This document shows, one piece after another, positions 1 through 64,000 of a stretch of DNA of 64,000 nucleotides (positions within the stretch are counted from its first letter, which is position 1; every line of letters begins with the position of its first letter). The position numbers and the translations under genes are program-made. The DNA lies in the NCBI RefSeq assembly GCF_003095655.1, contig NZ_CP029151.1, positions 1,611,001 through 1,675,000 of the forward strand, in the 5' to 3' direction. The DNA is from Dokdonia sp. Dokd-P16 (GTDB taxonomy: Bacteria > Bacteroidota > Bacteroidia > Flavobacteriales > Flavobacteriaceae). The notes under the pieces were generated by a model. The model ran no database searches. It was not told the DNA's origin and worked only from the letters and a program-made list of their open reading frames with translations.

Positions 1-781
1 TCATTGCAAATGCACCTATTACAAAGGAAGCAAGAATAACTCCTAGTGGAGCCTCTGCAGTGCCAGGTACCGTAAATTTCATGATCCAAAACATACCTAT
101 ATACATACCCCATATAAACAAGGTGTGTAGTATAAATGCAGTGTTATGCTGCATGTTTAGAATACTTCTTACCCCATCAAGAAGTCCGAGTCCAAAGTTT
201 CTAATCTTCTGAATAAAAGGATGTGAGGACTTTTTAAGTAATCGCAAGCCAAAGATTCCAGCAGTAAGACCTACAGCAAGTAGTATGATAAAACCAGTGG
301 GGTTTGCATTTTCTTTAAAGTAAGCTATGAGTGCTGTAGATTGTAAGACTACGGCTGTAGTCATGATGAGAAGCAGTACAATAAGATCTGCAATGCGCTC
401 TGCTACAATAGTTCCAAAGGCTTTCTCAAAAGGAATGCCGTCTGTTTTTGAAAGGCTTACACCTCTTAAAACCTCCCCAGATCTAATGATGAAGGTATTT
501 GCAAAATAGCCAATCATAATAGCCATGAAACTGGTAATAAATTTAGGCTTGTAACTTAAAGGTTCTAGTAGGTATTTCCAGCGGTATGCTCTAGAAAAAT
601 GACTTAATAAACCAAATAGCAGCGAGATAATAATCCATAAAGGATTGACCATTTTTATTGCTTCCCACATGTCGCTGCGCTCTACCGCAGTCATTTTACT
701 GAGTTGGTACCAAACCAAAAAAACTCCCACAAGTGGGAGTATAATTTTAAGTGCGAGACTTTTATGTTTATTACTTATCAA
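1..781 (-). CDS. Lysylphosphatidylglycerol synthase TM-region family protein (YbhN-like), partial
   Basis: Translating the minus strand from a TTG at 779-781 gives an open frame of about 260 residues that runs off the left edge, so the C-terminus is missing. It has several hydrophobic segments, the first at the N-terminus (ILPLVGVFLVWYQL), and motifs typical of the LPG_synthase_TM/UPF0104 family: SRAYRWKYLLEPL, GYFANTFIIRSGEVLRG and AERIADLI. Family members are integral inner-membrane proteins resembling the flippase half of MprF; a substrate cannot be assigned. The TTG start lies two bases after the panD stop, suggesting translational coupling in a panC-panD-flippase operon. A start at an internal ATG would lose the first membrane segment, so I prefer TTG. 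A short perfect palindrome (CTCCCACTTGTGGGAG, 724-739) lies in the coding sequence. Confidence 0.75.
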   Translation of the reverse strand, partial: MISNKHKSLALKIILPLVGVFLVWYQLSKMTAVERSDMWEAIKMVNPLWIIISLLFGLLSHFSRAYRWKYLLEPLSYKPKFITSFMAIMIGYFANTFIIRSGEVLRGVSLSKTDGIPFEKAFGTIVAERIADLIVLLLIMTTAVVLQSTALIAYFKENANPTGFIILLAVGLTAGIFGLRLLKKSSHPFIQKIRNFGLGLLDGVRSILNMQHNTAFILHTLFIWGMYIGMFWIMKFTVPGTAEAPLGVILASFVIGAFAM

Positions 782-783
782 CG

Positions 784-1134
784 TTAGTTGAGCAAGTTTG
801 TTTCTTCATTAGGGAAGCATAAAGTAGGTTTAAACTTTTTAGCTTCTTCTACTTCCATAAAGGCGTATACAATTAAGATAAGCGTATCTCCTTTTGCAAC
901 TTTACGAGCAGCAGCACCGTTTAGGGTGATTTCTCCACTCTTTCTTGGTCCAGGGATTGCATACGTCTCAAGACGTTCTCCGTTTGTTACGTTTACAATT
1001 TGTACACGTTCTCCTTCAATTATGTTTGAAGCGTCCATCAAGTCTTCATCAATGGTAATACTTCCAATATAATGTAACTCGGCACCCGTTACTTTAACGC
1101 GGTGTATTTTTGATTTTACAACATTTACTAGCAT
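784..1134 (-). CDS. panD: Aspartate 1-decarboxylase
   Basis: 116 residues, a normal length for PanD. It decarboxylates L-aspartate to beta-alanine for pantothenate and CoA synthesis. It is a pyruvoyl enzyme made by self-cleavage between Gly24 and Ser25, both visible in YIGSIT, with the supporting [11 protein letters not shown]-terminus and the NGAAARKV segment. It starts with ATG and sits 21 bases downstream of panC on the same strand, so the two beta-alanine/pantoate steps are co-transcribed. Nothing is missing. Confidence 0.95.
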
Positions 1135-1155
1135 AGTGCAAAGGTAATAATAAGT

Positions 1156-2004
1156 TTAATTTAGGGCTATATTATCTATTAGTCTAATCTCACCAGCATA
1201 AACGGCAAGAAAAGCTCGGTATTGTTGGTTTTTACGCTTTCGCGAAAGCGTACTTAAATTTTTGATATTTGCAATCTCAAAGTATTCAAGTTCGAGACCT
1301 TCTTTTTCCTCAAAAACCGTTGAAACATATTTTTTCAATTGTAATGCAGATTGTGAGTCAAAATTATTCTTCACATACTGCAGCACTTCATAAATAAAAG
1401 GCGCAATAGCAAGTTGATTCTCAGTAAGTCGTGCATTACGACTGCTCATTGCGAGACCATTTTCTTGTCTATGTATAGGGCAACCTATGATTTTTAAAGG
1501 TAATTTTTCTTTTTCTACAAGCTTACGCACAATGGCAAGCTGTTGATAATCTTTCTCTCCAAAATATGCTTTATCCGGATTTACTTGTCTAAAAAGGAGA
1601 TTTAAAACAGTCCCTACACCATCAAAGTGTCCTGGCCTGTGCTCTCCCTCCATAACCTTCTCTATGGCTCCAAAGTTATATGGGGTAGAGGAAACCTTAT
1701 TCCCATAAACTTCCGTAGCAGTTGGTGCGTATACTACCACTTTATCTCCATAATGCGCTAGAAATTCTAGATCTTTTTTAAGAGTGCGAGGATACTTGTC
1801 TAAGTCTGAAATATTATTGAATTGTGTAGGGTTAACAAAAATGCTTACTATAATTAAGGCACAATCTTTGAGTGCATAATCAATAAGTGATGCATGTCCA
1901 TGATGTAGGGCGCCCATTGTAGGGACAAAACCTACGTATTTGCCATTGCTTTTTGCTTGATGAACAATCTTAGAAATCTGTTTATGAGCTGTTATTGCTT
2001 GCAC
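1156..2004 (-). CDS. panC: Pantothenate synthetase
   Basis: 282 residues, full length. It joins pantoate and beta-alanine using ATP. The nucleotidyltransferase HxGH motif is in PTMGALHHGH (residues 28-37), EGEHRPGHFDGV is at 119-130, FGEKDYQQ at 148-155 and MSSRN at 186-190. The start is GTG (plus-strand CAC 2002-2004); no ATG lies nearby in frame. A -7-like TAAGTTTG on the minus strand (2028-2035) is 23 bases upstream. The palindrome TACGCTTTCGCGAAAGCGTA lies inside the gene at 1233-1252 and is read as part of a TLSRKRKNQ peptide near the C-terminus, a region variable in the family. Confidence 0.95.
   Translation of the reverse strand: MQAITAHKQISKIVHQAKSNGKYVGFVPTMGALHHGHASLIDYALKDCALIIVSIFVNPTQFNNISDLDKYPRTLKKDLEFLAHYGDKVVVYAPTATEVYGNKVSSTPYNFGAIEKVMEGEHRPGHFDGVGTVLNLLFRQVNPDKAYFGEKDYQQLAIVRKLVEKEKLPLKIIGCPIHRQENGLAMSSRNARLTENQLAIAPFIYEVLQYVKNNFDSQSALQLKKYVSTVFEEKEGLELEYFEIANIKNLSTLSRKRKNQQYRAFLAVYAGEIRLIDNIALN
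1233..1252. repeat. CGCTTTCGCGAAAGCG palindrome, copy 1 (in panC)
   Basis: Perfect 20-base copy TACGCTTTCGCGAAAGCGTA inside panC, read as LSRKR. Confidence 0.9.
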
Positions 2005-2027
2005 TTTATTAAAATTTTAACGGGATG

Positions 2028-2074
2028 CAAACTTACTAATATTAAGACTAAGTGCGTAAAAATTTGTACTTTTG
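2028..2074. promoter_or_regulatory. Divergent promoters for panC and the GT5-like gene
   Basis: Two Bacteroidota-type -7 boxes face apart: TAAGTTTG on the minus strand (2028-2035) for panC and TACTTTTG on the plus strand (2067-2074) for the gene at 2115. No clear -33 TTG could be paired with either, so the assignment rests on the -7 boxes and position alone. Confidence 0.5.
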
Positions 2075-2114
2075 CGTGTTTTTTGAATAGATTAACAACC
2101 TAATTTTTACATAT

Positions 2115-2927
2115 ATGAAAGATAAGAGGATATTGTACGTGTCATCTGAAGTGATTCCATACCTCCCAGAGACCGAGATTGCCTCTATGTCGTTTGAAGC
2201 TCCTCAAATGGTTAATTCCAAGGGTGGGCAAATACGCATATTTATGCCGCGTTACGGTAATATTAATGAGCGTAGACATCAACTACACGAAGTAATTAGA
2301 TTATCTGGAATGAACTTGGTTATCAATGATTTTGATATGCCACTTATTATCAAGGTTGCTTCTATACCTAAGGAGCGTATCCAGGTATATTTTATAGATA
2401 ACGAAGAGTATTTTAAGCGTAAGGCGACTTTTACAGACGAAGAAGGAAATCTTTTTCCTGATAACGACGAGCGCGCCATTTTCTTTGCAAAAGGAGTTGT
2501 AGAGACGGTTAAAAAACTAAACTGGGCGCCAGATATTATTCACGTTCAGGGATGGTTAGCATCTTTACTGCCATTATATCTTAAGCATTACTATGCAAGT
2601 GAACCATTATTTGCACAAAGTAAAATAGTAACTTCTATTTATAATCAAGGATTTGAAGGGTCTCTTAATGAAGAGCTTCTTAATAAAGTTGCTTTTGATG
2701 GAATTGACCCAGAGACTATCAAAGAACTAGAAGATCCTACTTATGAAAACCTAATGAAAGTTACTATCAAGAATAGTGATGCTGCAATCGTAGGTTCTCA
2801 AGAATTAAATGAAAACTTAATGAAAATCCTTAATACGACCAAAATTCCTGTTTTGCCGTATAAGAAGAAAGAGGAGTTTCCTCAGGCTTACGAAGATTTT
2901 TACACTACTCAAGTTTTAGAAGAATAG
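2115..2927 (+). CDS. Glycogen/starch synthase N-terminal-domain protein (GT5 half only)
   Basis: 270 residues resembling only the N-terminal Rossmann domain of GT5 glycogen/starch synthases: VSSEVIPY near the start, SKGGQIRIFMPRYGNI at about residues 36-50, and DIIHVQGWLASLLPLYLK around 140-157, matching the family's HxHDW region. True glycogen synthases have about 480 residues and a second GT-B domain carrying most nucleotide-sugar contacts; here the frame ends with a stop and the next gene begins 8 bases later, with no C-terminal half nearby. The usual KTGGL motif is replaced by SKGGQ. Such half-length proteins occur next to panC and DUF4270 genes in flavobacteria. The call is to the fold; glycogen synthesis is not supported. 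Confidence 0.75.
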   Translation: MKDKRILYVSSEVIPYLPETEIASMSFEAPQMVNSKGGQIRIFMPRYGNINERRHQLHEVIRLSGMNLVINDFDMPLIIKVASIPKERIQVYFIDNEEYFKRKATFTDEEGNLFPDNDERAIFFAKGVVETVKKLNWAPDIIHVQGWLASLLPLYLKHYYASEPLFAQSKIVTSIYNQGFEGSLNEELLNKVAFDGIDPETIKELEDPTYENLMKVTIKNSDAAIVGSQELNENLMKILNTTKIPVLPYKKKEEFPQAYEDFYTTQVLEE

Positions 2928-2934
2928 ACTAATT

Positions 2935-4689
2935 ATGAGATTGAATAAAATACTTAAGCAAGCAGCCATGGTTGTGGCACTTGCGCTGTTGATTGTTTCC
3001 TGTGAGGATGATTTTGGTTCTATTGGAACTAGTATTGTAGGGGAGGTCAATTTTGATACAGAGCTTGCTCAAGATTTAAAAATAGCGGCTTACAGTCGTA
3101 ATTATGCTGATGCCTCAGGTTTTAATGGAGTTCAAACTAGTGGCACATCGGTTGGAGTTGTTGGTTTTTATAAAGACCCAACTTATGGTTCTACAACTAG
3201 TTCGTTGTTAACTCAAGTAGCTTTATCTAGTACTAATCCTGATTTTGGTGATGAAACTGAAATTGATTCAGTAGTTTTTTCACTTCCGTATTACTCTTCA
3301 TTAGTAGAAACAGATACAGATGGAAATTCAACGTATACTTTAGACTCTATTTTTGGTAACACTCCAGGTCAAATGAAATTATCTGTTTACAGATCAAATT
3401 TCTTTTTAAATAGTCTAGACCCTGCAGAAGATTTTGAGAGCTCAGCAATATATTATTCTAATGAAATTTCTGAATTTCAAGGTGTAGAAGGAGACTTATT
3501 ATTTGAGGTGCGTGATGAGAGTGGTGGTATTCAAGAAGAGGGTTTTGTGCTAGATGCTAGCGAAATCGTATTAACTACGCCAAATCTTGACGATGCTGGT
3601 AATCCAGATGGAACTAATGATGTGGATAGATTAAGTCCGAGAATTAGACTTTCATACAGAAATGGAATTGCTGCCGATGAGGCTGTTTTGGATTATTGGA
3701 AACAGGCAATTATTGACCAAGAAGGTCAAGGTACTTTGTTAAATCAAAATACATTCAATGATTATTTTAGAGGGTTATATCTTAAAGCAGAAGCTATAGA
3801 TGATAAGGGGAGTGCTATTCTGTTTGATGTAGCAAACTTGAATGTCACTATATATTATTCTTTTACCAATGAAGATTCTACAACAGATGACTCTGGAGAA
3901 ACAGTCTCAACAGGAACTGGAAATATTTCTTTAAGGTCTTCTGGTGTTCGCGCAATCGCTTATGAAAATGATTTTAGTCAGAGCCCCATAGGATCTACTA
4001 GTTTTAATGAGTCTCAAAATGTAATTGATGGCGAAGAAAATTTATATCTAAAAGGAGGTGATGGTAGTATTGCTTTAATTGATTTATTTGGTGCAGATGA
4101 GGACGATAATGGTGTTGCAGATCAGCTAGAGGCTTTAAGAGCTTGTAACATAATTGTAAATGAAGCAAACCTGCAATTTTACGTTCAGCAAGATGAATTA
4201 AGTGCTGGTAGTAATGGAGAGTTAGAGCCAGAGAGAGTATTTATATATGATTATGATAATAACGCTACGTTGTTAGATGCACTTATTGATAATACAACTG
4301 GAGAAGGTGGAGCTGTTAATACGAGAACAAATCACTTAGGAAGACTTTCTAGAGAGGTTGACGGTGATCTTTCAAGTAACGGCGTTAGCTATAGAGTACG
4401 TCTTACTCAGCACATAAATAATATCATTAAAAATGATTCTACAAATGTGAGATTAGCTTTATCTGTCTCTCAGAATGTAACTATTGATAATACTGCCTTG
4501 ATAGGAGGGACAGGAGGTATTCAAGATGGGCAGAGAGTTCCGTTTTCTGGAGTAATCTCACCAGAGGGAACTATACTACACGGAACTGCAAGTTCTGATG
4601 AAGAAAAGAAATTAAGATTAAGATTGTATTATACAATAACAGAGGAAATTGATCCTAACAGCCCTTGTGGTTTAGCTTTAGGATTGTAA
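2935..4689 (+). CDS. DUF4270 lipoprotein
   Basis: 584 residues with a lipoprotein signal: a basic N-terminus, a hydrophobic run and the lipobox LLIVSC with Cys23, followed by EDDFGSIG. The acidic residues right after the lipidated Cys resemble the Bacteroidota export signal that places lipoproteins on the cell surface. The body is Asp/Asn/Ser-rich and beta-strand-like, as in DUF4270. It starts 8 bases after the GT5-like gene and ends 11 bases before glmS, so the three are probably one operon. The molecular function is unknown. Confidence 0.8.
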   Translation: MRLNKILKQAAMVVALALLIVSCEDDFGSIGTSIVGEVNFDTELAQDLKIAAYSRNYADASGFNGVQTSGTSVGVVGFYKDPTYGSTTSSLLTQVALSSTNPDFGDETEIDSVVFSLPYYSSLVETDTDGNSTYTLDSIFGNTPGQMKLSVYRSNFFLNSLDPAEDFESSAIYYSNEISEFQGVEGDLLFEVRDESGGIQEEGFVLDASEIVLTTPNLDDAGNPDGTNDVDRLSPRIRLSYRNGIAADEAVLDYWKQAIIDQEGQGTLLNQNTFNDYFRGLYLKAEAIDDKGSAILFDVANLNVTIYYSFTNEDSTTDDSGETVSTGTGNISLRSSGVRAIAYENDFSQSPIGSTSFNESQNVIDGEENLYLKGGDGSIALIDLFGADEDDNGVADQLEALRACNIIVNEANLQFYVQQDELSAGSNGELEPERVFIYDYDNNATLLDALIDNTTGEGGAVNTRTNHLGRLSREVDGDLSSNGVSYRVRLTQHINNIIKNDSTNVRLALSVSQNVTIDNTALIGGTGGIQDGQRVPFSGVISPEGTILHGTASSDEEKKLRLRLYYTITEEIDPNSPCGLALGL

Positions 4690-4700
4690 TAATTTAAAGT

Positions 4701-6548
4701 ATGTGTGGAATAGTTGGTTATATAGGGCATAGAGATGCTTATCCAGTAGTCGTTCAAGGTTTAGAGAGACTGGAATACAGGGGTTATGATAGTGCAGGAA
4801 TTGCGTTATATGATGGCACTGATTTAAAGTTCTCTAAAACAAAAGGTAAAGTTGCAGACTTGCGGGCTAAACTAGAGTCAGAAATTTCTACAACAGGTGG
4901 TATAGGTATTGGGCATACAAGATGGGCAACACATGGTGTTCCTAATGATGTGAATAGCCATCCGCATTTGTCCAATTCTGGAGACTTGGTAATCATTCAC
5001 AATGGAATTATAGAAAACTATGATTCTTTACGTCAGGAGCTTATAAAGCGTGGATATACTTTTCAATCAGATACTGATACAGAAGTATTAGTAAATCTTA
5101 TTGAGGATGTAAAGAAAAATGAAGGAGTTAAGCTTGGTAAAGCAGTGCAAATTGCTCTTAATCAAACTATAGGAGCTTATGCAATAGCGGTTTTTGATAA
5201 AACAAAGCCTGATGAAATTGTAGTTGCTCGTTTAGGAAGTCCTCTTGCTATTGGTGTAGGAGAAGATGAGTTCTTCATTGCATCAGATGCGACACCTTTC
5301 ATTGAGTATACAAACAAAACTATCTATCTCAAGGATGGTGAGATGGCGGTAATACGCAATCATAAGAAATTAAAAGTTCGTAAAATTAAAGATGATTCTT
5401 TAGTTGACCCGTATATAGAGGAGTTAAAGCTTAATCTCGAGCAAATAGAAAAAGGTGGTTATGATCACTTTATGCTTAAGGAGATTTATGAGCAGCCTCA
5501 AGCAATTAAGGATACTTTCCGTGGGCGTATGCTCGTTAAGGAAGGTATTATTAAAATGGCAGGTATTGATGATAATATAGAGAAGTTTAAAAACGCTCGA
5601 CGTATTATTATTATAGCTTGTGGTACGTCATGGCACGCAGGGCTTGTGGCTGAGTATATTTTTGAAGAGTTTGCTCGTGTACCAGTAGAGGTTGAGTATG
5701 CTTCAGAGTTTAGATATCGTAATCCAGTAGTCTTTAAAGATGATGTGATCATAGCGATTTCTCAAAGTGGAGAAACTGCAGATACAATGGCGGCTATTAA
5801 ACTTGCTAAAGAGCAAGGAGCGTTTGTTTTTGGTGTTTGTAATGTTGTAGGTTCTTCTATTTCTAGAATAACAGATGCAGGAGCATATACTCATGCAGGA
5901 CCAGAGATTGGTGTTGCATCAACAAAGGCTTTTACTACTCAGATAACAATACTTACTCTAATCGCCTTAAGGCTTGCTCAGGCAACAGGTAAAATGGCCG
6001 ATTCTGAGTTTAGAAAATATCTACAAGAATTAGAGCGCATCCCTGAAAAAGTTGAGAAAGCTTTAAAATGTAATGATCAAGCAGAGATTGTTGCTGCGCA
6101 ATATAAGGATGCACCTAACGCTCTTTATTTAGGACGTGGTTATAATTTTCCAGTAGCACTTGAGGGGGCTCTCAAACTTAAGGAGATATCTTACATCCAT
6201 GCAGAGGGTTATCCTGCGGCAGAAATGAAGCACGGACCTATTGCCCTTATAGACGAATTGATGCCAGTTTTTGTTATTGCAATGAAAAAGGGTCATTATG
6301 AGAAAGTAGTTAGTAATATAGAAGAAATCAAGGCGCGTAGCGGTAAGATTATTGGTATTGTTACAGAAGGTGATACGGAGGTTAAAAGACTTGCAGATCA
6401 CGTGATAGAAATTCCGGAGACGCTAGAGCCTCTTACTCCAATTTTGGCTACTATTCCGTTGCAGTTATTATCTTACCACATAGCATTAATGCTTGGTAAA
6501 AATGTAGACCAACCACGTAACTTGGCAAAGTCGGTTACGGTGGAGTAA
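4701..6548 (+). CDS. glmS: Glutamine--fructose-6-phosphate aminotransferase (isomerizing)
   Basis: 615 residues, full length. It makes glucosamine-6-phosphate for peptidoglycan and lipid A. The N-terminal class II glutamine amidotransferase domain begins MCGIVGYIG with Cys2 as nucleophile, followed by RLEYRGYDSAG, GHTRWATHG and HNGIIENY. Two SIS domains follow, with ACGTSWHAG, SQSGETADT and STKAFTTQ, and the C-terminus ends NLAKSVTVE as expected. It is the last gene before a strong terminator. Confidence 0.97.
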   Translation: MCGIVGYIGHRDAYPVVVQGLERLEYRGYDSAGIALYDGTDLKFSKTKGKVADLRAKLESEISTTGGIGIGHTRWATHGVPNDVNSHPHLSNSGDLVIIHNGIIENYDSLRQELIKRGYTFQSDTDTEVLVNLIEDVKKNEGVKLGKAVQIALNQTIGAYAIAVFDKTKPDEIVVARLGSPLAIGVGEDEFFIASDATPFIEYTNKTIYLKDGEMAVIRNHKKLKVRKIKDDSLVDPYIEELKLNLEQIEKGGYDHFMLKEIYEQPQAIKDTFRGRMLVKEGIIKMAGIDDNIEKFKNARRIIIIACGTSWHAGLVAEYIFEEFARVPVEVEYASEFRYRNPVVFKDDVIIAISQSGETADTMAAIKLAKEQGAFVFGVCNVVGSSISRITDAGAYTHAGPEIGVASTKAFTTQITILTLIALRLAQATGKMADSEFRKYLQELERIPEKVEKALKCNDQAEIVAAQYKDAPNALYLGRGYNFPVALEGALKLKEISYIHAEGYPAAEMKHGPIALIDELMPVFVIAMKKGHYEKVVSNIEEIKARSGKIIGIVTEGDTEVKRLADHVIEIPETLEPLTPILATIPLQLLSYHIALMLGKNVDQPRNLAKSVTVE

Positions 6549-6619
6549 TATTTTAATAATCTACTGTTTTATTTAGGGTATTTTAGAATGCTCGCCAACT
6601 AGATTATTTAATTATTTAT

Positions 6620-6657
6620 AAAAGGACTTATTCGCTAGAAGCTGCATAAGTCCTTTT
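6620..6657 (+). terminator. Rho-independent terminator after glmS
   Basis: An 11-base-pair stem, AAAAGGACTTA (6620-6630) with TAAGTCCTTTT (6647-6657), with a 16-base loop and a T-rich 3' side. The roughly 307-base gap between glmS and atpD holds this terminator and the atpD promoter; I see no gene in it. Confidence 0.8.
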
Positions 6658-6768
6658 CTTTTGCACCTATTTTAAAGAAAATCAAATTATTACAGCCGCC
6701 ATGTATATTCTTTAATCGCTGAATCATTGGAATCGTGAAAAGGCTTATAAAAACTTACATTTTGCATT

Positions 6769-6797
6769 TTTGTATAAAATATTAAACAGTATCTTTG
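6769..6797 (+). promoter_or_regulatory. Promoter of atpD (TTTG-N17-TATCTTTG)
   Basis: TTTG at 6769-6772, a 17-base spacer and TATCTTTG at 6790-6797 match the Bacteroidota -33/-7 consensus closely. The start codon at 6856 leaves a leader of about 50 bases. Confidence 0.8.
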
Positions 6798-6849
6798 CAC
6801 CACGAAAAACGATAATTTTTTCGCTTTTATTTCGCTAAACATTAAATAG

Positions 6850-8364
<1,515 letters not shown>

Positions 8365-8376
8365 GAGATTTTTAAT

Positions 8377-8396
8377 TACGCTTTCGCGAAAGCGTA
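8377..8396. repeat. CGCTTTCGCGAAAGCG palindrome, copy 2 (atpD-atpC gap)
   Basis: Perfect 20-base copy TACGCTTTCGCGAAAGCGTA in the 48-base space between atpD and atpC, inside what should be one transcript. It would form an RNA hairpin but lacks a T tract, so it does not look like a terminator. Confidence 0.9.
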
Positions 8397-8412
8397 CTCA
8401 AAATAATATACT

Positions 8413-8691
8413 ATGCATTTAGAAATTGTAACTCCAGAGGCATCTCTTGTAAGCGGTGAAGTATCATCGGTTACTGTACCAGGTGTAAATGGTGAATACC
8501 AAATGTTAGATAATCACGCAGCAACTGTTTCTTTACTAGGAGCAGGAACTGTAAAATTTGAAGGAAATCCTACAATTGCTGCAGGTCACGAAGGTAAATT
8601 TACCAAAGCGACAGACGGTAAATGGTCACTTGTAATTGCAAGTGGCACTGTAGAGATGAACAACAATAAAGTGATTGTGCTAGCAGATTAA
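8413..8691 (+). CDS. atpC: F-type ATP synthase subunit epsilon
   Basis: 92 residues covering only the N-terminal beta-sandwich domain (MHLEIVTPEASLVSGEV, VPGVNGEYQMLDNHA). Typical bacterial epsilon subunits have about 135 residues because of a C-terminal two-helix inhibitory domain. That domain is absent here, as is common in Bacteroidota, so inhibition of ATP hydrolysis by extended helices is not expected. It is co-transcribed with atpD and followed by a strong terminator. Confidence 0.92.
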   Translation: MHLEIVTPEASLVSGEVSSVTVPGVNGEYQMLDNHAATVSLLGAGTVKFEGNPTIAAGHEGKFTKATDGKWSLVIASGTVEMNNNKVIVLAD

Positions 8692-8710
8692 AGCGCATTG
8701 AAATAAGTTT

Positions 8711-8744
8711 AAAAGCCCAAATTCTACCAAGAGTTTGGGCTTTT
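8711..8744 (+). terminator. Rho-independent terminator after atpC
   Basis: AAAAGCCCAAA (8711-8721) pairs with TTTGGGCTTTT (8734-8744) over a 12-base loop, and the T run continues to 8747. Confidence 0.9.
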
Positions 8745-8772
8745 TTTGTATTAGAAAAAGTTTTAAAATGTA

Positions 8773-8985
8773 TTATGTGTCTTTTATGGCATATTCTAGT
8801 ATATCTCCTGGCTGGCAATCTAACGCTTTACATATGGCTTCCAGCGTAGAGAAGCGCACTGCTTTTGCCTTACCGGATTTAAGGATAGAGAGGTTTGCTT
8901 CTGTAATACCTACAATCTCTGCAAGCTCCTTGCTCCTCATCTCACGATCTGCCAGTACTTTGTCTAAGTTAATAGTTATAGGCAT
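8773..8985 (-). CDS. Small Xre/YozG-type HTH regulator
   Basis: 70 residues, almost entirely a Cro/CI-type helix-turn-helix: ELAEIVGITEANLSILKSGK then RFSTLEAICKALDCQPGDIL. This is the compact HTH_26/YozG type, a DNA-binding domain with no sensor. It lies 3 bases downstream of a DUF2975 membrane protein gene and is the last gene of a three-gene minus-strand operon; DUF2975 and YozG-like regulators are usually found paired. It may bind the two similar palindromes at the operon promoter (10018-10067); that is inference. Confidence 0.85.
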   Translation of the reverse strand: MPITINLDKVLADREMRSKELAEIVGITEANLSILKSGKAKAVRFSTLEAICKALDCQPGDILEYAIKDT

Positions 8986-8988
8986 AGG

Positions 8989-9525
8989 TTATATAGTTAA
9001 ATCGTTTTCTTGTTTCAAGAGCACACCTTTTTTGGAGATAGCAGCAAGCAACAGTATCAATTTGCCAAAAATAAAGCAAACAATAAGTCGAGGAAGTACA
9101 TCTGTAATTGAAGATACATTATTGTAAAAAAACACACCAATAATCATAAAGAGAGCAGCATAAGACAACCCATAATTTAAAAATCCTTCGCCTATAAGTG
9201 TCAATTTTTTAGTGATTTCATCCGTTAATAATTCTCCATTTTTATATTCCTTTATAAGTTTATTGGATATCAGTAGCAGTTTTAGAAGATATAAATTCAG
9301 AATAGTTAGTAAAATAATAAAAATTATTGCTATCCAATTACTTGGATTATCAAAACCTTTTTTAAAGAATTCGCTTTTAATTACGTCAGTAAATTTGACA
9401 AGTTGGCTAGAAGGAAGTGTCATGGAGATCACTAAAATTGCGACAGTTTTTAGAGATATGTAGATCATTGCTATAATAACAATTATAGATAGACTACGGA
9501 GATGATATTTCAAAGTCTTTGTCAT
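8989..9525 (-). CDS. DUF2975 membrane protein (second of tandem pair)
   Basis: 178 residues with about four hydrophobic segments: SIIVIIAMIYISLKTVAILVI, IAIIFIILLTILNLYLLKLLL, FLNYGLSYAALFMIIGVFFYN and LPRLIVCFIFGKLILLLAAI. It ends LLKQENDLTI, nearly the same ending as the upstream gene (LKSENDLTI), which marks both as DUF2975 paralogues. The function is unknown; position between another DUF2975 gene and an HTH gene suggests a membrane sensing or regulatory role. Confidence 0.75.
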   Translation of the reverse strand: MTKTLKYHLRSLSIIVIIAMIYISLKTVAILVISMTLPSSQLVKFTDVIKSEFFKKGFDNPSNWIAIIFIILLTILNLYLLKLLLISNKLIKEYKNGELLTDEITKKLTLIGEGFLNYGLSYAALFMIIGVFFYNNVSSITDVLPRLIVCFIFGKLILLLAAISKKGVLLKQENDLTI

Positions 9526-9533
9526 AAGTAATA

Positions 9534-10007
9534 TTATATAGTTAGATCATTTTCAGATTTGAGTCGGAAGCCTACTTGTGCCATATCTGCAATAATTATT
9601 ACTATAAAGCCAAGTAATGTAAACATAAAATCCATCAAAATAATTCCCATCATTATGTTTGGGTCGCCTCCACTTTGAACTCTTATAATATCTAAAACGG
9701 TCATCAAAACGCCTGAGAAGAAAAAGATGTATCCAGCAACTCGCATCAATTTTTTTGAACTCTCAGTAAAGTAGCCGTGTTTGATAATTTCTTGAAGGCA
9801 TTTGATACTTACCAGTAGTCCTGAGAAAATCACTAGATTTTGAAAGCTTAGAATGTACTTGTTATACGAACCATACACAAGTTGATCATCAACAGAATTA
9901 ATTGCTGCCCTTATATTGTCAAAAAATATAAAGTTGGAAAGAGCGCCTATTAAATAGAAAATTGCTGTTAGCATACTTACCAAATACAGGATTTTAATTT
10001 TTTTCAT
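9534..10007 (-). CDS. DUF2975 membrane protein (first of tandem pair)
   Basis: 157 residues, four hydrophobic segments, the DUF2975-like middle GYFTESSKKLMRVAGYI and the C-terminal signature LKSENDLTI. It is the first gene of the operon; the next gene starts 8 bases downstream. The tandem pair probably arose by an old duplication, since only the ends remain visibly alike. A -7 box TATATTTG (minus, 10036-10043) lies 28 bases upstream of the start. No catalytic motif is visible. Confidence 0.7.
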   Translation of the reverse strand: MKKIKILYLVSMLTAIFYLIGALSNFIFFDNIRAAINSVDDQLVYGSYNKYILSFQNLVIFSGLLVSIKCLQEIIKHGYFTESSKKLMRVAGYIFFFSGVLMTVLDIIRVQSGGDPNIMMGIILMDFMFTLLGFIVIIIADMAQVGFRLKSENDLTI

Positions 10008-10017
10008 AATTCATTTT

Positions 10018-10067
10018 ATTATCGTTTTACAATAACAAATATATAAAAATTATTGAAAAACAATAAT
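10018..10067 (-). promoter_or_regulatory. DUF2975 operon promoter flanked by twin operator-like palindromes
   Basis: Two related inverted repeats of the form ATTATYG-N5-CAATAA flank the minus-strand -7 box TATATTTG (10036-10043). Site 1 (10018-10035) is ATTATCG-TTTTA-CAATAA, over the expected transcription start. Site 2 (10049-10067) is ATTATTG-AAAAA-CAATAAT, just upstream of the -7 box. The repeats start 31 bp apart, close to three helical turns. This is what an autorepressor would be expected to bind; the HTH gene of the same operon is the natural candidate. Confidence 0.6.
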
Positions 10068-10092
10068 TTTATTTGAAATTTGCGCATAAAAA

Positions 10093-10122
10093 ATCCCCAG
10101 CACTATTTTTAGTTCTGGGGAT
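10093..10122 (-). terminator. Terminator of the M61 peptidase gene
   Basis: ATCCCCAG (10093-10100) pairs with CTGGGGAT (10115-10122), extendable by ACT/AGT across one mismatch. On the minus strand the stem is followed by TTTTT, so it terminates the peptidase gene. Confidence 0.75.
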
Positions 10123-10144
10123 ATAATCTATAAAAACTATCTTT

Positions 10145-11917
10145 TTATTTTTCTTGAAGCCAGTATTTTCTAAGCTTACTAGGTTTTTTTCTTGGGTTAG
10201 GATTCATTGTTATTGTGTAGGTGGGGTCTGCGCTTACGGTTAGTTTAGTTGTAAGTTTTCTGCCAAATCGCTCATAGTTTACAGCTATCGTCTGTCCTAC
10301 GGTAAGTGAATTCAAATAAGTTTCATAAGATTCACTAGTTCTTAACTCCGTGCCATCTAGTGCAGTAATAAGATCACCTTCGTTAAGGCCTGCAGTATAG
10401 GCGGGTGTTCGTTTTGAGGTAGCTCCTGCAATGCGTAATCCAGTTTCGGTGGAATTTACTCGTATTCCTAGGTATGGCTTTGCTTCATCTTGTGTGATTG
10501 TGAGTCCCGCATTGGTAAGTAGGTTTTGATAATCTGGCATTTGACTATCATAAATATATTGAGAGAAGAACGTTTTCGCGAAAGCGTCACCCGCATACTC
10601 AGCTAATACATTCTCAAGATCTTGTATAGAATAAGAGATTTCCTTTTTTCCAAACTGATTCCACACCGCTTTGAAATAATCGTCAAGATTAAGTCCTTGC
10701 TGGCGTAGTGAGAGGTCAAGCGCAAGCCCGAGTACACTTCCATAAGAGTAGTATGAGATAAAAGTATTGTTTCTATTTACAGGATCTACAGAGGTCGCGG
10801 CATCTACAAAGGGCGCCTGGTAGCTCATCTCAATCGGGTTAAAATAGTCACGGGCAGGTGAATTCCATACATAGTTAAACGTCCCGTTGAGACTTTTTAC
10901 ATAGTCTTCACTAATGATAACACCAGCGCGCGCAAGTATAAGATTTGTGTAATAGCTTGTAAAACCTTCGGCAAACCAAAGTGAGCCACTCATATTGGCC
11001 GCTGTAAAGTCAAAAGGCTCTAAATCTGCTGGGCGTATGCGCTCTACATTCCATGAGTGGAAAAACTCGTGAGATACAGTGCCTATGTTTCCTTCCATTC
11101 CTCCTGCAGCTAGTGATTCTCTGTCTGTAAGTATCGTGCTGTTGCGGTGTTCCATCCCATCGCCAGATACGTGAGGAGCGTAACAGGCAAGAAAGGTGTA
11201 CTCGCCAAAATCATAGGCAGGTAACTCTCCAAACACTTCTTTTTGTGCCAGCACAATAGCTTTTACCTTTTTCCAGTAGGCGTCAAAATCTTCTGGGGTA
11301 TCATCACTATGTAATGCAAAACGTATGTTCTGACCATCTACTGTAAATTCTCTAAGCTTATATTCACTTACCTCTGTAGGGCTGTCTAAGAAGTATTGTA
11401 AGTTTGGTGCACTGTAACGTGCGTCGTCTATTTTTTTAAGTTGGCTCGCTACTTTCCAATTCAAATCTTTCCTTAGCTTAAAATCTATCTCAATAGGACG
11501 GTGGTCTTCTCCCTCCATAAACATGAACGTTGCTGGCATATTGAGGTGTGCGTGCGACTCATCTACTTGTGAGTACGTGCCGTCTGCTCTATTTGCAAAT
11601 AGTGTGTATGATACGTTTACCTCTCCATCATGATCTTTAATCTCCCACGAGTATGGATCTGGGCGTGTTGCTTCTAGCGCTTCTCCCTTGCTATTTGTAG
11701 CCTTAAAATTAAAAACGTTTTTTGCAAACTCGTGTATCGCATAGCGTCCTGGTGAGGATCTACTCATACGCACTACTACAGTCTTTTTCTTGAGTTCAGG
11801 AAAAGTGATAGCTATCTGTGCTTCATGGTGGTGAGCATTATCAAAAGATATCTCGTACGCATTAGTTTGTCCATAACAAAAGCCAGTGAGTAAAAGGGCA
11901 ACACATAAAAATCTCAT
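10145..11917 (-). CDS. M61 glycyl-aminopeptidase-like metallopeptidase with PDZ domain
   Basis: 590 residues from the chosen ATG (plus-strand CAT 11915-11917), which gives a clean signal peptide, MRFLCVALLLTGFCYGQ. A longer frame begins at 11980, but that extension overlaps the divergent bioF promoter. After an M61 N-terminal beta domain come the zinc site HEFFHSWNVERIRP and the downstream Glu in LWFAEGFTSYY. A PDZ-like domain follows near residue 490 (PYLGIRVNSTETGLRIAG, NEGDLITALDGTEL). It is probably a secreted peptidase that trims small N-terminal residues. Palindrome copy 3 is read as DAFAKTFF. A -7-like TACTTTTA is on the minus strand at 11936-11943. Confidence 0.88.
   Translation of the reverse strand: MRFLCVALLLTGFCYGQTNAYEISFDNAHHHEAQIAITFPELKKKTVVVRMSRSSPGRYAIHEFAKNVFNFKATNSKGEALEATRPDPYSWEIKDHDGEVNVSYTLFANRADGTYSQVDESHAHLNMPATFMFMEGEDHRPIEIDFKLRKDLNWKVASQLKKIDDARYSAPNLQYFLDSPTEVSEYKLREFTVDGQNIRFALHSDDTPEDFDAYWKKVKAIVLAQKEVFGELPAYDFGEYTFLACYAPHVSGDGMEHRNSTILTDRESLAAGGMEGNIGTVSHEFFHSWNVERIRPADLEPFDFTAANMSGSLWFAEGFTSYYTNLILARAGVIISEDYVKSLNGTFNYVWNSPARDYFNPIEMSYQAPFVDAATSVDPVNRNNTFISYYSYGSVLGLALDLSLRQQGLNLDDYFKAVWNQFGKKEISYSIQDLENVLAEYAGDAFAKTFFSQYIYDSQMPDYQNLLTNAGLTITQDEAKPYLGIRVNSTETGLRIAGATSKRTPAYTAGLNEGDLITALDGTELRTSESYETYLNSLTVGQTIAVNYERFGRKLTTKLTVSADPTYTITMNPNPRKKPSKLRKYWLQEK
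10570..10587. repeat. CGCTTTCGCGAAAGCG palindrome, copy 3 (in M61 gene)
   Basis: ACGTTTTCGCGAAAGCGT, one mismatch in the left arm; core 10574-10583 exact. Read as DAFAKT in the peptidase. Confidence 0.85.
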
Positions 11918-11990
11918 AGTAGCATATTTAGAATTTAAAAGTAAGAAACTAAGATCACTTCCGTGGTGTATATATGTCAAACCCGTGAAG

Positions 11991-11998
11991 TATCTTTA
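11991..11998 (+). promoter_or_regulatory. -7 box of bioF, four bases before the ATG
   Basis: TATCTTTA at 11991-11998; the bioF ATG is at 12003. Transcription starting about five bases after the box would begin at the start codon, giving a leaderless mRNA. Confidence 0.55.
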
Positions 11999-12002
11999 CC
12001 TT

Positions 12003-13187
12003 ATGTTACCAGAAAAATTACAGAAAAAACTTATCATACGCAGAGACAGTGATTCTTTAAGAACACTTAATACTTCGTCAGGTATGGTGGATTTTTCATC
12101 TAACGATTATTTGGGTTTTTCTAGTAGCCTTCCTATTGCTAGAAATATTGCCCAGCGAGCACAAGAAATCTTAGACGAACATCACATTATTGCAAATGGT
12201 GCCACCGGTAGCCGACTGCTGTCCGGTAATCATACTCTTTATAGTCAGGCAGAGACCTTAATTGCGGGTATTCATAATAGTGAGACTGCTCTTATATTTA
12301 ATAGCGGTTATGATGCAAATATTGGCTTTTTCCAAAGCGTGCCACAGCGCGGTGATCTCATTCTTTACGATGAATTTATACACGCTAGTATACGTGATGG
12401 CATCCAGATGAGCCTTGCTAGAGGTTATAAGTTTAAACACAATGATATTGCAGATATAGAAGCCGTAGTTAATCGTCTTAAAGCGATGCATCATCTAGAT
12501 GATCAAGAAACTACAACGGCTATATATCTTGTTACGGAATCTGTTTTCTCAATGGATGGTGATACGCCAGATCTAACTGCTATTTCTCAAATTTGTAAAA
12601 AACATCACATCTACCTAATAGTAGATGAAGCTCATGCAACGGGTGTTATAGGTAAAAAGGGACTTGGTTTAGTGCAGGAGTTGGCGCTAGAAAACGAGGT
12701 TTTTGCTCGTATTATCACTTTTGGAAAAGGCATGGGAGCACATGGAGCAGCGATTTTATGCAGCGAGCCATTGCGCGCGTATCTTATTAATTTTGCTAGA
12801 TCATTTATCTATACCACGGGATTGCCGCCGCATTCCATCGCTATAATAATGGCGGCTTACGAGCAATTAGATGCACGAAGCAATGCGCAGTTGCTAGCAG
12901 TGGGGAATTTACAGCAACTTATAAGTCACTTCAATAGTCTTCTCAAAAAAACAGGACTTGATAGCTTATTTATAGAGAGTGACTCTGCCATACACTGTGC
13001 TGTGGTGATGGGTAATGAAAAGGTTAGAACGCTTTCGCGAAAGCTTGAAAAAGAAAATTTTGAAGTGAAGCCTATTTTATCGCCCACAGTTCCAGAAGGT
13101 CAAGAGCGCTTGCGTGTTTGTTTGCACGCATATAATACCAAAGAAGAAATAACAGCATTGCTGGCTATTTTAAAAGCGCAGTTATAG
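12003..13187 (+). CDS. bioF: 8-amino-7-oxononanoate synthase (alpha-oxoamine synthase family)
   Basis: 394 residues from the ATG at 12003; the in-frame extension back to 11886 lies upstream of the probable promoter and is rejected. PLP-dependent fold I: NDYLGFS, GATGSRLLSGNH (about 66-77), DEAHATG (208-214) and the PLP lysine Lys242 in TFGKGMGAHGA. It condenses pimeloyl thioester and alanine in the first ring-forming step of biotin synthesis. The family also contains KBL and serine palmitoyltransferase, but the bioD-bioA-bioB neighbours settle the role. Palindrome copy 4 is read as RTLSRKLEKE near residue 345. Confidence 0.9.
   Translation: MLPEKLQKKLIIRRDSDSLRTLNTSSGMVDFSSNDYLGFSSSLPIARNIAQRAQEILDEHHIIANGATGSRLLSGNHTLYSQAETLIAGIHNSETALIFNSGYDANIGFFQSVPQRGDLILYDEFIHASIRDGIQMSLARGYKFKHNDIADIEAVVNRLKAMHHLDDQETTTAIYLVTESVFSMDGDTPDLTAISQICKKHHIYLIVDEAHATGVIGKKGLGLVQELALENEVFARIITFGKGMGAHGAAILCSEPLRAYLINFARSFIYTTGLPPHSIAIIMAAYEQLDARSNAQLLAVGNLQQLISHFNSLLKKTGLDSLFIESDSAIHCAVVMGNEKVRTLSRKLEKENFEVKPILSPTVPEGQERLRVCLHAYNTKEEITALLAILKAQL
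13029..13046. repeat. CGCTTTCGCGAAAGCG palindrome, copy 4 (in bioF)
   Basis: ACGCTTTCGCGAAAGC at 13029-13044 followed by TT; core 13033-13042. Read as TLSRKL. Confidence 0.85.
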
Positions 13188-13211
13188 CTTATTAATGTGT
13201 AATGTGAAGAT

Positions 13212-13219
13212 TATATTTG
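13212..13219 (+). promoter_or_regulatory. -7 box of the DUF2007 gene, four bases before the ATG
   Basis: TATATTTG is a full match to TAnnTTTG; the ATG at 13224 follows four bases later, predicting a leaderless transcript that also carries bioD. Confidence 0.6.
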
Positions 13220-13223
13220 TGCT

Positions 13224-13640
13224 ATGTCAAACACATTTGTAACCATTGCTCAGTTTCAATACTCAAGTGAAGCTCAAATTTTTAAAGGTCGTTTACTTGC
13301 AGAAGGTATTCATGCCTTTCTAGCAGATAATTATACAATAGATACAGATCCGCTAGTGAGTAATGCCATTGGTGGTGTAAAACTACGAGTGCCTGCAGAT
13401 CAAGAGTCAAGAGCGAAAGAAATCTTAAGTGAAATCTCAGAGTATTCTGTTACCGAAGATGGTTCGCCTGTACATTGTCCTAATTGCAATAGTGAGGAAG
13501 TTGCACTTTTTACAACCGTTTCAGATATTAGATCTCTAGGGGCTTTTCTCCTAGGTTTTATTTTTGGCGCGCTTCCATTTTACACGAAATACGAGTATCG
13601 CTGTGATAACTGTAAAACAAAATTTAATGAAACCAAATAA
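13224..13640 (+). CDS. DUF2007 protein with zinc ribbon
   Basis: 138 residues. The N-terminal half resembles DUF2007 (putative signal-transducing, PII-like fold): TIAQFQYSSEAQIFKGRL, then LRVPADQESRAKEIL. The C-terminal half has a CPNC...CDNC zinc ribbon split by a hydrophobic stretch (SLGAFLLGFIFGALPFY) that could be a membrane hairpin. Its 3' end overlaps bioD by 14 bases, so the genes are translationally coupled. It has no known step in biotin synthesis. Confidence 0.75.
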   Translation: MSNTFVTIAQFQYSSEAQIFKGRLLAEGIHAFLADNYTIDTDPLVSNAIGGVKLRVPADQESRAKEILSEISEYSVTEDGSPVHCPNCNSEEVALFTTVSDIRSLGAFLLGFIFGALPFYTKYEYRCDNCKTKFNETK

Positions 13641-14256
13641 GACATATTTTATAACAGGAATCTCTACAGACGTAGGAAAGACGGTAGCTGCAGCAATAGT
13701 GACACAGTCACTAGAGGCAGATTACTGGAAGCCAATACAGGCTGGAGATCTTGATAATAGTGATACACATAAAGTAAAGCGACTAGTTAATAATGAAATA
13801 TCGCAATATCACGATAATAGTTATTCGCTCAAGACACCTATGAGTCCGCACGCTGCGGCAGAGATTGATGGCATTACCGTTACTCCCGCCTCTATAAAAC
13901 GTCCTGAAACGACAAGACCTCTCGTAATAGAAGGAGCTGGTGGTATACTCGTGCCTATAAATGAAACAGAAACCATAGCCGATTTAATAGTGCCTTCAGA
14001 TAAAGTAATTGTTGTGTCTCGTCATTATCTTGGAAGTATAAATCACACTTTATTGACGGTCGAGCTACTCAAAGCAAGAGGACTTGCTGTGGCGGGAATT
14101 ATTTTTTCTGGAGAAGAGCATCCTACAACGGAAGCAATCATTGAGAAAATGACTGGTGTTACCATCATAGGTCGCATTGATGAAGAACCTTATTTTGATG
14201 AAAATGTAATAGCAGAATATGCAGAACTTTTTCGCGAAAGCTTACAGGCCTTATAA
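13627..14256 (+). CDS. bioD: Dethiobiotin synthetase
   Basis: 209 residues from the ATG at 13627, which gives the family N-terminus KTYFITGISTDVGKT with the P-loop. A longer frame to 13564 only reads DUF2007 sequence out of frame. Further motifs are YWKPIQAG, PHAAAEIDG and VIEGAGGILVP. It carboxylates diaminopelargonate to dethiobiotin with ATP. It overlaps the previous gene and precedes bioA. Palindrome copy 5 is read as LFRESLQ close to the C-terminus. Confidence 0.93.
   Translation: MKPNKTYFITGISTDVGKTVAAAIVTQSLEADYWKPIQAGDLDNSDTHKVKRLVNNEISQYHDNSYSLKTPMSPHAAAEIDGITVTPASIKRPETTRPLVIEGAGGILVPINETETIADLIVPSDKVIVVSRHYLGSINHTLLTVELLKARGLAVAGIIFSGEEHPTTEAIIEKMTGVTIIGRIDEEPYFDENVIAEYAELFRESLQAL
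14230..14241. repeat. CGCTTTCGCGAAAGCG palindrome, copy 5 (in bioD)
   Basis: TTTCGCGAAAGC with degenerate flanks, read as FRES at the BioD C-terminus. Confidence 0.75.
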
Positions 14257-14321
14257 ATCTCTACTAACTAGGGATTTTAGATAATCAACTCCTTAGCTAA
14301 CTTTACTCAAAAATTACTACT

Positions 14322-15587
14322 GTGACTACTCAAGAAAAAGATAAAAAACATCTCTGGCATCCACTTACTCAGCATCAGACTGCGCAGGACCCTGTTGTAA
14401 TTACGAGAGCAAAAGGAGCGGTAATGTATGATGAGCAGGGTAAGGAATATATAGATGGGATTGCCTCATGGTATACAGCCATGTATGGTCACGGCAATGA
14501 GCATATTACAATGGCAATGCATAAGCAGATGCAGGCGCTAGATTTTGTAATGTTTAGTGGCTTTACACATCCTCCAGCAATCACCCTTGCCGAAAAACTA
14601 ATGGAGATACTACCAGAAAATCAAGAGAAGATTTTCTTTAATGATAACGGCTCTACAGCGGTTGAGGCAGCTATAAAAATGGCCATCCAGTTGTATCACA
14701 ATAAAGGAGATAAGAGAGATACGCTTATCGCATTTGAAGACGGTTTTCATGGAGATACCTTTGGGGCGATGAGCGCATCTGGATTGAGCTCATACAACGG
14801 ACCTTTTGAGGATTTTTTACTTAAAGTTGTTAGAATTCCTACGCCTCAAGAAGATAATCTAGAGGAAGTGATGGCTAAGCTTGAAGCCATACTCACATCA
14901 AATAAGTGCGCCGCTTTTATTTTTGAGCCATTAGTCCAAGGAGCTGCCGGAATGAAATTTCACTCTGTAAATGGTCTTGATGCGTTAGTCAAACAATGTC
15001 GTGAGGCAAATGTGCTCACCATTGCAGATGAAATCATGACTGGTTTTGGGAAAACGGGAACCATTTTTGCTTGTGACCAGTTGGGAAACAAGCCAGATAT
15101 AATGTGCCTGAGTAAAGCACTGACTGCAGGGATGTTTCCGCTAAGTATTACAAGTTGTACGCAGGCAGTTTTTGATAGCTTTTTGAGCGACGAGGTGCAC
15201 AAAGGCTTTTTTCATGCACACACATTTAGTGCGCACCCTGTAGGCTGCGCCGCTGCAATTGCAGGGATGGAAGTGTTGCAAAGCTCAGAAATCACAGATA
15301 GTCGTAAGCGTATAGAAAAAGCACATCAAGTATTTGCACAGCAAGTAGTAACACACCCTAAAGTGCGAGATGTACGCACAAAAGGTGTAATCATAGCCAT
15401 AGATCTCAACATAGAAATGGAACGCTATGGGAATTTACGAGATGAGCTGTACCAATTTTTTATGAAACGTGGCGTGGCACTTAGACCGCTAGGAAATACA
15501 GTTTATGTACTACCTCCGTATGTGATAACAGATAGTGAACTCACTCAGGTTTATACAGCAATACAAGAGGCTTTAGATCATTTTTAG
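14322..15587 (+). CDS. bioA: Adenosylmethionine--8-amino-7-oxononanoate aminotransferase
   Basis: 421 residues beginning with GTG at 14322; no earlier in-frame ATG fits. Class III aminotransferase features: HLWHPLTQHQTAQDP typical of BioA, SWYTAMYGHG, FNDNGSTAVEAA, ADEIMTGFGKTG and the PLP lysine in LSKALTAG. It converts KAPA to DAPA using SAM as amino donor. It lies 65 bases after bioD and ends 3 bases before the end of a convergent gene, with no terminator between them. Confidence 0.95.
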   Translation: MTTQEKDKKHLWHPLTQHQTAQDPVVITRAKGAVMYDEQGKEYIDGIASWYTAMYGHGNEHITMAMHKQMQALDFVMFSGFTHPPAITLAEKLMEILPENQEKIFFNDNGSTAVEAAIKMAIQLYHNKGDKRDTLIAFEDGFHGDTFGAMSASGLSSYNGPFEDFLLKVVRIPTPQEDNLEEVMAKLEAILTSNKCAAFIFEPLVQGAAGMKFHSVNGLDALVKQCREANVLTIADEIMTGFGKTGTIFACDQLGNKPDIMCLSKALTAGMFPLSITSCTQAVFDSFLSDEVHKGFFHAHTFSAHPVGCAAAIAGMEVLQSSEITDSRKRIEKAHQVFAQQVVTHPKVRDVRTKGVIIAIDLNIEMERYGNLRDELYQFFMKRGVALRPLGNTVYVLPPYVITDSELTQVYTAIQEALDHF

Positions 15588-15590
15588 AGA

Positions 15591-16028
15591 CTACTCTATC
15601 GCTTTTGGATCTAGCTCAATTACTTGGTCGCTGCCGTCTATAGTTACATTATAAACTTCGTACACTTTCTTATCATCTTCACCGCTCGTGATAAGATGTA
15701 TAACGCCGGTTCCATTAGGGCCTTTTATGGGAGTAGTGGCATTACTTCTTTTTTCTCCATTATTAATAGAGATATTAAAACTCCCAAAACCGTCACTTTC
15801 TATAGGTTCGCCTAGTACAGCGATCACTTCTTGATTGGATTGAACTTGAATGAGCGCTTCGTCACTTCCAGAGGCTGTTTTAATTTTATTTGCAAAAGCA
15901 AAGGCGCCACCTACTATCAAAACGACAGCGATAATGATTACGGTAAGGCATCCTCCTACAGGTACTGCCCACTTCCAATTGCGTTTCCACCAGCTAGGGC
16001 GTTCTATAAGTTCGTTTTGATTATCCAT
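15591..16028 (-). CDS. Coa1-family membrane-anchored protein
   Basis: 145 residues: a cytoplasmic RPSWWKRNWKWAVPVGG stretch, one transmembrane segment (LTVIIIAVVLIVGGAFAFA, about 28-46) and a small outer domain with VIAVLGEPIESDGFGSF. This pattern fits proteins annotated as cytochrome c oxidase assembly factor Coa1 family in Bacteroidota. A direct oxidase assembly role is not shown for such proteins. It is convergent with bioA and separates it from the next biotin-cluster gene. Confidence 0.7.
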   Translation of the reverse strand: MDNQNELIERPSWWKRNWKWAVPVGGCLTVIIIAVVLIVGGAFAFANKIKTASGSDEALIQVQSNQEVIAVLGEPIESDGFGSFNISINNGEKRSNATTPIKGPNGTGVIHLITSGEDDKKVYEVYNVTIDGSDQVIELDPKAIE

Positions 16029-16107
16029 TGTGATTGATTTTTAGATAGGTACCGTTTTGGCTGTAAAAGTTACAGAACTTTTCAAGAAAACTTAAAAATA
16101 GATGGGG

Positions 16108-16122
16108 TACGCTTACGCGAAA
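16108..16122. repeat. Degenerate copy of the TTTCGCGAAA palindrome
   Basis: TACGCTTACGCGAAA differs from the consensus left part by one base (T to A) and lacks the right arm. It sits about 3-18 bases upstream of the ketoacyl synthase -7 box. Confidence 0.5.
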
Positions 16123-16125
16123 TTG

Positions 16126-16133
16126 TACTTTTG
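16126..16133 (+). promoter_or_regulatory. -7 box of the ketoacyl synthase gene
   Basis: TACTTTTG, a full match to TAnnTTTG. Expected transcription start is about 16138-16140, downstream of the ATG at 16102, which therefore cannot be the main start; this decides for the TTG at 16162. Confidence 0.65.
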
Positions 16134-16161
16134 TAGACGCAAACCAAAATTCAATTATACT

Positions 16162-17316
16162 TTGAAAACTCCCATAGCCATTACCGGTCTAGGTTCTATC
16201 TCTCCATTAGGTTCAAATGCTGAAGAGCAGTGGAACGCATACCAAGAAACAACTACAAAAATTACTTGGGAAGAAGATTTAGAAGCATTTACGGCAAGGT
16301 TAACACCTGAAGGGCAAAAAGCCATCCAAGCTATACGTCGAGAAGATAAAAACTATTTACGCATAGATCCATCTGTTCTTTATGCTATATACGCAGGAAG
16401 AATAGCTGTAACACAAGCAGGATGGAAAGACGGCGATTTTGGAATTAATGTAGGGTCATCAAGAGGAGCAACGCAGCTTTTTGAAAAGTTTTTTGAGACG
16501 TATAAGGAACGTAATATTGTACCTACGCAAGCATCTCCGTCTACCACACTAGGTAATATATCTTCATGGCTAGCAAATGATTTAAAATCTAACGGTCCAG
16601 ATATCTCTCATTCTATTACTTGTAGTACAGCGTTACACTCTTTACTCAATGGAGTAGCATGGTTACAATCTGGAATGGCCAAAAAGTTTCTAGTAGGAGG
16701 TTCTGAGGCAGCACTTACGCCATTTACAATTGCTCAAATAAGAGCAATGAAACTTACACCTACAGAAGAGGGGACAAGTGCATACCCTAGTATGGCACTC
16801 AATCTTTTTAAGAAAAATAATACAATGGTACTAGGCGAAGGCGCAGCAATGGCCTGTCTAGAGCTTGGTAAAAAGAAAAATGCACTTGCATATGTTACAA
16901 GTGTAGGGTATGCTACAGAAAAGCTAGAACACGCAGTTTCTATTTCAAGTGAAGGTGAGTGTTTTCAGAAGTCTATAGCTATGGCACTTGATGGTATTGA
17001 TCTATCAGAAATAGATGCTATTGTAATGCATGCTCCTGGGACTATTAAAGGAGATACCTCTGAGATGGCAGCTATAAAGAAAGTTTTTGGAGAAGAGGTA
17101 CCTATGCTTACTACTAATAAATGGAAAATAGGACACACTTTTGGTGCAAGTGGCTTGTTAAGCCTAGAGCTTGCTATAAAAATGCTACAAGAACAACGTT
17201 TTATAGGAGTGCCTTATCTTAAAGATAAATCTAAGGATAGCGAACTCAAAAAGATACTTGTGAATGCTGTTGGTTTCGGAGGAAACGCGGTAAGTATTAT
17301 TGTTGAGAAAGCTTAG
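16162..17316 (+). CDS. Beta-ketoacyl-ACP synthase-like enzyme in the biotin cluster
   Basis: 384 residues from TTG at 16162, giving MKTPIAITGLGSISPLGSN, the usual KAS I/II N-terminus; the earlier ATG at 16102 precedes the -7 box and adds unrelated residues. The Cys-His-His triad is intact: Cys in SITCSTALHS, His in VMHAPGTIKGDTSE (normally HGTGT) and His in NKWKIGHTFGASG. It is shorter than FabF (about 412 residues) and divergent in the HGTGT motif. Placed between bioA and bioB with no bioC, bioH or bioZ visible, it is a candidate for making or elongating the pimeloyl precursor; that is inference. Confidence 0.8.
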   Translation: MKTPIAITGLGSISPLGSNAEEQWNAYQETTTKITWEEDLEAFTARLTPEGQKAIQAIRREDKNYLRIDPSVLYAIYAGRIAVTQAGWKDGDFGINVGSSRGATQLFEKFFETYKERNIVPTQASPSTTLGNISSWLANDLKSNGPDISHSITCSTALHSLLNGVAWLQSGMAKKFLVGGSEAALTPFTIAQIRAMKLTPTEEGTSAYPSMALNLFKKNNTMVLGEGAAMACLELGKKKNALAYVTSVGYATEKLEHAVSISSEGECFQKSIAMALDGIDLSEIDAIVMHAPGTIKGDTSEMAAIKKVFGEEVPMLTTNKWKIGHTFGASGLLSLELAIKMLQEQRFIGVPYLKDKSKDSELKKILVNAVGFGGNAVSIIVEKA

Positions 17317-17333
17317 GCGAATGGTGTGCACTT

Positions 17334-17348
17334 TTTCGCGAAAGCGTA
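17334..17348. repeat. CGCTTTCGCGAAAGCG palindrome, copy 6 (before bioB)
   Basis: TTTCGCGAAAGCGTA in the ketoacyl synthase-bioB gap; left arm partly degenerate. Confidence 0.8.
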
Positions 17349-17440
17349 ATTAGAACCACCATATCTTCTATTACATGAGCAAGGGTTATTAAAATCAAAA
17401 AAATCAAGCAATAGCCGTTTACTTGCTTAAGACTATTTCA

Positions 17441-17448
17441 TATTTTTA
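17441..17448 (+). promoter_or_regulatory. -7 box of bioB, four bases before the ATG
   Basis: TATTTTTA at 17441-17448 with the ATG at 17453, the same four-base spacing seen at bioF and other genes here. Confidence 0.45.
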
Positions 17449-17452
17449 CGTT

Positions 17453-18547
17453 ATGACAGAAATAAGACACAACTGGACCAAAGAGGAAATACTCGCTATT
17501 TATAATAAACCGATGATGGAGCTTTTATATGAAGCTGCAACTACACATCGCGAGCATCACGATCCTAATACAGTACAAGTTTCTACATTACTTTCTATAA
17601 AAACTGGTGGATGTCCAGAAGATTGTGGGTATTGCCCGCAAGCTGCGAGATATCACACAGACATAGAGGGGAATGATTTAATGTCTGTACAGCAAGTTAA
17701 AGCACAGGCATTAAGAGCAAAATCATCTGGTAGTTCTCGTGTATGCATGGGTGCAGCGTGGCGTAATGTAAAAGATGGACCAGAATTTGACAACGTGCTA
17801 GAAATGGTGCGCACGATTAATAAGCTTGATATGGAAGTGTGCTGTACGCTAGGTATGGTAACCGAGAATCAAGCAGAACGCCTTGCAGAAGCAGGATTAT
17901 ATGCATACAATCATAACTTAGATACCTCAGAAGATTACTATAAAGATGTAATCTCTACGAGAGCTTTTGAGGATCGTCTCGATACTATCTCAAACGTGCG
18001 TAAAACAAATGTTACGGTATGTTCTGGTGGAATTATAGGAATGGGTGAAGCAATAGAAGATAGAGCAGGAATGCTTGTGGCGCTTGCAAAACTTGATCCG
18101 CAGCCAGAATCTACGCCTATAAACGCACTTGTTGCAGTACCTGGAACTCCAATGGAGGATATTGATCCTATCTCAATCTGGGAGATGATACGTATGGTAG
18201 CAACTACGAGAATTGTATTGCCACAAACACAAGTGAGACTATCTGCAGGTAGAACAGATATGAGTAGAGAGGGGCAGGCAATGTGCTTCTTTGCTGGTGC
18301 AAATTCTATTTTTGCAGGAGATAAGCTTCTTACTACACCTAATCCAGATGTAAATGAGGATATGAAGATGTTTGACCTACTAGGTCTTACTCCTCAAAAA
18401 CCATTTGTAAAGAAAGCTCAGCCAGCATCTGTAGAGGCGGTAGACTCAAAATATGAATCATTAGGAGAGAAACCTAAATGGTCAAGACCTGGACACAAAA
18501 TTGACAGAAACGAAGAAGCAAAGCTTGCAGGAAAATCTTTGAAATAA
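17453..18547 (+). CDS. bioB: Biotin synthase
   Basis: 364 residues from the ATG at 17453 (MTEIRHNWTKEEI). An in-frame TTG at 17423 would add ten residues upstream of the probable promoter. It is a radical SAM enzyme with CPEDCGYC, cysteines 54, 58 and 61 binding the 4Fe-4S cluster. YNHNLDTS and the C-terminal RLSAGRTDMS are also typical. It inserts sulfur into dethiobiotin. A Lys-rich tail of about 40 residues extends beyond the core. It is followed by a 14-bp terminator closing the biotin region. Confidence 0.97.
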   Translation: MTEIRHNWTKEEILAIYNKPMMELLYEAATTHREHHDPNTVQVSTLLSIKTGGCPEDCGYCPQAARYHTDIEGNDLMSVQQVKAQALRAKSSGSSRVCMGAAWRNVKDGPEFDNVLEMVRTINKLDMEVCCTLGMVTENQAERLAEAGLYAYNHNLDTSEDYYKDVISTRAFEDRLDTISNVRKTNVTVCSGGIIGMGEAIEDRAGMLVALAKLDPQPESTPINALVAVPGTPMEDIDPISIWEMIRMVATTRIVLPQTQVRLSAGRTDMSREGQAMCFFAGANSIFAGDKLLTTPNPDVNEDMKMFDLLGLTPQKPFVKKAQPASVEAVDSKYESLGEKPKWSRPGHKIDRNEEAKLAGKSLK

Positions 18548-18598
18548 AGAGAACTGCAGTTTTGAAATTATCGTAGGTATATAACATAGTTTTATACT

Positions 18599-18630
18599 AA
18601 GCACTAACTCCCTGATGGGAGTTAGTGCTT
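18599..18630 (+). terminator. Rho-independent terminator after bioB
   Basis: A perfect 14-base-pair stem (18599-18612 with 18617-18630; AAGCACTAACTCCC on the left) closed by TGAT. The T tract after it is short. Confidence 0.85.
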
Positions 18631-18670
18631 TTAGGTGTTTAACTATTAAGGTTAATTAATTCTATTTCAC

Positions 18671-19507
18671 ATGCAGTTACAAGCCATTCCTAGAGTACAT
18701 TCTATAACGAAGAAGGAGTTCGTAAGAGATTACGTAAAGCCTCAAAAACCTGTGGTTATTGAGCATCTTGTAGATGACTGGGATGCATATGAGAAATGGC
18801 GTCTTTCTTACATCAAGGAGGTAGCTGGAGACAAAGAAGTACCTCTTTATGATGACAGGCCTGTAAAGCATGATGAAGGTTTTAACCAGGCTCATGCTAC
18901 CATGAGTATGAGCGATTATATAGATTTACTTAAAAAAGGACCTACTAATTATCGCATCTTCTTGTATAACCTCATGAAAGAGGTTCCCTCTCTTAAAAAC
19001 GATTTTAAGTTTCCTAAAATAGGCTTGAGACTTCTCAAGCAGATACCTATGCTCTTTTTTGGAGGAGAAGGAAGTAAGGTATTTATGCATCATGATATAG
19101 ATTGGGCAAATATTTTGCATTTTCATTTTGAAGGAAGAAAGCAATGTGTATTATTCCCTCCTAGTGAAACACCTAACCTTTACAAAGTACCTTATTCTCT
19201 AATTACAAGAGAGGATATCAACTTTGATAATCCAGATTATAAGAAGTTCCCTAAGCTAAAAAAAGCTAAAGGGTTTATATGCCATCTCAACCATGGTGAG
19301 ACCTTATATATGCCAGAAGGATACTGGCACTACATGAAGTATGAAACGCCTGGATTTAGTATGAGTTTAAGAGCGCTTCCGCGAAATTTTTCTAACCTTA
19401 GAAAAGCACTGTATAATGTTTTTTATATGAGGCATTATGACAATTTCATGAGACGCCGAAAGGGTCAAGATTGGATAGATGAAAAAAATAAGAAAGCACT
19501 ATTATAG
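18671..19507 (+). CDS. Cupin-8/JmjC-like protein
   Basis: 278 residues. KPVVIEHLVDDWDAYEKW near the start and the cupin core FMHHDIDWANILHFHFEGRK match Cupin_8 (JmjC-like 2-oxoglutarate, Fe(II)-dependent hydroxylases). The HxD metal pair is in FMHHDID (residues about 138-144) and the distal His in MPEGYWHYMKYE. Family members hydroxylate proteins or small molecules; the substrate here is unknown. The gene stands alone between the bioB terminator and a signalling cluster. A degenerate palindrome (CGCTTCCGCGAAA, about 19374-19386) lies near the 3' end. Confidence 0.8.
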   Translation: MQLQAIPRVHSITKKEFVRDYVKPQKPVVIEHLVDDWDAYEKWRLSYIKEVAGDKEVPLYDDRPVKHDEGFNQAHATMSMSDYIDLLKKGPTNYRIFLYNLMKEVPSLKNDFKFPKIGLRLLKQIPMLFFGGEGSKVFMHHDIDWANILHFHFEGRKQCVLFPPSETPNLYKVPYSLITREDINFDNPDYKKFPKLKKAKGFICHLNHGETLYMPEGYWHYMKYETPGFSMSLRALPRNFSNLRKALYNVFYMRHYDNFMRRRKGQDWIDEKNKKALL

Positions 19508-19700
19508 CTTTCAATCCGTATGCGATGTAGTAAATTATTAACTTTTATTAATAGTTTACTTAAACATAGATGTCAAATCAGGTGTTTGGTCGCTTTAATC
19601 TAATTTTTTATCGAATAAATATTTTTTTTTACAATTTTACTGCAATGAGTCGTCAACTTTTTGTTATTTGTGAGGAATTCAAATATCCCCTAGCATTAGC

Positions 19701-20132
19701 ATGATGAAAGTCCTCCTTATAGACGACGATAAAGCTGTAAACTTTTTCAATCAACACGTCGTTATTAAGCACAACTCCTTTGAGCATATTAAAACTGTTC
19801 AAAGCGGACAAGAAGGTCTTACTTTTCTGTCTAAAGTAGAATTAGGAGAAGCCACAAAGCCAGATCTTATTTTCTTAGATATAAATATGCCAGCTATGAA
19901 TGGCTGGGAATTCTTAGACGAATATGAAAAGATGTGTCCAGATTTTAGAAAAGATATTAAAGTAATCATTCTTTCTAGTTCTTCAAATCCAGAACATGTA
20001 AACAAGACAATTCAAAACTATAAGGTTATTGACTTTATTAATAAGCCCCTGTCCTTTGATATACTTGATCATGTGTTGAAGGTTTATAGCAACGTATTGT
20101 CTACGAGTACTCAAAATAATCCACTAGTTTGA
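19701..20132 (+). CDS. Single-domain response regulator (receiver 1)
   Basis: 143 residues, only a CheY-like receiver: acidic pocket LIDDDK, phosphoacceptor Asp in IFLDINMPAMNGWEFL, Ser in IILSSSS and switch Lys in FINKPLS. No DNA-binding output. Similar receivers pair with histidine kinases of the type encoded at 23255-25054. The next gene overlaps by four bases. The 193 bases upstream are AT-rich; I see no convincing promoter match. Confidence 0.9.
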   Translation: MMKVLLIDDDKAVNFFNQHVVIKHNSFEHIKTVQSGQEGLTFLSKVELGEATKPDLIFLDINMPAMNGWEFLDEYEKMCPDFRKDIKVIILSSSSNPEHVNKTIQNYKVIDFINKPLSFDILDHVLKVYSNVLSTSTQNNPLV

Positions 20133-20521
20133 CTTATAAAGCCTTAATAGTAGATGATAGCAAACCAATAACGTTCTTCAATAAAATAATTTTAGAGAGG
20201 TCCTCGCGTTTTTCTGAAATTTTGGTAGCTGTAAATGGAGAAGAGGCGATGAAGATATTAGACACAGAATTTAATCCTGACTTTATCTTTTTGGATCTTA
20301 ATATGCCTGTTATGAATGGGTGGGAGTTTTTAGATACATACCACCAGAGAAAAGCTAGAAATAGTCAAATAATAATGCTTTTAGGAACTATGCCGTCACA
20401 AGAGAATCAAGATAGATTGAATTCTTATGATTGCATTAAAGGAGTTAGAGAGAAGATGCTTTCTAATACAGTACTTACAGAAATAATCAATAATACCTTA
20501 GCTGTAGAGTTAAGATCATAA
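20129..20521 (+). CDS. Degenerate single-domain response regulator (receiver 2)
   Basis: 130 residues starting with TTG at 20129, overlapping the previous stop (TTGA). The acidic pair (IVDDSKP) and phosphoacceptor Asp (FLDLNMPVMNGWEF) are kept, so it resembles receiver 1, but the conserved Lys-Pro is lost: INKPLS in receiver 1 aligns with VREKML here. Without the switch lysine, phosphorylation may not cause the usual conformational change. It may act as a phosphate sink or a protein-binding partner of receiver 1; that is inference. It is 14 bases upstream of the TonB receptor gene. Confidence 0.8.
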   Translation: MTYKALIVDDSKPITFFNKIILERSSRFSEILVAVNGEEAMKILDTEFNPDFIFLDLNMPVMNGWEFLDTYHQRKARNSQIIMLLGTMPSQENQDRLNSYDCIKGVREKMLSNTVLTEIINNTLAVELRS

Positions 20522-20535
20522 ATTACCCCTAGTTA

Positions 20536-23238
20536 ATGTCTTTTTTATCAAAGATTACATTATTTATTGCGTGCATAGTATCTTCTCTTAGCTTCGCTCA
20601 ATCTAGAGCTACGATAGAAGGAGTGGTTACAGATAATTTTGGGATACTACCAGGTACTACTATTAGTATAGAAGGTTATAATAAGAGCACCCAGACAGAT
20701 ATTAATGGAGCATTTTCTTTTCAAGTAGATGAAGGAGAGTATGTATTATCTGCAAGTTTTGTAATGTATAATGTACTTTATAAAACAGTTGTAGTGAAAG
20801 CTGGTGAAACACAAAAAGTAAACTTTAAATTAGAGACAGGTTTCTCTGTAGATGAGCCTATCTCTCTAGGTACAAGATCTGATCCTGTTTCCTCATTTCA
20901 GAACACGGCTTCTGTAGATATCATATCACCACAACAAATCACAAACTCTTCTCAAATAGAGTTGAGCCAAATATTACATTACCTCTCACCCTCATTTTAT
21001 TCAACCAGACAAACCATTGCAGATGGTACAGATCACATTGATCCAGCGACACTACGAGGACTAGGTACAGATCAAGTTCTTGTCCTTATCAATGGAAAAA
21101 GAAGACATAATAGTTCTTTGCTCAATGTGAATGGTACCATAGGTCGAGGTGCCGTTGGTACGGATTTTAATGCTATCCCCATAAGTGCTATAGAGCGTAT
21201 TGAGATACTAAGAGATGGAGCGACTTCTCAATATGGATCTGATGCTATTGCAGGGGTTATCAACATCATCCTCAAAAACCAAACGAATGCTGTTTCTTTA
21301 AAAAATTTATTAAAAGTTAATGAAGAAGGAGATGGTCTCACACAATTTGCAGGAGCAAATTTTGGTATGAAGTTAGGTAAGGAAGGCCTTTTAAATATTA
21401 CAGGTGAATATAGAAAACGAGAGGCTACCAATAGAGCGGGTAACTATACGGGACGTGTTTATGTAGATAATGAAGAAGAGGATAATGCACTTATAGTTCA
21501 GAACAATTTCTTTGATCAAACAGGTTATTCAGATAGGCAAGTAATGCAGGTAGGTAATTCCGAAACTCAGAATCTAGCCATTCATTTTAATGGAGAAATA
21601 AAAGTATCAGACAGTGCTCAAGTATACCTTCATGGTGGACGAAATTATAGAGAAGGAAAATCTGCTGGCTTTTATAGATTTCCTAAAGATGAAGATCGCG
21701 TAATTACAAGCTTATTTCCTAACGGGTTTTCTCCAGAAATCTTAACAGATATTCAAGATGATGCCGTGACATTAGGTTTGAGAGGAAGTAAGCATAATTG
21801 GGATATTGATTTTAGTCATACTATAGGGATGAATTCTCTTGATTATACCATTAACAATTCTAACAATGCGTCATTAGGAATTGCGTCACCTACTACTTTT
21901 TATGCTGGAGGATTTTTGTATAGTCAGAATACATCAAACTTAGACCTATCAAAATCTTTTGATTGGAGGTCAGGTCTTAATTTCTCTTTTGGAGCAGAGT
22001 TAAGGGTAGAAAATTATCAGATAGGAGCAGGAGAAGAAGCATCATATATAAATGGCGGTAGTGTTTTTACTAATAGTGAGGGTCTTGAGGAGCCAAGAAT
22101 AGCAGGAGCACAAGTTTTTCCTGGAATTCAACCAGAAAATGAACTTAATAAATTTAGAACAAACAGCTCGTTTTACGTAGATATTGAGGCAAATGTTAAT
22201 GATAAGTGGCTCATACAACTTGCCGCCAGAAATGAGCTTTATAATGACTTTGGGAGTCAAGTGATTTGGAAAGTGGCTTCTCGATATAAGTTATCTAATA
22301 ATACAAGTTTGAGAGGTGGTATTGCTACAGGTTTTAGGGCACCATCGCTACATCAAGTATTTTTTCAAAATATAAGCACGCAGTTTATTGACGGTAATAT
22401 TTTGCAGGTAGGTACTTTTAATAATGAAAGCGCACTGACTGCTCAAGCTTTTAATGTAGATAGACTAAGTCCGGAATTATCAAATCACTATAGCATAGGT
22501 TTAAGTAGTAAGATAAGCTCAAATTTTTCGCTTGCACTTGACTATTACTACATAGCAATAAAAGACAGAATTGTACTCTCAGGACTCATATCTGATGGTT
22601 ATGAAGACATTCTTGAACCATTTGGAGTTGGAGCAGCTCAGTTCTTTACAAATGCAATAGATACAGATACCCAAGGTGTAGATCTAGCATTAGTTTATAA
22701 AAACAACGTAGGTAATGGTGATCTAGAGAGTTCTTTAGGTTTTAATATCAATAGCACCACTGTAAGTAAAGATATAAGAGTGCCCATAGCTTTTGAGGGA
22801 GCAGAAGAAGTCATATTTAGTAGAGAAGAAATTGGGAGGCTAGAGAAAGGACAGCCCAAGTATAAATTGAGCTGGAGAAGTTTTTATGATATTGATAAGT
22901 TTAAAATTCACTTCAATAATACATTGTTTGGACCTGTAGAATATTTCCACCCAGATGATGGAAATAGCGACAACTGGGTTGTAAATGACTTTACAGGAAA
23001 TGTAGAGTCCCGAGATCAAAAGTTTTCGGCAAAGGTTCTTACAGATTTCTCTATTCATTATCAGTTCCACTCACGAGTAAGTGCTGCTATAGGAGGGAAT
23101 AATATTTTTAATGTGTACCCAGATAAACACACGCATTCATCAAATACGAGCAACGGTAATTTTACCTATAGTAGACGAGTAGGCCAGTTTGGAGTACAGG
23201 GTAGAAATTACTTTGTGAGTTTATCTCTAAGCTTATAA
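20536..23238 (+). CDS. TonB-dependent receptor with CarboxypepD-reg-like N-terminus
   Basis: 900 residues. Signal peptide MSFLSKITLFIACIVSSLSFAQ, then a carboxypeptidase-regulatory-like beta domain (EGVVTDNFGILPGTTISIEG), a plug domain (SVDIISPQQI, RGLGTDQVLVLINGKRR, IERIEILRDGATSQYGSDAIAGVINI) and a long beta-barrel ending in FVSLSLSL. It is an outer-membrane, energy-driven importer. There is no SusD partner, so glycan uptake of the Sus type is not indicated; the substrate is unknown. It lies between two receivers and a YfiR-domain kinase with gaps of 14 and 16 bases, suggesting one operon in which uptake and signalling are linked. Confidence 0.93.
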   Translation: MSFLSKITLFIACIVSSLSFAQSRATIEGVVTDNFGILPGTTISIEGYNKSTQTDINGAFSFQVDEGEYVLSASFVMYNVLYKTVVVKAGETQKVNFKLETGFSVDEPISLGTRSDPVSSFQNTASVDIISPQQITNSSQIELSQILHYLSPSFYSTRQTIADGTDHIDPATLRGLGTDQVLVLINGKRRHNSSLLNVNGTIGRGAVGTDFNAIPISAIERIEILRDGATSQYGSDAIAGVINIILKNQTNAVSLKNLLKVNEEGDGLTQFAGANFGMKLGKEGLLNITGEYRKREATNRAGNYTGRVYVDNEEEDNALIVQNNFFDQTGYSDRQVMQVGNSETQNLAIHFNGEIKVSDSAQVYLHGGRNYREGKSAGFYRFPKDEDRVITSLFPNGFSPEILTDIQDDAVTLGLRGSKHNWDIDFSHTIGMNSLDYTINNSNNASLGIASPTTFYAGGFLYSQNTSNLDLSKSFDWRSGLNFSFGAELRVENYQIGAGEEASYINGGSVFTNSEGLEEPRIAGAQVFPGIQPENELNKFRTNSSFYVDIEANVNDKWLIQLAARNELYNDFGSQVIWKVASRYKLSNNTSLRGGIATGFRAPSLHQVFFQNISTQFIDGNILQVGTFNNESALTAQAFNVDRLSPELSNHYSIGLSSKISSNFSLALDYYYIAIKDRIVLSGLISDGYEDILEPFGVGAAQFFTNAIDTDTQGVDLALVYKNNVGNGDLESSLGFNINSTTVSKDIRVPIAFEGAEEVIFSREEIGRLEKGQPKYKLSWRSFYDIDKFKIHFNNTLFGPVEYFHPDDGNSDNWVVNDFTGNVESRDQKFSAKVLTDFSIHYQFHSRVSAAIGGNNIFNVYPDKHTHSSNTSNGNFTYSRRVGQFGVQGRNYFVSLSLSL

Positions 23239-23254
23239 AAAGGATGTGTTATTC

Positions 23255-25054
23255 ATGAAAGATTTCAAACTATTAACGGCACTTAAGATTATGGTCGCCT
23301 TAATAATCTTTGGGTCTTCTGCTCAAATTCAAGCGCAGACTAATGTTGAACAAGTCGCTAGAGTGCAACGAGCTATTTATGTTTATAATATTGCTCAACA
23401 AGTAAACTGGTCATCTCAATCTGGAGATACCTTTAAGATAGGAGTTTTGGGTCCTGATAGAACTATTATCGACTTTAAGTCAATAGCTCAAAAACGACAA
23501 ATACAATCTAAACCGGTTGAGATTATCAATTTTCTTTCTGTAAAAGATATAGCTGGTGTAGATGTATTGTACGTCAACAAAAAGTACAATTTCCAAATGC
23601 CTTATATTCTTCAGTCTATCGAGGGAAAGGGAATATTAGTAATATCTGAGGGCTATGCATTTAATGATTCAATGATTAATATTATTAGAGTTGGAAATAC
23701 ATTTAGACATCAAATTAACGAAGAGTTACTGCGCAGTAATGACTTTGTTATTGCTCCTTCCTTAAAATTTTACGCCATTAAAACTTCACAAAAGTGGCAA
23801 TCACTTTTTATAGAAGCACAAGACTCACTTAATCTAGCTAAGCAAAATTCAAAGAGAAAGGACTCTTTAATTATAGCACATCAAAGAGAGATTAATAGTA
23901 AGAATGAAATCATAGACACGATTCAAGAGATTGTAAAATTAAAGAATAACTCTATTCAAGATTTGCTCGATGAGGATGAGATTCAAAAACAGACCTTAGA
24001 AGAAAAGCAAGAAATTGCAAAAGAACTGGAAATAGAAAATGAATCTCAACTAGAAGAACTTGAAAGAAGACAGCGCATTTTAGTTCAAAATGCAGAAGAA
24101 ATAGAGCGCAATCAAGATAGTATAGATAATCAAAACTTAAATCTCAGTGTCCAGAAAAAAGCGCTTGATGAGCAGTCTGTAGAGCTATCTCTTAGAGAGA
24201 ACATCAACTGGCTTTTAGGAATCATCGCCTTCTTATTTCTAGTTGCAGGATTTATAATTTATAAGAATTACCAAAGTAAAAGCAAACTTGCAAAACAGCT
24301 TGTATTGCAAAATGCAAAGATACTAGCCCAGGCAGAAGAACTCAGTCAGAAAAATGAAGACCTCGAGCAGTTTGCCTACATCGCAAGCCATGATTTACAA
24401 GAACCTCTCAATACCATATCAAGCTTCATTGGGCTCATAAGGAATGATTATAGTGCACAGTTTGACGATTTAGGCAATCAGAGTCTTGAATTTATAGAAG
24501 AGGCAAGTGAGAGGATGGCAAAGCTTATAAATGTGTTGCTAGAATACTCACGCATAGGTAAGACTAGAAGTTTTACGGAGGTAGATTGTAACAAGATGGT
24601 ACAAGACTTAGAGAAGGATATTTATGCACTCATAAAAAGGAAAAATGCAACTATTACATATTCCAATCTTCCTACCCTAATGGGTTCTGAAATTGAGCTG
24701 CGCTTGTTGTTTCAAAACTTAATCACAAACGCTTTAAAGTTTTGTGCAGAGGATACATCACCTACATTACATATCGAAGTGAGCGAGACTGCGAGCCTAG
24801 AGAACCCTAATGAGAAGATGTGGCAATTCTCTTTTAAAGACAATGGGATAGGTATTCGTAAAGATCATCAGGAGCGTATTTTTTCTATCTTTCAGCGATT
24901 GCATACTAAAGATCAATATAAGGGCACCGGAATAGGGCTTGCGCATTGTAAAAAGATTGTTGGGATACACAAAGGAAATATTTGGGTGACTTCAAAAATT
25001 AATAAAGGAAGTACTTTTTATTTTACAATCCCTATGAGTCCTGAAGTTGTGTAA
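23255..25054 (+). CDS. Sensor histidine kinase with periplasmic YfiR-like domain
   Basis: 599 residues from the ATG at 23255; an in-frame GTG at 23246 would add only three residues. Signal or anchor segment LKIMVALIIFGSSAQIQAQ, then a YfiR/DUF4154-like periplasmic domain of about 150 residues (RAIYVYNIAQQVNW, FKIGVLGPDRTII, GKGILVISEGYAF), a long coiled coil, a transmembrane segment (NWLLGIIAFLFLVAGFIIY), HisKA with QFAYIASHDLQEPL, and HATPase_c with FQNLITNALKF, DNGIGI and GTGIGLAHCKKIV. YfiR domains usually sit in a separate repressor protein; here one is fused to the kinase. It is directly downstream of the TonB receptor. Confidence 0.88.
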   Translation: MKDFKLLTALKIMVALIIFGSSAQIQAQTNVEQVARVQRAIYVYNIAQQVNWSSQSGDTFKIGVLGPDRTIIDFKSIAQKRQIQSKPVEIINFLSVKDIAGVDVLYVNKKYNFQMPYILQSIEGKGILVISEGYAFNDSMINIIRVGNTFRHQINEELLRSNDFVIAPSLKFYAIKTSQKWQSLFIEAQDSLNLAKQNSKRKDSLIIAHQREINSKNEIIDTIQEIVKLKNNSIQDLLDEDEIQKQTLEEKQEIAKELEIENESQLEELERRQRILVQNAEEIERNQDSIDNQNLNLSVQKKALDEQSVELSLRENINWLLGIIAFLFLVAGFIIYKNYQSKSKLAKQLVLQNAKILAQAEELSQKNEDLEQFAYIASHDLQEPLNTISSFIGLIRNDYSAQFDDLGNQSLEFIEEASERMAKLINVLLEYSRIGKTRSFTEVDCNKMVQDLEKDIYALIKRKNATITYSNLPTLMGSEIELRLLFQNLITNALKFCAEDTSPTLHIEVSETASLENPNEKMWQFSFKDNGIGIRKDHQERIFSIFQRLHTKDQYKGTGIGLAHCKKIVGIHKGNIWVTSKINKGSTFYFTIPMSPEVV

Positions 25055-25064
25055 TGTGATTATG

Positions 25065-25084
25065 TACGCTTTCGCGAAAGCGTA
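25065..25084. repeat. CGCTTTCGCGAAAGCG palindrome, copy 7
   Basis: Perfect 20-base copy TACGCTTTCGCGAAAGCGTA just after the kinase stop; no T tract follows. Confidence 0.9.
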
Positions 25085-25179
25085 ACTACAAGTAACACAC
25101 ACTACATTTATTACTCGCTACACGTAATTTAATTAAATTGCGAGATACTAGATATTGCTTTAAAACTAAACCTGCATCT

Positions 25180-25761
25180 ATGAAACTTACTTCAACGTAT
25201 TGGAATAATCGCTATGCAGAGGGAAGCACAGGCTGGGATTTAAAGGAAATCTCTCCACCTATCAAAGCATACCTCGATCAATTAGAAAATAAGGAATTAA
25301 AGATTTTAATTCCTGGTGGCGGTTATAGTCATGAAGCGCAGTACTGTTGGGAGCAGGGATTTAAAAATGTGTATGTAGTAGACTTTTCTCAACTTGCATT
25401 AGAAAATTTGAAACAGAGAGTGCCAGATTTTCCTAGTTCGCAACTTATACAAGATGATTTTTTTAAATACAGCGGGCAGTTTGATGTAGTCATAGAGCAA
25501 ACGTTTTTCTGTGCACTACAACCAGAATTAAGACCTGCTTACGTCGCACATATGCGCACATTGCTTAAACCAAAAGGTAAACTTGTAGGCTTACTTTTTA
25601 ACTTCCCACTCACCGAAAAAGGACCACCATACGGAGGAAGTGTAGCGGAATATGAAAACTTGTTCTCAAAACATTTTGATATTCAAAAAATGGAGACTTC
25701 CGATAACTCAGTAGCTGCTCGTGCAGATAAGGAGTTATTTATCAAAATGGTAAAAAAGTAA
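25180..25761 (+). CDS. TPMT-family SAM-dependent methyltransferase
   Basis: 193 residues from the ATG at 25180; the frame extends to 25138 but the added residues do not fit the family. YWNNRYAEGSTGWDLKEISP at the N-terminus is characteristic of thiopurine/thiocyanate/halide methyltransferases (TPMT). The SAM loop is ILIPGGGYSHEA, followed by VYVVDFSQ, DDFF and VIEQTFFCAL. Likely acceptors are thiol, halide or selenium compounds; the exact one cannot be told. The GTP cyclohydrolase-like gene starts 21 bases later. Confidence 0.85.
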   Translation: MKLTSTYWNNRYAEGSTGWDLKEISPPIKAYLDQLENKELKILIPGGGYSHEAQYCWEQGFKNVYVVDFSQLALENLKQRVPDFPSSQLIQDDFFKYSGQFDVVIEQTFFCALQPELRPAYVAHMRTLLKPKGKLVGLLFNFPLTEKGPPYGGSVAEYENLFSKHFDIQKMETSDNSVAARADKELFIKMVKK

Positions 25762-25782
25762 ACTAGTTAATACCACAACACA

Positions 25783-26295
25783 ATGATCGTACAACTTGCA
25801 GAAGGAACTATTAAAACCAAGTATGGTGTCTATAAAGAAATTCTCTTTTATGACGGTGTCAAGGAGTGTCACGCGCTAGTGATGGGAGATGTCTCGGGAG
25901 AAGAAGATGTGCTATGCAGAGTGCATTCTTCTTGCATATTTGCTCATCATTTTAATAGTATAGAATGTGATTGCCGTGAGCAGATGGAAATCTCGCAACA
26001 GCTTATAGAACGTGAAGGAAAGGGTATTGTAATCTGGCTAGAACAAGAGGGCAAGGGCAATGGACATTATGCACTACTCAATACACTGCCACTTAAAAAG
26101 CAAGGAATGGCTCAAGCAGATGCTTACGAGGCTGTAGGTTTCCGTAAGGATAATCGTGATTTTAGCGCAGCTGCAAAAATTTTAAAATACCTAGAAGTGA
26201 GTTCTATCACAATGATTACGGGTAATGAGAAGAAAACCAAAACCCTCACAGATCTTGGTATTACTGTAAGTGGTATTCAAGCTACGGAGTTGTAA
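25783..26295 (+). CDS. GTP cyclohydrolase II-like protein
   Basis: 170 residues matching the RibA fold without a RibB domain. The three zinc cysteines are present (RVHSSC and ECDCREQ), but the canonical SECLTGD reads SSCIFAH and the RQEGRGIGL loop reads EQEGKGNGHYAL, so the substrate-binding loops differ from standard RibA. TMITGNEKKTKTLTDLGI matches the C-terminal LMTNNPxK-type region. It may be a specialised GTP cyclohydrolase II rather than the main riboflavin enzyme. No other riboflavin genes are nearby. A palindrome copy follows immediately. Confidence 0.75.
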   Translation: MIVQLAEGTIKTKYGVYKEILFYDGVKECHALVMGDVSGEEDVLCRVHSSCIFAHHFNSIECDCREQMEISQQLIEREGKGIVIWLEQEGKGNGHYALLNTLPLKKQGMAQADAYEAVGFRKDNRDFSAAAKILKYLEVSSITMITGNEKKTKTLTDLGITVSGIQATEL

Positions 26296-26301
26296 TATGA
26301 G

Positions 26302-26321
26302 TACGCTTTCGCGAAAGCGTA
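26302..26321. repeat. CGCTTTCGCGAAAGCG palindrome, copy 8
   Basis: Perfect 20-base copy TACGCTTTCGCGAAAGCGTA in the gap between the convergent cyclohydrolase-like and T9SS genes. Confidence 0.9.
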
Positions 26322-26382
26322 ATTTTAAAAAAATACTGTTAAATCATAATTTACTTTTGCAAAAATCTATAGTACGCAGTGG

Positions 26383-27492
26383 CTAGTTTTTTATCACCTT
26401 CTGTGTTTCTAGAACTTCACCATCTCTATTGAATAGTTTCAAAAAGTACACTCCAGAATTTAGGTTGTGTAAGGTAATTGCCTCGCGATTGTGAGTTCCT
26501 TGTAAAACTATTTTCCCATTGATGTCAATTAACTGAAATCTATGGCTTGATTCAGAACTTATATACAATCTATCGTTTACTGCAGGATTAGGATAAACAA
26601 TTGAATTTTCTCTCTTGAAATCTTTTGTGTTTAATAATTCTGGATCTTCTATTAAGAAAATATTCTGTGATCCAGTGATATAATATAGATTGGATTCATA
26701 GCTAGTGATGCCTAAAGGAGCATTGTCTGGAGTTAAAAGAAATTCGGGACTAATTGGTAGCGCGTTGTCTAAATCGAACTTAATGATACTATGGTTTGCC
26801 GAGAGTGAAATTGTAGCGTATAGCAAACTATTTTTTAAGTAAACATCTTGCACAAATCCAGCATAACCATCCATATTTGAAACTAGTATAGGATCTGGAG
26901 AGCTGTCATTAATATTGATTTTATATAAGGCTAAGTTGTTTGTGGTTCCTGTGCGCTCAAAGAAATAAAGCTCATTATTAAAAACCTCTCCAATAATTGT
27001 GGAGTTATTATTCTCAAAAACTATGGTCTCCGTGTAGTTAGTGTCATTTATAGAATATTTTAAAATTGTATTACCTCGTACAAAGTACAGTACACTGTTA
27101 TATAATACTACACCCATTTGGGTATCTATCGCAGCGTTGTTAATCGCTTCTCCTTGTACTGGGAAGGCATCATTTAAATTTAGCTTGTACAAAGTACTTG
27201 CTGTTCCACCTATAAGAGTGTTGGAATTTTCATCATAAGTGAGTTTTATAAAGCCAACTGCAGGCGGGGCTTCAGCAACAGTTATTTTATTAGTAGGGTT
27301 ATTAAACGGCACCTTTTGAATGTAAGCCATATTGTTAGCGTTCACATCAAAGAGTCCAACATATAATTCATCATTAATAGTGTGTAGTGAAAATGGAGCT
27401 CCCTGCCCCGCAAATGAATCAGTAAAAATTTCTTGAGCTTGAGCTACGATACTCTGAAACATAAATAAACCGAAAAGTAATTTTAACTTCAT
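26383..27492 (-). CDS. Secreted T9SS type A sorting-domain protein
   Basis: 369 residues with signal peptide MKLKLLFGLFMFQSIVAQAQ. The middle has repeated strands with YxL/LYY patterns (LYVGLFD, LYFVRGN, LYFFERT, LYATISL, LYYITGS), suggesting a six- or seven-bladed propeller. The last 75 residues form a type A sorting domain: SIVYPNPAVNDRLYI, FQLIDINGKIVLQG, LNSGVYFLKLF and a Lys-rich end. It should be exported by Sec, then secreted or surface-anchored by the type IX system. A -7 box TATATTTG lies on the minus strand at 27509-27516. Confidence 0.9.
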   Translation of the reverse strand: MKLKLLFGLFMFQSIVAQAQEIFTDSFAGQGAPFSLHTINDELYVGLFDVNANNMAYIQKVPFNNPTNKITVAEAPPAVGFIKLTYDENSNTLIGGTASTLYKLNLNDAFPVQGEAINNAAIDTQMGVVLYNSVLYFVRGNTILKYSINDTNYTETIVFENNNSTIIGEVFNNELYFFERTGTTNNLALYKININDSSPDPILVSNMDGYAGFVQDVYLKNSLLYATISLSANHSIIKFDLDNALPISPEFLLTPDNAPLGITSYESNLYYITGSQNIFLIEDPELLNTKDFKRENSIVYPNPAVNDRLYISSESSHRFQLIDINGKIVLQGTHNREAITLHNLNSGVYFLKLFNRDGEVLETQKVIKN

Positions 27493-27508
27493 AGAATGAT
27501 TTTTCTTA

Positions 27509-27516
27509 CAAATATA
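27509..27516 (-). promoter_or_regulatory. -7 box of the T9SS cargo gene
   Basis: Minus-strand TATATTTG, 16 bases upstream of the start codon. Confidence 0.5.
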
Positions 27517-27533
27517 GTCTTAAGTATTAAATA

Positions 27534-28976
27534 TCAAAACAATACCGGAACCACATAATACGCCAGCGCAAAGAGCAACCCTACAGAGATTAAATTTAAA
27601 ACCACACCCACACGTGCCATCTGGCCTACGCGTACGTGACCACTTGCAAAGACTATCGCGTTAGGCGGTGTTGCCATAGGTAGCATAAATGCACAACTAG
27701 AAGCAAGGGTCACTGGAATTACCATTTGTAAAATGGGCACATCCATCCCTATCGCAATACCTACCACTAGCGGAACTAAAATGGTGACAAGTGCAACATT
27801 ACTCATCAGTTCTGTCATAAAGAGCATTAAGAAAATAAGCACGGCAGTCACCACCCACATACTCCAGTCTTCCTGCTGTGAGATATAGGAACCTATCATA
27901 TCTATAAATCCAGATTGTGCTAGTCCAGAGGCAAGTGCGAGACCGCCGCCAAAGAGGATTAAAATTCCCCAAGGTAATCGAGAAGTATCTTCCCAATTAA
28001 GCGGAAAGGAACCTTTCTTATAATCAATAGGAACTATAAACATAAGTAGCGCGGCAATGACAGATATGGTCGTGTCTGTAAGGGTAATATCTGGTAGCAA
28101 GTTGTTTAAATAAGAGCGTAGCATCCATGAGAACGCAGTAAGTAAAAAGATGATGAGCACCACTTTTTCTCCTTTTGAAACAGGACCAAGTTTATCTAAT
28201 TCTGTCTGTATGATATTTCCAGACTTTCCGATATTACCTAAGTTATTCTTGTAGAAGACTCTTGTAATCATAAAATATGTGATGATCATAAGTATGAAAG
28301 AAAAAGGAACGCCCATTTTCATCCACTGGAAAAAGCCTATATCTATATTGTAACTCTCATTAAGGAAAGCAAGCATTACAGAGTTAGGCGGTGTGCCTAT
28401 CAAGGTTGCCATCCCACCTATGTTTGCACCAAAAGCAATACCTAGCATAATGCTTAGGGCAAAGTTGCGGTCGTTTTTTGTAAAACCATCCTCATCATCT
28501 ATAAGAAGTTGTATGACAGAAACAGCTATGGGAAGCATTACTACAGTACTTGCCGTATTTGAAATCCACATGCTCATCAAACCAGTGGCAATCATAAAAC
28601 CCAGTATAATTCCGTTTGCTTTGGTGCCTGTGATTTTAAGAATAGAGAGTGCTATGCGTTTGTGCAGGTTAACTTTTTCTAGCGCTAGCGCGATTACAAA
28701 TCCTCCAAAAAATAGATACACAATGGGATTTGCATAATTACTCGCCACATCCTTAATATCTCCTATGCCAAGTAGCGGAAACAGAGCAAGCGGTATAAGT
28801 GCAGTAACAGAGATGGAAACAGCTTCTGTAACCCACCAGATAATCATCCATAGAGCGACAGCAATCACCTTATCTATCGCTGGGTTTATGAGTTCTATAG
28901 GTGCTGCAAGTAGTATAATGCACAATAATGGGCCAATGATAAAGCCTACTTTTCGCGAAAGCGTAAATTCTTTCAT
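27534..28976 (-). CDS. DASS/SLC13-family anion:sodium symporter
   Basis: 480 residues from the ATG at 28976 (MKEFTLSRKVGFI); an in-frame TTG at 28994 would add six residues. About eleven hydrophobic segments, with family motifs IWWVTEAVSISVTALIPL, SNTASTVVMLPIA, GTPPNSVMLAFL and, in the second half, MLPMATPPNAIVFASGHV, a typical SLC13 sodium/substrate loop. It should import di- or tricarboxylates or sulfate with sodium; the substrate is not decidable. It is 27 bases downstream of recQ. Palindrome copy 9 encodes TLSRK at the very N-terminus. Confidence 0.88.
   Translation of the reverse strand: MKEFTLSRKVGFIIGPLLCIILLAAPIELINPAIDKVIAVALWMIIWWVTEAVSISVTALIPLALFPLLGIGDIKDVASNYANPIVYLFFGGFVIALALEKVNLHKRIALSILKITGTKANGIILGFMIATGLMSMWISNTASTVVMLPIAVSVIQLLIDDEDGFTKNDRNFALSIMLGIAFGANIGGMATLIGTPPNSVMLAFLNESYNIDIGFFQWMKMGVPFSFILMIITYFMITRVFYKNNLGNIGKSGNIIQTELDKLGPVSKGEKVVLIIFLLTAFSWMLRSYLNNLLPDITLTDTTISVIAALLMFIVPIDYKKGSFPLNWEDTSRLPWGILILFGGGLALASGLAQSGFIDMIGSYISQQEDWSMWVVTAVLIFLMLFMTELMSNVALVTILVPLVVGIAIGMDVPILQMVIPVTLASSCAFMLPMATPPNAIVFASGHVRVGQMARVGVVLNLISVGLLFALAYYVVPVLF
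28951..28965. repeat. CGCTTTCGCGAAAGCG palindrome, copy 9 (in DASS gene)
   Basis: TTTCGCGAAAGCGTA, read as TLSRK at residues about 4-8 of the transporter. Confidence 0.8.
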
Positions 28977-29003
28977 AGCCTTAAAAATAGGCAAAAAAGA
29001 AAA

Positions 29004-31094
29004 CTACTGACCTTTTAAATATAAGGCAAGTCTGATTTTCCAATAGGGCATCTCCTCCTTAAAGTATTCATAAAAGGATTTGAGCTTATCTGCGTCTTCT
29101 ACTTTTAAAATGGCGTCGTGTATTTGCTTTACTTCTACAGGCTGTATAAACTGGTAAAAATCTACTTCCATACCTTCTTCATGCAACTTCATCAAGTGAT
29201 TGTACACAGAGCCTATAGTGAGTTTACGGGTCTCTGCAATTTCTTCTAGAGAAAGGCCTTGCTGGATGAGTTTCTTAGTCTCTAGATACGTTTTACTACC
29301 GCTTTTAGGCTTTGGTTTTTGGACATGCTCTTTAATGACCTTTATAAAATCTGCGCCATATTTTTCCATCTTTGCTTGTCCCACACCTTGAATGTCTAAA
29401 AACTGCTTTTGAGTCACAGGTTCTTGATCTTCCATATCCTTAAGGGAAGCATCAGAAAATACGATATAAGCTGCCACATTTGCATCTCTAGCCAGTTCAG
29501 AGCGTAGTTCACGTAGTTTTTCAAAGAGCGTTCCTTTTGGTTTTTTAGGTTTGCGTTCTTTGGTAACAGGTTCGGTTTTAACTTTGGTGAGTTTAGCTAG
29601 TTGTATATTCTTCCCGTCGTATAATACTTCTTTAGCAAGTGGGGTGAGTAGTAATCTTCCGCTTTCGCGAAAGCGTATTTCTAACAACCCTTGATTGATA
29701 AGCTGCACAATATATTGCTGTAGGTCTCTCCAGGGAACATCTTTTGCGGCTCCGTATGTTTTTATTTCTTGATAGCCTTTGTCATATACTTGAGCGTTTT
29801 GCGAACCTCTTAAAACGTCAATTACGGTACCCATCGCTTCTTTTTGTTGCATACGAGCAACGCCCGAAAGTACTTTTTGAGCAAGTACAGTGCCATCAAA
29901 ATATGCCGGCGGACTGTTACAAATGTCACAGTTTCCGCAATCTTCAGAGAGAAACTCACCAAAGTAGTTGATAAGAACTTTTCGTCTACAACTCAGCGCT
30001 TCTGCATACTGTTGCATGCGGTCAAGCTTAGCCATTTGGTAGTCGGCATTTTTTGCTCCGTCTATAAACTGTCTTAGCTGTAGGGTGTCTGCATAACTAT
30101 AAAAAAGTAAGGTGTGGGCAGGTAATCCATCACGTCCAGCACGACCTATTTCTTGATAATATCCTTCAAGATTTTTAGGCATGTTGTAGTGGATCACCCA
30201 GCGCACGTTACTCTTATCTATTCCCATACCAAAGGCGATGGTAGCACAAATTATGGGCGTCGTATCATTTATAAAATCTTCTTGAACTTTTGAACGTTGC
30301 TCTGCATGCATTCCTGCGTGGTATGCAGCTGCTTTATAGCCGTTAGCTTGTAGTTTGGCTGCTAGAGACTCTGTACTTTTTCTAGAAAGACAGTAAATGA
30401 TACCACTTTCTCCAGGGTGCTCTTCAAGGAAATCAAGAATCTGGTCATTACGTTTTTGGCCAGGTCTTACATCGAGATAGAGATTAGGTCTATCAAAGGA
30501 AGAGACGTACTTTTTTGCATTGCTTATTCCTAATTGGTCTGCAATATCATCTTGTGTTGATCTGTCTGCTGTTGCGGTAAGGGCAATAAGTGGCGCTTGT
30601 GGAAAGCGTCTTTTTAGATAGCCTAGTTGCGTGTATGCAGGTCTAAAATCGTGACCCCATGATGAGATACAGTGTGCTTCATCTATGGCAATTAAAGAAA
30701 TGGTCGCCGCATTCAAAGCGCCATCCAGCATTTGTAAGCTCTCTGGAGCAACATAAATGAGGTCTATGGCGCCGCTTTGTAAATCTGCTAATACTTGCTG
30801 AGTTTCTTCTAGAGGTTGTGTACTATTGTAGTAGGCTGCTTTTATGCCATTGGCACGTAGCGCATCAACCTGATCTTTCATTAAGGCAATGAGAGGTGAG
30901 ATTACAAGAGCAACTCCATCTAGCGCAAGTGCGGGCAATTGGAAACACATGGATTTACCACCACCCGTAGGCATAATAACAAGTGCGTCATCTCCACGAC
31001 ACACAGATTCAATAATTTCTTGCTGGTTAGGGCGGAAATTATCGTAGCCAAAATGAGTTTTTAAAAGGGAGTGTAATTCTTGTGTTGCAACCAT
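29004..31094 (-). CDS. recQ: ATP-dependent DNA helicase RecQ
   Basis: 696 residues. Superfamily 2 motifs: FRPNQQEII, Walker A MPTGGGKSMCF, DEAHCISSWGHDFRP, LTATAD and IGRAGRDG. The RecQ zinc site is CRRKVLINYFGE...CGNCDIC, followed by a winged helix. An HRDC domain (RSELARDANVAAYIVFSD, IQGVGQAKMEKYG) and an extra C-terminal helix-turn-helix (LSLEEIAETRKLTIGSVYNH) complete it. It unwinds DNA in recombination and repair. A -7 box TAACTTTG lies four bases upstream of the ATG. Palindrome copy 10 is read as RFRESGRLL in the winged-helix region. Confidence 0.95.
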   Translation of the reverse strand: MVATQELHSLLKTHFGYDNFRPNQQEIIESVCRGDDALVIMPTGGGKSMCFQLPALALDGVALVISPLIALMKDQVDALRANGIKAAYYNSTQPLEETQQVLADLQSGAIDLIYVAPESLQMLDGALNAATISLIAIDEAHCISSWGHDFRPAYTQLGYLKRRFPQAPLIALTATADRSTQDDIADQLGISNAKKYVSSFDRPNLYLDVRPGQKRNDQILDFLEEHPGESGIIYCLSRKSTESLAAKLQANGYKAAAYHAGMHAEQRSKVQEDFINDTTPIICATIAFGMGIDKSNVRWVIHYNMPKNLEGYYQEIGRAGRDGLPAHTLLFYSYADTLQLRQFIDGAKNADYQMAKLDRMQQYAEALSCRRKVLINYFGEFLSEDCGNCDICNSPPAYFDGTVLAQKVLSGVARMQQKEAMGTVIDVLRGSQNAQVYDKGYQEIKTYGAAKDVPWRDLQQYIVQLINQGLLEIRFRESGRLLLTPLAKEVLYDGKNIQLAKLTKVKTEPVTKERKPKKPKGTLFEKLRELRSELARDANVAAYIVFSDASLKDMEDQEPVTQKQFLDIQGVGQAKMEKYGADFIKVIKEHVQKPKPKSGSKTYLETKKLIQQGLSLEEIAETRKLTIGSVYNHLMKLHEEGMEVDFYQFIQPVEVKQIHDAILKVEDADKLKSFYEYFKEEMPYWKIRLALYLKGQ
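29660..29675. repeat. CGCTTTCGCGAAAGCG palindrome, copy 10 (in recQ)
   Basis: Perfect 16-base CGCTTTCGCGAAAGCG, read as RFRES. Confidence 0.88.
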
Positions 31095-31098
31095 CTTA

Positions 31099-31106
31099 CA
31101 AAGTTA
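31099..31106 (-). promoter_or_regulatory. -7 box of recQ, four bases before the ATG
   Basis: Minus-strand TAACTTTG at 31106-31099, then four bases, then the recQ ATG at 31094; predicts a leaderless recQ mRNA. Confidence 0.6.
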
Positions 31107-31123
31107 TTAATACCAATTAAAAA

Positions 31124-31143
31124 AGGCGCTGATTAAAGCGCCT
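31124..31143 (-). terminator. Terminator of the acyl-CoA carboxylase operon
   Basis: AGGCGCT (31124-31130) and AGCGCCT (31137-31143) with a six-base loop; on the minus strand the stem is followed by TTTTTT. Confidence 0.85.
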
Positions 31144-31185
31144 CTTTATACAGTAATGATGTATTTATTTTTCTTAAATAAGACG

Positions 31186-32727
31186 CTATAAAGGAATGTT
31201 ACCGTGCTTCTTTTTAGGAAGCTCCACCTTCTTGTTTTCTAAAATACTAAATGCTTTGATAAGTTTGCGTCTCGTGTCTTGTGGCATAATTACTTCATCT
31301 ATAAAACCGCGTTGTGCGGCACGATAAGGGTTTGCAAACTTCTCTGCATACTCATTTTCTTTTTCAAGTAGTTTTTCTTCAGGATTATCTGCTGCGCTTA
31401 TTTCTTTTCTAAAGATAATCTCGCTGGCTCCCTTTGCACCCATTACCGCAATCTCAGCACTAGGCCATGCATAGTTAAGGTCTGCACCTATGTGCTTAGA
31501 GTTCATCACATCATAAGCACCACCATAAGCTTTTCTTGTAATTACCGTTACTCTTGGTACGGTTGCTTCACTAAGTGCGTATAATAACTTTGCTCCGTTT
31601 GTAATAATACCATTCCACTCCTGATCTGTACCCGGAAGGAAACCTGGAACATCTACAAGTACTAATAATGGAATATTGAAACAGTCACAAAATCTTGTAA
31701 AACGAGCAGCTTTCTTCGAACTATCTACATCTAGTACTCCTGCAAGAAACATAGGCTGGTTTGCTACAATTCCCACACTACGACCACCTAAACGAGCAAA
31801 ACCTACAATAATATTCTCTGCATAATCTTTATGGATTTCATAGAAAGAGTCCTCATCTATAATACCCGTGATTACCTCGTGCATATCATAAGGCTTGTTT
31901 GCACTATCTGGGATAATGGTTGCAAGCTGGTCGCGCACTTCATCCTTAAGTGTAAACGGTAAATTCTTAGGTGTTTCCGTATTATTCTGCGGTAAGTAGC
32001 TCAATAAAGATTTAAGATCTTCTAGACATTGTGCGTCGTTTGAAGAGGTGATATGTGCTACACCAGATTTTGAGCTGTGTGTACTTGCGCCACCTAGTTC
32101 TTCTGAGGTTACTTCTTCATTAGTCACCGTTTTTACAACATTAGGTCCCGTCACAAACATGTAACTGGTGTTCTCTACCATCATGGTAAAGTCTGTCATT
32201 GCTGGAGAGTATACTGCTCCACCCGCACAAGGTCCCATAATAGCCGAGATTTGCGGAATCACACCAGAAGCTTGTACATTGCGGTAAAATATATCTGCAT
32301 AACCTCCTAGTGAGCGTACACCTTCTTGTATACGTGCTCCACCAGAATCATTAAGACCTATTAATGGAGCTCCAGTTTTCATGGCGAGATCCATTATTTT
32401 ACAAATTTTCTCTGCATGTGTCTCAGAGAGTGCTCCTCCAAAAACCGTAAAATCTTGTGCAAATAAGTAAATCAAACGACCGTTTACAGTACCATAACCA
32501 GTAACTACACCATCTCCATAATAGATTTCCTTTTCCATACCAAAATCTGTAGTACGGTGGGTTACAAGAATACCTATTTCTTCAAAAGAGCCATCGTCTA
32601 GCAAGTAATGTATACGTTCTCTAGCAGTAAGTTTCTTTTTCTCATGCTGCTTGTCTATACGTTTCTGCCCGCCACCTAGGTGAGCGAGTTCAATTTTTTC
32701 GTTGAGCGTTTTAATGTTAGCATCCAT
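31186..32727 (-). CDS. Acyl-CoA carboxylase carboxyltransferase (beta) subunit
   Basis: 513 residues, full length for PccB-type carboxyltransferases with both crotonase-like halves. Oxyanion and CoA motifs are [33 protein letters not shown] and, in the second half, VDVPGFLPG and [14 protein letters not shown]. The length and the gene order BCCP-biotin carboxylase-carboxyltransferase suggest a propionyl-CoA-type carboxylase (propionyl- to methylmalonyl-CoA) rather than the AccAD heteromer, though acetyl-CoA cannot be excluded. It starts three bases after the biotin carboxylase gene and ends the operon. Confidence 0.92.
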
Positions 32728-32730
32728 AGG

Positions 32731-34182
32731 TTATACAGTTGGTAGGCGTAAGATATTTTGTTCTTTTATATGTTGTTTAAGAGCGATAAGAGCAGCAATA
32801 CGTGCTTCTTTCTTAAAACCTTCTTTTAAAGCTTCTGGAGAATAGTAATTTTTTACAAAATGTGTATCAAAATTTCCAGAACGGAAGGCTTCATGCTCAC
32901 AAACAAATTTCCCGAAAGGAAGGGTAGTTTGCGCCCCCTCTATTTTATAATCATCTATGGCTTTAGAGAGCAGCTCTATAGCTTCTTCACGTGTAGGTGC
33001 ATAAACAATAAGTTTTGAGAGCATAGGATCATAATAGATAGGAATATCCATTCCTTGTTCAAATCCATTGTCTACTCGTATACCTTCTCCTTCTGGGAGA
33101 ATGTAAGTAGATAGATTTCCTACACTAGGTAAGAAGTCATTGAGAGGATCCTCTGCATACACACGTAATTCTAATGCGTGTCCTTTAATGCTGAGGTCTT
33201 CTTGAGCGATAGATAACTTCTCACCACGAGCAACGCGTATCTGTAACTCAACAAGATCTGTACCTGAGATAAGTTCGGTTACTGGGTGTTCTACTTGTAA
33301 ACGAGTATTCATTTCTAAGAAGTAGAAATTGTGTTGATCGTCTAGCAAGAACTCTACGGTACCTGCACCACGATAATTACATGCTTTTGCTACTTTTATT
33401 GCTGCTTGTCCCATTTCTTCTCGTAGTTGCGGAGTAAGGACTACAGATGGAGCTTCCTCCACTACTTTCTGGTGACGACGCTGGATGCTACATTCACGTT
33501 CAAACAAGTGAATCACATTACCATGATTATCTGCCATTACTTGAATCTCAATGTGTCTAGGTGAGGCCACATATTTTTCTATAAAAACAGAACCATCGCC
33601 AAAGGCTGCAGTCGCCTCGCTAATAGCCGTACTCATTTGTGATGCTAGTTCGCTGTCTTTTTCTACTACGCACATACCTTTTCCTCCACCTCCGGCAGAT
33701 GCTTTTATAAGAATAGGGTATCCTATTTCGGCAGCAATAGCTTTTGCTTTTTCTACATCTGTGATAGCTTCATCAATACCTGGCACCATCGGGATGTCGT
33801 ATGCTTTTACAGCTTCTTTGGCCGCGAGCTTACTTCCCATGATTTCTATTGCGTGTGCCTCTGGGCCTATGAAGATCATTTGTGCTTCGGTTACCGCTTT
33901 CGCGAAAGCGGAATTCTCACTTAAAAATCCGTAGCCAGGGTGGATTGCATCTACGTTAAGTTCTTGAGCAACTTTGATAATTTTATCACCTAATAAATAC
34001 GACTCCGATGAAGGCGCATTACCCACGCAAACGGCCTCGTCTGCATAGCGCACGTGCGGTGCATTACGGTCTACAGTAGAGTAAATGGCTACTGTTTTAA
34101 TACCCATTTTCTTTGCAGTGCGAATTACCCTAATGGCTATCTCACCACGGTTTGCAATTAATATTTTCTTTATAGTTTTCAT
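32731..34182 (-). CDS. accC: Biotin carboxylase subunit
   Basis: 483 residues, the ATP-grasp biotin carboxylase that carboxylates biotin on the carrier protein. Motifs: KILIANRGEIAIRVIRTA, HPGYGFLSENSAFA, KASAGGGGKGM, ECSIQRRHQKVVEEAP, EMNTRLQVEHPVTE. It follows the BCCP gene with no intergenic base (stop at 34183, start at 34182). It could belong to a propionyl-CoA rather than acetyl-CoA carboxylase, so the symbol is by family. Palindrome copy 11 is read as NSAFAKAVTEA, directly after the conserved GFLSEN motif. Confidence 0.92.
   Translation of the reverse strand: MKTIKKILIANRGEIAIRVIRTAKKMGIKTVAIYSTVDRNAPHVRYADEAVCVGNAPSSESYLLGDKIIKVAQELNVDAIHPGYGFLSENSAFAKAVTEAQMIFIGPEAHAIEIMGSKLAAKEAVKAYDIPMVPGIDEAITDVEKAKAIAAEIGYPILIKASAGGGGKGMCVVEKDSELASQMSTAISEATAAFGDGSVFIEKYVASPRHIEIQVMADNHGNVIHLFERECSIQRRHQKVVEEAPSVVLTPQLREEMGQAAIKVAKACNYRGAGTVEFLLDDQHNFYFLEMNTRLQVEHPVTELISGTDLVELQIRVARGEKLSIAQEDLSIKGHALELRVYAEDPLNDFLPSVGNLSTYILPEGEGIRVDNGFEQGMDIPIYYDPMLSKLIVYAPTREEAIELLSKAIDDYKIEGAQTTLPFGKFVCEHEAFRSGNFDTHFVKNYYSPEALKEGFKKEARIAALIALKQHIKEQNILRLPTV
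33894..33911. repeat. CGCTTTCGCGAAAGCG palindrome, copy 11 (in biotin carboxylase gene)
   Basis: Perfect 18-base CCGCTTTCGCGAAAGCGG, with outer C/G instead of A/T; read as SAFAKA. Confidence 0.88.
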
Positions 34183-34677
34183 CTATTTTTCTTCTTCAAA
34201 TTCTACAAGTAATTGCCCCTTATCTACCGCGTCATCTTTTACAACATGCACGGCCTTGATAACTCCGTCTGTATGGGATACAAAGCTGTTTTCCATTTTC
34301 ATGGCGCTTAGAATCACTAGCGTGTCACCTTCTTTTACTTCTTGACCAGCAGAGACCTGCACATCAATAATAAGACCTGGCATAGGAGAAATGAGATTGT
34401 TGAGCTGCTTTGAACCTCCTACCGTGAAGCCCATCTCTTTAATAAGAATGTCAATTTCGTCTTTAATAACAACTTCATAATTGTTGCTATTTACCTGAAT
34501 GTTGTACGTCTTTTTGCTGAAATCTGAGGAGACCACAGTTGCTTTAATAGAAGAGTTATCCTCTAGAATATGGTAAGAATCCGGAGAGGTAGGTACCGCG
34601 TCTAACTGAGATAGTTGGTCACGAGAAACCTCGAACTCATGCTCCTCATTAACGGTGGTTTTATAGGTGTTGCTCAT
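34183..34677 (-). CDS. Biotin carboxyl carrier protein
   Basis: 164 residues. The C-terminal biotinyl domain carries the biotinylation site in LSAMKMENSF and the family loop ISPMPGLIIDVQVSAGQEVKEGD. The N-terminal half (TYNIQVNSNNYEVVIKDE) resembles the linker domain of acyl-CoA carboxylase alpha chains, so this looks like the C-terminal part of a split alpha subunit. It is first in the carboxylase operon and abuts the biotin carboxylase gene. Confidence 0.9.
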   Translation of the reverse strand: MSNTYKTTVNEEHEFEVSRDQLSQLDAVPTSPDSYHILEDNSSIKATVVSSDFSKKTYNIQVNSNNYEVVIKDEIDILIKEMGFTVGGSKQLNNLISPMPGLIIDVQVSAGQEVKEGDTLVILSAMKMENSFVSHTDGVIKAVHVVKDDAVDKGQLLVEFEEEK

Positions 34678-34735
34678 CGCTTGTATTTTAAGATATAAAT
34701 ATACGTAATTGCGATATTGATAACCTAATGAACTT

Positions 34736-34777
34736 TTAATAAGAAAAGGCGCCCGTAAGAGCGCCTTTTCTTATTAA
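34736..34777 (-). terminator. Terminator of ssb
   Basis: A 17-base-pair stem, 34736-34752 with 34761-34777, G+C-rich at the loop and A/T-rich outside (core AAGAAAAGGCGC/GCGCCTTTTCTT). The symmetric A/T arms could stop transcription from either side; ssb on the minus strand is its main user. Confidence 0.85.
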
Positions 34778-34787
34778 AAATGTAAGA

Positions 34788-35126
34788 TTAGTTATTTTTA
34801 CTAAGCATCAATAACTCGTTACAAACAATCTCTGTCATATATCTTTTGATACCATCTTTATCTTCCCAAGAGCGATTAGTAAGTTTACCTTCTATCGCAA
34901 TTTCTTGTCCTTTCTGAATGTAGCTTTCTACTACTTTAACAAGACCGCCGCGTACTACGATGTTGTGCCAGTAAGCACGTTCTACTTTCTGACCATTCTT
35001 GTCTTTGTAAGAATCATCTGTTGCCATGGAGAACTTGGCAATTTTATTTCCATCAGGAAATGTTGTGATTTCTGGTTCTTGACCTAATCTTCCAATTAAC
35101 TGTACTTTGTTGCGTAATGCGTTCAT
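34788..35126 (-). CDS. ssb: Single-stranded DNA-binding protein (short)
   Basis: 112 residues covering the OB fold: RNKVQLIGRLGQEPEITTF, AKFSMATDDSY, YWHNIVVRGGLVKVVESYI, GQEIAIEGKLTNRSWEDKDG. The usual glycine-rich linker and acidic tip (DDDIPF-like) are absent; it ends LLMLSKNN just after the OB fold. It can bind ssDNA, but the tail that recruits partner proteins is missing, so a longer SSB probably exists elsewhere. It is a single-gene unit with its own terminator. Confidence 0.92.
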   Translation of the reverse strand: MNALRNKVQLIGRLGQEPEITTFPDGNKIAKFSMATDDSYKDKNGQKVERAYWHNIVVRGGLVKVVESYIQKGQEIAIEGKLTNRSWEDKDGIKRYMTEIVCNELLMLSKNN

Positions 35127-35750
35127 AATAATGTGTTTTTCTTGAGTAGGTTAAGCCTACCAAATTAAGTTATATTTCTTTCTCGAGCCGTTCTCGAAAA
35201 AAATCATTTATTCTTAGTAAGCGAATTATAATAACCACTTGTACATAAGAACACTGCAAATATGCGACAGCTCACAAGCTCTAGCCGACTTTTAAACGTT
35301 TACTTACGTTTATAGTCGTTTGTAAACGTTTGTAAGTAATTGAAATTGTTTTTATTACTGATAATCAGTGCTTTGTGTTTTTTTTTTTAATAATCTGGTT
35401 TTGAAGTGTTTATTACTTGAATCGTTTATTTAAACAAATATGAGATTATTTTTTTGCTAGACTTTAAAAAATAATCGCTCGGTATGAAATCTTTTAGCTG
35501 GGCAACAAAGAATGCTACGATACAGATCATAAATAATTTATTCGGCTACTTTGGTCTTTATGCGAATACAAATTGGAAAAATAATATGAGAATAGACAGT
35601 TCTGAAGTGCTACATATATTTTGATGAAAAAAAATCTACATAAATTTATTATATAATTTTTTTTTCTTTAAAATGTAAATTTTATTGCAAGTAGATGAAA
35701 AATTTTCGACTTATGCATATTGAAATACATCATTAAATTATTTTCATATT
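35127..35750. other. Long AT-rich intergenic region between ssb and acs1
   Basis: 624 bases separating divergent ssb and acs copy 1. It holds an inverted repeat at 35294-35331 and a possible 46-codon frame at 35484-35624 (begins MKSFSWATKNATIQII), which resembles nothing I recognise and has no clear promoter; I do not call it a gene. The 150 bases before acs1 are nearly pure A/T. No convincing -33/-7 pair for acs1 was found. Confidence 0.6.
35294..35331. promoter_or_regulatory. Operator-like inverted repeat AAACGTTTAC-N18-GTAAACGTTT
   Basis: Perfect 10-base inverted repeats at 35294-35303 and 35322-35331. Each arm contains the self-complementary AAACGTTT, and the spacer and right flank carry further CGTTT and CTTAC/GTAAG fragments. 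Arm centres are 28 bp apart. It is about 170 bases upstream of ssb and 420 upstream of acs1. Confidence 0.45.
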
Positions 35751-37661
35751 ATGAGTAACTACCATATCAAAGGACTTAAAGAGTATTTCCAGGTCTATGG
35801 AATGGCTGTAGATGATCCAGAGCAATTTTGGGAAGAAATAGCTGAAGAAAATTTTGTCTGGCGTAAGTACTGGGATTCGGTACTTGATTGGGATTTTGAA
35901 AAACCGGAAGTAAAATGGTTTGATGGTGCTCAACTTAATATAACAGAAAACTGTATCGATAGGCACCTTAATCATCATGGAGATAAGACCGCATTTATTT
36001 TTGAGCCTAATGACCCTAGTGAAGCTGCGGAGCATATTAGTTATAAAGATTTACATAAACGTGTATGTAAATTTGCAAATGTGCTTAAATCTAAAGGGAT
36101 AAAGCGTGGAGATCGCGTTTGTATTTATCTACCTATGATTCCAGAACTAGCTGTTTCTATGTTGGCATGTGCACGTATAGGAGCTATACATTCTGTAGTA
36201 TTTGCTGGATTTTCTAGTGTAGCCTTAAGCACTCGTATTAATGATGCGAGTTGTAAGATGGTAATTACGAGTGATGGTTCATATCGTGGGACTAAAAAGG
36301 TAGATCTTAAAGTTATTGTAGATGATGCTTTAAATAATTCTCCTTCTGTGGAGGATGTACTTGTAGTAAAACGTACAGGCTGTGAGGTAGTATTGAAAGA
36401 AGGACGTGATGAGTGGCTAGCTCCATTATTAGAAAATTCATCAATAGAGTGTATTGCCGAGACTCTAGAGGCAGAAGATCCACTCTTCATTTTATATACA
36501 TCAGGTTCTACTGGTAAACCTAAAGGGATGTTACATACTACCGCTGGATATATGGTTAATGTGGCCTATACATTTAAAAATGTATTTCAATATAAAGGAG
36601 ATGATGTATTTTGGTGTAGTGCAGATATAGGTTGGATTACAGGACATAGTTACACCGTTTATGGTCCATTAATTAATGGAGCTACCTCTATAATTTATGA
36701 GGGAGTACCTAATTTTCCAGATTGGGGGCGTTTCTGGGCGCTTATAGATAAGCATCAAGTAAGTCAACTATATACGGCACCTACAGCAATAAGAGCGCTT
36801 GCCAAGGAGAACTTGAGTTATGTAGAAAAATATAAATTAACATCCCTTAAAGTATTAGGTACAGTGGGTGAACCCATCAATGAGGAAGCCTGGCATTGGT
36901 ATAATAATAATGTAGGGAAAAAAGATTGTCCTATTGCCGATACATGGTGGCAAACAGAAACGGGAGGAATTATGATAAGTCCTATTCCATTTTCGACGCC
37001 TACAATTCCCACATTTGCAACCTTACCATTACCAGGAATACAAGCCTGTTTAATGGATGAACAAGGCAAAGAAATAAAAGGAAATCGAGTAGAAGGAAGA
37101 TTGTGCATTAAATTTCCATGGCCTAGTATAGCTAGAACGATATGGGGTGATCACAAAAGGTATAAAGACACGTATTTTTCAACATTTGAAAATAAATATT
37201 TTACGGGAGATAGAGCATTACGTGATGCAACTGGTTATTATCGTATTACAGGGCGTGTAGATGATGTGATTATTGTATCCGGTCATAACTTAGGAACCGC
37301 ACCTATAGAAGATGCTATCAATGAACATCCAGCGGTTGCCGAAAGTGCTATTGTTGGCTTTCCACATGATATAAAAGGAAACGCTTTGTATGGTTATGTA
37401 ACCCTAAAAGATTCTGGATTAAGTATTGATAATGATCATCTTAGAAAAGAAATTAATCTTATTATTACAGAAAAAATAGGACCTATTGCAAAACTAGATA
37501 AAATTCAATTTACAAGTGCATTACCTCAGACACGTTCTGGTAAGATAATGCGACGTATACTGCGCAGAATAGCATCAGGAGATGTTGATAACATAGGAGA
37601 TATAAGCACATTGATTAATCCTGAGACTGTAAAGGATGTTATGGATAACGTATTATTATAG
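35751..37661 (+). CDS. acs: Acetyl-CoA synthetase, copy 1
   Basis: 636 residues, an AMP-forming acyl-CoA synthetase that activates acetate. The P-loop-like YTSGSTGKPKGM, the acetate/AMP motif DTWWQTETGG (Trp399, Trp400) and Lys598 in TRSGKIMRR, the usual acetylation site, are present. Oddities are Arg488 in YFTGDRAL, where the family and copy 2 have Gly after the ribose-binding Asp, and Asn in SGHNLGT where most ACS have Arg (shared with copy 2). Codon choice is more AT-rich than in copy 2. It is followed by a terminator and a broken thioredoxin gene, mirroring acs copy 2 and its thioredoxin gene. Confidence 0.95.
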   Translation: MSNYHIKGLKEYFQVYGMAVDDPEQFWEEIAEENFVWRKYWDSVLDWDFEKPEVKWFDGAQLNITENCIDRHLNHHGDKTAFIFEPNDPSEAAEHISYKDLHKRVCKFANVLKSKGIKRGDRVCIYLPMIPELAVSMLACARIGAIHSVVFAGFSSVALSTRINDASCKMVITSDGSYRGTKKVDLKVIVDDALNNSPSVEDVLVVKRTGCEVVLKEGRDEWLAPLLENSSIECIAETLEAEDPLFILYTSGSTGKPKGMLHTTAGYMVNVAYTFKNVFQYKGDDVFWCSADIGWITGHSYTVYGPLINGATSIIYEGVPNFPDWGRFWALIDKHQVSQLYTAPTAIRALAKENLSYVEKYKLTSLKVLGTVGEPINEEAWHWYNNNVGKKDCPIADTWWQTETGGIMISPIPFSTPTIPTFATLPLPGIQACLMDEQGKEIKGNRVEGRLCIKFPWPSIARTIWGDHKRYKDTYFSTFENKYFTGDRALRDATGYYRITGRVDDVIIVSGHNLGTAPIEDAINEHPAVAESAIVGFPHDIKGNALYGYVTLKDSGLSIDNDHLRKEINLIITEKIGPIAKLDKIQFTSALPQTRSGKIMRRILRRIASGDVDNIGDISTLINPETVKDVMDNVLL

Positions 37662-37668
37662 GTATAAC

Positions 37669-37699
37669 AAAGTCTCAAGGAGAAAATCTTTGGGACTTT
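37669..37699 (+). terminator. Terminator after acs copy 1
   Basis: AAAGTCTCAAGG (37669-37680) pairs with CTTTGGGACTTT (37688-37699): twelve pairs including two G-U wobbles, followed by TT. It isolates acs1 from the thioredoxin remnant. Confidence 0.65.
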
Positions 37700-37781
37700 T
37701 TGAGTTTGGTATAAATGATTAGAAATTTCTTTAAACCTCTACAGTAATAGGTGCATTTTGGTATATTTCAAAAAAACAATT

Positions 37782-38005
37782 TTGAAATCATCTAATCTGA
37801 AATTCTAGTTCTTGTAGACTTTTATGCTACTTGGTGTCGACCCTGTAAAACATTAGGATCTATATTCGGAGCGAGTAAAAGAAGAGCTCGGCCTCAAGTC
37901 AAAATTGTGAAGATTGATGTAGATAAAAATCAACCACTAGCAGCACAATATACTGTAAGAGGAGTACCTACGATGATACTTTATAAAGCAGGAAAACAAG
38001 GTTGA
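37782..38005 (+). pseudogene. Thioredoxin pseudogene (decayed copy of 43022-43318)
   Basis: Aligning with the intact thioredoxin gene shows the same order of segments: a start region (TTG AAA TCA TC for ATG AAA TCA TC), then VDFYATWC, IDVDKNQPLAAQY, VRGVPTMILYKAGKQ. Lesions: the ATG is TTG, about 16 bases are missing near codon 4, which brings an in-frame TAG, a +1 and a later -1 shift scramble the middle, WCGPC has become WCRPC, and a stop follows KQG so the last 20 or so residues are lost. It lies 120 bases after acs1. The 359-base gap 37662-38020 holds only this and the acs1 terminator. Confidence 0.85.
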
Positions 38006-38020
38006 GTAAAAATGTATATA

Positions 38021-40249
38021 TCACACGCTATGCATTAAGAGCATGTCTAAGAGAATCTCTGTCTTATAGGGTTTGAGTATGCTATTGTTAATGCCGTGTT
38101 TTGTTAGTTCTTTATCTCCTTCTTTATAGCTTGTGGCTGTAAGAGCAATGATAGGAGTTATACTGTCAAACTTTCTTATAACAATACTTGCGTCAATACC
38201 ATTCATAATAGGCATGTTAATATCCATCAATATGAAATCATAGGCATTATTCTTTACTGCGCTCACAGCTTGTTGTCCATCACTGGCACTTTCGTTTTTT
38301 ATACCGTATTGTTCAAGTACTTTTTTAGTTACAAGTTGGTTAATATTATTGTCGTCTACTATAAGTACCTTTTTGCCTTTGAGACGTTCATAGCTTGAGA
38401 TATCTGATTGAACTTCTAGGTAGGAGTCGGATCCAGTTTCTAGGTCAATTGTAAATGAAAAAGTAGAACCTTTATTTGGACTGCTTACTAGTGATAATTT
38501 ACTCCCTAGTATGTGTAAAATCTTTTTTACAATAGGAAGACCTAGGCCTGTGCCTTGATGGTCTGAACTGGCCCCTACTTGAGCAAACTCAGTAAAAATT
38601 TTTTCTTGTTCTTCTTTGGCAATGCCTTGTCCTGTGTCTGCTATACTAAAGAGAATACTGTTTACATCTTTATTCTTTTCTTGTAGTGTTGCCTTTATGG
38701 TGATTGTGCCATCCTCTGTAAACTTGCTGGCATTACTCGATAAGTTCATGAGGACTTGAGAGATTTTAGTTTTATCGCCCAGTAAAGTGTCTGGAATATT
38801 AGGGTCAATAATTACCTTAGTAGTGTTATTGTTTTTCTTATTTATAAACTCAAGAGTTTGTACGATGTGAGGTATTAATTTATGTAGTCTAAAGTTAGTC
38901 TTCTGGACGCGCTCGCCTTCTTTTGAGGCAAACTTATTTAAGCTCAATATGTCATTTACGAGTGCTAGGAGATAGTCGGCAGAAAATTTTAGGGATTTTA
39001 AATCTTCCTCATGACTTTTGAGTGCTGGGTCTTCAAGAAATACAGATGAAAGTCCTATAATTCCATAGAGCGGAGTTCTTAATTCGTGACTTACTGTAGA
39101 AAGGAATTTAGTATTGCTTCTGGCTAGCTTTTGAGATTTCTTTTTAGCTTGTAGATATTGTTTGTTTTTTGATTTTAAATTATCAAGAAGCCTGTTTCGT
39201 TTTTTCCTTCCATATAATAAAGTTCCGATAAATAAGAGTAAGATTGCCGCTAGTACGAGTGAAGTTCTTAAAAGTAATTTGTCTTCACCAGCCTTTTGAA
39301 GCGCGAGCTCATTTTCTAATTTAGAGGCTCGTAGTTCTTGTTTAAATTTATTGAGATTAAAGCGAGAGGTAGCATTTTTTTGCTGCTTTATCTTGTTTGC
39401 TTCATATCTCTTTTCGACGAGTACATCATAGGTTTTACGTATGTTATTTACTTGCTCGTAGTTACCTAAGCTTTCATAGGCTTTCATTAGGTTTTTATAA
39501 TTATCAATTTTGTAATTGTCATCTTGCTCATTACCAGCGATCTCCATAGAGTAGTTAATTGCATTAATCGCCTCTTTGGGTTTATTTTGTAATAGATAGA
39601 TAGAACTTTGAACGTGATAGACGGTCCCTTCAAAGTTGTTTTTCCTTCCATTAAAGTCATCTTTTGTTAGCAATTCTTTTGCTTGATTTAGATAGTATTG
39701 CGCTTCATTAGGTTGCCCTTTTATGACGTATAGTTCTGCTAGGTTGTTATTTGATATAAAATCAATCATGATACTATTTTCAATTTCTGGGCTTATGGCG
39801 AGTGCTTCTTCAAAATAAGTGATGGCCTTTTCTGGATCTTTCTCAAAAAAAGTGTTCCCCAGATTAGTAAGATTTCTTGCCAAATTAAAGGTGTCATTAG
39901 ATTTTTTATTTTCCTCAATGGCGTTATTAAAAAGATCTTCGGCACCCTGAAAATTGTCTACTTGTATAAATGCATTTCCTAGAATACTTCTTAAACGAGA
40001 TGTAGTGATAGGTGATTTGACTCTCTTAGCATTATCTAGAAGATGTGGTACTATCTCAATTACTTTTTCATAACTGGACTCATTGAAAAGGGTGAGAATT
40101 GACGGCATCAGAGAGTCTATCTCTGCAATAGTAAATTGCTTTTCTTTTATTGAAAGAATTTCTTCTTGAGAGATTGTCTCTTGACTGTAGGATTTAAAAG
40201 TATATACAGTACTTAAAACAACTAGAAGTATTGTAGTTAGTCTAGTCAT
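38021..40249 (-). CDS. TPR-containing hybrid sensor histidine kinase
   Basis: 742 residues. Signal peptide (LTTILLVVLSTVYTFKSYSQ), then a periplasmic region of TPR-like repeats (for example AITYFEEALAISPEIE, NEAQYYLNQAKELL), a transmembrane segment near 325-345 (LLLRTSLVLAAILLLFIGTLLYG), a coiled coil, HisKA with FLSTVSHELRTPLYGIIGL, HATPase_c (ADTGQGI, GTGLGLPIVKKIL) and a C-terminal receiver (VLIVDDNNINQ, phosphoacceptor FILMDINMPIMNG, Lys in ILKPYK). A DNA-binding output is absent, so it likely feeds a phosphorelay. It lies opposite in direction between the two acs copies, with its end 15 bases beyond the thioredoxin pseudogene. Confidence 0.92.
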   Translation of the reverse strand: MTRLTTILLVVLSTVYTFKSYSQETISQEEILSIKEKQFTIAEIDSLMPSILTLFNESSYEKVIEIVPHLLDNAKRVKSPITTSRLRSILGNAFIQVDNFQGAEDLFNNAIEENKKSNDTFNLARNLTNLGNTFFEKDPEKAITYFEEALAISPEIENSIMIDFISNNNLAELYVIKGQPNEAQYYLNQAKELLTKDDFNGRKNNFEGTVYHVQSSIYLLQNKPKEAINAINYSMEIAGNEQDDNYKIDNYKNLMKAYESLGNYEQVNNIRKTYDVLVEKRYEANKIKQQKNATSRFNLNKFKQELRASKLENELALQKAGEDKLLLRTSLVLAAILLLFIGTLLYGRKKRNRLLDNLKSKNKQYLQAKKKSQKLARSNTKFLSTVSHELRTPLYGIIGLSSVFLEDPALKSHEEDLKSLKFSADYLLALVNDILSLNKFASKEGERVQKTNFRLHKLIPHIVQTLEFINKKNNNTTKVIIDPNIPDTLLGDKTKISQVLMNLSSNASKFTEDGTITIKATLQEKNKDVNSILFSIADTGQGIAKEEQEKIFTEFAQVGASSDHQGTGLGLPIVKKILHILGSKLSLVSSPNKGSTFSFTIDLETGSDSYLEVQSDISSYERLKGKKVLIVDDNNINQLVTKKVLEQYGIKNESASDGQQAVSAVKNNAYDFILMDINMPIMNGIDASIVIRKFDSITPIIALTATSYKEGDKELTKHGINNSILKPYKTEILLDMLLMHSV

Positions 40250-40626
40250 AAATTTTGATTTGGGAATGATAATTTAAGAAATTATCCCTAGAGTATGTTT
40301 TATGTCAAAAAATGGATTTAATTAACTAATAATATTCTTTTAATCTTGAAAATACTGCTTTTTGTCGATTATAGGGGTGGTTTACTTAGATTTTTTTATT
40401 TTCCAAAATCTCTGTGATATTTTTTATAAGCCGCTAATTATCAGCAATGAATAATTTTCATGTTATAAAAAGGCTCTCTGTTGCATATTTGAGCCTTAAC
40501 TAGTTGAGATTTTGAATTTATGGTAATATTAGGATGGTTTGTCTTTGGTGCGCTTTCGCGAAAGCGTTAAATGTTTTCATTATTAGCGTCATACTCTATA
40601 TCTTTTATCAATCAAATAGATACATA
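40250..40626. other. Divergent intergenic region upstream of acs copy 2
   Basis: 377 bases between the hybrid kinase start and acs copy 2. It contains a hairpin, AAGGCTC (40470-40476) with GAGCCTT (40491-40497), and palindrome copy 12. A reading frame open through the palindrome into acs2 is rejected as an N-terminal extension. No full promoter match was found. Confidence 0.6.
40551..40566. repeat. CGCTTTCGCGAAAGCG palindrome, copy 12 (upstream of acs2)
   Basis: Perfect 16-base copy, 60 bases before the acs2 start codon. Confidence 0.9.
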
Positions 40627-42537
40627 ATGAGTAATTACCACATAAAAGATCTAGAAGAGTATTTTCAAGTCTACCGAAAGTCTGTAGACAAGCCTGAGCA
40701 ATTCTGGGAAGAAATTGCCGAAGAAAACTTTGTCTGGCGCAAGCGCTGGGATACCGTATTAGATTGGGATTTTAAAAAGCCAGAAGTAAAGTGGTTTGAT
40801 GGAGCCCAATTAAATATTACAGAAAATTGTCTCGATAGACATCTCTACACTCGTGGTGATAAAACAGCATTGCTCTTTGAGCCTAATAATCCTGCTGATC
40901 CTGCCGAACATATTACTTATAAAGACCTGCATGAGCGCGTGTGCAAGTTTGCAAATGTGCTTAAGGCTAAAGGTGTGACACGCGGTGATCGCGTGTGTAT
41001 TTATGTACCCATGATACCGGAACTTGCGGTATCTATGCTTGCATGTGCTCGTATAGGAGCGGTGCATTCAGTAGTATTTGCCGGTTTTTCTAGTACTGCA
41101 TTAAGTACTCGTATTAATGATGCAAGCTGTAAGATGGTGATTACAAGTGATGGCTCATATCGAGGTAATAAAACGATTGACCTTAAGAGTATTGTGGATG
41201 AGGCATTAGAAAATACTCCATCTGTTCAGAGCGTACTTGTTGTTAAACGCACTGGTGGCAATGTAGTAATGAAAGATGGGCGTGATGAGTGGGTAGCACC
41301 ACTGTTAAAGGAAGCATCAACAGATTGCCCTGCCGAAACTATGGAAGCAGAGGATTCTCTATTCATTTTATACACCTCTGGCTCTACAGGCCAACCTAAG
41401 GGGATGTTGCACACTACCGCTGGCTATATGGTATATAGTGCATATACATTTAAAAATGTATTCCAATATAGAGAAGATGATGTGTATTGGTGTAGTGCAG
41501 ATATAGGATGGATTACTGGGCATAGTTATATTGTCTACGGGCCACTTGCAAATGGTGCAACCTCGGTACTTTATGAAGGCGTACCTAGTTTTCCAGACTG
41601 GGGTCGCTTTTGGGAAATAATAGATAAACATCAAGTAAGCCAGTTTTATACTGCTCCCACGGCGATAAGAGCACTTGCAAAGGAAAACTTGAGTTATGTG
41701 GAGAAGTATGATTTATCATCTCTAAAAGTATTAGGAACCGTAGGTGAGCCCATAAATGAAGAGGCTTGGCACTGGTATAATGATAATATAGGGAAGAAAA
41801 AATGTCCAATTGTTGATAGCTGGTTTCAAACTGAAAACGGTGGGATTATGATCAGCCCTATCCCCTTTGCAACGCCTACAATTCCCACATTTGCAACTTT
41901 GCCATTACCAGGAATACAACCCTGCTTAATGGATGAACAAGGCAAAGAAATAAAAGGAAACCAAGTAGAAGGAAAATTGTGCATTAAATTTCCATGGCCT
42001 AGTATAGCTAGAACGATATGGGGAGATCACAAAAGGTATAAAGACACGTATTTTTCGGCATTTGATAATATGTATTTTACTGGAGATGGTGCTTTGAGAG
42101 ATGCTACGGGTTATTATAGAATCACAGGACGTGTAGATGATGTCATTATCGTTTCTGGTCACAACTTAGGTACAGCACCTATAGAAGATGCTATTAATGA
42201 ACATCCAGCTGTTGCCGAAAGTGCAATTGTAGGTTTTCCTCATACTATTAAAGGAAATGCTTTGTATGGTTATGTAACGTTAAAGGAGACTGGAGAAGGG
42301 CGTGATCACGATAATTTACGCAAGGAGATTAATCAGCTTATTACAGAAAAAATAGGTCCGATTGCTAAGCTTGATAAAATCCAATTTACAAATGGATTAC
42401 CTAAAACGCGATCTGGTAAAATCATGCGTCGCATACTACGCAAGATTGCGTCCGGAGAAGGGGATAATCTAGGAGATATAAGTACACTTCTTAACCCTGA
42501 GGTGGTGAAGAGCGTAAAAGACAACGCGCTATTATAA
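40627..42537 (+). CDS. acs: Acetyl-CoA synthetase, copy 2
   Basis: 636 residues from the ATG at 40627, which aligns with the start of copy 1 (MSNYHIK); the open frame upstream to 40534 reads through a palindrome copy and is not conserved. It is colinear with copy 1 without indels. YTSGSTGQPKGM and Lys598 are kept, and YFTGDGAL is canonical. The acetate-pocket motif reads DSWFQTENGG, with Phe400 for the second Trp and Asn404 for Thr, so acyl preference or rate may differ. It is followed by a terminator, a small opposite-strand gene and the intact thioredoxin. Confidence 0.95.
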   Translation: MSNYHIKDLEEYFQVYRKSVDKPEQFWEEIAEENFVWRKRWDTVLDWDFKKPEVKWFDGAQLNITENCLDRHLYTRGDKTALLFEPNNPADPAEHITYKDLHERVCKFANVLKAKGVTRGDRVCIYVPMIPELAVSMLACARIGAVHSVVFAGFSSTALSTRINDASCKMVITSDGSYRGNKTIDLKSIVDEALENTPSVQSVLVVKRTGGNVVMKDGRDEWVAPLLKEASTDCPAETMEAEDSLFILYTSGSTGQPKGMLHTTAGYMVYSAYTFKNVFQYREDDVYWCSADIGWITGHSYIVYGPLANGATSVLYEGVPSFPDWGRFWEIIDKHQVSQFYTAPTAIRALAKENLSYVEKYDLSSLKVLGTVGEPINEEAWHWYNDNIGKKKCPIVDSWFQTENGGIMISPIPFATPTIPTFATLPLPGIQPCLMDEQGKEIKGNQVEGKLCIKFPWPSIARTIWGDHKRYKDTYFSAFDNMYFTGDGALRDATGYYRITGRVDDVIIVSGHNLGTAPIEDAINEHPAVAESAIVGFPHTIKGNALYGYVTLKETGEGRDHDNLRKEINQLITEKIGPIAKLDKIQFTNGLPKTRSGKIMRRILRKIASGEGDNLGDISTLLNPEVVKSVKDNALL

Positions 42538-42542
42538 CATGA

Positions 42543-42573
42543 GAAACCCCGAAGATTATTTCTTCGGGGTTTC
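42543..42573. terminator. Bidirectional terminator after acs copy 2
   Basis: GAAACCCCGAAGA (42543-42555) pairs perfectly with TCTTCGGGGTTTC (42561-42573) over a 5-base loop; it lies between convergent acs2 and the small gene at 42595. Confidence 0.85.
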
Positions 42574-42594
42574 TTATATATAGTGAGTGATTAA

Positions 42595-42738
42595 TTAACT
42601 CTTTAGATTATCTCGTGGTTGGGTAAACTCTTTTTTATCTTTTACCTGATAGTTAATCTCTTTGCCGTGAGTGGCCTCTAGATTAATCGCTTGTTCTTTT
42701 TTACTTGTTTTCTCTGGATTAGGTGTTGTATTACTCAT
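42595..42738 (-). CDS. Small charged protein of unknown function (47 aa)
   Basis: ATG at 42738 to TAA at 42595, 47 residues beginning MSNTTPNPEKTSKKEQ and ending FTQPRDNLKS. It is hydrophilic, rich in Lys, Glu, Asn and Thr, with no Cys and no hydrophobic core. Support comes from a minus-strand TATCTTTA -7-like box about 25 bases upstream, a shared terminator and a clear ATG. I recognise no family. With this gene and the acs2 terminator, the 484-base gap 42538-43021 is explained except for about 280 AT-rich bases before the thioredoxin gene. Confidence 0.55.
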   Translation of the reverse strand: MSNTTPNPEKTSKKEQAINLEATHGKEINYQVKDKKEFTQPRDNLKS

Positions 42739-43021
42739 GATTATAATTTTTAATGTTCACTTAAAGATAATTTGAAACTGCCTTTTTGTAAAAGCAATTA
42801 ATAAACCTTAACCATCCATTGTTAAAAAATGTGAACGGTGGTGCTTGAAGATTAGAGCTGTAGGTGTGAGTAGTTTTGAGAGAGTTTACTGGTTCAAAAA
42901 TGTGCTAGTTTGGATATTAAGGAACACACATCAAAAACGACTAAGGTTATAAATCTCTTAAAGCCATTAATGGTACAGAGGGATTTTATTATATTTCAAT
43001 AAATCTAAAATATACACAACG

Positions 43022-43318
43022 ATGAAATCATCCTTTTTTGATATAATCCAATCTGAAACGCCCGTCTTAGTAGACTTTTATGCAACATGGTGCGGGCCTT
43101 GTAAAACATTAGGTCCAATACTAGAACAAGTAAAAGATGAGCTAGGTGATCAAGTGAAAATTATAAAAATAGACGTAGATAAAAATCAGCCGCTTGCTGC
43201 ACAGTATAATGTGCGTGGAGTACCTACTATGATTCTTTATAAAGCAGGTAAGCAGGTGTGGAGACAATCTGGAGTGCTGGAGAAAAGTGTTATTGTTGAG
43301 GTGGTAAAAACAGCATAG
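43022..43318 (+). CDS. Thioredoxin
   Basis: 98 residues with the full fold: VLVDFYATWCGPCKTLGPIL (redox Cys24 and Cys27), IDVDKNQPLAAQYNVRGVPTMIL with the cis-Pro, and KAGKQVWRQSG. It is a cytoplasmic disulfide reductase. Its stop and the next start abut (TAG then ATG at 43319), so it is coupled to the ThiE/TenI-like gene. It is the intact counterpart of the remnant at 37782-38005. Confidence 0.93.
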   Translation: MKSSFFDIIQSETPVLVDFYATWCGPCKTLGPILEQVKDELGDQVKIIKIDVDKNQPLAAQYNVRGVPTMILYKAGKQVWRQSGVLEKSVIVEVVKTA

Positions 43319-43921
43319 ATGATCATATTAATTTCTTCGGAGAAAACAAGCGAAAGTGAGATAGAGACGCTTCATCAACTCTTTGAAGCTGGATTATCTC
43401 ATTTTCATCTTAGAAAACCAGATGCAAGTCTTGATGAGCACATAGCATACTTGAATATGGTTGATAGTGCATATCATAATCGTATAATGACGCACAACTT
43501 TCATAAAGAGCTGTGTAATCAATTTAACATTATGGGTGTGCATCTAGAGGAAGCGATGTGGAGAGCACAAGGTGACCGTCTAGAGGACTATGTAATCTCA
43601 TTTACTAGCAAAGGAAATATTGTGTCTTCCTCTTATCACGAGCCTCAAGATCTTGCTTCGCAAGCAGTGCGTTTTGCATATACATTATTAAGTCCTGTGT
43701 TTTCGGCAATTTCTAAAAGTGATATGCAAGGAAGAGGTTTTGATGTGCGTCACATTAATAAGGATATTGTGGGCATGGGAGGAATAAATGCAACCACAAC
43801 TCCAGAAGCACTAAAACTTGGTTTTAAAGGAGTAGGAGCGCTAGGTGGTATATGGAATGCAGATGATCCTGTAGTAGCCTTTGTGGAGATGAAGACCGCT
43901 TTCGCGAAAGCGAATACCTAA
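43319..43921 (+). CDS. Thiamine phosphate synthase/TenI-like protein
   Basis: 200 residues with a TIM-barrel pattern of the ThiE/TenI family: FEAGLSHFHLRKPD, IMTHNFH, GVHLEE, LLSPVFSAISKSDMQGRGF and VGMGGINATTTPEA near the phosphate-binding end. ThiE usually has QLR or QxR where FHLRKP stands and a GPIF rather than SPVF motif, so it may be the TenI-type branch rather than the main ThiE; no other thiamine genes are nearby. The last residues, TAFAKANT, are encoded by palindrome copy 13. Confidence 0.75.
   Translation: MIILISSEKTSESEIETLHQLFEAGLSHFHLRKPDASLDEHIAYLNMVDSAYHNRIMTHNFHKELCNQFNIMGVHLEEAMWRAQGDRLEDYVISFTSKGNIVSSSYHEPQDLASQAVRFAYTLLSPVFSAISKSDMQGRGFDVRHINKDIVGMGGINATTTPEALKLGFKGVGALGGIWNADDPVVAFVEMKTAFAKANT
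43897..43912. repeat. CGCTTTCGCGAAAGCG palindrome, copy 13 (3' end of TenI-like gene)
   Basis: Perfect 16-base copy, nine bases before the end of the coding sequence; read as AFAKA. Confidence 0.9.
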
Positions 43922-43928
43922 CCTTTAC

Positions 43929-43936
43929 TATATTTG
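43929..43936 (+). promoter_or_regulatory. -7 box of the small Lys-rich gene, four bases before the ATG
   Basis: TATATTTG, a full consensus match, with the ATG at 43941 four bases later. Confidence 0.6.
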
Positions 43937-43940
43937 CACC

Positions 43941-44105
43941 ATGGCAAAACGAGGAACACCTAAGAATACGAAAAATAAAGCAAAGCATTCTAAGCTTATG
44001 GATCGTAAGAAAAAGAAAGAGCGCGAGAAAAAAGACGCTAGTGAAGCGCGATTACTCGAAGCAAAAGAAAAGATGAAAGCTCTTAAAGAGAAAGAAGAAG
44101 AATAA
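43941..44105 (+). CDS. Small Lys/Glu-rich protein (54 aa)
   Basis: 54 residues starting MAKRGTPKNTKNKAKHS. The first third is strongly basic, the rest is a Lys/Glu helix (KKKKEREKKDASEARLLEAK, KEKEEE). It looks like a solvent-exposed helix or coiled coil that could bind nucleic acid through its basic end. Reasons to call it real: a perfect -7 box four bases upstream, an ATG and a strong terminator two bases after the stop. No family recognised. It accounts for most of the gap 43922-44231; the rest is AT-rich. Confidence 0.7.
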   Translation: MAKRGTPKNTKNKAKHSKLMDRKKKKEREKKDASEARLLEAKEKMKALKEKEEE

Positions 44106-44106
44106 T

Positions 44107-44130
44107 AAAAGCGTCCCGATGGACGCTTTT
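44107..44130 (+). terminator. Terminator after the small Lys-rich gene
   Basis: AAAAGCGTCC (44107-44116), loop CGAT, GGACGCTTTT (44121-44130), then TTT. Confidence 0.9.
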
Positions 44131-44231
44131 TTTGGTTTTAGAGCGTAACATATTGATAGTAAAGACGTCATTTTAATAGTTTAGGCAACCATTTTAATTT
44201 TTCCAGCGTCTATATATTAAATAACCATCTT

Positions 44232-45743
44232 ATGACGACACTTATAAAATTCATTCTCACATTACTTACAATAACCTGCGCTGCTACGGCGGTAGCACAA
44301 TCTTATAGTGTAACCGTAATTGATGAAAGGACTAAAGAGCCCATTCCTTTTGCAACTGTAAAATTATCTAAAAACACAGGTACAATTACCAACGAAGAAG
44401 GCATCTTTACTCTTGGAGAGCATAAGCTATCTACACTTAGGGATTCTGTGTATATCTCATCTATGGGATATGAAGAGGTGGCTATTTTTCCTAAGAAAGT
44501 GATGGATACCATTATATCACTGCGTGTAAAAACAAACGAATTAGAAAATGTGTTTCTCACAAATAATCCGCTGGATGCAGAGGAAATTATAGAGCGAGTT
44601 AAAGAAAACATAGCTGTCAATTATCCTAATGCGCTCACTGAGAAAAAAATATTCTTCAGACAGTCTGAGTCAGATCGTATTGATAAAATGGATATCGAAG
44701 TAGAAAAAACGACTATTCCAGAATTTAACCAAGTCTTTATGGATAGTCTAGTGGGGTCTGTAGCAAAGAAGAGTGATTACTACAGTGAGTCTGTAGGAAC
44801 ACTTTCTGGTAATTATGACAATCAAAAGCTAGTTATTGATAAAGCCGCAAAGCTCTATGACAAAACTAAAAAAGATGTAGGGGTAGAGAGTTTTGGAAAA
44901 AGGCTTGAAGAAATTGTTGAGAAAAATGTAAAAGCAGATTCTTATTTTAAAATAAAATCTGGAATTATAGGAACCACCATTGAAGTAGATGACTCAACAA
45001 AAATGGGTAGCTCAAATGGCGGACTTAAAATAGAGGTAGATACAGAGCAAGAGGAAAATGACAAGGAGCAAGCCATTACAGAAAGCATAAAATCTGACCT
45101 TTCTGATCTGTTTGAGGCTATGTTTTATAAAGAGGATACAAAGCTTGACTTTTTAACCAAAGCAAATCGTTATCGTTTTACTAAAAGAAAATTTACGGCA
45201 ATAGGTGATGATATTGTTTATGTAATAGACTTTGAACCTAAGGGAAGAAAAGATTTTAAAGGAACCTTATATGTAAATACGGATGACTTTGCAGTAATGC
45301 GTCTAGAGTATGAGAATGTGCGCAAGCTGTCAAGTTTTGGGATGTTCGGTATAAGCTATAAGAAGTATTTATATAAGGGAAAAAGCATCTATGCAAAAGA
45401 TGATAATGGTGGTTATTCCTTGCGATTTATGGAGTTAGAAAACGGAGAGCGCATAGGTATAGATAGACCTTTGAAAATCATTGAAAAAAACAAAAATGTA
45501 GGAGGTCGCCGCAAGCAAAATGAAGTAGCGATGGAGATTGAAATAGCAAATACTAGCTATTCAAAAAAGGAGCTAGTCATTTTTAGTTCTACTAGTATTG
45601 ATCAAAGTACGTACGATGCTGTAGAGGAAATTAAAGAGATGGAGGCAACATACTTATCTAATTATGATCCTAATTTTTGGAAAGGTTATACCATTATGGA
45701 GCCTAATGCGGCAATACAAAGCTTTAAGTCTGAGAGTAAATAA
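44232..45743 (+). CDS. Carboxypeptidase-like regulatory domain protein (outer-surface, unknown function)
   Basis: 503 residues with signal peptide TLIKFILTLLTITCAATAVAQ, then a CarboxypepD_reg-like beta domain (VTVIDERTKEPIPFATVKL, GTITNEEGIFTL, VYISSMGYEEV) of about 80 residues. The remaining 400 residues are predicted mixed strand/helix (AEEIIERVKENIAVNYPN, YRFTKRKFTAIGDDIVYVI, GTLYVNTDDFAVMRLEYE), as in many Bacteroidota surface proteins with this domain order. No plug or barrel of a TonB receptor follows. Function unknown. It is monocistronic; a weak hairpin lies at 45780-45807. Confidence 0.8.
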   Translation: MTTLIKFILTLLTITCAATAVAQSYSVTVIDERTKEPIPFATVKLSKNTGTITNEEGIFTLGEHKLSTLRDSVYISSMGYEEVAIFPKKVMDTIISLRVKTNELENVFLTNNPLDAEEIIERVKENIAVNYPNALTEKKIFFRQSESDRIDKMDIEVEKTTIPEFNQVFMDSLVGSVAKKSDYYSESVGTLSGNYDNQKLVIDKAAKLYDKTKKDVGVESFGKRLEEIVEKNVKADSYFKIKSGIIGTTIEVDDSTKMGSSNGGLKIEVDTEQEENDKEQAITESIKSDLSDLFEAMFYKEDTKLDFLTKANRYRFTKRKFTAIGDDIVYVIDFEPKGRKDFKGTLYVNTDDFAVMRLEYENVRKLSSFGMFGISYKKYLYKGKSIYAKDDNGGYSLRFMELENGERIGIDRPLKIIEKNKNVGGRRKQNEVAMEIEIANTSYSKKELVIFSSTSIDQSTYDAVEEIKEMEATYLSNYDPNFWKGYTIMEPNAAIQSFKSESK

Positions 45744-45779
45744 AAGACTAGATCAAAGATTCTTGATATCGAATTATCA

Positions 45780-45807
45780 TGCCAGTTTCCCTTTGTGGTT
45801 GCTGGCA
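45780..45807 (+). terminator. Weak terminator-like hairpin
   Basis: TGCCAG (45780-45785) and CTGGCA (45802-45807) with a 16-base loop, followed by TTTTAT. Only six pairs, so support is modest. Confidence 0.4.
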
Positions 45808-45839
45808 TTTTATATGGTGAAGTCTTTAAGCGCTTTTAG

Positions 45840-45847
45840 TATCTTTA
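45840..45847 (+). promoter_or_regulatory. -7 box of the DUF4230 operon, four bases before the ATG
   Basis: TATCTTTA at 45840-45847; the ATG is at 45852. Confidence 0.5.
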
Positions 45848-45851
45848 CTTT

Positions 45852-46469
45852 ATGGAATTAGTATTTATAGGGCTCGCCGTAGGAGCGATTCTCTCTTATT
45901 TTGTATTTAACTTTATCTCTGGAAAATCTAAAACTCCAGATGCTCAAGCACAGTCTGTGGTGCTTATGGAGCGCATAAGAACGGTGTGTAAATTCATCAC
46001 TGTAGAAGGCGACTTTGCAGAGATATATCATTACGAAAGTTTAAAAAATAAATGGATGAATCTATTACTAGGTTCAAAAAAAGCCATCGTACTCATAGAT
46101 GCAAAAGCACACATAGGTTTTGATCTTACTAAGATTAAAATGGAGGCAGATGATAAGAATAGAACCATTAAACTTTTCAATTTCCCAGAGCCAGAGTTGC
46201 TTTCTGTGGAGACAGATTTTAAGTATTATGATAAAAAAGAAGGCTGGGCAAATCCTTTTACTAGCACAGATCTTACAGAGATAAACAGAGAGGCAAAGCA
46301 GCACATACGCGATAAAATCCCACAAAGCGGACTCTTTGAAGAAGCAAAAACACAGGCGCTAGAAACGGTACAGTTAATGCAAAAACTTGTAGAAACTATA
46401 GGCTGGAAATTAGACTACTCATCGCTTGAAATACCTGCGAGTAATGAGACTAAGAAACTGGACTCCTAG
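45852..46469 (+). CDS. DUF4230 protein
   Basis: 205 residues. One N-terminal transmembrane anchor (LVFIGLAVGAILSYFVFNFI) and a soluble domain fitting DUF4230: RIRTVCKFITVEGDFAEIY, KKAIVLIDAKAHIGFDL, then LTEINREAKQHIRDKIP. Function unknown. It opens a run of five genes with overlaps or near-zero gaps: its stop overlaps the next start by one base. Confidence 0.85.
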   Translation: MELVFIGLAVGAILSYFVFNFISGKSKTPDAQAQSVVLMERIRTVCKFITVEGDFAEIYHYESLKNKWMNLLLGSKKAIVLIDAKAHIGFDLTKIKMEADDKNRTIKLFNFPEPELLSVETDFKYYDKKEGWANPFTSTDLTEINREAKQHIRDKIPQSGLFEEAKTQALETVQLMQKLVETIGWKLDYSSLEIPASNETKKLDS

Positions 46470-46957
46470 TGATTTATCTTATTACTGGAAATACAGGAGC
46501 AGGAAAAACTACGTATTCATTAGATCTTAAGAAAAGCGTTAATGGTATCTTATTTTCCATTGATCATTGGAATAAGACACTATTTCTTGATGATAAACAA
46601 GAGACAGACGGAGTTGATTGGTTTTTAGAACGCATAGCGCGTAGCGACCAGATGATTCAATCACTAGTATTACAGCTCGAAGAGGCGGATACTCCCGCAA
46701 TTTTAGATCTTGGATTTGCAAAGCGAGATAGAAGAGAACGTTTTTACGCTTTCGCGAAAGCGCACCAAATACCTTACGAGCTTCACTTTCTTGATATTGA
46801 TAAAGAAATAAGAAAAGAAAGAGTACAACAGCGCAATAAAGAGCAAGGAGCCACCTACGAATTTGACGTTTCGGCGGCAGATTTTGAGTTTATGGAAACC
46901 TGGTTTGAGCCGCCTGTAGAAGATGAACTCGTAGAAGCAACAATAATTACCAAGTGA
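46469..46957 (+). CDS. P-loop NTPase/kinase-like protein
   Basis: 162 residues, starting with GTG at 46469, one base overlapping the previous TAG. The Walker A is at the very N-terminus (ITGNTGAGKTTYS), DLGF lies near residue 77 and a KEIRKERVQQRN arginine-rich lid near residue 113. This matches AAA_33-type small-molecule or nucleic-acid kinases and chloramphenicol-phosphotransferase-like proteins; the substrate is unknown. Palindrome copy 14 is read as YAFAKAHQ. The next gene overlaps its stop by four bases (GTGA). Confidence 0.8.
   Translation: MIYLITGNTGAGKTTYSLDLKKSVNGILFSIDHWNKTLFLDDKQETDGVDWFLERIARSDQMIQSLVLQLEEADTPAILDLGFAKRDRRERFYAFAKAHQIPYELHFLDIDKEIRKERVQQRNKEQGATYEFDVSAADFEFMETWFEPPVEDELVEATIITK
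46747..46762. repeat. CGCTTTCGCGAAAGCG palindrome, copy 14 (in P-loop gene)
   Basis: Perfect 16-base copy preceded by TA; read as AFAKA. Confidence 0.9.
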
Positions 46958-47310
46958 ATATAGAAGCGTTTAGAACATATTGCCTTGATAAAAAAGGAGT
47001 CACGGAGGAGTTGCCTTTTGATGCAGACACCCTAGTTTTTAAAGTGATGGGTAAAATGTTTGCACTTTGCTCTTTAAAACGAATTCCACTCTCGGCAAAT
47101 TTAAAATGTGATCCAGATCGAGCTCTCATTTTGAGAGAGACTCACGATGGAGCTATCATTCCTGGATGGCATATGAATAAAACTCACTGGAATACCTGTG
47201 TTCTGGAAGAGTTACCACCACGATTATTAGCAGAGCTTATTGACCATTCTTACAATCTTGTCGTATCAAAAATGACAAAAAAACAACAAGCCGAACTTGC
47301 GGCTCTATAA
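46954..47310 (+). CDS. MmcQ/YjbR-family protein
   Basis: 118 residues beginning with GTG at 46954 in a GTGA overlap with the previous stop. YjbR motifs: FRTYCLDKKGVTEELPF, TLVFKVMGKMFALCSL, LKCDPDRALILRETHDGAIIPGWHMNKTHWNT and LIDHSYNLVVSKMTKKQQ. The fold is a double-wing DNA-binding-like domain (CyaY-like); actual DNA binding is not established for most members. It ends one base before the MutS-like start codon at 47312. Confidence 0.88.
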   Translation: MNIEAFRTYCLDKKGVTEELPFDADTLVFKVMGKMFALCSLKRIPLSANLKCDPDRALILRETHDGAIIPGWHMNKTHWNTCVLEELPPRLLAELIDHSYNLVVSKMTKKQQAELAAL

Positions 47311-47311
47311 T

Positions 47312-49084
47312 ATGACAGCACCTACAGCCTTCTATGAAGGACAAATTAAAACATATCAGAAGGAATTATCTGAGATTAAAAGCAAACTCAATATTTCAAG
47401 TACCATAAGGCTCGCAGTGTTCTTAGCTACAGGAGCGAGTGTGTACTTCACACTAGGTAACACGCAATTCCTTATGGGGTGTATAATCGTGGGTATTATT
47501 GCTTTTTTACTACTTGTGAGTCGGCACAGCCAGTTGCAGCACAAGCGTGATCTTACTAAAGCACTTCTAGAGCGCAATGAGACAGAATTAAAAGTACTAA
47601 GTAGGGATTTTTATGACCTGCCAGATGGGAGTGAATTTCATAATCCAGAGCATGTGTTTAGCCAAGATATAGACCTTTTTGGGCGTGGCTCTTTCTTTCA
47701 ATACTTTAATAGAACTGCCCTTGATAGTGGTTCTTCAAAACTTGCTTCCATGCTTCTTTCAAATGATATTGAGGGAATATCACAAAAGCAAGAAGCTGTA
47801 AAAGAGTTAGGTGAGCTGCCAGAGTGGAGACAATTATTTAGTGCAATCGCATCATTAGTTACCACAGATTTATCTGCAGATAGTGTACTGCTTTGGTTAA
47901 AAGAGTACACCTCTTTTGTGCCTAAACAAATGAAACTTATCTCGCGTATATTTTCTGTAATCTCATTACTTACACTAGCAGCTTATTTTATAGGTTTTAT
48001 TGCTGGATGGTGGGTATTTGTAGTATTTGGGATAGGTTTATTGATAAGCGGGAGGTTCTTTGGGAGAATTAATATGCTCTCTGCACATACAGGTAAGATT
48101 CAAACCACATTTACACAATATGCGAGCTTATTATCTAGAATAGAGGAGCAAGAATTTGCGAGTGATTTGCTAGTAAATAAGCGCAAGATGGTCATTACAT
48201 CAGAGCAATCAAGTTCGTCCATTTTGAGAGCTTTTTCAAAACATTTAGACGCACTTGATCAGCGTAATAATTTTATAATTGGACTCATATCTAATGGGTT
48301 TTTTCTTAGAGATTTAAGTATTGTACACAACATTGAAAGGTGGATTGCAACACATCGCGATGCGGTTGAAGATTGGTTTGAAGTAATCTCCTTCTTTGAT
48401 GCTTATAACAGTCTGGGTAATTATACTTTTAACCATGAAGGTCATGTATTTCCTGAGATTACCGAAACTGGAACTACATTAGTTACCACAGGAGCAGCGC
48501 ATCCTCTTCTTGATCCTACAACTGCTGTGCGTAATGATATCACTATAAAGAATGATGAGTTCTTTATCATCACAGGAGCAAATATGGCTGGTAAAAGTAC
48601 CTTCTTAAGAACGGTAGCCTTACAGGTTGTGATGGGTAACGTAGGTTTGCCCATATTTGCAACGAGCGCTTCATATACGCCTATAAAGTTAATTACTAGT
48701 ATGCGCACCACAGATAGTCTTACAGATGATGAGAGTTACTTCTTCAGCGAACTCAAACGTCTTAAGTTTATTGTAGATCAGATAGAAACAGATCGTTACT
48801 TTATCATCTTAGATGAAATTTTAAAAGGAACTAACAGTACAGATAAGGCAGAGGGTTCTCGTAAGTTTATAGATAAGCTTGTAGGTGCAGGAGCAACTGG
48901 TATTATTGCTACGCACGACCTTAGTTTATGTGAGGCGGCAAATGATCTTAAGGAGGTGAAGAACTACTACTTTGACGCACAAATAATAAATGACGAATTG
49001 TTCTTTGATTACACTTTTAAGGAAGGTATTTGTCAGAACATGAATGCTAGTTTCTTATTGAAGAAAATGGGGATTGTGTCATAA
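47312..49084 (+). CDS. Membrane-embedded MutS-like ATPase
   Basis: 590 residues from the ATG at 47312. The C-terminal 220 residues are a MutS-type ABC ATPase: HPLLDP, Walker A ITGANMAGKSTFLRT, SYFFSELKRL, Walker B YFIILDEILKGTNSTD, GIIATHD. The N-terminal half is not MutS: two transmembrane segments near residues 35-75 and another pair near 205-250, with MutS core-like helices in between and after. The mismatch-recognition and connector domains of MutS are absent. Such proteins are common in Bacteroidota and usually labelled DNA mismatch repair protein, but the membrane segments argue for another role. Downstream of YjbR by one base. Confidence 0.85.
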   Translation: MTAPTAFYEGQIKTYQKELSEIKSKLNISSTIRLAVFLATGASVYFTLGNTQFLMGCIIVGIIAFLLLVSRHSQLQHKRDLTKALLERNETELKVLSRDFYDLPDGSEFHNPEHVFSQDIDLFGRGSFFQYFNRTALDSGSSKLASMLLSNDIEGISQKQEAVKELGELPEWRQLFSAIASLVTTDLSADSVLLWLKEYTSFVPKQMKLISRIFSVISLLTLAAYFIGFIAGWWVFVVFGIGLLISGRFFGRINMLSAHTGKIQTTFTQYASLLSRIEEQEFASDLLVNKRKMVITSEQSSSSILRAFSKHLDALDQRNNFIIGLISNGFFLRDLSIVHNIERWIATHRDAVEDWFEVISFFDAYNSLGNYTFNHEGHVFPEITETGTTLVTTGAAHPLLDPTTAVRNDITIKNDEFFIITGANMAGKSTFLRTVALQVVMGNVGLPIFATSASYTPIKLITSMRTTDSLTDDESYFFSELKRLKFIVDQIETDRYFIILDEILKGTNSTDKAEGSRKFIDKLVGAGATGIIATHDLSLCEAANDLKEVKNYYFDAQIINDELFFDYTFKEGICQNMNASFLLKKMGIVS

Positions 49085-49103
49085 TAGTATTTAATAAGAT
49101 TGT

Positions 49104-50105
49104 ATGGATAGTTTAACTCAGATAGTTCTTGGTGCCGCAGTAGGCGAGGCGGTACTTGGCAAAAAGATAGGTAATAGAGCAATGCTCTGGGGAGCCGTAG
49201 CGGGTACCATACCAGATCTTGACATTGTATGGAGATATCTCACAGATACTATCACAGCGACAGAGATGCACCGTGGCTTTAGCCATAGTGTTGTATTTTC
49301 TATTCTCGCAGCACCCTTACTTGGTTGGATTGTTCATCAACTCAAAAAACGACCAGATGTGGGGTGGCAAGGATGGTCAAAGCTTTTTTTCTGGGGTCTT
49401 TTTACACATCCATTGCTAGATGCATTTACTACATGGGGAACACAAATATTTTGGCCATTTAATTGGAGAGTTGCTTTTAATAGCATCTTTGTTATAGATC
49501 CGCTATACACCGTTCCTTTTTTAATATGTGTTCTTATTGCAGCTACTAGAAAACGTGGTACGCTTTCGCGAAAGCGTATAAACAACATTGGTATTTATAT
49601 AAGCACTGCATATTTATTACTAACGGTTGTAATAAAGTATATCGCCCATCAAAAAGTGGTTGAAAATCTTGAGCAGCAGGGCATAGCATATACCCAAATC
49701 TCAACGCGCCCAGCCCCAATGAACACGGTGTTGTGGAATATAAATGTAGATGCAGGCGAAAATTATCTTATAGGTGATTACTCTCTATTTGACTCCAAGC
49801 CCATCACTTTTAAGGCATATCCTAAAAAGCGCTCAGAAAGTGAAGCGCTTATCAATACGTCAGAAGTACAACGGCTTATAACCATTTCTGAAGGATGGTA
49901 TATTTTAGAAAGAAATCAAGATAAGTGGATTTATAATGACCTCCGTTTTGGGCTTATTGCCATAAATCCAGATAATCCTCAATTTGTTTTTAGATACAAG
50001 CTAGAGGAAAATGACGGTACAATCACAGCCACAGAGGATCGTCCAGACACGTCAAATATGGATACCGTATTAGGTAATCTATGGACAAGGATTAAGGGGA
50101 ATTAA
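49104..50105 (+). CDS. YdjM-like membrane-bound metal-dependent hydrolase
   Basis: 333 residues. DUF457/YdjM features: MDSLTQIVLGAAVGEAVLG, GAVAGTIPDLDIVW, HRGFSHS and THPLLDAFTTWGTQ, with conserved His/Asp likely binding metal between four or five membrane segments. The C-terminal 130 residues form a soluble tail. It is 19 bases after the MutS-like gene. Its last four bases overlap the end of a convergent receiver gene. Palindrome copy 15 is read as RKRGTLSRKRIN in a cytoplasmic loop. Confidence 0.85.
   Translation: MDSLTQIVLGAAVGEAVLGKKIGNRAMLWGAVAGTIPDLDIVWRYLTDTITATEMHRGFSHSVVFSILAAPLLGWIVHQLKKRPDVGWQGWSKLFFWGLFTHPLLDAFTTWGTQIFWPFNWRVAFNSIFVIDPLYTVPFLICVLIAATRKRGTLSRKRINNIGIYISTAYLLLTVVIKYIAHQKVVENLEQQGIAYTQISTRPAPMNTVLWNINVDAGENYLIGDYSLFDSKPITFKAYPKKRSESEALINTSEVQRLITISEGWYILERNQDKWIYNDLRFGLIAINPDNPQFVFRYKLEENDGTITATEDRPDTSNMDTVLGNLWTRIKGN
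49559..49578. repeat. CGCTTTCGCGAAAGCG palindrome, copy 15 (in YdjM-like gene)
   Basis: Perfect 20-base copy TACGCTTTCGCGAAAGCGTA, read as TLSRKR. Confidence 0.9.
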
Positions 50106-50521
50106 TCATCAAAACGTCCTGGAAATTGCTCTTTTAAAATTTTAAAGAGATTTTCTTGAGTAAGGGGTTTGTTGTCAAAATGTTGCAAGAGGTCATACTT
50201 TTCGGCCTTCTTTTTATCTACTGGAGAAGTAGAGGTAGTGAGCATAGCAATCACCACTCCTGCTTTTTGTACGTCTTCTAATTCTTCATAATGCTCTAAA
50301 AACTCAAAGCCATCCATGCCAGGCATGTTAATGTCTAAGAAAATAAGATCAGGACGTGGATAATCTTCATCTATCAGAGTTTTAAGATAAGTAAGCCCTT
50401 CCTCGCCAGAATATTTGATAGTCACTTTTGCAGTCACTTTTGCCTTTTTTATTACACGTGAGTGTACAAAGTTATCAGACTCAGAATCATCTATAAGTAA
50501 TATCTCTCTTAGTGGTTGCAT
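50102..50521 (-). CDS. Single-domain response regulator
   Basis: 139 residues, CheY-like: ILLIDDSESD, phosphoacceptor in LIFLDINMPGMDGFEFL, Thr in AMLTTSTSP and Lys in FDNKPLT. All switch residues are present. It resembles the receiver at 19701 in sequence and context. It is four bases downstream of the kinase at 50526 on the same strand, and its end overlaps the convergent YdjM-like gene by four bases. Confidence 0.92.
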   Translation of the reverse strand: MQPLREILLIDDSESDNFVHSRVIKKAKVTAKVTIKYSGEEGLTYLKTLIDEDYPRPDLIFLDINMPGMDGFEFLEHYEELEDVQKAGVVIAMLTTSTSPVDKKKAEKYDLLQHFDNKPLTQENLFKILKEQFPGRFDD

Positions 50522-50525
50522 GTTC

Positions 50526-51938
50526 TTATTTTTTTAAAGTAAATGTGAATGTGCTGCCTTCACCTACGGTAGATGCAACACTTATTTTTCCCTTATGTAA
50601 TTCAACTATTTTTTGACAGAAGGCAAGACCTATACCTGTTCCTTCGTATTCTTTTGCACTGTGAAGGCGTGTAAACATATTAAATATCTTATCTAAGTGC
50701 TCTTTTTTAATACCTAATCCATTATCAGAAACTTTAAACGTGTAGTAAAGTCTCGAGTCGCTTACACTTATATGAATTTTTGGAGAGCGTTCTGGTGGAG
50801 TAAACTTGATGGCATTTGTAATTAAGTTTACAAAAAGTTGTCGTAATTCTACAGGATAACCAGATACCGTAGGGAGTGTGTCCTTAGTAATAACTGTTCC
50901 ACTCTCTTCTATGCGAGTGCCTAGATCTTTATTAATGTCGTCTAACAGTTTATTGAGATCTATTTTTGAACGAGTCCCAGATCGGCCTAGTCTGCTGTAA
51001 TTGAGTAAACCTGTAATAAGACTCTTCATGCGAGCAGTGGCTCCTTTTATAAAATCAAAATAGGTGCCAGCCTCACCGTCTAATTTTTCGCCGTAATCTT
51101 CTTCAAAAAGTGCAATAAAGTTATCTACCGTACGCAGGGGTTCTTGCAAATCGTGAGAGGCTATGTAAGCAAACTGGTTAAGCTGTTTGTTCTTGTCTTC
51201 CATCTGGTGAATGAGGTCTTCATTCATCTCCATTTGTGCTTCTTTGAGAGCAATTTCTTGATCTCGAGAGTGGACTAGTTCGATGAGAGCATCATTATTT
51301 TCTGCAAGTTTTGTAAAGAGCGGAATAAGTCTTTTTCTAACGGCATACACATTAAAAAGCATCAATAATAAGGCTATTGATAATGCAATAAGACTCAAAA
51401 CATAAATAGTGTCGTAGGTAGATTTACGCTCTAGTAGTAATGCGTTCTCCTCAATAAGCATGATGTCTCGCATATTATCAATAGCATCTATGAGACGCAA
51501 GGTTTCTACTCTTCCGGTACGTTTTCTATTTTCTTCTGGAGTACGTAGGACGTAGTTCTCCATGTTATTATCCATGCCCAGTACGCGCTCATTTACTAGC
51601 GCTTCAAACTTTCTTAAGTTTTCTTGTTGAGAAGGGTTCTCGAGCGTTTTTATTTTGAGTTGATCTATCTCACCCCTCAATTTTGCTATTTGAACTTTGT
51701 AATCAATACGATATTCTGGATCCTTACTTATTAAGTATCCACGTAGCATACTCTCAGCTTTCAATAATGTTTCAGATACATTATGTATTTGAGTGGTAGT
51801 TTCATTAGTATGAACAATCCATTTTTGAGAATACTGTGATGCAAGATATAGCAGCGTAACTAAAACAATTACAGCAAGCGTCGAAAAAAAACTTAAGTAA
51901 AGTGACCTGACTATATTTTTAGATTCGGTAGTATCCAT
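50526..51938 (-). CDS. Sensor histidine kinase with CHASE3-like domain
   Basis: 470 residues. First membrane segment (LYLSFFSTLAVIVLVTLLYLA), a helical extracytoplasmic domain of about 140 residues with CHASE3 features (LLKAESMLRGYLISKDPEYR), a second membrane segment (IYVLSLIALSIALLLMLFNVY), a coiled coil, HisKA with QFAYIASHDLQEPLRTVDNF and HATPase_c (FVNLITNAIKF, DNGLGI, GTGIGLAFCQKIV). The kinase core closely resembles the one at 23255. It lies between two receivers with gaps of 4 and 3 bases, a compact phosphotransfer module without a DNA-binding output. Confidence 0.93.
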   Translation of the reverse strand: MDTTESKNIVRSLYLSFFSTLAVIVLVTLLYLASQYSQKWIVHTNETTTQIHNVSETLLKAESMLRGYLISKDPEYRIDYKVQIAKLRGEIDQLKIKTLENPSQQENLRKFEALVNERVLGMDNNMENYVLRTPEENRKRTGRVETLRLIDAIDNMRDIMLIEENALLLERKSTYDTIYVLSLIALSIALLLMLFNVYAVRKRLIPLFTKLAENNDALIELVHSRDQEIALKEAQMEMNEDLIHQMEDKNKQLNQFAYIASHDLQEPLRTVDNFIALFEEDYGEKLDGEAGTYFDFIKGATARMKSLITGLLNYSRLGRSGTRSKIDLNKLLDDINKDLGTRIEESGTVITKDTLPTVSGYPVELRQLFVNLITNAIKFTPPERSPKIHISVSDSRLYYTFKVSDNGLGIKKEHLDKIFNMFTRLHSAKEYEGTGIGLAFCQKIVELHKGKISVASTVGEGSTFTFTLKK

Positions 51939-51941
51939 AGA

Positions 51942-52490
51942 TTATTTTATGGATAAAAATTTGAGCACTTTGTCCTTCAGAGATTCTATTGCTTCTTTGT
52001 GTTCATAAGCTTCAAAGTCATGATGACGTAAGTAATCTGTAAGCTCTCGCTCCCTAGCATCTTTTTCACGTTGTCTCTCTAAACGAGTGATAAGCTCTTG
52101 CTTTTCTGAAATGAATTTTTCAAAAAGTGGTTGTAGTTTTTGTTGTAAATTTTGAAGGTTTTCTTTCAAGAAAAATCCAGAAGCCCCTTGTAAGATGAGC
52201 TCTGCTGCTTTCTCTTCATTATTAAGGTTTCCAGTAATAATAATAACAGGGATCTCACTATTAAATTCTTTGACTTGTTTAATTACGTCAAACCCAGTAA
52301 ATCCTTCAAGATTAAAGTCGCTTACCACGATATCTGGTAAGAACTGCTTAAGAGCCACAGCAAGTGAAAGCTCTTTGTCTGAAATGCTAATTTCAACATT
52401 GTTACAAAAGCGTTTTATCTGTTTTTGTACGAGAAAAGCATCAGATACTAGGTCTTCTACAATAAGTATGCGTAGTGGAGTATCAATCAT
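51942..52490 (-). CDS. Response regulator with coiled-coil tail
   Basis: 182 residues: receiver (ILIVEDLVSD, Asp in DIVVSDFNLEGFTG, Thr in VIIITGN, Lys in GFFLKENL), then about 50 residues of charged helix (KQELITRLERQREKDARERE) ending FLSIK. The tail probably dimerises or contacts the kinase. It is the first gene of the receiver-kinase-receiver operon. Confidence 0.9.
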   Translation of the reverse strand: MIDTPLRILIVEDLVSDAFLVQKQIKRFCNNVEISISDKELSLAVALKQFLPDIVVSDFNLEGFTGFDVIKQVKEFNSEIPVIIITGNLNNEEKAAELILQGASGFFLKENLQNLQQKLQPLFEKFISEKQELITRLERQREKDARERELTDYLRHHDFEAYEHKEAIESLKDKVLKFLSIK

Positions 52491-52589
52491 TTTTGGTTAG
52501 TCTAGGTTGTTTATGTAAAGATATGAGATATTATATCGTAGCTTTCTTAACATTTTTATAAAAATCTAAGAAAAGAAAAACTTAAATAA

Positions 52590-53423
52590 TTACGTTCTAT
52601 CCTTGTCTCTATAGACGCTTGGAGTGATTTTCATCAATTTCTTAAAGTTTTTATTAAAATGCGATAAAGTCTTATAACCACAGCGATCTGCAACATCTGC
52701 TATAGGAATTTCTCGTTGAGCTTCTAGTAAGGAGCAGGCATGTGCAATGCGAACTTCAGTAAGAAAACTAAAATATGACTTGTTTGTGCGCTGTTTAAAG
52801 TACTTGCAAAAGCTATGAGGCGTCAAAGATGTTAAGGATGCAAGATCATTTAAATGCACCTCTTGTCTGTAATTTGCTAGTGTAAAGTCAAAGATTGCGC
52901 TCATGCGTTTTCCATCTTTTTCAGAAATGTGGCGTTCATAAATAAACGTTGAAAGCGATATGTTTTTCTTGATTTTCAAGACAGTAATTAGGTCTATAAA
53001 ATGCCCTAATCTATGCATTCCTTGAGCCGTGTTTATATGCTGGAACAAAGATGCAATTTCAGGAGTTATAGATGTTTTAAATCCCGCTTTCGCAAAAGCA
53101 TTAAAATCCGCAATACCTTTTCCTTCTTCTAATTGTAAAAATATATCGCCAAAAGATGCTGTACTAAAGAATACAGAATACATCAAGCAATCTGCGGTGT
53201 CACTATTAAATACATGGGGCTGAAAGCTGCCTAAAACAATTACCTCTCCAGCCGAAAATGAATGAACAGTATCTCCTGCCACTAGAGTTCCCGTTCCTTT
53301 CTTAATGTAGCTTATTTGGATTTCCTCATGATGATGGAGTGCATTGTATAATACACCTTGATCTACTTGAAATAAAATAGCAGCATTGCTGGGCTTCGGA
53401 ATTTTAAAAGGGAGTACACGCAT
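52590..53423 (-). CDS. AraC-family transcriptional regulator
   Basis: 277 residues. N-terminal cupin-like ligand domain (HHHEEIQISYIKKGTGTLVAG, GEVIVLGSFQPHVF) and C-terminal double HTH (LNDLASLTSLTPHSFCKYFK and IPIADVADRCGYKTLSHFNKNFKKLM). It diverges from the hydroxyproline operon across a 133-base gap and is the likely activator of that operon, with hydroxyproline or an intermediate as ligand; that is inference. A degenerate palindrome (53085-53099) is read as NAFAKAGF. Minus-strand TACCTTTA three bases before the ATG suggests a near-leaderless message. Confidence 0.9.
   Translation of the reverse strand: MRVLPFKIPKPSNAAILFQVDQGVLYNALHHHEEIQISYIKKGTGTLVAGDTVHSFSAGEVIVLGSFQPHVFNSDTADCLMYSVFFSTASFGDIFLQLEEGKGIADFNAFAKAGFKTSITPEIASLFQHINTAQGMHRLGHFIDLITVLKIKKNISLSTFIYERHISEKDGKRMSAIFDFTLANYRQEVHLNDLASLTSLTPHSFCKYFKQRTNKSYFSFLTEVRIAHACSLLEAQREIPIADVADRCGYKTLSHFNKNFKKLMKITPSVYRDKDRT
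53085..53099. repeat. Degenerate palindrome copy in the AraC gene
   Basis: CGCTTTCGCAAAAGC, one base off the consensus (G to A), still read as AFAKA. Confidence 0.7.
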
Positions 53424-53511
53424 ATATAAAGGTACTTTTTTGTTTCAAATAATCAGCAGGTCATATTAATTTGGATAATATACTATTAGTGATGGATAAA
53501 ACAGTATTTAA

Positions 53512-53539
53512 TTTTGGGCTTATAGTGCCATTATCTTTG
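53512..53539 (+). promoter_or_regulatory. Promoter of the hydroxyproline catabolic operon
   Basis: TTTTG at 53512-53516 and TATCTTTG at 53532-53539, spacer 15 (slightly short). The start codon is 17 bases after the -7 box. The region between this and the AraC gene (53424-53511) is where a regulator site is expected; I saw no clean repeat there. Confidence 0.6.
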
Positions 53540-53556
53540 ACCAAAATAACATCATT

Positions 53557-54471
53557 ATGAGTATAGAATGGAGAGGTGTCATGCCTGCGGTAACGACAAA
53601 ATTTACAAAAAAAGACGAGCTGGATCTTGACATGTTTGCTGTAAACATCAAAGCCCAACTTGACGCGGGAGTGCACGGTATTGTACTAGGAGGCACACTA
53701 GGGGAGGCGAGTACTCTAGAAGATCATGAAAAGCGCACACTTACTACGGAGACGGTAAAACTTGTAAATGGTAGCGTACCGGTCATGATAAATATTGCGG
53801 AGCAATCTACAAAAGGAGCCATTGCTGCCGCACAGAAAGCTGAGGAAGATGGAGCAAGTGGCCTTATGATGCTTCCTCCTATGAGATATAATGCAGGAGA
53901 TGCCGAAGTGGTTACTTATTTTCAAGATGTTGCAAGTAGTACCAGCTTACCTATCATGATTTATAATAATCCTGTAGATTATAAAATAGAGGTCACTCTT
54001 AACATGTTTGAGACCTTGCTAAAACATGATAATATTCAAGCTGTAAAAGAAAGTACTCGCGATATTTCTAATGTAACACGCATTAAAAATAACTTTGGAG
54101 ATAGGCTTAAAATAATGACTGGCGTTGATACACTAGCGCTAGAGTCATTGTTGATGGGAGCAGATGGCTGGGTCGCAGGTTTAGTATGTGCTTTTCCAGC
54201 AGAGACTGTAGCAATATACGAGCTGCAAAAGGCTGGTAGAATTAAAGAAGCAATTGAGATTTATCGCTGGTTCTTACCACTACTAGAATTAGATATAAAT
54301 CCTAAACTGGTACAAAACATAAAACTTGCAGAAGTCCATACTGGTATAGGGACAGAAGATGTGCGTAAACCTAGACTGCCACTTTCTGGAGATGAGAGAG
54401 AACATGTCTTGCAAGTAATAAAAAGTGGACTGGCTAGTAGACCTTCCTTACCTAATTATAGAAATTTATAA
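53557..54471 (+). CDS. DHDPS-family 1-pyrroline-4-hydroxy-2-carboxylate deaminase (predicted)
   Basis: 304 residues, a class I aldolase-type TIM barrel of the DapA/NAL family: GGTLGEASTL (45-54), Tyr136 in MIYNNP and the Schiff-base Lys164 in QAVKEST. In this gene set the expected reaction is deamination of pyrroline-4-hydroxy-2-carboxylate to 2-oxoglutarate semialdehyde. Lysine synthesis (DapA) is unlikely because of the neighbours: ALDH, proline-racemase-type epimerase and D-amino acid oxidase. It is first in the operon. Confidence 0.85.
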   Translation: MSIEWRGVMPAVTTKFTKKDELDLDMFAVNIKAQLDAGVHGIVLGGTLGEASTLEDHEKRTLTTETVKLVNGSVPVMINIAEQSTKGAIAAAQKAEEDGASGLMMLPPMRYNAGDAEVVTYFQDVASSTSLPIMIYNNPVDYKIEVTLNMFETLLKHDNIQAVKESTRDISNVTRIKNNFGDRLKIMTGVDTLALESLLMGADGWVAGLVCAFPAETVAIYELQKAGRIKEAIEIYRWFLPLLELDINPKLVQNIKLAEVHTGIGTEDVRKPRLPLSGDEREHVLQVIKSGLASRPSLPNYRNL

Positions 54472-54530
54472 TGCTACAGATAAGATCATTGTCTAATTAT
54501 TACTCTGCACCAGCAAAAAATTAAAGCATT

Positions 54531-56027
54531 ATGATTACAGGAAAAAATCAAATAGGTTTTACACAGACCGCTACGGGTAACGTGACTTATAAAACTATAA
54601 ATCCTCTACTAAATAAGGAAAATCCAACCGTATTTTACGAGGCTACTCAACAAGAAATAAATACTGCTTGTGCGCTTGCTCACAAAGCCTTTCACTCCTA
54701 CAGTCAAATAAAGGGAAGTAAACGCGCAAGCTTTTTAAGTGCTATTGCAGATGAGGTAGAGGCTTTAGGCGCTAGTCTTACAGATATGTATATGCAAGAA
54801 AGTGGCCTTCCAGAAGGTAGAGCACAAGGGGAACTAGGTCGAACATTAGGGCAGCTTAGAATGTTTGCAGAGTTAGTGTCACAAGACAAATGGCGCAATT
54901 CTACAGGGGCAGGAAATGCAAGCGGACTTAAAAAAGCATTGATTGCTATAGGGCCTGTAGTTGTTTTTGGGGCAAGTAATTTTCCGCTGGCTTTTTCTAC
55001 GGCTGGTGGTGATACCGCTAGTGCTCTTGCAGTCGGTTGTCCTGTTATTGTAAAGTCACATCCTATGCATTCTGGTACGGGAGAGATGGTGGCTACTGCT
55101 ATTATTAAAGCTGCACAAAAAACAGGAATGCCAGAAGGTGTTTTTTCTAATCTTAATAGTGCGGGTATTGAAGTAGGAGAGGAACTCGTGAAAAATACTG
55201 CAATAAAAGCCGTTGGATTTACGGGTAGTCATACTGGTGGTCGTGCACTGTACAATCTCGCGGCACAAAGAGATACTCCTATTCCAGTTTTTGCAGAGAT
55301 GGGAAGTATTAATCCAGTGATTATAACGCAGGAGGCTTTAAGTAATAGAGGCTCTCAAATAGCCGAAACATATGCAGGTTCTATCACTCAAGGTGTAGGA
55401 CAGTTTTGTACAAATCCAGGACTTATTATTACCGTTGCTAGTGATGAAGCTCAAGCTTTTGTAAATGATCTAGCAAATAATCTGAGCAAGGTAGAGGAAG
55501 GATGCATGTTGCATCCACGTATACAATCTGGATTTACTAGCGGAGAGAAAGAAATGGCAAAAGTACCTGAAGTCACTTTTGTGATGAGTACAGATAGCAG
55601 TAAAGAAAATCATGCAGCTCCCACACTGGCGGTTGTAAAAGGTGTAGATTTTATCAACAATTCTCAGCTGCACAAAGAAGTTTTTGGTCCTTTTTCTATG
55701 GTTGTGCTTGCAAAAGATGAAGCCGAGTTATTAAAGATTATAGAAAATCTAGAAGGGCAGCTTACGGCTACTCTTATTGCTCAAGATGAAGAGGTTGCCA
55801 CATTACAAGGTATTACACTAGCTTTACAAGACAAGGTAGGTCGCATCATTTACAACGGAGTTCCCACAGGAGTTGCGGTAGAAGATGGTATGACACACGG
55901 AGGACCATATCCAGCAAGTACAGATAGTCGCTTTACGGCGGTAGGAAATCATAGTATTTTGCGTTGGGTAAGGCCTTTTAGTTTCCAAGACTTTCCTTCG
56001 ACGTTGTTGCCAGATTATCTAAAATAG
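54531..56027 (+). CDS. 2-oxoglutarate semialdehyde dehydrogenase (aldehyde dehydrogenase family, predicted)
   Basis: 498 residues of the aldehyde dehydrogenase superfamily, NADP-leaning subgroup: VVFGASNFPLAFSTAGGDTA, VIVKSHPMHSGTGE, FTGSHTGGRAL, the Glu in AEMGSINPV and the catalytic Cys in GQFCTNPGL. The GASNFPLAF version is typical of 2,5-dioxopentanoate dehydrogenases. It would oxidise the deaminase product to 2-oxoglutarate, the last step of hydroxyproline breakdown. It lies 59 bases after the deaminase gene and 7 before the peptidase gene. Confidence 0.88.
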   Translation: MITGKNQIGFTQTATGNVTYKTINPLLNKENPTVFYEATQQEINTACALAHKAFHSYSQIKGSKRASFLSAIADEVEALGASLTDMYMQESGLPEGRAQGELGRTLGQLRMFAELVSQDKWRNSTGAGNASGLKKALIAIGPVVVFGASNFPLAFSTAGGDTASALAVGCPVIVKSHPMHSGTGEMVATAIIKAAQKTGMPEGVFSNLNSAGIEVGEELVKNTAIKAVGFTGSHTGGRALYNLAAQRDTPIPVFAEMGSINPVIITQEALSNRGSQIAETYAGSITQGVGQFCTNPGLIITVASDEAQAFVNDLANNLSKVEEGCMLHPRIQSGFTSGEKEMAKVPEVTFVMSTDSSKENHAAPTLAVVKGVDFINNSQLHKEVFGPFSMVVLAKDEAELLKIIENLEGQLTATLIAQDEEVATLQGITLALQDKVGRIIYNGVPTGVAVEDGMTHGGPYPASTDSRFTAVGNHSILRWVRPFSFQDFPSTLLPDYLK

Positions 56028-56034
56028 AACCTTT

Positions 56035-57747
56035 ATGAAGCATATAATTATACTGCTCGTTTTCTGTATTTCAATGAATGTTTGCGCTCAGAATTCTTCG
56101 GCGCAGCTTGCAAAAATTATAGAAGATAGTCAGGAGTTCAAGTGGCAAGATGATTTGGCAGATGAGCATCCTATGGGTGTTTTTTCAAAAGAACGGTTTG
56201 AAAAGGAGTCCGCTTTCGCGAAAGCGCAACTTAAAAAACTACAGGCTATATCACCATCAACGTTGTCTGAAACGGAGCTCATATCTCTAGAATTACTCAA
56301 GTTCAAGCTCCAAGAAACGGTAGATTACTATGAATACGAAAGCTATTTAAATCCGCTATTGTCAGATTCGGGTTTTCATAGTAGTTGGAATTATATGGTG
56401 CGTCCCATAAGTACGTATAAGCAAGCGGTTTTATACCTCAATAAGCTGAAAGCGTTACCAGAAGTAGTAGATCAATACTTGCCATTGTTGAGAGAAGGAG
56501 TTGCAAAAGGTGTCTCACAGCCGCGTGTAATTTTTAATGGATATGAGAGTACGTATGATTCACAAATTGTAGCCAATTATAAAGATAGCTTCTATTATGA
56601 ACCATTCTTAAACTTACCAAGTTCAATCTCAGGCTCGCAAAGAGATTCGATATTGGTAGCCGCTAGAAGCGTCATTGAGCAGCAAGTGATTCCATCTTTT
56701 AAGCGTGTAAAAATATTCTTTGAAACAGAATACCTCCCAAAAACGCGCACGACACTTGGAGTTTCAGAAACACCAAATGGAAAAGTATATTATCAAAATA
56801 GAATAAACTATTACACGACCCTAGATATCACTGCAGATGAGGTGTATAACAAAGGACTCGCTGAAGTTGCCCGCATTAAAGCCGAAATGCAGAAAATTAT
56901 TAAGGAAGTAAATTTCGAAGGATCTTTTGCAGATTTCTTGCAGTTTCTGCGCACAGATAAACAGTTTTATACCACTTCTCCAGAGCAACTGCTTATGATT
57001 GCTCGTGATATGGCAAAAAGAGCAGATGCACAATTACCACGGTTTTTTAAAACCTTACCTCGCAAACCCTATGGAGTGGCGCCAGTACCAGACGCAATTG
57101 CTCCTAAATACACTACAGGACGATATGTAGGTAGTGCAAAGGGTAGTACTAATCCAGGTTATTACTGGGTAAATACTTATGATTTGCCTAGTAGACCAGT
57201 ATATGTATTGCCATCACTTACAGTTCATGAAGCTGTTCCTGGGCATCACTTGCAAGGATCGCTCAATCAAGAGCTGGGCGATAGTATTCCAACATTTAGA
57301 AAAAACATGTATGTAAATGCATACGGTGAGGGATGGGGATTGTATTGCGAATACCTCGCTGCCGAAATGGGAATGTATACAACACCGTACGAACGTTTTG
57401 GTCAACTCACTTATGAAATGTGGCGTGCTTGCAGACTTGTAGTAGATACTGGATTACACGCAAAAGGCTGGACAAGGGAGCAAGTGGTAAATTATATGTC
57501 TGAAAACACAGCGCTTTCCATACATGAAATTAATACGGAGACAGATAGGTATATCTCATGGCCAGGACAAGCGCTTGCTTATAAAATGGGCGAACTCAAA
57601 ATAAGAGAACTGAGAACGCTAGCAGAAAAAGAGCTAGGTACTAAGTTTGACATTAGGGAATTCCATGAGATCATCCTAGAGCAAGGAACGGTAACACTCG
57701 CTATACTTGATAGACGAGTTAAGCATTGGATTGAGAAAAATAGTTAA
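56035..57747 (+). CDS. Secreted DUF885 metallopeptidase-like protein
   Basis: 570 residues with signal peptide MKHIIILLVFCISMNVCAQ. DUF885 hallmarks: TVHEAVPGHHLQGSL with the HExxxGH metal-like motif near residue 400, YGEGWGLYCEYLAAEMG, WRACRLVVDTGLH, and Y-rich termini. Members are zinc-dependent peptidase-like proteins of largely unknown specificity. Its place inside the operon (7 bases after ALDH, 21 before the epimerase) suggests it frees hydroxyproline or hydroxyproline-containing peptides outside the inner membrane; that is inference. Palindrome copy 16 is read as ESAFAKAQL in an N-terminal helix. Confidence 0.85.
   Translation: MKHIIILLVFCISMNVCAQNSSAQLAKIIEDSQEFKWQDDLADEHPMGVFSKERFEKESAFAKAQLKKLQAISPSTLSETELISLELLKFKLQETVDYYEYESYLNPLLSDSGFHSSWNYMVRPISTYKQAVLYLNKLKALPEVVDQYLPLLREGVAKGVSQPRVIFNGYESTYDSQIVANYKDSFYYEPFLNLPSSISGSQRDSILVAARSVIEQQVIPSFKRVKIFFETEYLPKTRTTLGVSETPNGKVYYQNRINYYTTLDITADEVYNKGLAEVARIKAEMQKIIKEVNFEGSFADFLQFLRTDKQFYTTSPEQLLMIARDMAKRADAQLPRFFKTLPRKPYGVAPVPDAIAPKYTTGRYVGSAKGSTNPGYYWVNTYDLPSRPVYVLPSLTVHEAVPGHHLQGSLNQELGDSIPTFRKNMYVNAYGEGWGLYCEYLAAEMGMYTTPYERFGQLTYEMWRACRLVVDTGLHAKGWTREQVVNYMSENTALSIHEINTETDRYISWPGQALAYKMGELKIRELRTLAEKELGTKFDIREFHEIILEQGTVTLAILDRRVKHWIEKNS
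56211..56226. repeat. CGCTTTCGCGAAAGCG palindrome, copy 16 (in DUF885 gene)
   Basis: Perfect 16-base copy; read as SAFAKA. Confidence 0.9.
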
Positions 57748-57768
57748 CCCCTTTCTTAGTAATAGTAT

Positions 57769-58773
57769 ATGAAACACACCTTCACTTGTATAGACGCACA
57801 CACCTGCGGAAATCCGGTAAGACTCGTTGCTCATGGTGGTCCAGATCTCAAGGGGGCAACTATGAGCGAGAAGCGACAGCATTTTCTTAAAGAGTATGAC
57901 TGGATACGCAAAGGATTGATGTTTGAACCACGCGGTCACGATATGATGAGCGGGAGCATCTTATTCCCTCCGCATGATCCTGAAAATGATTTCTCTATTC
58001 TTTTTATAGAGACTTCAGGGTGCTTGCCTATGTGTGGTCACGGAACTATCGGGACGATAACAATTGCAATAGAAGAAGGGATCATCACACCTAGAGTGCC
58101 TGGTATTATTAAAATGGAAGCCCCAGCAGGATTAGTTGAAATTGAATACCAACAAACGGGTGATAAAGTAGATTGGGTGCGTCTCACTAATGTAGCCTCT
58201 TTTCTGGCTGCCGAAAATCTAACCGTCGATTGCCCAGGTCTCGGCGAGATCTCGTTTGATGTAGCTTATGGTGGCAATTACTACGCAATTGTAGATCCAC
58301 AAGAGAATTTTACTGGCGTACACGAGTTTACGGCTGGTCAGATTATACAAATGAGTCAGGTAGTGCGTGAGCGTATTAATGAGAAATATCCTAATCAATT
58401 TGTCCATCCAGAAAATGATACCATAAGAGATGTAACTCACATGTTATGGACGGGAAATCCTATGGATGCAACATCAGATGGGCGCAATGCTGTTTTTTAT
58501 GGAGATAAAGCCATAGATCGCAGCCCTTGTGGTACGGGAACTTCGGCTCGTCTCGCACAATTGTATGCAAAAGGGAAATTACAAGTAGGAGAGCCCTTTG
58601 TGCACGAGAGTTTTATAGGCTCAAAATTTATAGGTCGTGTAACAAAAGAAACAATGATAGGTGATCAAAAAGCCATTGTACCTAGCATACAAGGATGGGC
58701 AAGAATATATGGACATAATACCATTACCATAGACGAGGAAGATCCCTATGCTTTAGGGTTTTCTGTAATATAG
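57769..58773 (+). CDS. 4-hydroxyproline 2-epimerase (proline racemase family)
   Basis: 334 residues. Both catalytic cysteines are present: Cys89 in MCGHGTIG and Cys254 in DRSPCGTGTSA. Two Cys mean an epimerase or racemase; the dehydratase branch has Thr at the second place. IDAHTCGNPVRLV and RGHDMMSGS are typical. The expected reaction is trans-4-hydroxy-L-proline to cis-4-hydroxy-D-proline, supplying the oxidase encoded 21 bases downstream. Confidence 0.92.
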   Translation: MKHTFTCIDAHTCGNPVRLVAHGGPDLKGATMSEKRQHFLKEYDWIRKGLMFEPRGHDMMSGSILFPPHDPENDFSILFIETSGCLPMCGHGTIGTITIAIEEGIITPRVPGIIKMEAPAGLVEIEYQQTGDKVDWVRLTNVASFLAAENLTVDCPGLGEISFDVAYGGNYYAIVDPQENFTGVHEFTAGQIIQMSQVVRERINEKYPNQFVHPENDTIRDVTHMLWTGNPMDATSDGRNAVFYGDKAIDRSPCGTGTSARLAQLYAKGKLQVGEPFVHESFIGSKFIGRVTKETMIGDQKAIVPSIQGWARIYGHNTITIDEEDPYALGFSVI

Positions 58774-58794
58774 CATTGGATAAAAGAAGTATTT

Positions 58795-60042
58795 ATGGCA
58801 AAAGATGTTATCATCATAGGTGGAGGGATTATAGGATTAAGTTGTGCATACTTTCTACAAAAGTCTGGGCATCATGTCACGGTAATAGATCAATCTAAAA
58901 TGGATGGCGGCGCGAGTTATGTAAATGCTGGATATATGTCTCCTAGTCATCTCGTACCACTGGCAGCTCCCGGAGTCATGAGGCAAGGAATAAAGTGGAT
59001 GTTTAATAAAAAGAGTCCGCTGTATATTAAGCCGCGTCTTGATGCAGATTTTTTAAAATGGTCGCTAGCTTTTAATAGGTCGTGTACTCAGAAACATGTA
59101 AATAGCGCTGTTCCCGTAATGAAAGAAATTGCGGTGCTGGGGCGTGATTTATATCATCAGATCAAGCAAGAAGAAGGATTTTCTTTTCACTTAGAAAAAA
59201 AAGGACTGCTTATGCTTTGCCAGACAGAAGAAACACTTCAGCACGAGGACGAACTTGTGCAAATTGCAATAAAAGAAGGATTAAGCGCAAGAACCATTAC
59301 TGCTCAGGATGTTAAAGGGATGATGCCAGATGCTACGCTTGATATCGTGGGCGCCTCGTATTTTGAGTGTGATCATCACAGTACTCCTGGCGAATTTATG
59401 GCAGAAATGAAAGCACATCTTTTATCAAAAGGTGTTGTCATTCGGCAAGAGGAGAAGGTGATTGATGTAACAATTAATAAGGGTAAAATAACCAGTGTAA
59501 AAACAGATAAGGAAGAGTTTAAGGCGGATGAAGTTGTACTAGCCGCTGGAAGTTGGACAAGTACGCTTTCGCGAAAGCTAAACATCAGCTTACTACTTCA
59601 GGCAGGAAAAGGTTATCGCATCCAGACCACCAAAGAGACAGGAATCACCTACCCATCTATACTTTCAGAAGCAAAAGTTGCAATAACTCCAATGAATGGA
59701 TTTACACGTTTTGCAGGAACGATGGAAATTGCTGGAATCAATCACAGAATTAATAAGGCTCGAGTAGACTCTATTGCAGATGGTGTCAATAAGTATTTTC
59801 CAGAAGTGCATATTACAGCAGAAGAAAAAGCTGTTGCTGCTTGTGGCTTGCGACCAGTATCTGCAGATGGAATGCCATATATAGGTAAAAGTTCAAAATG
59901 CAAAAACCTCACTATCGCAACGGGTCATGCAATGATGGGGTGGACGTTAGGGCCTAGTACGGGTAAACTAGTGCAAGAAATTGTAGATGAGGTAACACCT
60001 AGTATGGATATGGCTATGTTTCATCCAGATAGAACGTTTTAA
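58795..60042 (+). CDS. FAD-dependent D-amino acid oxidase/dehydrogenase (D-hydroxyproline, predicted)
   Basis: 415 residues of the DAO family: FAD-binding VIIIGGGIIGLSCAYFLQ at the N-terminus, GASYVNAGYMSP, VVLAAGSWTS and the C-terminal ACGLRPVSADGMPYIG and GHAMMGWTLGPSTG. In context it should oxidise cis-4-hydroxy-D-proline to pyrroline-4-hydroxy-2-carboxylate, the substrate of the deaminase encoded at 53557. Soluble DadA-like form without membrane segments. Palindrome copy 17 is read as TSTLSRKLNIS, just after the LAAGSW motif. Confidence 0.88.
   Translation: MAKDVIIIGGGIIGLSCAYFLQKSGHHVTVIDQSKMDGGASYVNAGYMSPSHLVPLAAPGVMRQGIKWMFNKKSPLYIKPRLDADFLKWSLAFNRSCTQKHVNSAVPVMKEIAVLGRDLYHQIKQEEGFSFHLEKKGLLMLCQTEETLQHEDELVQIAIKEGLSARTITAQDVKGMMPDATLDIVGASYFECDHHSTPGEFMAEMKAHLLSKGVVIRQEEKVIDVTINKGKITSVKTDKEEFKADEVVLAAGSWTSTLSRKLNISLLLQAGKGYRIQTTKETGITYPSILSEAKVAITPMNGFTRFAGTMEIAGINHRINKARVDSIADGVNKYFPEVHITAEEKAVAACGLRPVSADGMPYIGKSSKCKNLTIATGHAMMGWTLGPSTGKLVQEIVDEVTPSMDMAMFHPDRTF
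59562..59580. repeat. CGCTTTCGCGAAAGCG palindrome, copy 17 (in D-amino acid oxidase gene)
   Basis: TACGCTTTCGCGAAAGCTA, one base short on the right arm; core 59567-59576 exact; read as TLSRKL. Confidence 0.85.
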
Positions 60043-60111
60043 GTAGAAGAATAGTTTTCTGAGAGCAGTGGAGGGGCTATTTTTATAAAAGAATATTTAC
60101 AAAGACTTATA

Positions 60112-61005
60112 ATGACAGATATCACAATCCTCACTTGCCAAAAATATTTTAAGCCAGCAGTTATTTCGGCTTACGAGCAAAACATACTGGATGAGCGTAA
60201 GCTGATTATCAAAGCTCTTGAAGATAAGGGACTCAACGTGCATTGCACAACTTGGGATGATCCAGATTACGACTTTTCACAAACACGGGCTATCGTTTTT
60301 AGAACCATTTGGGATTATTTTGAGAGGTACGAAGAGTTTTCTGTCTGGCTAGAAATTGCTAAAACTAAAACTCAACTTATAAACTCTTATGACTTAATAC
60401 AGTGGAATATTGATAAACACTATCTCGTAGATCTTGAAAAAAAAGGAGTTCGTATTGTTCCTACAGCTTATGTTGATAAAGGTTCATACCGTTCTATCGA
60501 GGAGGTTTGTTTAGAAAGAGACTGGCAAGATGTAGTCATAAAACCCGCTATAGCTGGAGGAGCTTTTCATACACATAAAGTGATGGAGTTTGAGCGTGCA
60601 GACAATGAAGAGCTCTTTGAAAATCTAGTTACAGAGCGGGATATGCTTGTGCAACCTTTTATAGCAACGATTGCTACTAAGGGTGAAGCCTCATTGATGG
60701 TTTTTAATGGTCGCTTTACGCACGCTATTCTTAAAAAAGCAAAGAAAGGTGATTATCGAGTGCAAGATGACTGGGGCGGAAGTGTTCATCCATATGAACC
60801 CACACAAGAAGAAATTACCTTTGCCGAAAAATGTTTTAGTGCTTGCTCATCAATGCCAGCGTATGGTCGAGCAGATATACTCTGGGATACAGATGGAACT
60901 CTTCTTCTGGGAGAATTAGAAATTATTGAGCCAGAATTGTGGATACGTAATTATCCAGAAAGCTCTGCAAGATTTGCAGAGGGTATAATTTCTGCTATGA
61001 AGTAG
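60112..61005 (+). CDS. ATP-grasp domain protein of unknown substrate
   Basis: 297 residues. The layout is that of a RimK/DcsG-like ATP-grasp ligase: an N-terminal Rossmann-like part (VHCTTWDDPDYDF, RTIWDYFERYEEF), a swivelling domain (DVVIKPAIAGGAFHTHKV), VQPFIATIATKGEASLMVFN and a C-terminal metal site (YGRADILW, LLLGELEIIEPELWI). Similar proteins join an amino group to a carboxylate. Relatives include cycloserine-pathway DcsG. It is 69 bases after the oxidase gene; whether it shares the operon is uncertain. The substrate cannot be told. Confidence 0.75.
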   Translation: MTDITILTCQKYFKPAVISAYEQNILDERKLIIKALEDKGLNVHCTTWDDPDYDFSQTRAIVFRTIWDYFERYEEFSVWLEIAKTKTQLINSYDLIQWNIDKHYLVDLEKKGVRIVPTAYVDKGSYRSIEEVCLERDWQDVVIKPAIAGGAFHTHKVMEFERADNEELFENLVTERDMLVQPFIATIATKGEASLMVFNGRFTHAILKKAKKGDYRVQDDWGGSVHPYEPTQEEITFAEKCFSACSSMPAYGRADILWDTDGTLLLGELEIIEPELWIRNYPESSARFAEGIISAMK

Positions 61006-61041
61006 TTATTTTAAACTTAAAGAGAATCAATAAACTTCGGT

Positions 61042-61056
61042 TTTCGCGAAAGCGTA
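61042..61056. repeat. CGCTTTCGCGAAAGCG palindrome, copy 18
   Basis: TTTCGCGAAAGCGTA, left arm degenerate, ten bases upstream of a -7-like box (61066-61073). Confidence 0.8.
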
Positions 61057-61065
61057 AAAATCCCC

Positions 61066-61073
61066 TATATTTA
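61066..61073 (+). promoter_or_regulatory. -7-like box upstream of hmgA
   Basis: TATATTTA at 61066-61073, followed five bases later by the ATG of a 22-codon frame (61079-61147, starting MNAQGWINLPILLN) and 125 bases later by hmgA. It is the best promoter candidate for the tyrosine catabolism genes. Confidence 0.4.
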
Positions 61074-61197
61074 CGCTCATGAACGCACAAGGCTGGATAA
61101 ACTTACCTATACTTCTTAATTTCCTCATAAAGAGGAACCCAGAATAGATTGCTTTACTTGATTTTGAGTAACTTTAAGACAATCTAAAAACACAACA

Positions 61198-62358
61198 ATG
61201 CCTTTTTATCATAAGTTGGGAGATATCCCTCATAAGCGTCACACTCAGTTTCGTAAACCAGATGGCTCCTTATATTCCGAACAATTGTTTGGAACCATAG
61301 GTTTTGACGGGATGAGTACAAATAGTTATCACGTACATAGACCTACGCAAGTAAAGGAAATACGTAAGCAATACTCTGTAAAACCAGAGATTGCAAAGGA
61401 GAATAACATGCAATCGTATCGTTTTCGTGGTTTTCAAATAAAGCCAGAAAAGGATTATCTAGAAAGCAGGAAAGCCGTGCTCACTAATAGCGACTGTACG
61501 ATCATACTTGCCGCTCCTCAAGAACGCACACAAGATTATTTTTATAAAAACACAGATGCAGATGAGCTTATTTTTGTTCATAAAGGCACTGGAAAACTGC
61601 GCACACACTTAGGGAATCTTGATTTTAAATATGGAGATTACTTACTCATTCCTAGAGGAGTTATCTACAAGATGGATTTTGATACGGAAGATAATAGACT
61701 CTTTATAGTCGAGTCACGCAGACCTATTTATACACCTAAGCGTTACCGTAATTATTTTGGTCAGTTACTAGAGCATTCTCCATTTTGTGAGCGTGACTTA
61801 AGACAGCCTTACGAGTTAGAAACTAACGATGAGAAAGGGGAGTTTTTAATCAAGGTAAAAAAGCAAGACGATATTTTTGAGATGGTATATGCTTCACACC
61901 CATTTGATGTGGTAGGATATGATGGATATAATTATCCATACGCCTTCTCAATTCATGATTTTGAACCTATAACAGGTCGCATCCACCAGCCGCCACCAGT
62001 ACACCAGACATTTGAGACAGATGCCTTTGTAATCTGTAGTTTTGTGCCTAGAAAGTACGACTATCATCCGCTCAGTATTCCAGCGCCATACAATCATAGT
62101 AATATAGATAGTGATGAGGTATTGTATTATGTAGATGGTGATTTTATGAGCCGTACAGATGTAGAGGCGGGACATATTTCTTTACACCCAGCAGGGATTC
62201 CACACGGTCCGCACCCAGGAACTGCTGAGAAAAGTATAGGGAAAGAGGGAACAGAAGAGCTTGCAGTGATGGTAGATACTTTTAAACCACTTATGGTTTG
62301 CAAAGATGCTATGGCAATTGCAGATGAAAGCTATTATCAAAGCTGGCTAGACCACTAA
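61198..62358 (+). CDS. hmgA: Homogentisate 1,2-dioxygenase
   Basis: 386 residues, cupin-fold ring-cleaving dioxygenase that opens homogentisate to maleylacetoacetate. Begins MPFYHKLGDIPHKRHTQF. The substrate-pocket and iron regions include IHQPPPVHQTFETDAFVICSF, HSNIDSDEVLYYVDG and HPAGIPHGPHPG. It is shorter than the proteobacterial enzyme (about 435 residues), as usual in Bacteroidota. It pairs with hppD, two genes downstream, in tyrosine degradation. Confidence 0.93.
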   Translation: MPFYHKLGDIPHKRHTQFRKPDGSLYSEQLFGTIGFDGMSTNSYHVHRPTQVKEIRKQYSVKPEIAKENNMQSYRFRGFQIKPEKDYLESRKAVLTNSDCTIILAAPQERTQDYFYKNTDADELIFVHKGTGKLRTHLGNLDFKYGDYLLIPRGVIYKMDFDTEDNRLFIVESRRPIYTPKRYRNYFGQLLEHSPFCERDLRQPYELETNDEKGEFLIKVKKQDDIFEMVYASHPFDVVGYDGYNYPYAFSIHDFEPITGRIHQPPPVHQTFETDAFVICSFVPRKYDYHPLSIPAPYNHSNIDSDEVLYYVDGDFMSRTDVEAGHISLHPAGIPHGPHPGTAEKSIGKEGTEELAVMVDTFKPLMVCKDAMAIADESYYQSWLDH

Positions 62359-62366
62359 ACATCAAT

Positions 62367-62840
62367 ATGCAAAATAAATTACCTGCAGATCCGTCTGCAT
62401 TAATATTAGGAATCGTTGGCCTCGTGATAGGTATTGCTGGTTGCTGTTGTTATGGATTTACCGCAATAATACCATTAGGATTGAGTATCGCAGGACTTGT
62501 AATGGCAAATAAGAGCATGAAACTCTATCGCTTAAACCCAGAAGAATTTTCTGAGTCTAGCAGGAGTAACGTTTCCATAGCACGAGTTCTTAATATTATT
62601 TCTATCATTTTAAATGGGTTGTTCTTACTTATCGTGATAGGAGCGCTTGCATTTTTAGGAGTTGCTGGTATGACAGGAGCATTTGATGATCTTACAAATG
62701 ATGCATACAGTACAGATAACAACTGGGAATACGAAGATGACTTTAATGATGATGTTTTTATAGAAGAAGAAGTAGATTCTATAAGTACAGATTCTATTTT
62801 CTTAAATGAAGTGTTTCCAGAAAGAGATAGTATTGAGTAA
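62367..62840 (+). CDS. DUF4190 membrane protein
   Basis: 157 residues with two hydrophobic hairpins: ALILGIVGLVIGIAGCCCYG followed by FTAIIPLGLSIAGLVMANKS, and IISIILNGLFLLIVIGALAF. The CCC triplet and the MANKSMKLY stretch resemble DUF4190/CCC-motif proteins. The C-terminal 45 residues are highly acidic (WEYEDDFNDDVFIEEEVDS). Function unknown. It sits 8 bases after hmgA, before hppD, though no tyrosine-catabolic role is apparent. Confidence 0.7.
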   Translation: MQNKLPADPSALILGIVGLVIGIAGCCCYGFTAIIPLGLSIAGLVMANKSMKLYRLNPEEFSESSRSNVSIARVLNIISIILNGLFLLIVIGALAFLGVAGMTGAFDDLTNDAYSTDNNWEYEDDFNDDVFIEEEVDSISTDSIFLNEVFPERDSIE

Positions 62841-62843
62841 TAC

Positions 62844-62859
62844 CGCTTTCGCGAAAGCG
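62844..62859. repeat. CGCTTTCGCGAAAGCG palindrome, copy 19
   Basis: Perfect 16-base copy four bases after the DUF4190 stop and 100 bases before hppD. Confidence 0.9.
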
Positions 62860-62958
62860 TAACAAAAACAAATAATAATCTGCTACGGCAGAAGACTTAT
62901 AAATTAGTATTAATAGTGAAGTAATAGCTTAAACTAACTTCACCGAAAAGTAACAACT

Positions 62959-64000
62959 ATGAGCAAAGACTTAAAATCTGTAGACTACGGATTAGAAAAA
63001 ATATTTGAAGGAGCGCAGGATTTTCTTCCGCTTCTAGGGACAGACTATGTGGAGTTTTATGTGGGTAATGCAAAACAAGCAGCACACTTTTATAAAACGG
63101 CATTTGGTTTTCAATCATATGCTTACAAAGGTCTTGAGACGGGATCTCGTGATGAGGTGAGTTATGTGCTTAAGCAAGATAAAATACGCATCGTACTAAC
63201 GACGCCACTTAACAGTAAGTCGCCAATAAACGATCACATTGTAAAGCATGGTGATGGTGTAAAGGTGGTTGCTTTATGGGTAGAAGATGCAAGAAGTGCT
63301 TATGAAGAAACTACAAAACGTGGAGCAAAGTCATATTGTGAACCATTTGTAGAGACAGATGAGCATGGAGAAACGGTACGCGCTGGTATTTATACGTATG
63401 GAGAAACGGTACACATGTTTGTAGAACGTAAAAATTACAAAGGAGCGTTTTTACCAGGTTTTAGAAAATGGGAATCAGATTATAATCCAGAGCCTACAGG
63501 TTTAAAATATGTAGATCACATGGTGGGTAATGTGGGCTGGAACCAGATGAATACTTGGGTGAAGTTTTATGAAGAGGTGATGGGGTTTGTAAACTTCTTG
63601 TCTTTTGACGATAAGCAAATTCACACAGAATACTCGGCACTTATGAGTAAGGTGATGAGTAATGGAAACGGTCGTATTAAATTCCCTATAAACGAACCTG
63701 CAGAGGCAGCAAAGAAATCTCAAATAGAAGAATATTTAGATTTTTATGAAGGAGCTGGTGTACAGCACCTCGCACTTGCAACAGATGATATTATCAAAAC
63801 CGTAGCGCAGCTTAAGGCTCGTGGTATCGAGTTTTTACCACCACCACCACAAACGTATTATGATGATATCCCACAAAGACTGGGTGAGCACATGAAGGTG
63901 ATGAAGGAAGATATAGAACGTTTACAAGAGCTTTCTATCCTTGTAGATGCGGATGAAGATGGATATTTACTTCAGATATTTACTAAACCTCTAGAAGACA
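62959..64000 (+). CDS. hppD: 4-hydroxyphenylpyruvate dioxygenase, partial
   Basis: The frame opens with ATG at 62959 (MSKDLKSVDYGLEKIFEGAQ) and is still open at the right edge after 347 codons; full length is about 380. Two vicinal-oxygen-chelate halves are visible. The iron ligands fit His in YVDHMVGNV and His in GVQHLALATDDI, with the Glu ligand expected beyond DEDGYLLQIFTKP. It converts 4-hydroxyphenylpyruvate to homogentisate, the substrate of HmgA. Confidence 0.93.
   Translation, partial: MSKDLKSVDYGLEKIFEGAQDFLPLLGTDYVEFYVGNAKQAAHFYKTAFGFQSYAYKGLETGSRDEVSYVLKQDKIRIVLTTPLNSKSPINDHIVKHGDGVKVVALWVEDARSAYEETTKRGAKSYCEPFVETDEHGETVRAGIYTYGETVHMFVERKNYKGAFLPGFRKWESDYNPEPTGLKYVDHMVGNVGWNQMNTWVKFYEEVMGFVNFLSFDDKQIHTEYSALMSKVMSNGNGRIKFPINEPAEAAKKSQIEEYLDFYEGAGVQHLALATDDIIKTVAQLKARGIEFLPPPPQTYYDDIPQRLGEHMKVMKEDIERLQELSILVDADEDGYLLQIFTKPLED

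Follow-up and report, generated by a model that had tools for sequence, protein, structure and literature searches.

A highly iterated palindrome in Dokdonia: an array of putative binding sites for a dimeric DNA-binding protein

Genomes filled with a single palindrome, of which HIP1 is the known case, still call for an explanation, and the 64-kb stretch of the Dokdonia sp. Dokd-P16 chromosome analysed here (the window) raises the question again. A first-pass annotation had counted 19 exact copies of a 10-base core in the window, against a chance expectation of well under one, and had described five of them as perfect 20-mers and the copies as spread over genes and gaps. Upon recounting, the core TTTCGCGAAA was indeed present 19 times, whereas dinucleotide shuffles contained 0.08 on average and never more than 1. 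Five of the 19 copies were perfect 20-mers (TACGCTTTCGCGAAAGCGTA; cores at 1238, 8382, 25070, 26307 and 49564), and custom gene calls placed 13 copies in genes and six in gaps. The whole genome (3,623,447 bp) contained 1074 copies, far from the background of 10 found for the reversed word. Similarly, a sample of 864 kb, equal to 24% of the genome, held 246 copies vs 0.9 under an order-3 Markov model, with the runner-up palindromic 10-mer reaching 21 (9.35 expected). Exact copies outnumbered those with one mismatch by 186 to 26, and these 26 one-mismatch 14-mers were also in excess, given a mean of 0.05 for control words. The copies did not align through paralogous flanks, as they have a composition bias, and not sequence, in common beyond the palindrome. 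The initial observation is thus confirmed and larger than reported, and its interpretation is partly supported, as discussed below.

The window sites were compared with the congeners G006, G008, G016 and G003 where these aligned, and the genes named below were identified by Pfam. Kept in all four congeners were the perfect 20-mers at 1233..1252 (core 1238-1247; within a minus-strand pantoate ligase-like gene), 8377..8396 (17 nt past the stop of the ORF 6856-8364), 26302..26321 (in a gap of convergent genes) and 49559..49578 (within a YdjM-like gene), as well as the sites at 10569..10588 (within an M61 peptidase-like gene), 13028..13047 (within an aminotransferase-like gene), 17329..17348 (intergenic, 17 nt past a stop codon), 28946..28965 (close to the 5' end of a Na/sulfate symporter-like gene), 29658..29677 (within a recQ-like gene), 46745..46764 (within a gene) and 56209..56228 (within a DUF885 gene). 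The fifth perfect 20-mer, at 25065..25084 (intergenic, 15 nt past a stop codon), was kept in G006, G008 and G003, with G016 unaligned, and the site at 14225..14244 (gene 3' end) in G006, G016 and G003, with G008 unaligned. Where both G016 and G003 were unaligned, the sites at 33893..33912 (within a biotin carboxylase-like gene) and 40549..40568 were kept in G006 and G008. The latter lies at the 5' end of the ORF 40534-42537 (acetyl-CoA synthetase-like) and may precede the true start codon, since the Pfam match begins at residue 43. The site at 43895..43914 (gene 3' end) was likewise kept in G006 and G008, and falls in a block difference of unchanged length in G016 and G003, while the one at 59562..59581 (within a DAO-family gene) was kept in G016 and G003, the two genomes that made up the comparison. 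The last two exact copies are found at 61037..61056 (intergenic) and 62842..62861 (6 nt past a stop codon). Degenerate copies, at least three of which had been claimed, held good for the two that were checked by orthology: the sites at 16108..16127 (TTACGCGAAA at 16113-16122) and 53083..53102 (TTTCGCAAAA at 53088-53097, likewise in G006) each have one core difference and correspond to exact cores in G008, G016 and G003.

Within the genus, the cores were retained far more often than control 10-mers. At 87.7% identity, 13 of 13 cores were kept (controls 35%), and at 76% identity 13 of 14 in each of two comparisons (controls 11.4% and 11.8%). Larger sets, with sites that partly overlap those of the smaller comparisons, gave 66 of 68 (control 57%), 52 of 57 (38%) and 100 of 107 (38%). 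The cores are under strong selection within the genus. Seven of the 13 listed core differences between close relatives were single substitutions, five of these seven being C-to-T or G-to-A within CGCG, and a 23-nt gap that spans a core (L022 3895) was the sole candidate seen for insertion of a whole unit.

All 18 Dokdonia genomes examined carried 481-1195 copies each, and hundreds were present in two further Flavobacteriaceae genera; the other genomes searched had at most 21 copies of the 12-mer. Between genera, none of five Dokdonia cores was found in place in G027 and none of six in another comparison, both with few sites. In G230, where three positions were compared, the core at 1238 was at the same place (missing in G027), while the site at 10569..10588 was missing, as was the one at 8377..8396, which was also missing at that place in G433, G281 and G027. 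Positions are thus mostly unshared between genera, which makes a role tied to particular places unlikely. Comparable palindromes were sought in 12 genomes of the order, sampled as stretches of at most 20 kb (those of 4 further genomes being masked), where none but the same motif in G029 was seen, and in the stretches obtained for 80 named loci (1.49 Mb), which yielded none and contained 2 cores vs 3 reversed controls. Among the best 80 of 591 loci related by a conserved 502-aa protein, none was labelled Dokdonia.

The repeated unit is symmetric and spans approximately 50 bp, consisting of the 20-bp palindrome and two 15-nt arms that are C-poor on the 5' side and G-poor on the 3' side. Each half-site accordingly measures about 25 bp, in which some 15 bp, C-poor on the strand concerned, lead into a strict 10 bp (TACGCTTTCG). 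The arm bias dropped sharply beyond 20 nt, was similar in coding and intergenic copies, and was found again in five other Dokdonia genomes and G027, though it was weak in G230 (C 17.0% vs 21.9%, p = 0.017). With a weight matrix built from exact cores (a score-based set comprised 270, of which 245 were exact), R_sequence amounted to 29.8 + 3.5 bits, vs an R_frequency of 11.6. The two halves vary independently: matched changes across the dyad were not in excess at positions -1 to -17 (z -1.9 to +0.3), and among 30 positions only -18 deviated (z 3.3). As its halves do not covary, the unit is not a hairpin, and the hairpin or RNA reading was dropped. The arm bases are not individually conserved (75.2% vs 77.0% identity, G016), so the arms could have another cause. 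An origin by deamination (C to T on a 3' overhang) was considered and not adopted, since in the arms of coding copies the rise in G was no smaller than that in T.

The sites occur at a mean density of about one per 3.4 kb and are spaced more evenly than random, with a coefficient of variation (CV) of 0.64 vs 0.98 +/- 0.06 in 1000 simulations. Close pairs are strongly avoided, with seven gaps under 500 bp compared to 40.5 +/- 4.9 simulated, and gaps over 6 kb numbered 14 compared to 23.3 +/- 3.5. The CV was also lower in five of six other genomes, where G003, G008 and part of G016 represent the window's own region and are not independent, and the spacing in G230 was not significantly even. Counts per 20 kb ranged from 0 to 11 with the variance equal to the mean (both 5.7), and the evenness is therefore short-range. 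Two 20-kb stretches free of sites resemble acquired DNA, as judged after the fact. No gradient was apparent by eye in 41 stretches along the chromosome, where origin and terminus were judged from GC skew only. The sample also contained six pairs under 400 bp, considered as hot spots that might mark the protein's own gene, and by eye their neighbours offered nothing telling. An intergenic excess was evident in the sample (124 sites in 741 kb of genic vs 116 in 118 kb of intergenic DNA; custom gene calls, six sites at stretch ends dropped). Divergent gaps held 22 sites in 29.4 kb, co-directional gaps 79 in 75.3 kb and convergent gaps 15 in 13.0 kb; promoter regions are not favoured. Of the 79 co-directional sites, 30 begin at most 20 nt past the upstream stop codon.

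The same sites are present on viral contigs with integrases, among the matches listed, and on conjugative elements, near-identical viral and island stretches being counted separately. In stretches from site-poor genera C made up 135 of the 1320 arm bases, and in AT-rich viral stretches 300 of 2160, so the arms are C-poor in both; in 66 copies from GC-rich viral stretches they are not (625 of 1980). The first-pass annotation had missed this presence on viral and conjugative DNA, as well as the C-poor arms of 15 nt, the scarcity of close pairs, and the conservation of positions within the genus and hardly between genera.

What, then, are the palindromes for? We tentatively favour, at somewhat less than even confidence, the reading that they are landing sites for a putative dimeric protein involved in organising or maintaining DNA. 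The genome would carry an array of about 1,100 two-fold symmetric putative binding sites, each recognised by a dimer of a sequence-specific DNA-binding protein. The dimer would perform structural or maintenance work on the DNA: it might organise the nucleoid, load a DNA-handling complex, or serve in repair. For such work a site every few kilobases would suffice, and a second one nearby would not be retained. Phages, which are not known to require their own nucleoid organiser, speak against this reading. The families searched (RAYT, two methyltransferase families, ParB, RecC and a pilus-type motor) yielded no cognate protein; the earlier proposal of a protein-binding site is supported as probable, and chromosome organisation as its role is what we infer. 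The sites of parS/Noc and SlmA are likewise palindromes read by a dimer and scattered on the chromosome, in tens of copies. Unlike them, the Dokdonia site is present in about 1,100 copies with no gradient by eye, and a second ParB-family protein was missing from eight of the nine site-rich genomes, the own genome included (PF02195: a single match in eight, two in G010; of 11 site-poor genomes, 7 had a single match and 4 had several).

Alternatively, the palindrome could be a self-DNA uptake signal, where site-bearing DNA is preferred and transformation spreads and preserves the copies by molecular drive. The site resembles the DUS of Neisseriaceae and the USS of Pasteurellaceae in its roughly one thousand copies, restriction to a few genera and spacing, and also shares their intergenic excess and extended flanking preference. 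The conserved positions, the excess of near-misses over control words and, after the fact, the acquired look of the site-free stretches would fit as well. Moreover, Riemerella columbina is naturally competent and reportedly prefers its own DNA (PMC7965970). Uptake sequences are, however, argued to evolve gradually and are not palindromes (PMC1939737), whereas the site here is a strict 20-bp palindrome, is dominated by exact copies, and is carried by viral and conjugative DNA too. In addition, the pilus/T2SS motor (PF00437, T2SSE/PilB-type) had no match over the cut-off in six of nine site-rich genomes, the own genome included (3/9 site-rich vs 1/11 site-poor genomes over the cut-off), which weakens the pilus-type uptake signal suggested at first and leaves this explanation unlikely. 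That the site acts like Chi, halting or diverting a double-strand-break-processing nuclease of the AddAB type in either direction, with the adjacent T/G-rich strand favouring RecA loading, appears rather improbable. Such a signal would require no new gene, as a universal enzyme would have lineage-specific recognition; protection would benefit phages and conjugative elements, the spacing would follow, and the preference of RecA fits the T/G-rich 5' arm. Chi sites resemble the Dokdonia site in being lineage-specific, in their T/G-rich context and in numbering about a thousand, but known ones are directional and 5-8 nt long, while the site here is long (about 30 bits) and, being palindromic, has no orientation towards the replication fork. 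RecC had no match in any of the 20 genomes searched, site-rich and site-poor alike, and thus does not set the site-rich ones apart.

HIP1 (GCGATCGC) and the alternate HIPs of cyanobacteria are similarly highly iterated in genes and gaps, lineage-restricted and GC-rich at the centre, and the proposed HIP1-like logic with a different sequence found support. That the sites arose through methylation-directed repair, as a by-product of a DNA methyltransferase whose target is an inner sequence such as TCGCGA, is nevertheless very unlikely, even if the C-to-T and G-to-A differences in CGCG would agree with it. In contrast to the 8 bp of HIP1, the 20-bp palindrome with its arms (about 33 bits) recurs about once per 3.4 kb, and neither of the two methyltransferase families searched accompanies it consistently: the C5 family (PF00145) was absent from six of nine site-rich genomes, the own genome included, which weakens the suggested methyltransferase link, and PF01555 was over the cut-off in two of nine, the own genome not among them. 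A methyltransferase would also leave the 15-nt arms unexplained. A general excess of TCGCGA or CGCG as its footprint was not found, TCGCGA outside the core occurring 59 times vs 56.6 expected. A mobile REP/BIME-like palindrome copied by a RAYT or other transposase would account for the near-identical copies, with exact ones far above intermediates, the many copies near gene ends and the 23-nt gap spanning a core. It is highly improbable, given that, unlike in REP/BIME, half of the copies are genic, the flanks are alike in composition and not in sequence, and most listed core differences are single substitutions. The transposase search, which covered Y1_Tnp, agreed with the earlier statement that no RAYT is present, with none in five Dokdonia genomes (G000, G006, G016, G010 and G013) or G230; matches occurred in the three genomes of g11 and in four of the 11 site-poor ones. 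Finally, the sites starting shortly past stop codons might suggest an RNA-level element, i.e. a transcription terminator or 3'-end hairpin, a reading that is scarcely credible with 124 of 246 copies genic and a 3' side that is A/C-rich with no T tract. None of seven palindromes coincided with the 21 terminator-like hits in window positions 8000-27000, in keeping with the first assessment that they are not terminators.

In the open-access PMC literature, no match was obtained for GCTTTCGCGAAAGC or for 'highly iterated palindrome' together with Flavobacteri. No paper containing TTTCGCGAAA concerned flavobacteria by title or abstract start, PMC8034619 being about human absent words. Among the loosely matching papers listed, none was about a palindrome by title, and 'palindrom' is missing from the main text of PMC3587595 on Dokdonia PRO95.

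It is about an even proposition that these sites represent a novel DNA-landmark system, where a dimeric protein reads 50-bp sites approximately every 3 kb. Centred on a common factor, the array would apparently have been assembled separately in at least two genera, and perhaps in three, while phages and conjugative elements took up the mark as well. Clusters of the sites in other genera may, in addition, trace DNA that was once in a site-bearing host. The usual explanations for such repeats (methyltransferase, pilus-type uptake, RAYT, ParB paralog) are testable here and mostly fail, and the host is a culturable marine bacterium with public PacBio reads. With its spacing and core-by-core conservation, the array is well suited to the search for a factor that requires a mark at intervals of a few kilobases.

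The palindromic 10-bp core TTTCGCGAAA was present 19 times in the window, where 0.08 copies were expected from shuffles, which bears out the first-pass annotation in its count of 19 exact cores far above chance. The whole-genome comparison with background that it had proposed gave 1074 cores over 3,623,447 bp (a single contig), compared to 10 copies of the reversed word. A sample covering 24% of the same genome (864 kb, made up of the window and 40 further stretches, each of 20 kb) yielded 246 cores against 0.9 expected from an order-3 Markov model, while the runner-up palindromic 10-mer reached 21 copies against 9.35 expected from the same model. Other 10-mers were also over-represented in this sample, such as TTGTTACTGT (43 copies, 1.5 expected) and CTTCAAAATC (35 copies, 2.9 expected).

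The consensus surrounding the core was TACGCTTTCGCGAAAGCGTA. Along the strand entering the palindrome, T accounted for 41% and G for 24% of the bases 6 to 20 nt out, and C for 7.5% against a background of 18.6%, with the mirror image on the opposite side, and the bias dropped off sharply beyond 20 nt. No more than one C was found in 339 of the 490 arms (approximately 102 expected), and the arms were C-poor in coding (n=122) and intergenic (n=116) copies alike. This gives a unit of about 50 bp composed of two 25-bp halves; the palindrome had been recognised previously, the C-poor arms flanking it had not. Dyad-matched bases at positions -1 to -17 gave z values from -1.9 to +0.3, so that the halves vary independently, and among the 30 positions in this test -18 was the sole outlier (z 3.3). 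Such independence argues against a hairpin, which was therefore rejected, and for two putative protein half-sites per unit. The information content amounted to 29.8 bits in the 20-bp palindrome and 3.5 bits in the arms, with 11.6 bits being enough to locate the sites. The 14-mer GCTTTCGCGAAAGC occurred in 186 exact copies, 26 with one mismatch and 47 with two, compared to means of 0, 0.05 and 1.8, respectively, for 60 composition-matched control palindromes; intermediates were accordingly above chance, yet few next to the exact copies.

Using home-made gene calls, and dropping 6 sites at stretch ends, 124 of the sampled sites were placed in genes and 116 in gaps, the latter being around six times richer per base. 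The coding copies were distributed over the reading frames as 65, 32 and 27, the favoured frame encoding Ala-Phe-Ala-Lys-Ala. Sites in co-directional gaps were skewed toward the upstream gene, 30 of 79 beginning at most 20 nt from its stop codon, and no enrichment was seen in divergent gaps of the 864-kb sample with these gene calls. Counts per 20 kb ranged from 0 to 11 and showed no gradient on visual inspection. The palindrome was missing from two of the 40 stretches, and both, judged after the fact, look like cassette or acquired DNA: in L005 (genome positions 90001-110000) small ORFs are separated by a conserved repeat (approximately GCCGCACTCGCTTTATGYAGTGGCCTGTT, 11 copies), like a gene-cassette array, and L032 (2600001-2620000), whose listed ORFs all share one strand, could be acquired DNA.

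Neighbouring copies stayed apart, with a coefficient of variation of 0.64 for the gaps between them compared to 0.98 ± 0.06 in 1000 simulations retaining the coding or intergenic class of every site. Gaps below 500 bp numbered 7 (40.5 ± 4.9 simulated) and those above 6 kb numbered 14 (23.3 ± 3.5 simulated). As the variance of the 20-kb counts equalled their mean (5.7), this order is short-range. Tested against uniform placement, gap variation was similarly reduced in G016, G010, G027, G003 and G008 (p between 0.001 and 0.03), whereas the 10 gaps from G230 showed no such reduction (p 0.40). Because the sequences of G003 and G008 (strain PRO95) and part of that from G016 correspond to the window itself and mostly share its sites, independent evidence is confined to G010, G027 and the remainder of G016.

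Within Dokdonia, 13 of the 14 aligned window cores were intact in G016 and G003 (76% identity), compared to 11.4% and 11.8% of control 10-mers, while 13 of 13 were intact both in PRO95 (control 35%) and in strain 4H-3-7-5 (control 58%). Larger comparisons, which include the window region, gave 66 of 68 intact cores between Dokd-P16 and 4H-3-7-5 (control 57%) and 52 of 57 between Dokd-P16 and PRO95 (control 38%); for 4H-3-7-5 and PRO95 the figure was 100 of 107 (control 38%). The arms evolved like their surroundings (75.2% and 77.0% identity, respectively, in G016), meaning that their composition is kept and their sequence is not. Of the 13 core differences listed between Dokd-P16 and either 4H-3-7-5 or PRO95, seven were single substitutions, and in five of these a C in CGCG was replaced by T or a G by A; block or gapped changes made up the others, with one apparent paralogous alignment (stretches L036 and L067). 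At a gene end at window position 43900, a length-neutral block change was found relative to G016 and G003. At position 8555 of stretch L022, PRO95 has a site where Dokd-P16 lacks the core and, by eye, still encodes Ala-Phe-Ala-Lys-Ala in one frame, which is either a precursor or the remnant of a site that decayed while its peptide stayed.

Between genera, where DNA could be aligned at 70% identity, none of five Dokdonia cores and not the single G027 core was held in common (control 4.2%), and protein alignment, partly of the same genes, gave 0 of 6. The window site at 8382 was missing in all four genomes compared from g11 and g210, the two further site-rich genera, and G230 had one of three aligned window positions in common, namely the site in a pantoate ligase-like gene. 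With so few shared positions, each genus appears to have assembled its array mostly on its own, although the data are few.

All 18 Dokdonia genomes examined contained 481-1195 cores, and of 41 genomes from elsewhere in the order one, G027, contained 595 and the remaining 40 between 0 and 12. The 12-mer CTTTCGCGAAAG was present 445-917 times in six of 397 family genomes, all from Dokdonia, g11 and g210, and at most 21 times in the other 391; in 392 genomes of the phylum, a set overlapping the former, only Dokd-P16 was high and the others had 11 copies or fewer. Some genomes of the genus g147 (e.g. G593, G627, G643, G796) had 10 or 11 scattered copies against 0-2 reversed controls, for which chance, acquired DNA and a weaker form of the system are possible reasons. 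Small clusters occurred in several site-poor genera, and 14 of the 17 stretches analysed were interlinked by DNA homology. Among the pieces searched for protein families, island L201 carries metal-efflux genes (ACR_tran, OEP, heavy-metal ATPase) and L208 conjugative-transposon genes (TraG, TraM). Together with L057, these stretches contained 44 sites with C-poor arms (10.2% vs 19.1%). Homologous islands from four genera share a pair of palindromes with a spacing of 933 bp (L201, 6268 and 7201; L203, 9433 and 10366; L205, 6729 and 7662; L206, 8590 and 9523), and island sites may thus trace transfer out of site-bearing hosts. Among the IMG/VR viral matches listed, with related contigs counted separately, those below 50% GC had 72 sites in 53 stretches with C-poor arms (13.9% vs 19.8%), and the GC-rich ones had 66 copies in 67 stretches with arms that were not C-poor (31.6% vs 30.2%). 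Three viral stretches have a site where an integrase gene ends at its 3' side (L118, 2737, and L187, 10002, by Pfam; L136, 10352, by similarity to L118), and it was kept despite viral divergence (L136 and L187, 67.7% identity over 294 nt at that place).

Known machines were sought in 9 site-rich and 11 site-poor genomes. RecC was found in none of either group, multiple ParB-family matches in 1 and 4, respectively, a C5 methyltransferase in 3 and 6, an N6/N4 methyltransferase above cut-off in 2 and 4, a pilus/T2SS motor above cut-off in 3 and 1, and a Y1 transposase in 3 and 4. None of these tracks the sites, which eliminates the standard explanations as usually formulated. The absence of a RAYT gene noted in the first-pass annotation extends to six of the site-rich genomes and fails in the other three, all of g11. 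A Chi-like function would best account for the sites on phages and conjugative elements, but known Chi sites are short and directional. The suggestion of a DNA uptake signal, which has many predictions in common with binding by a dimeric protein, agrees with a well-spaced, lineage-restricted array; however, the motor is missing in 6 of the 9 carriers, and one report (PMC1939737) characterises uptake sequences as non-palindromic. HIP1 (PMC4390886) has the nearest known look, and the HIP1-type logic proposed earlier holds in that the array behaves like a highly iterated palindrome, whereas HIP1's methyltransferase was not found consistently in the site-rich genomes as far as tested. No paper on the palindrome array was found in searches of the open-access PMC literature.

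The results demonstrate a strict, symmetric site at the DNA level that is retained core by core within the genus, avoids close pairs and occurs on chromosomal, viral and conjugative DNA. The most likely explanation is that a dimeric protein occupies the sites, and its job would be a structural or maintenance task that needs no more than one site per few kilobases. The factor may come from a gene common to Dokdonia, g11 and g210, or else be a universal enzyme whose preference has changed. Marine bacterial populations are large, and such populations could retain a thousand weakly useful sites.
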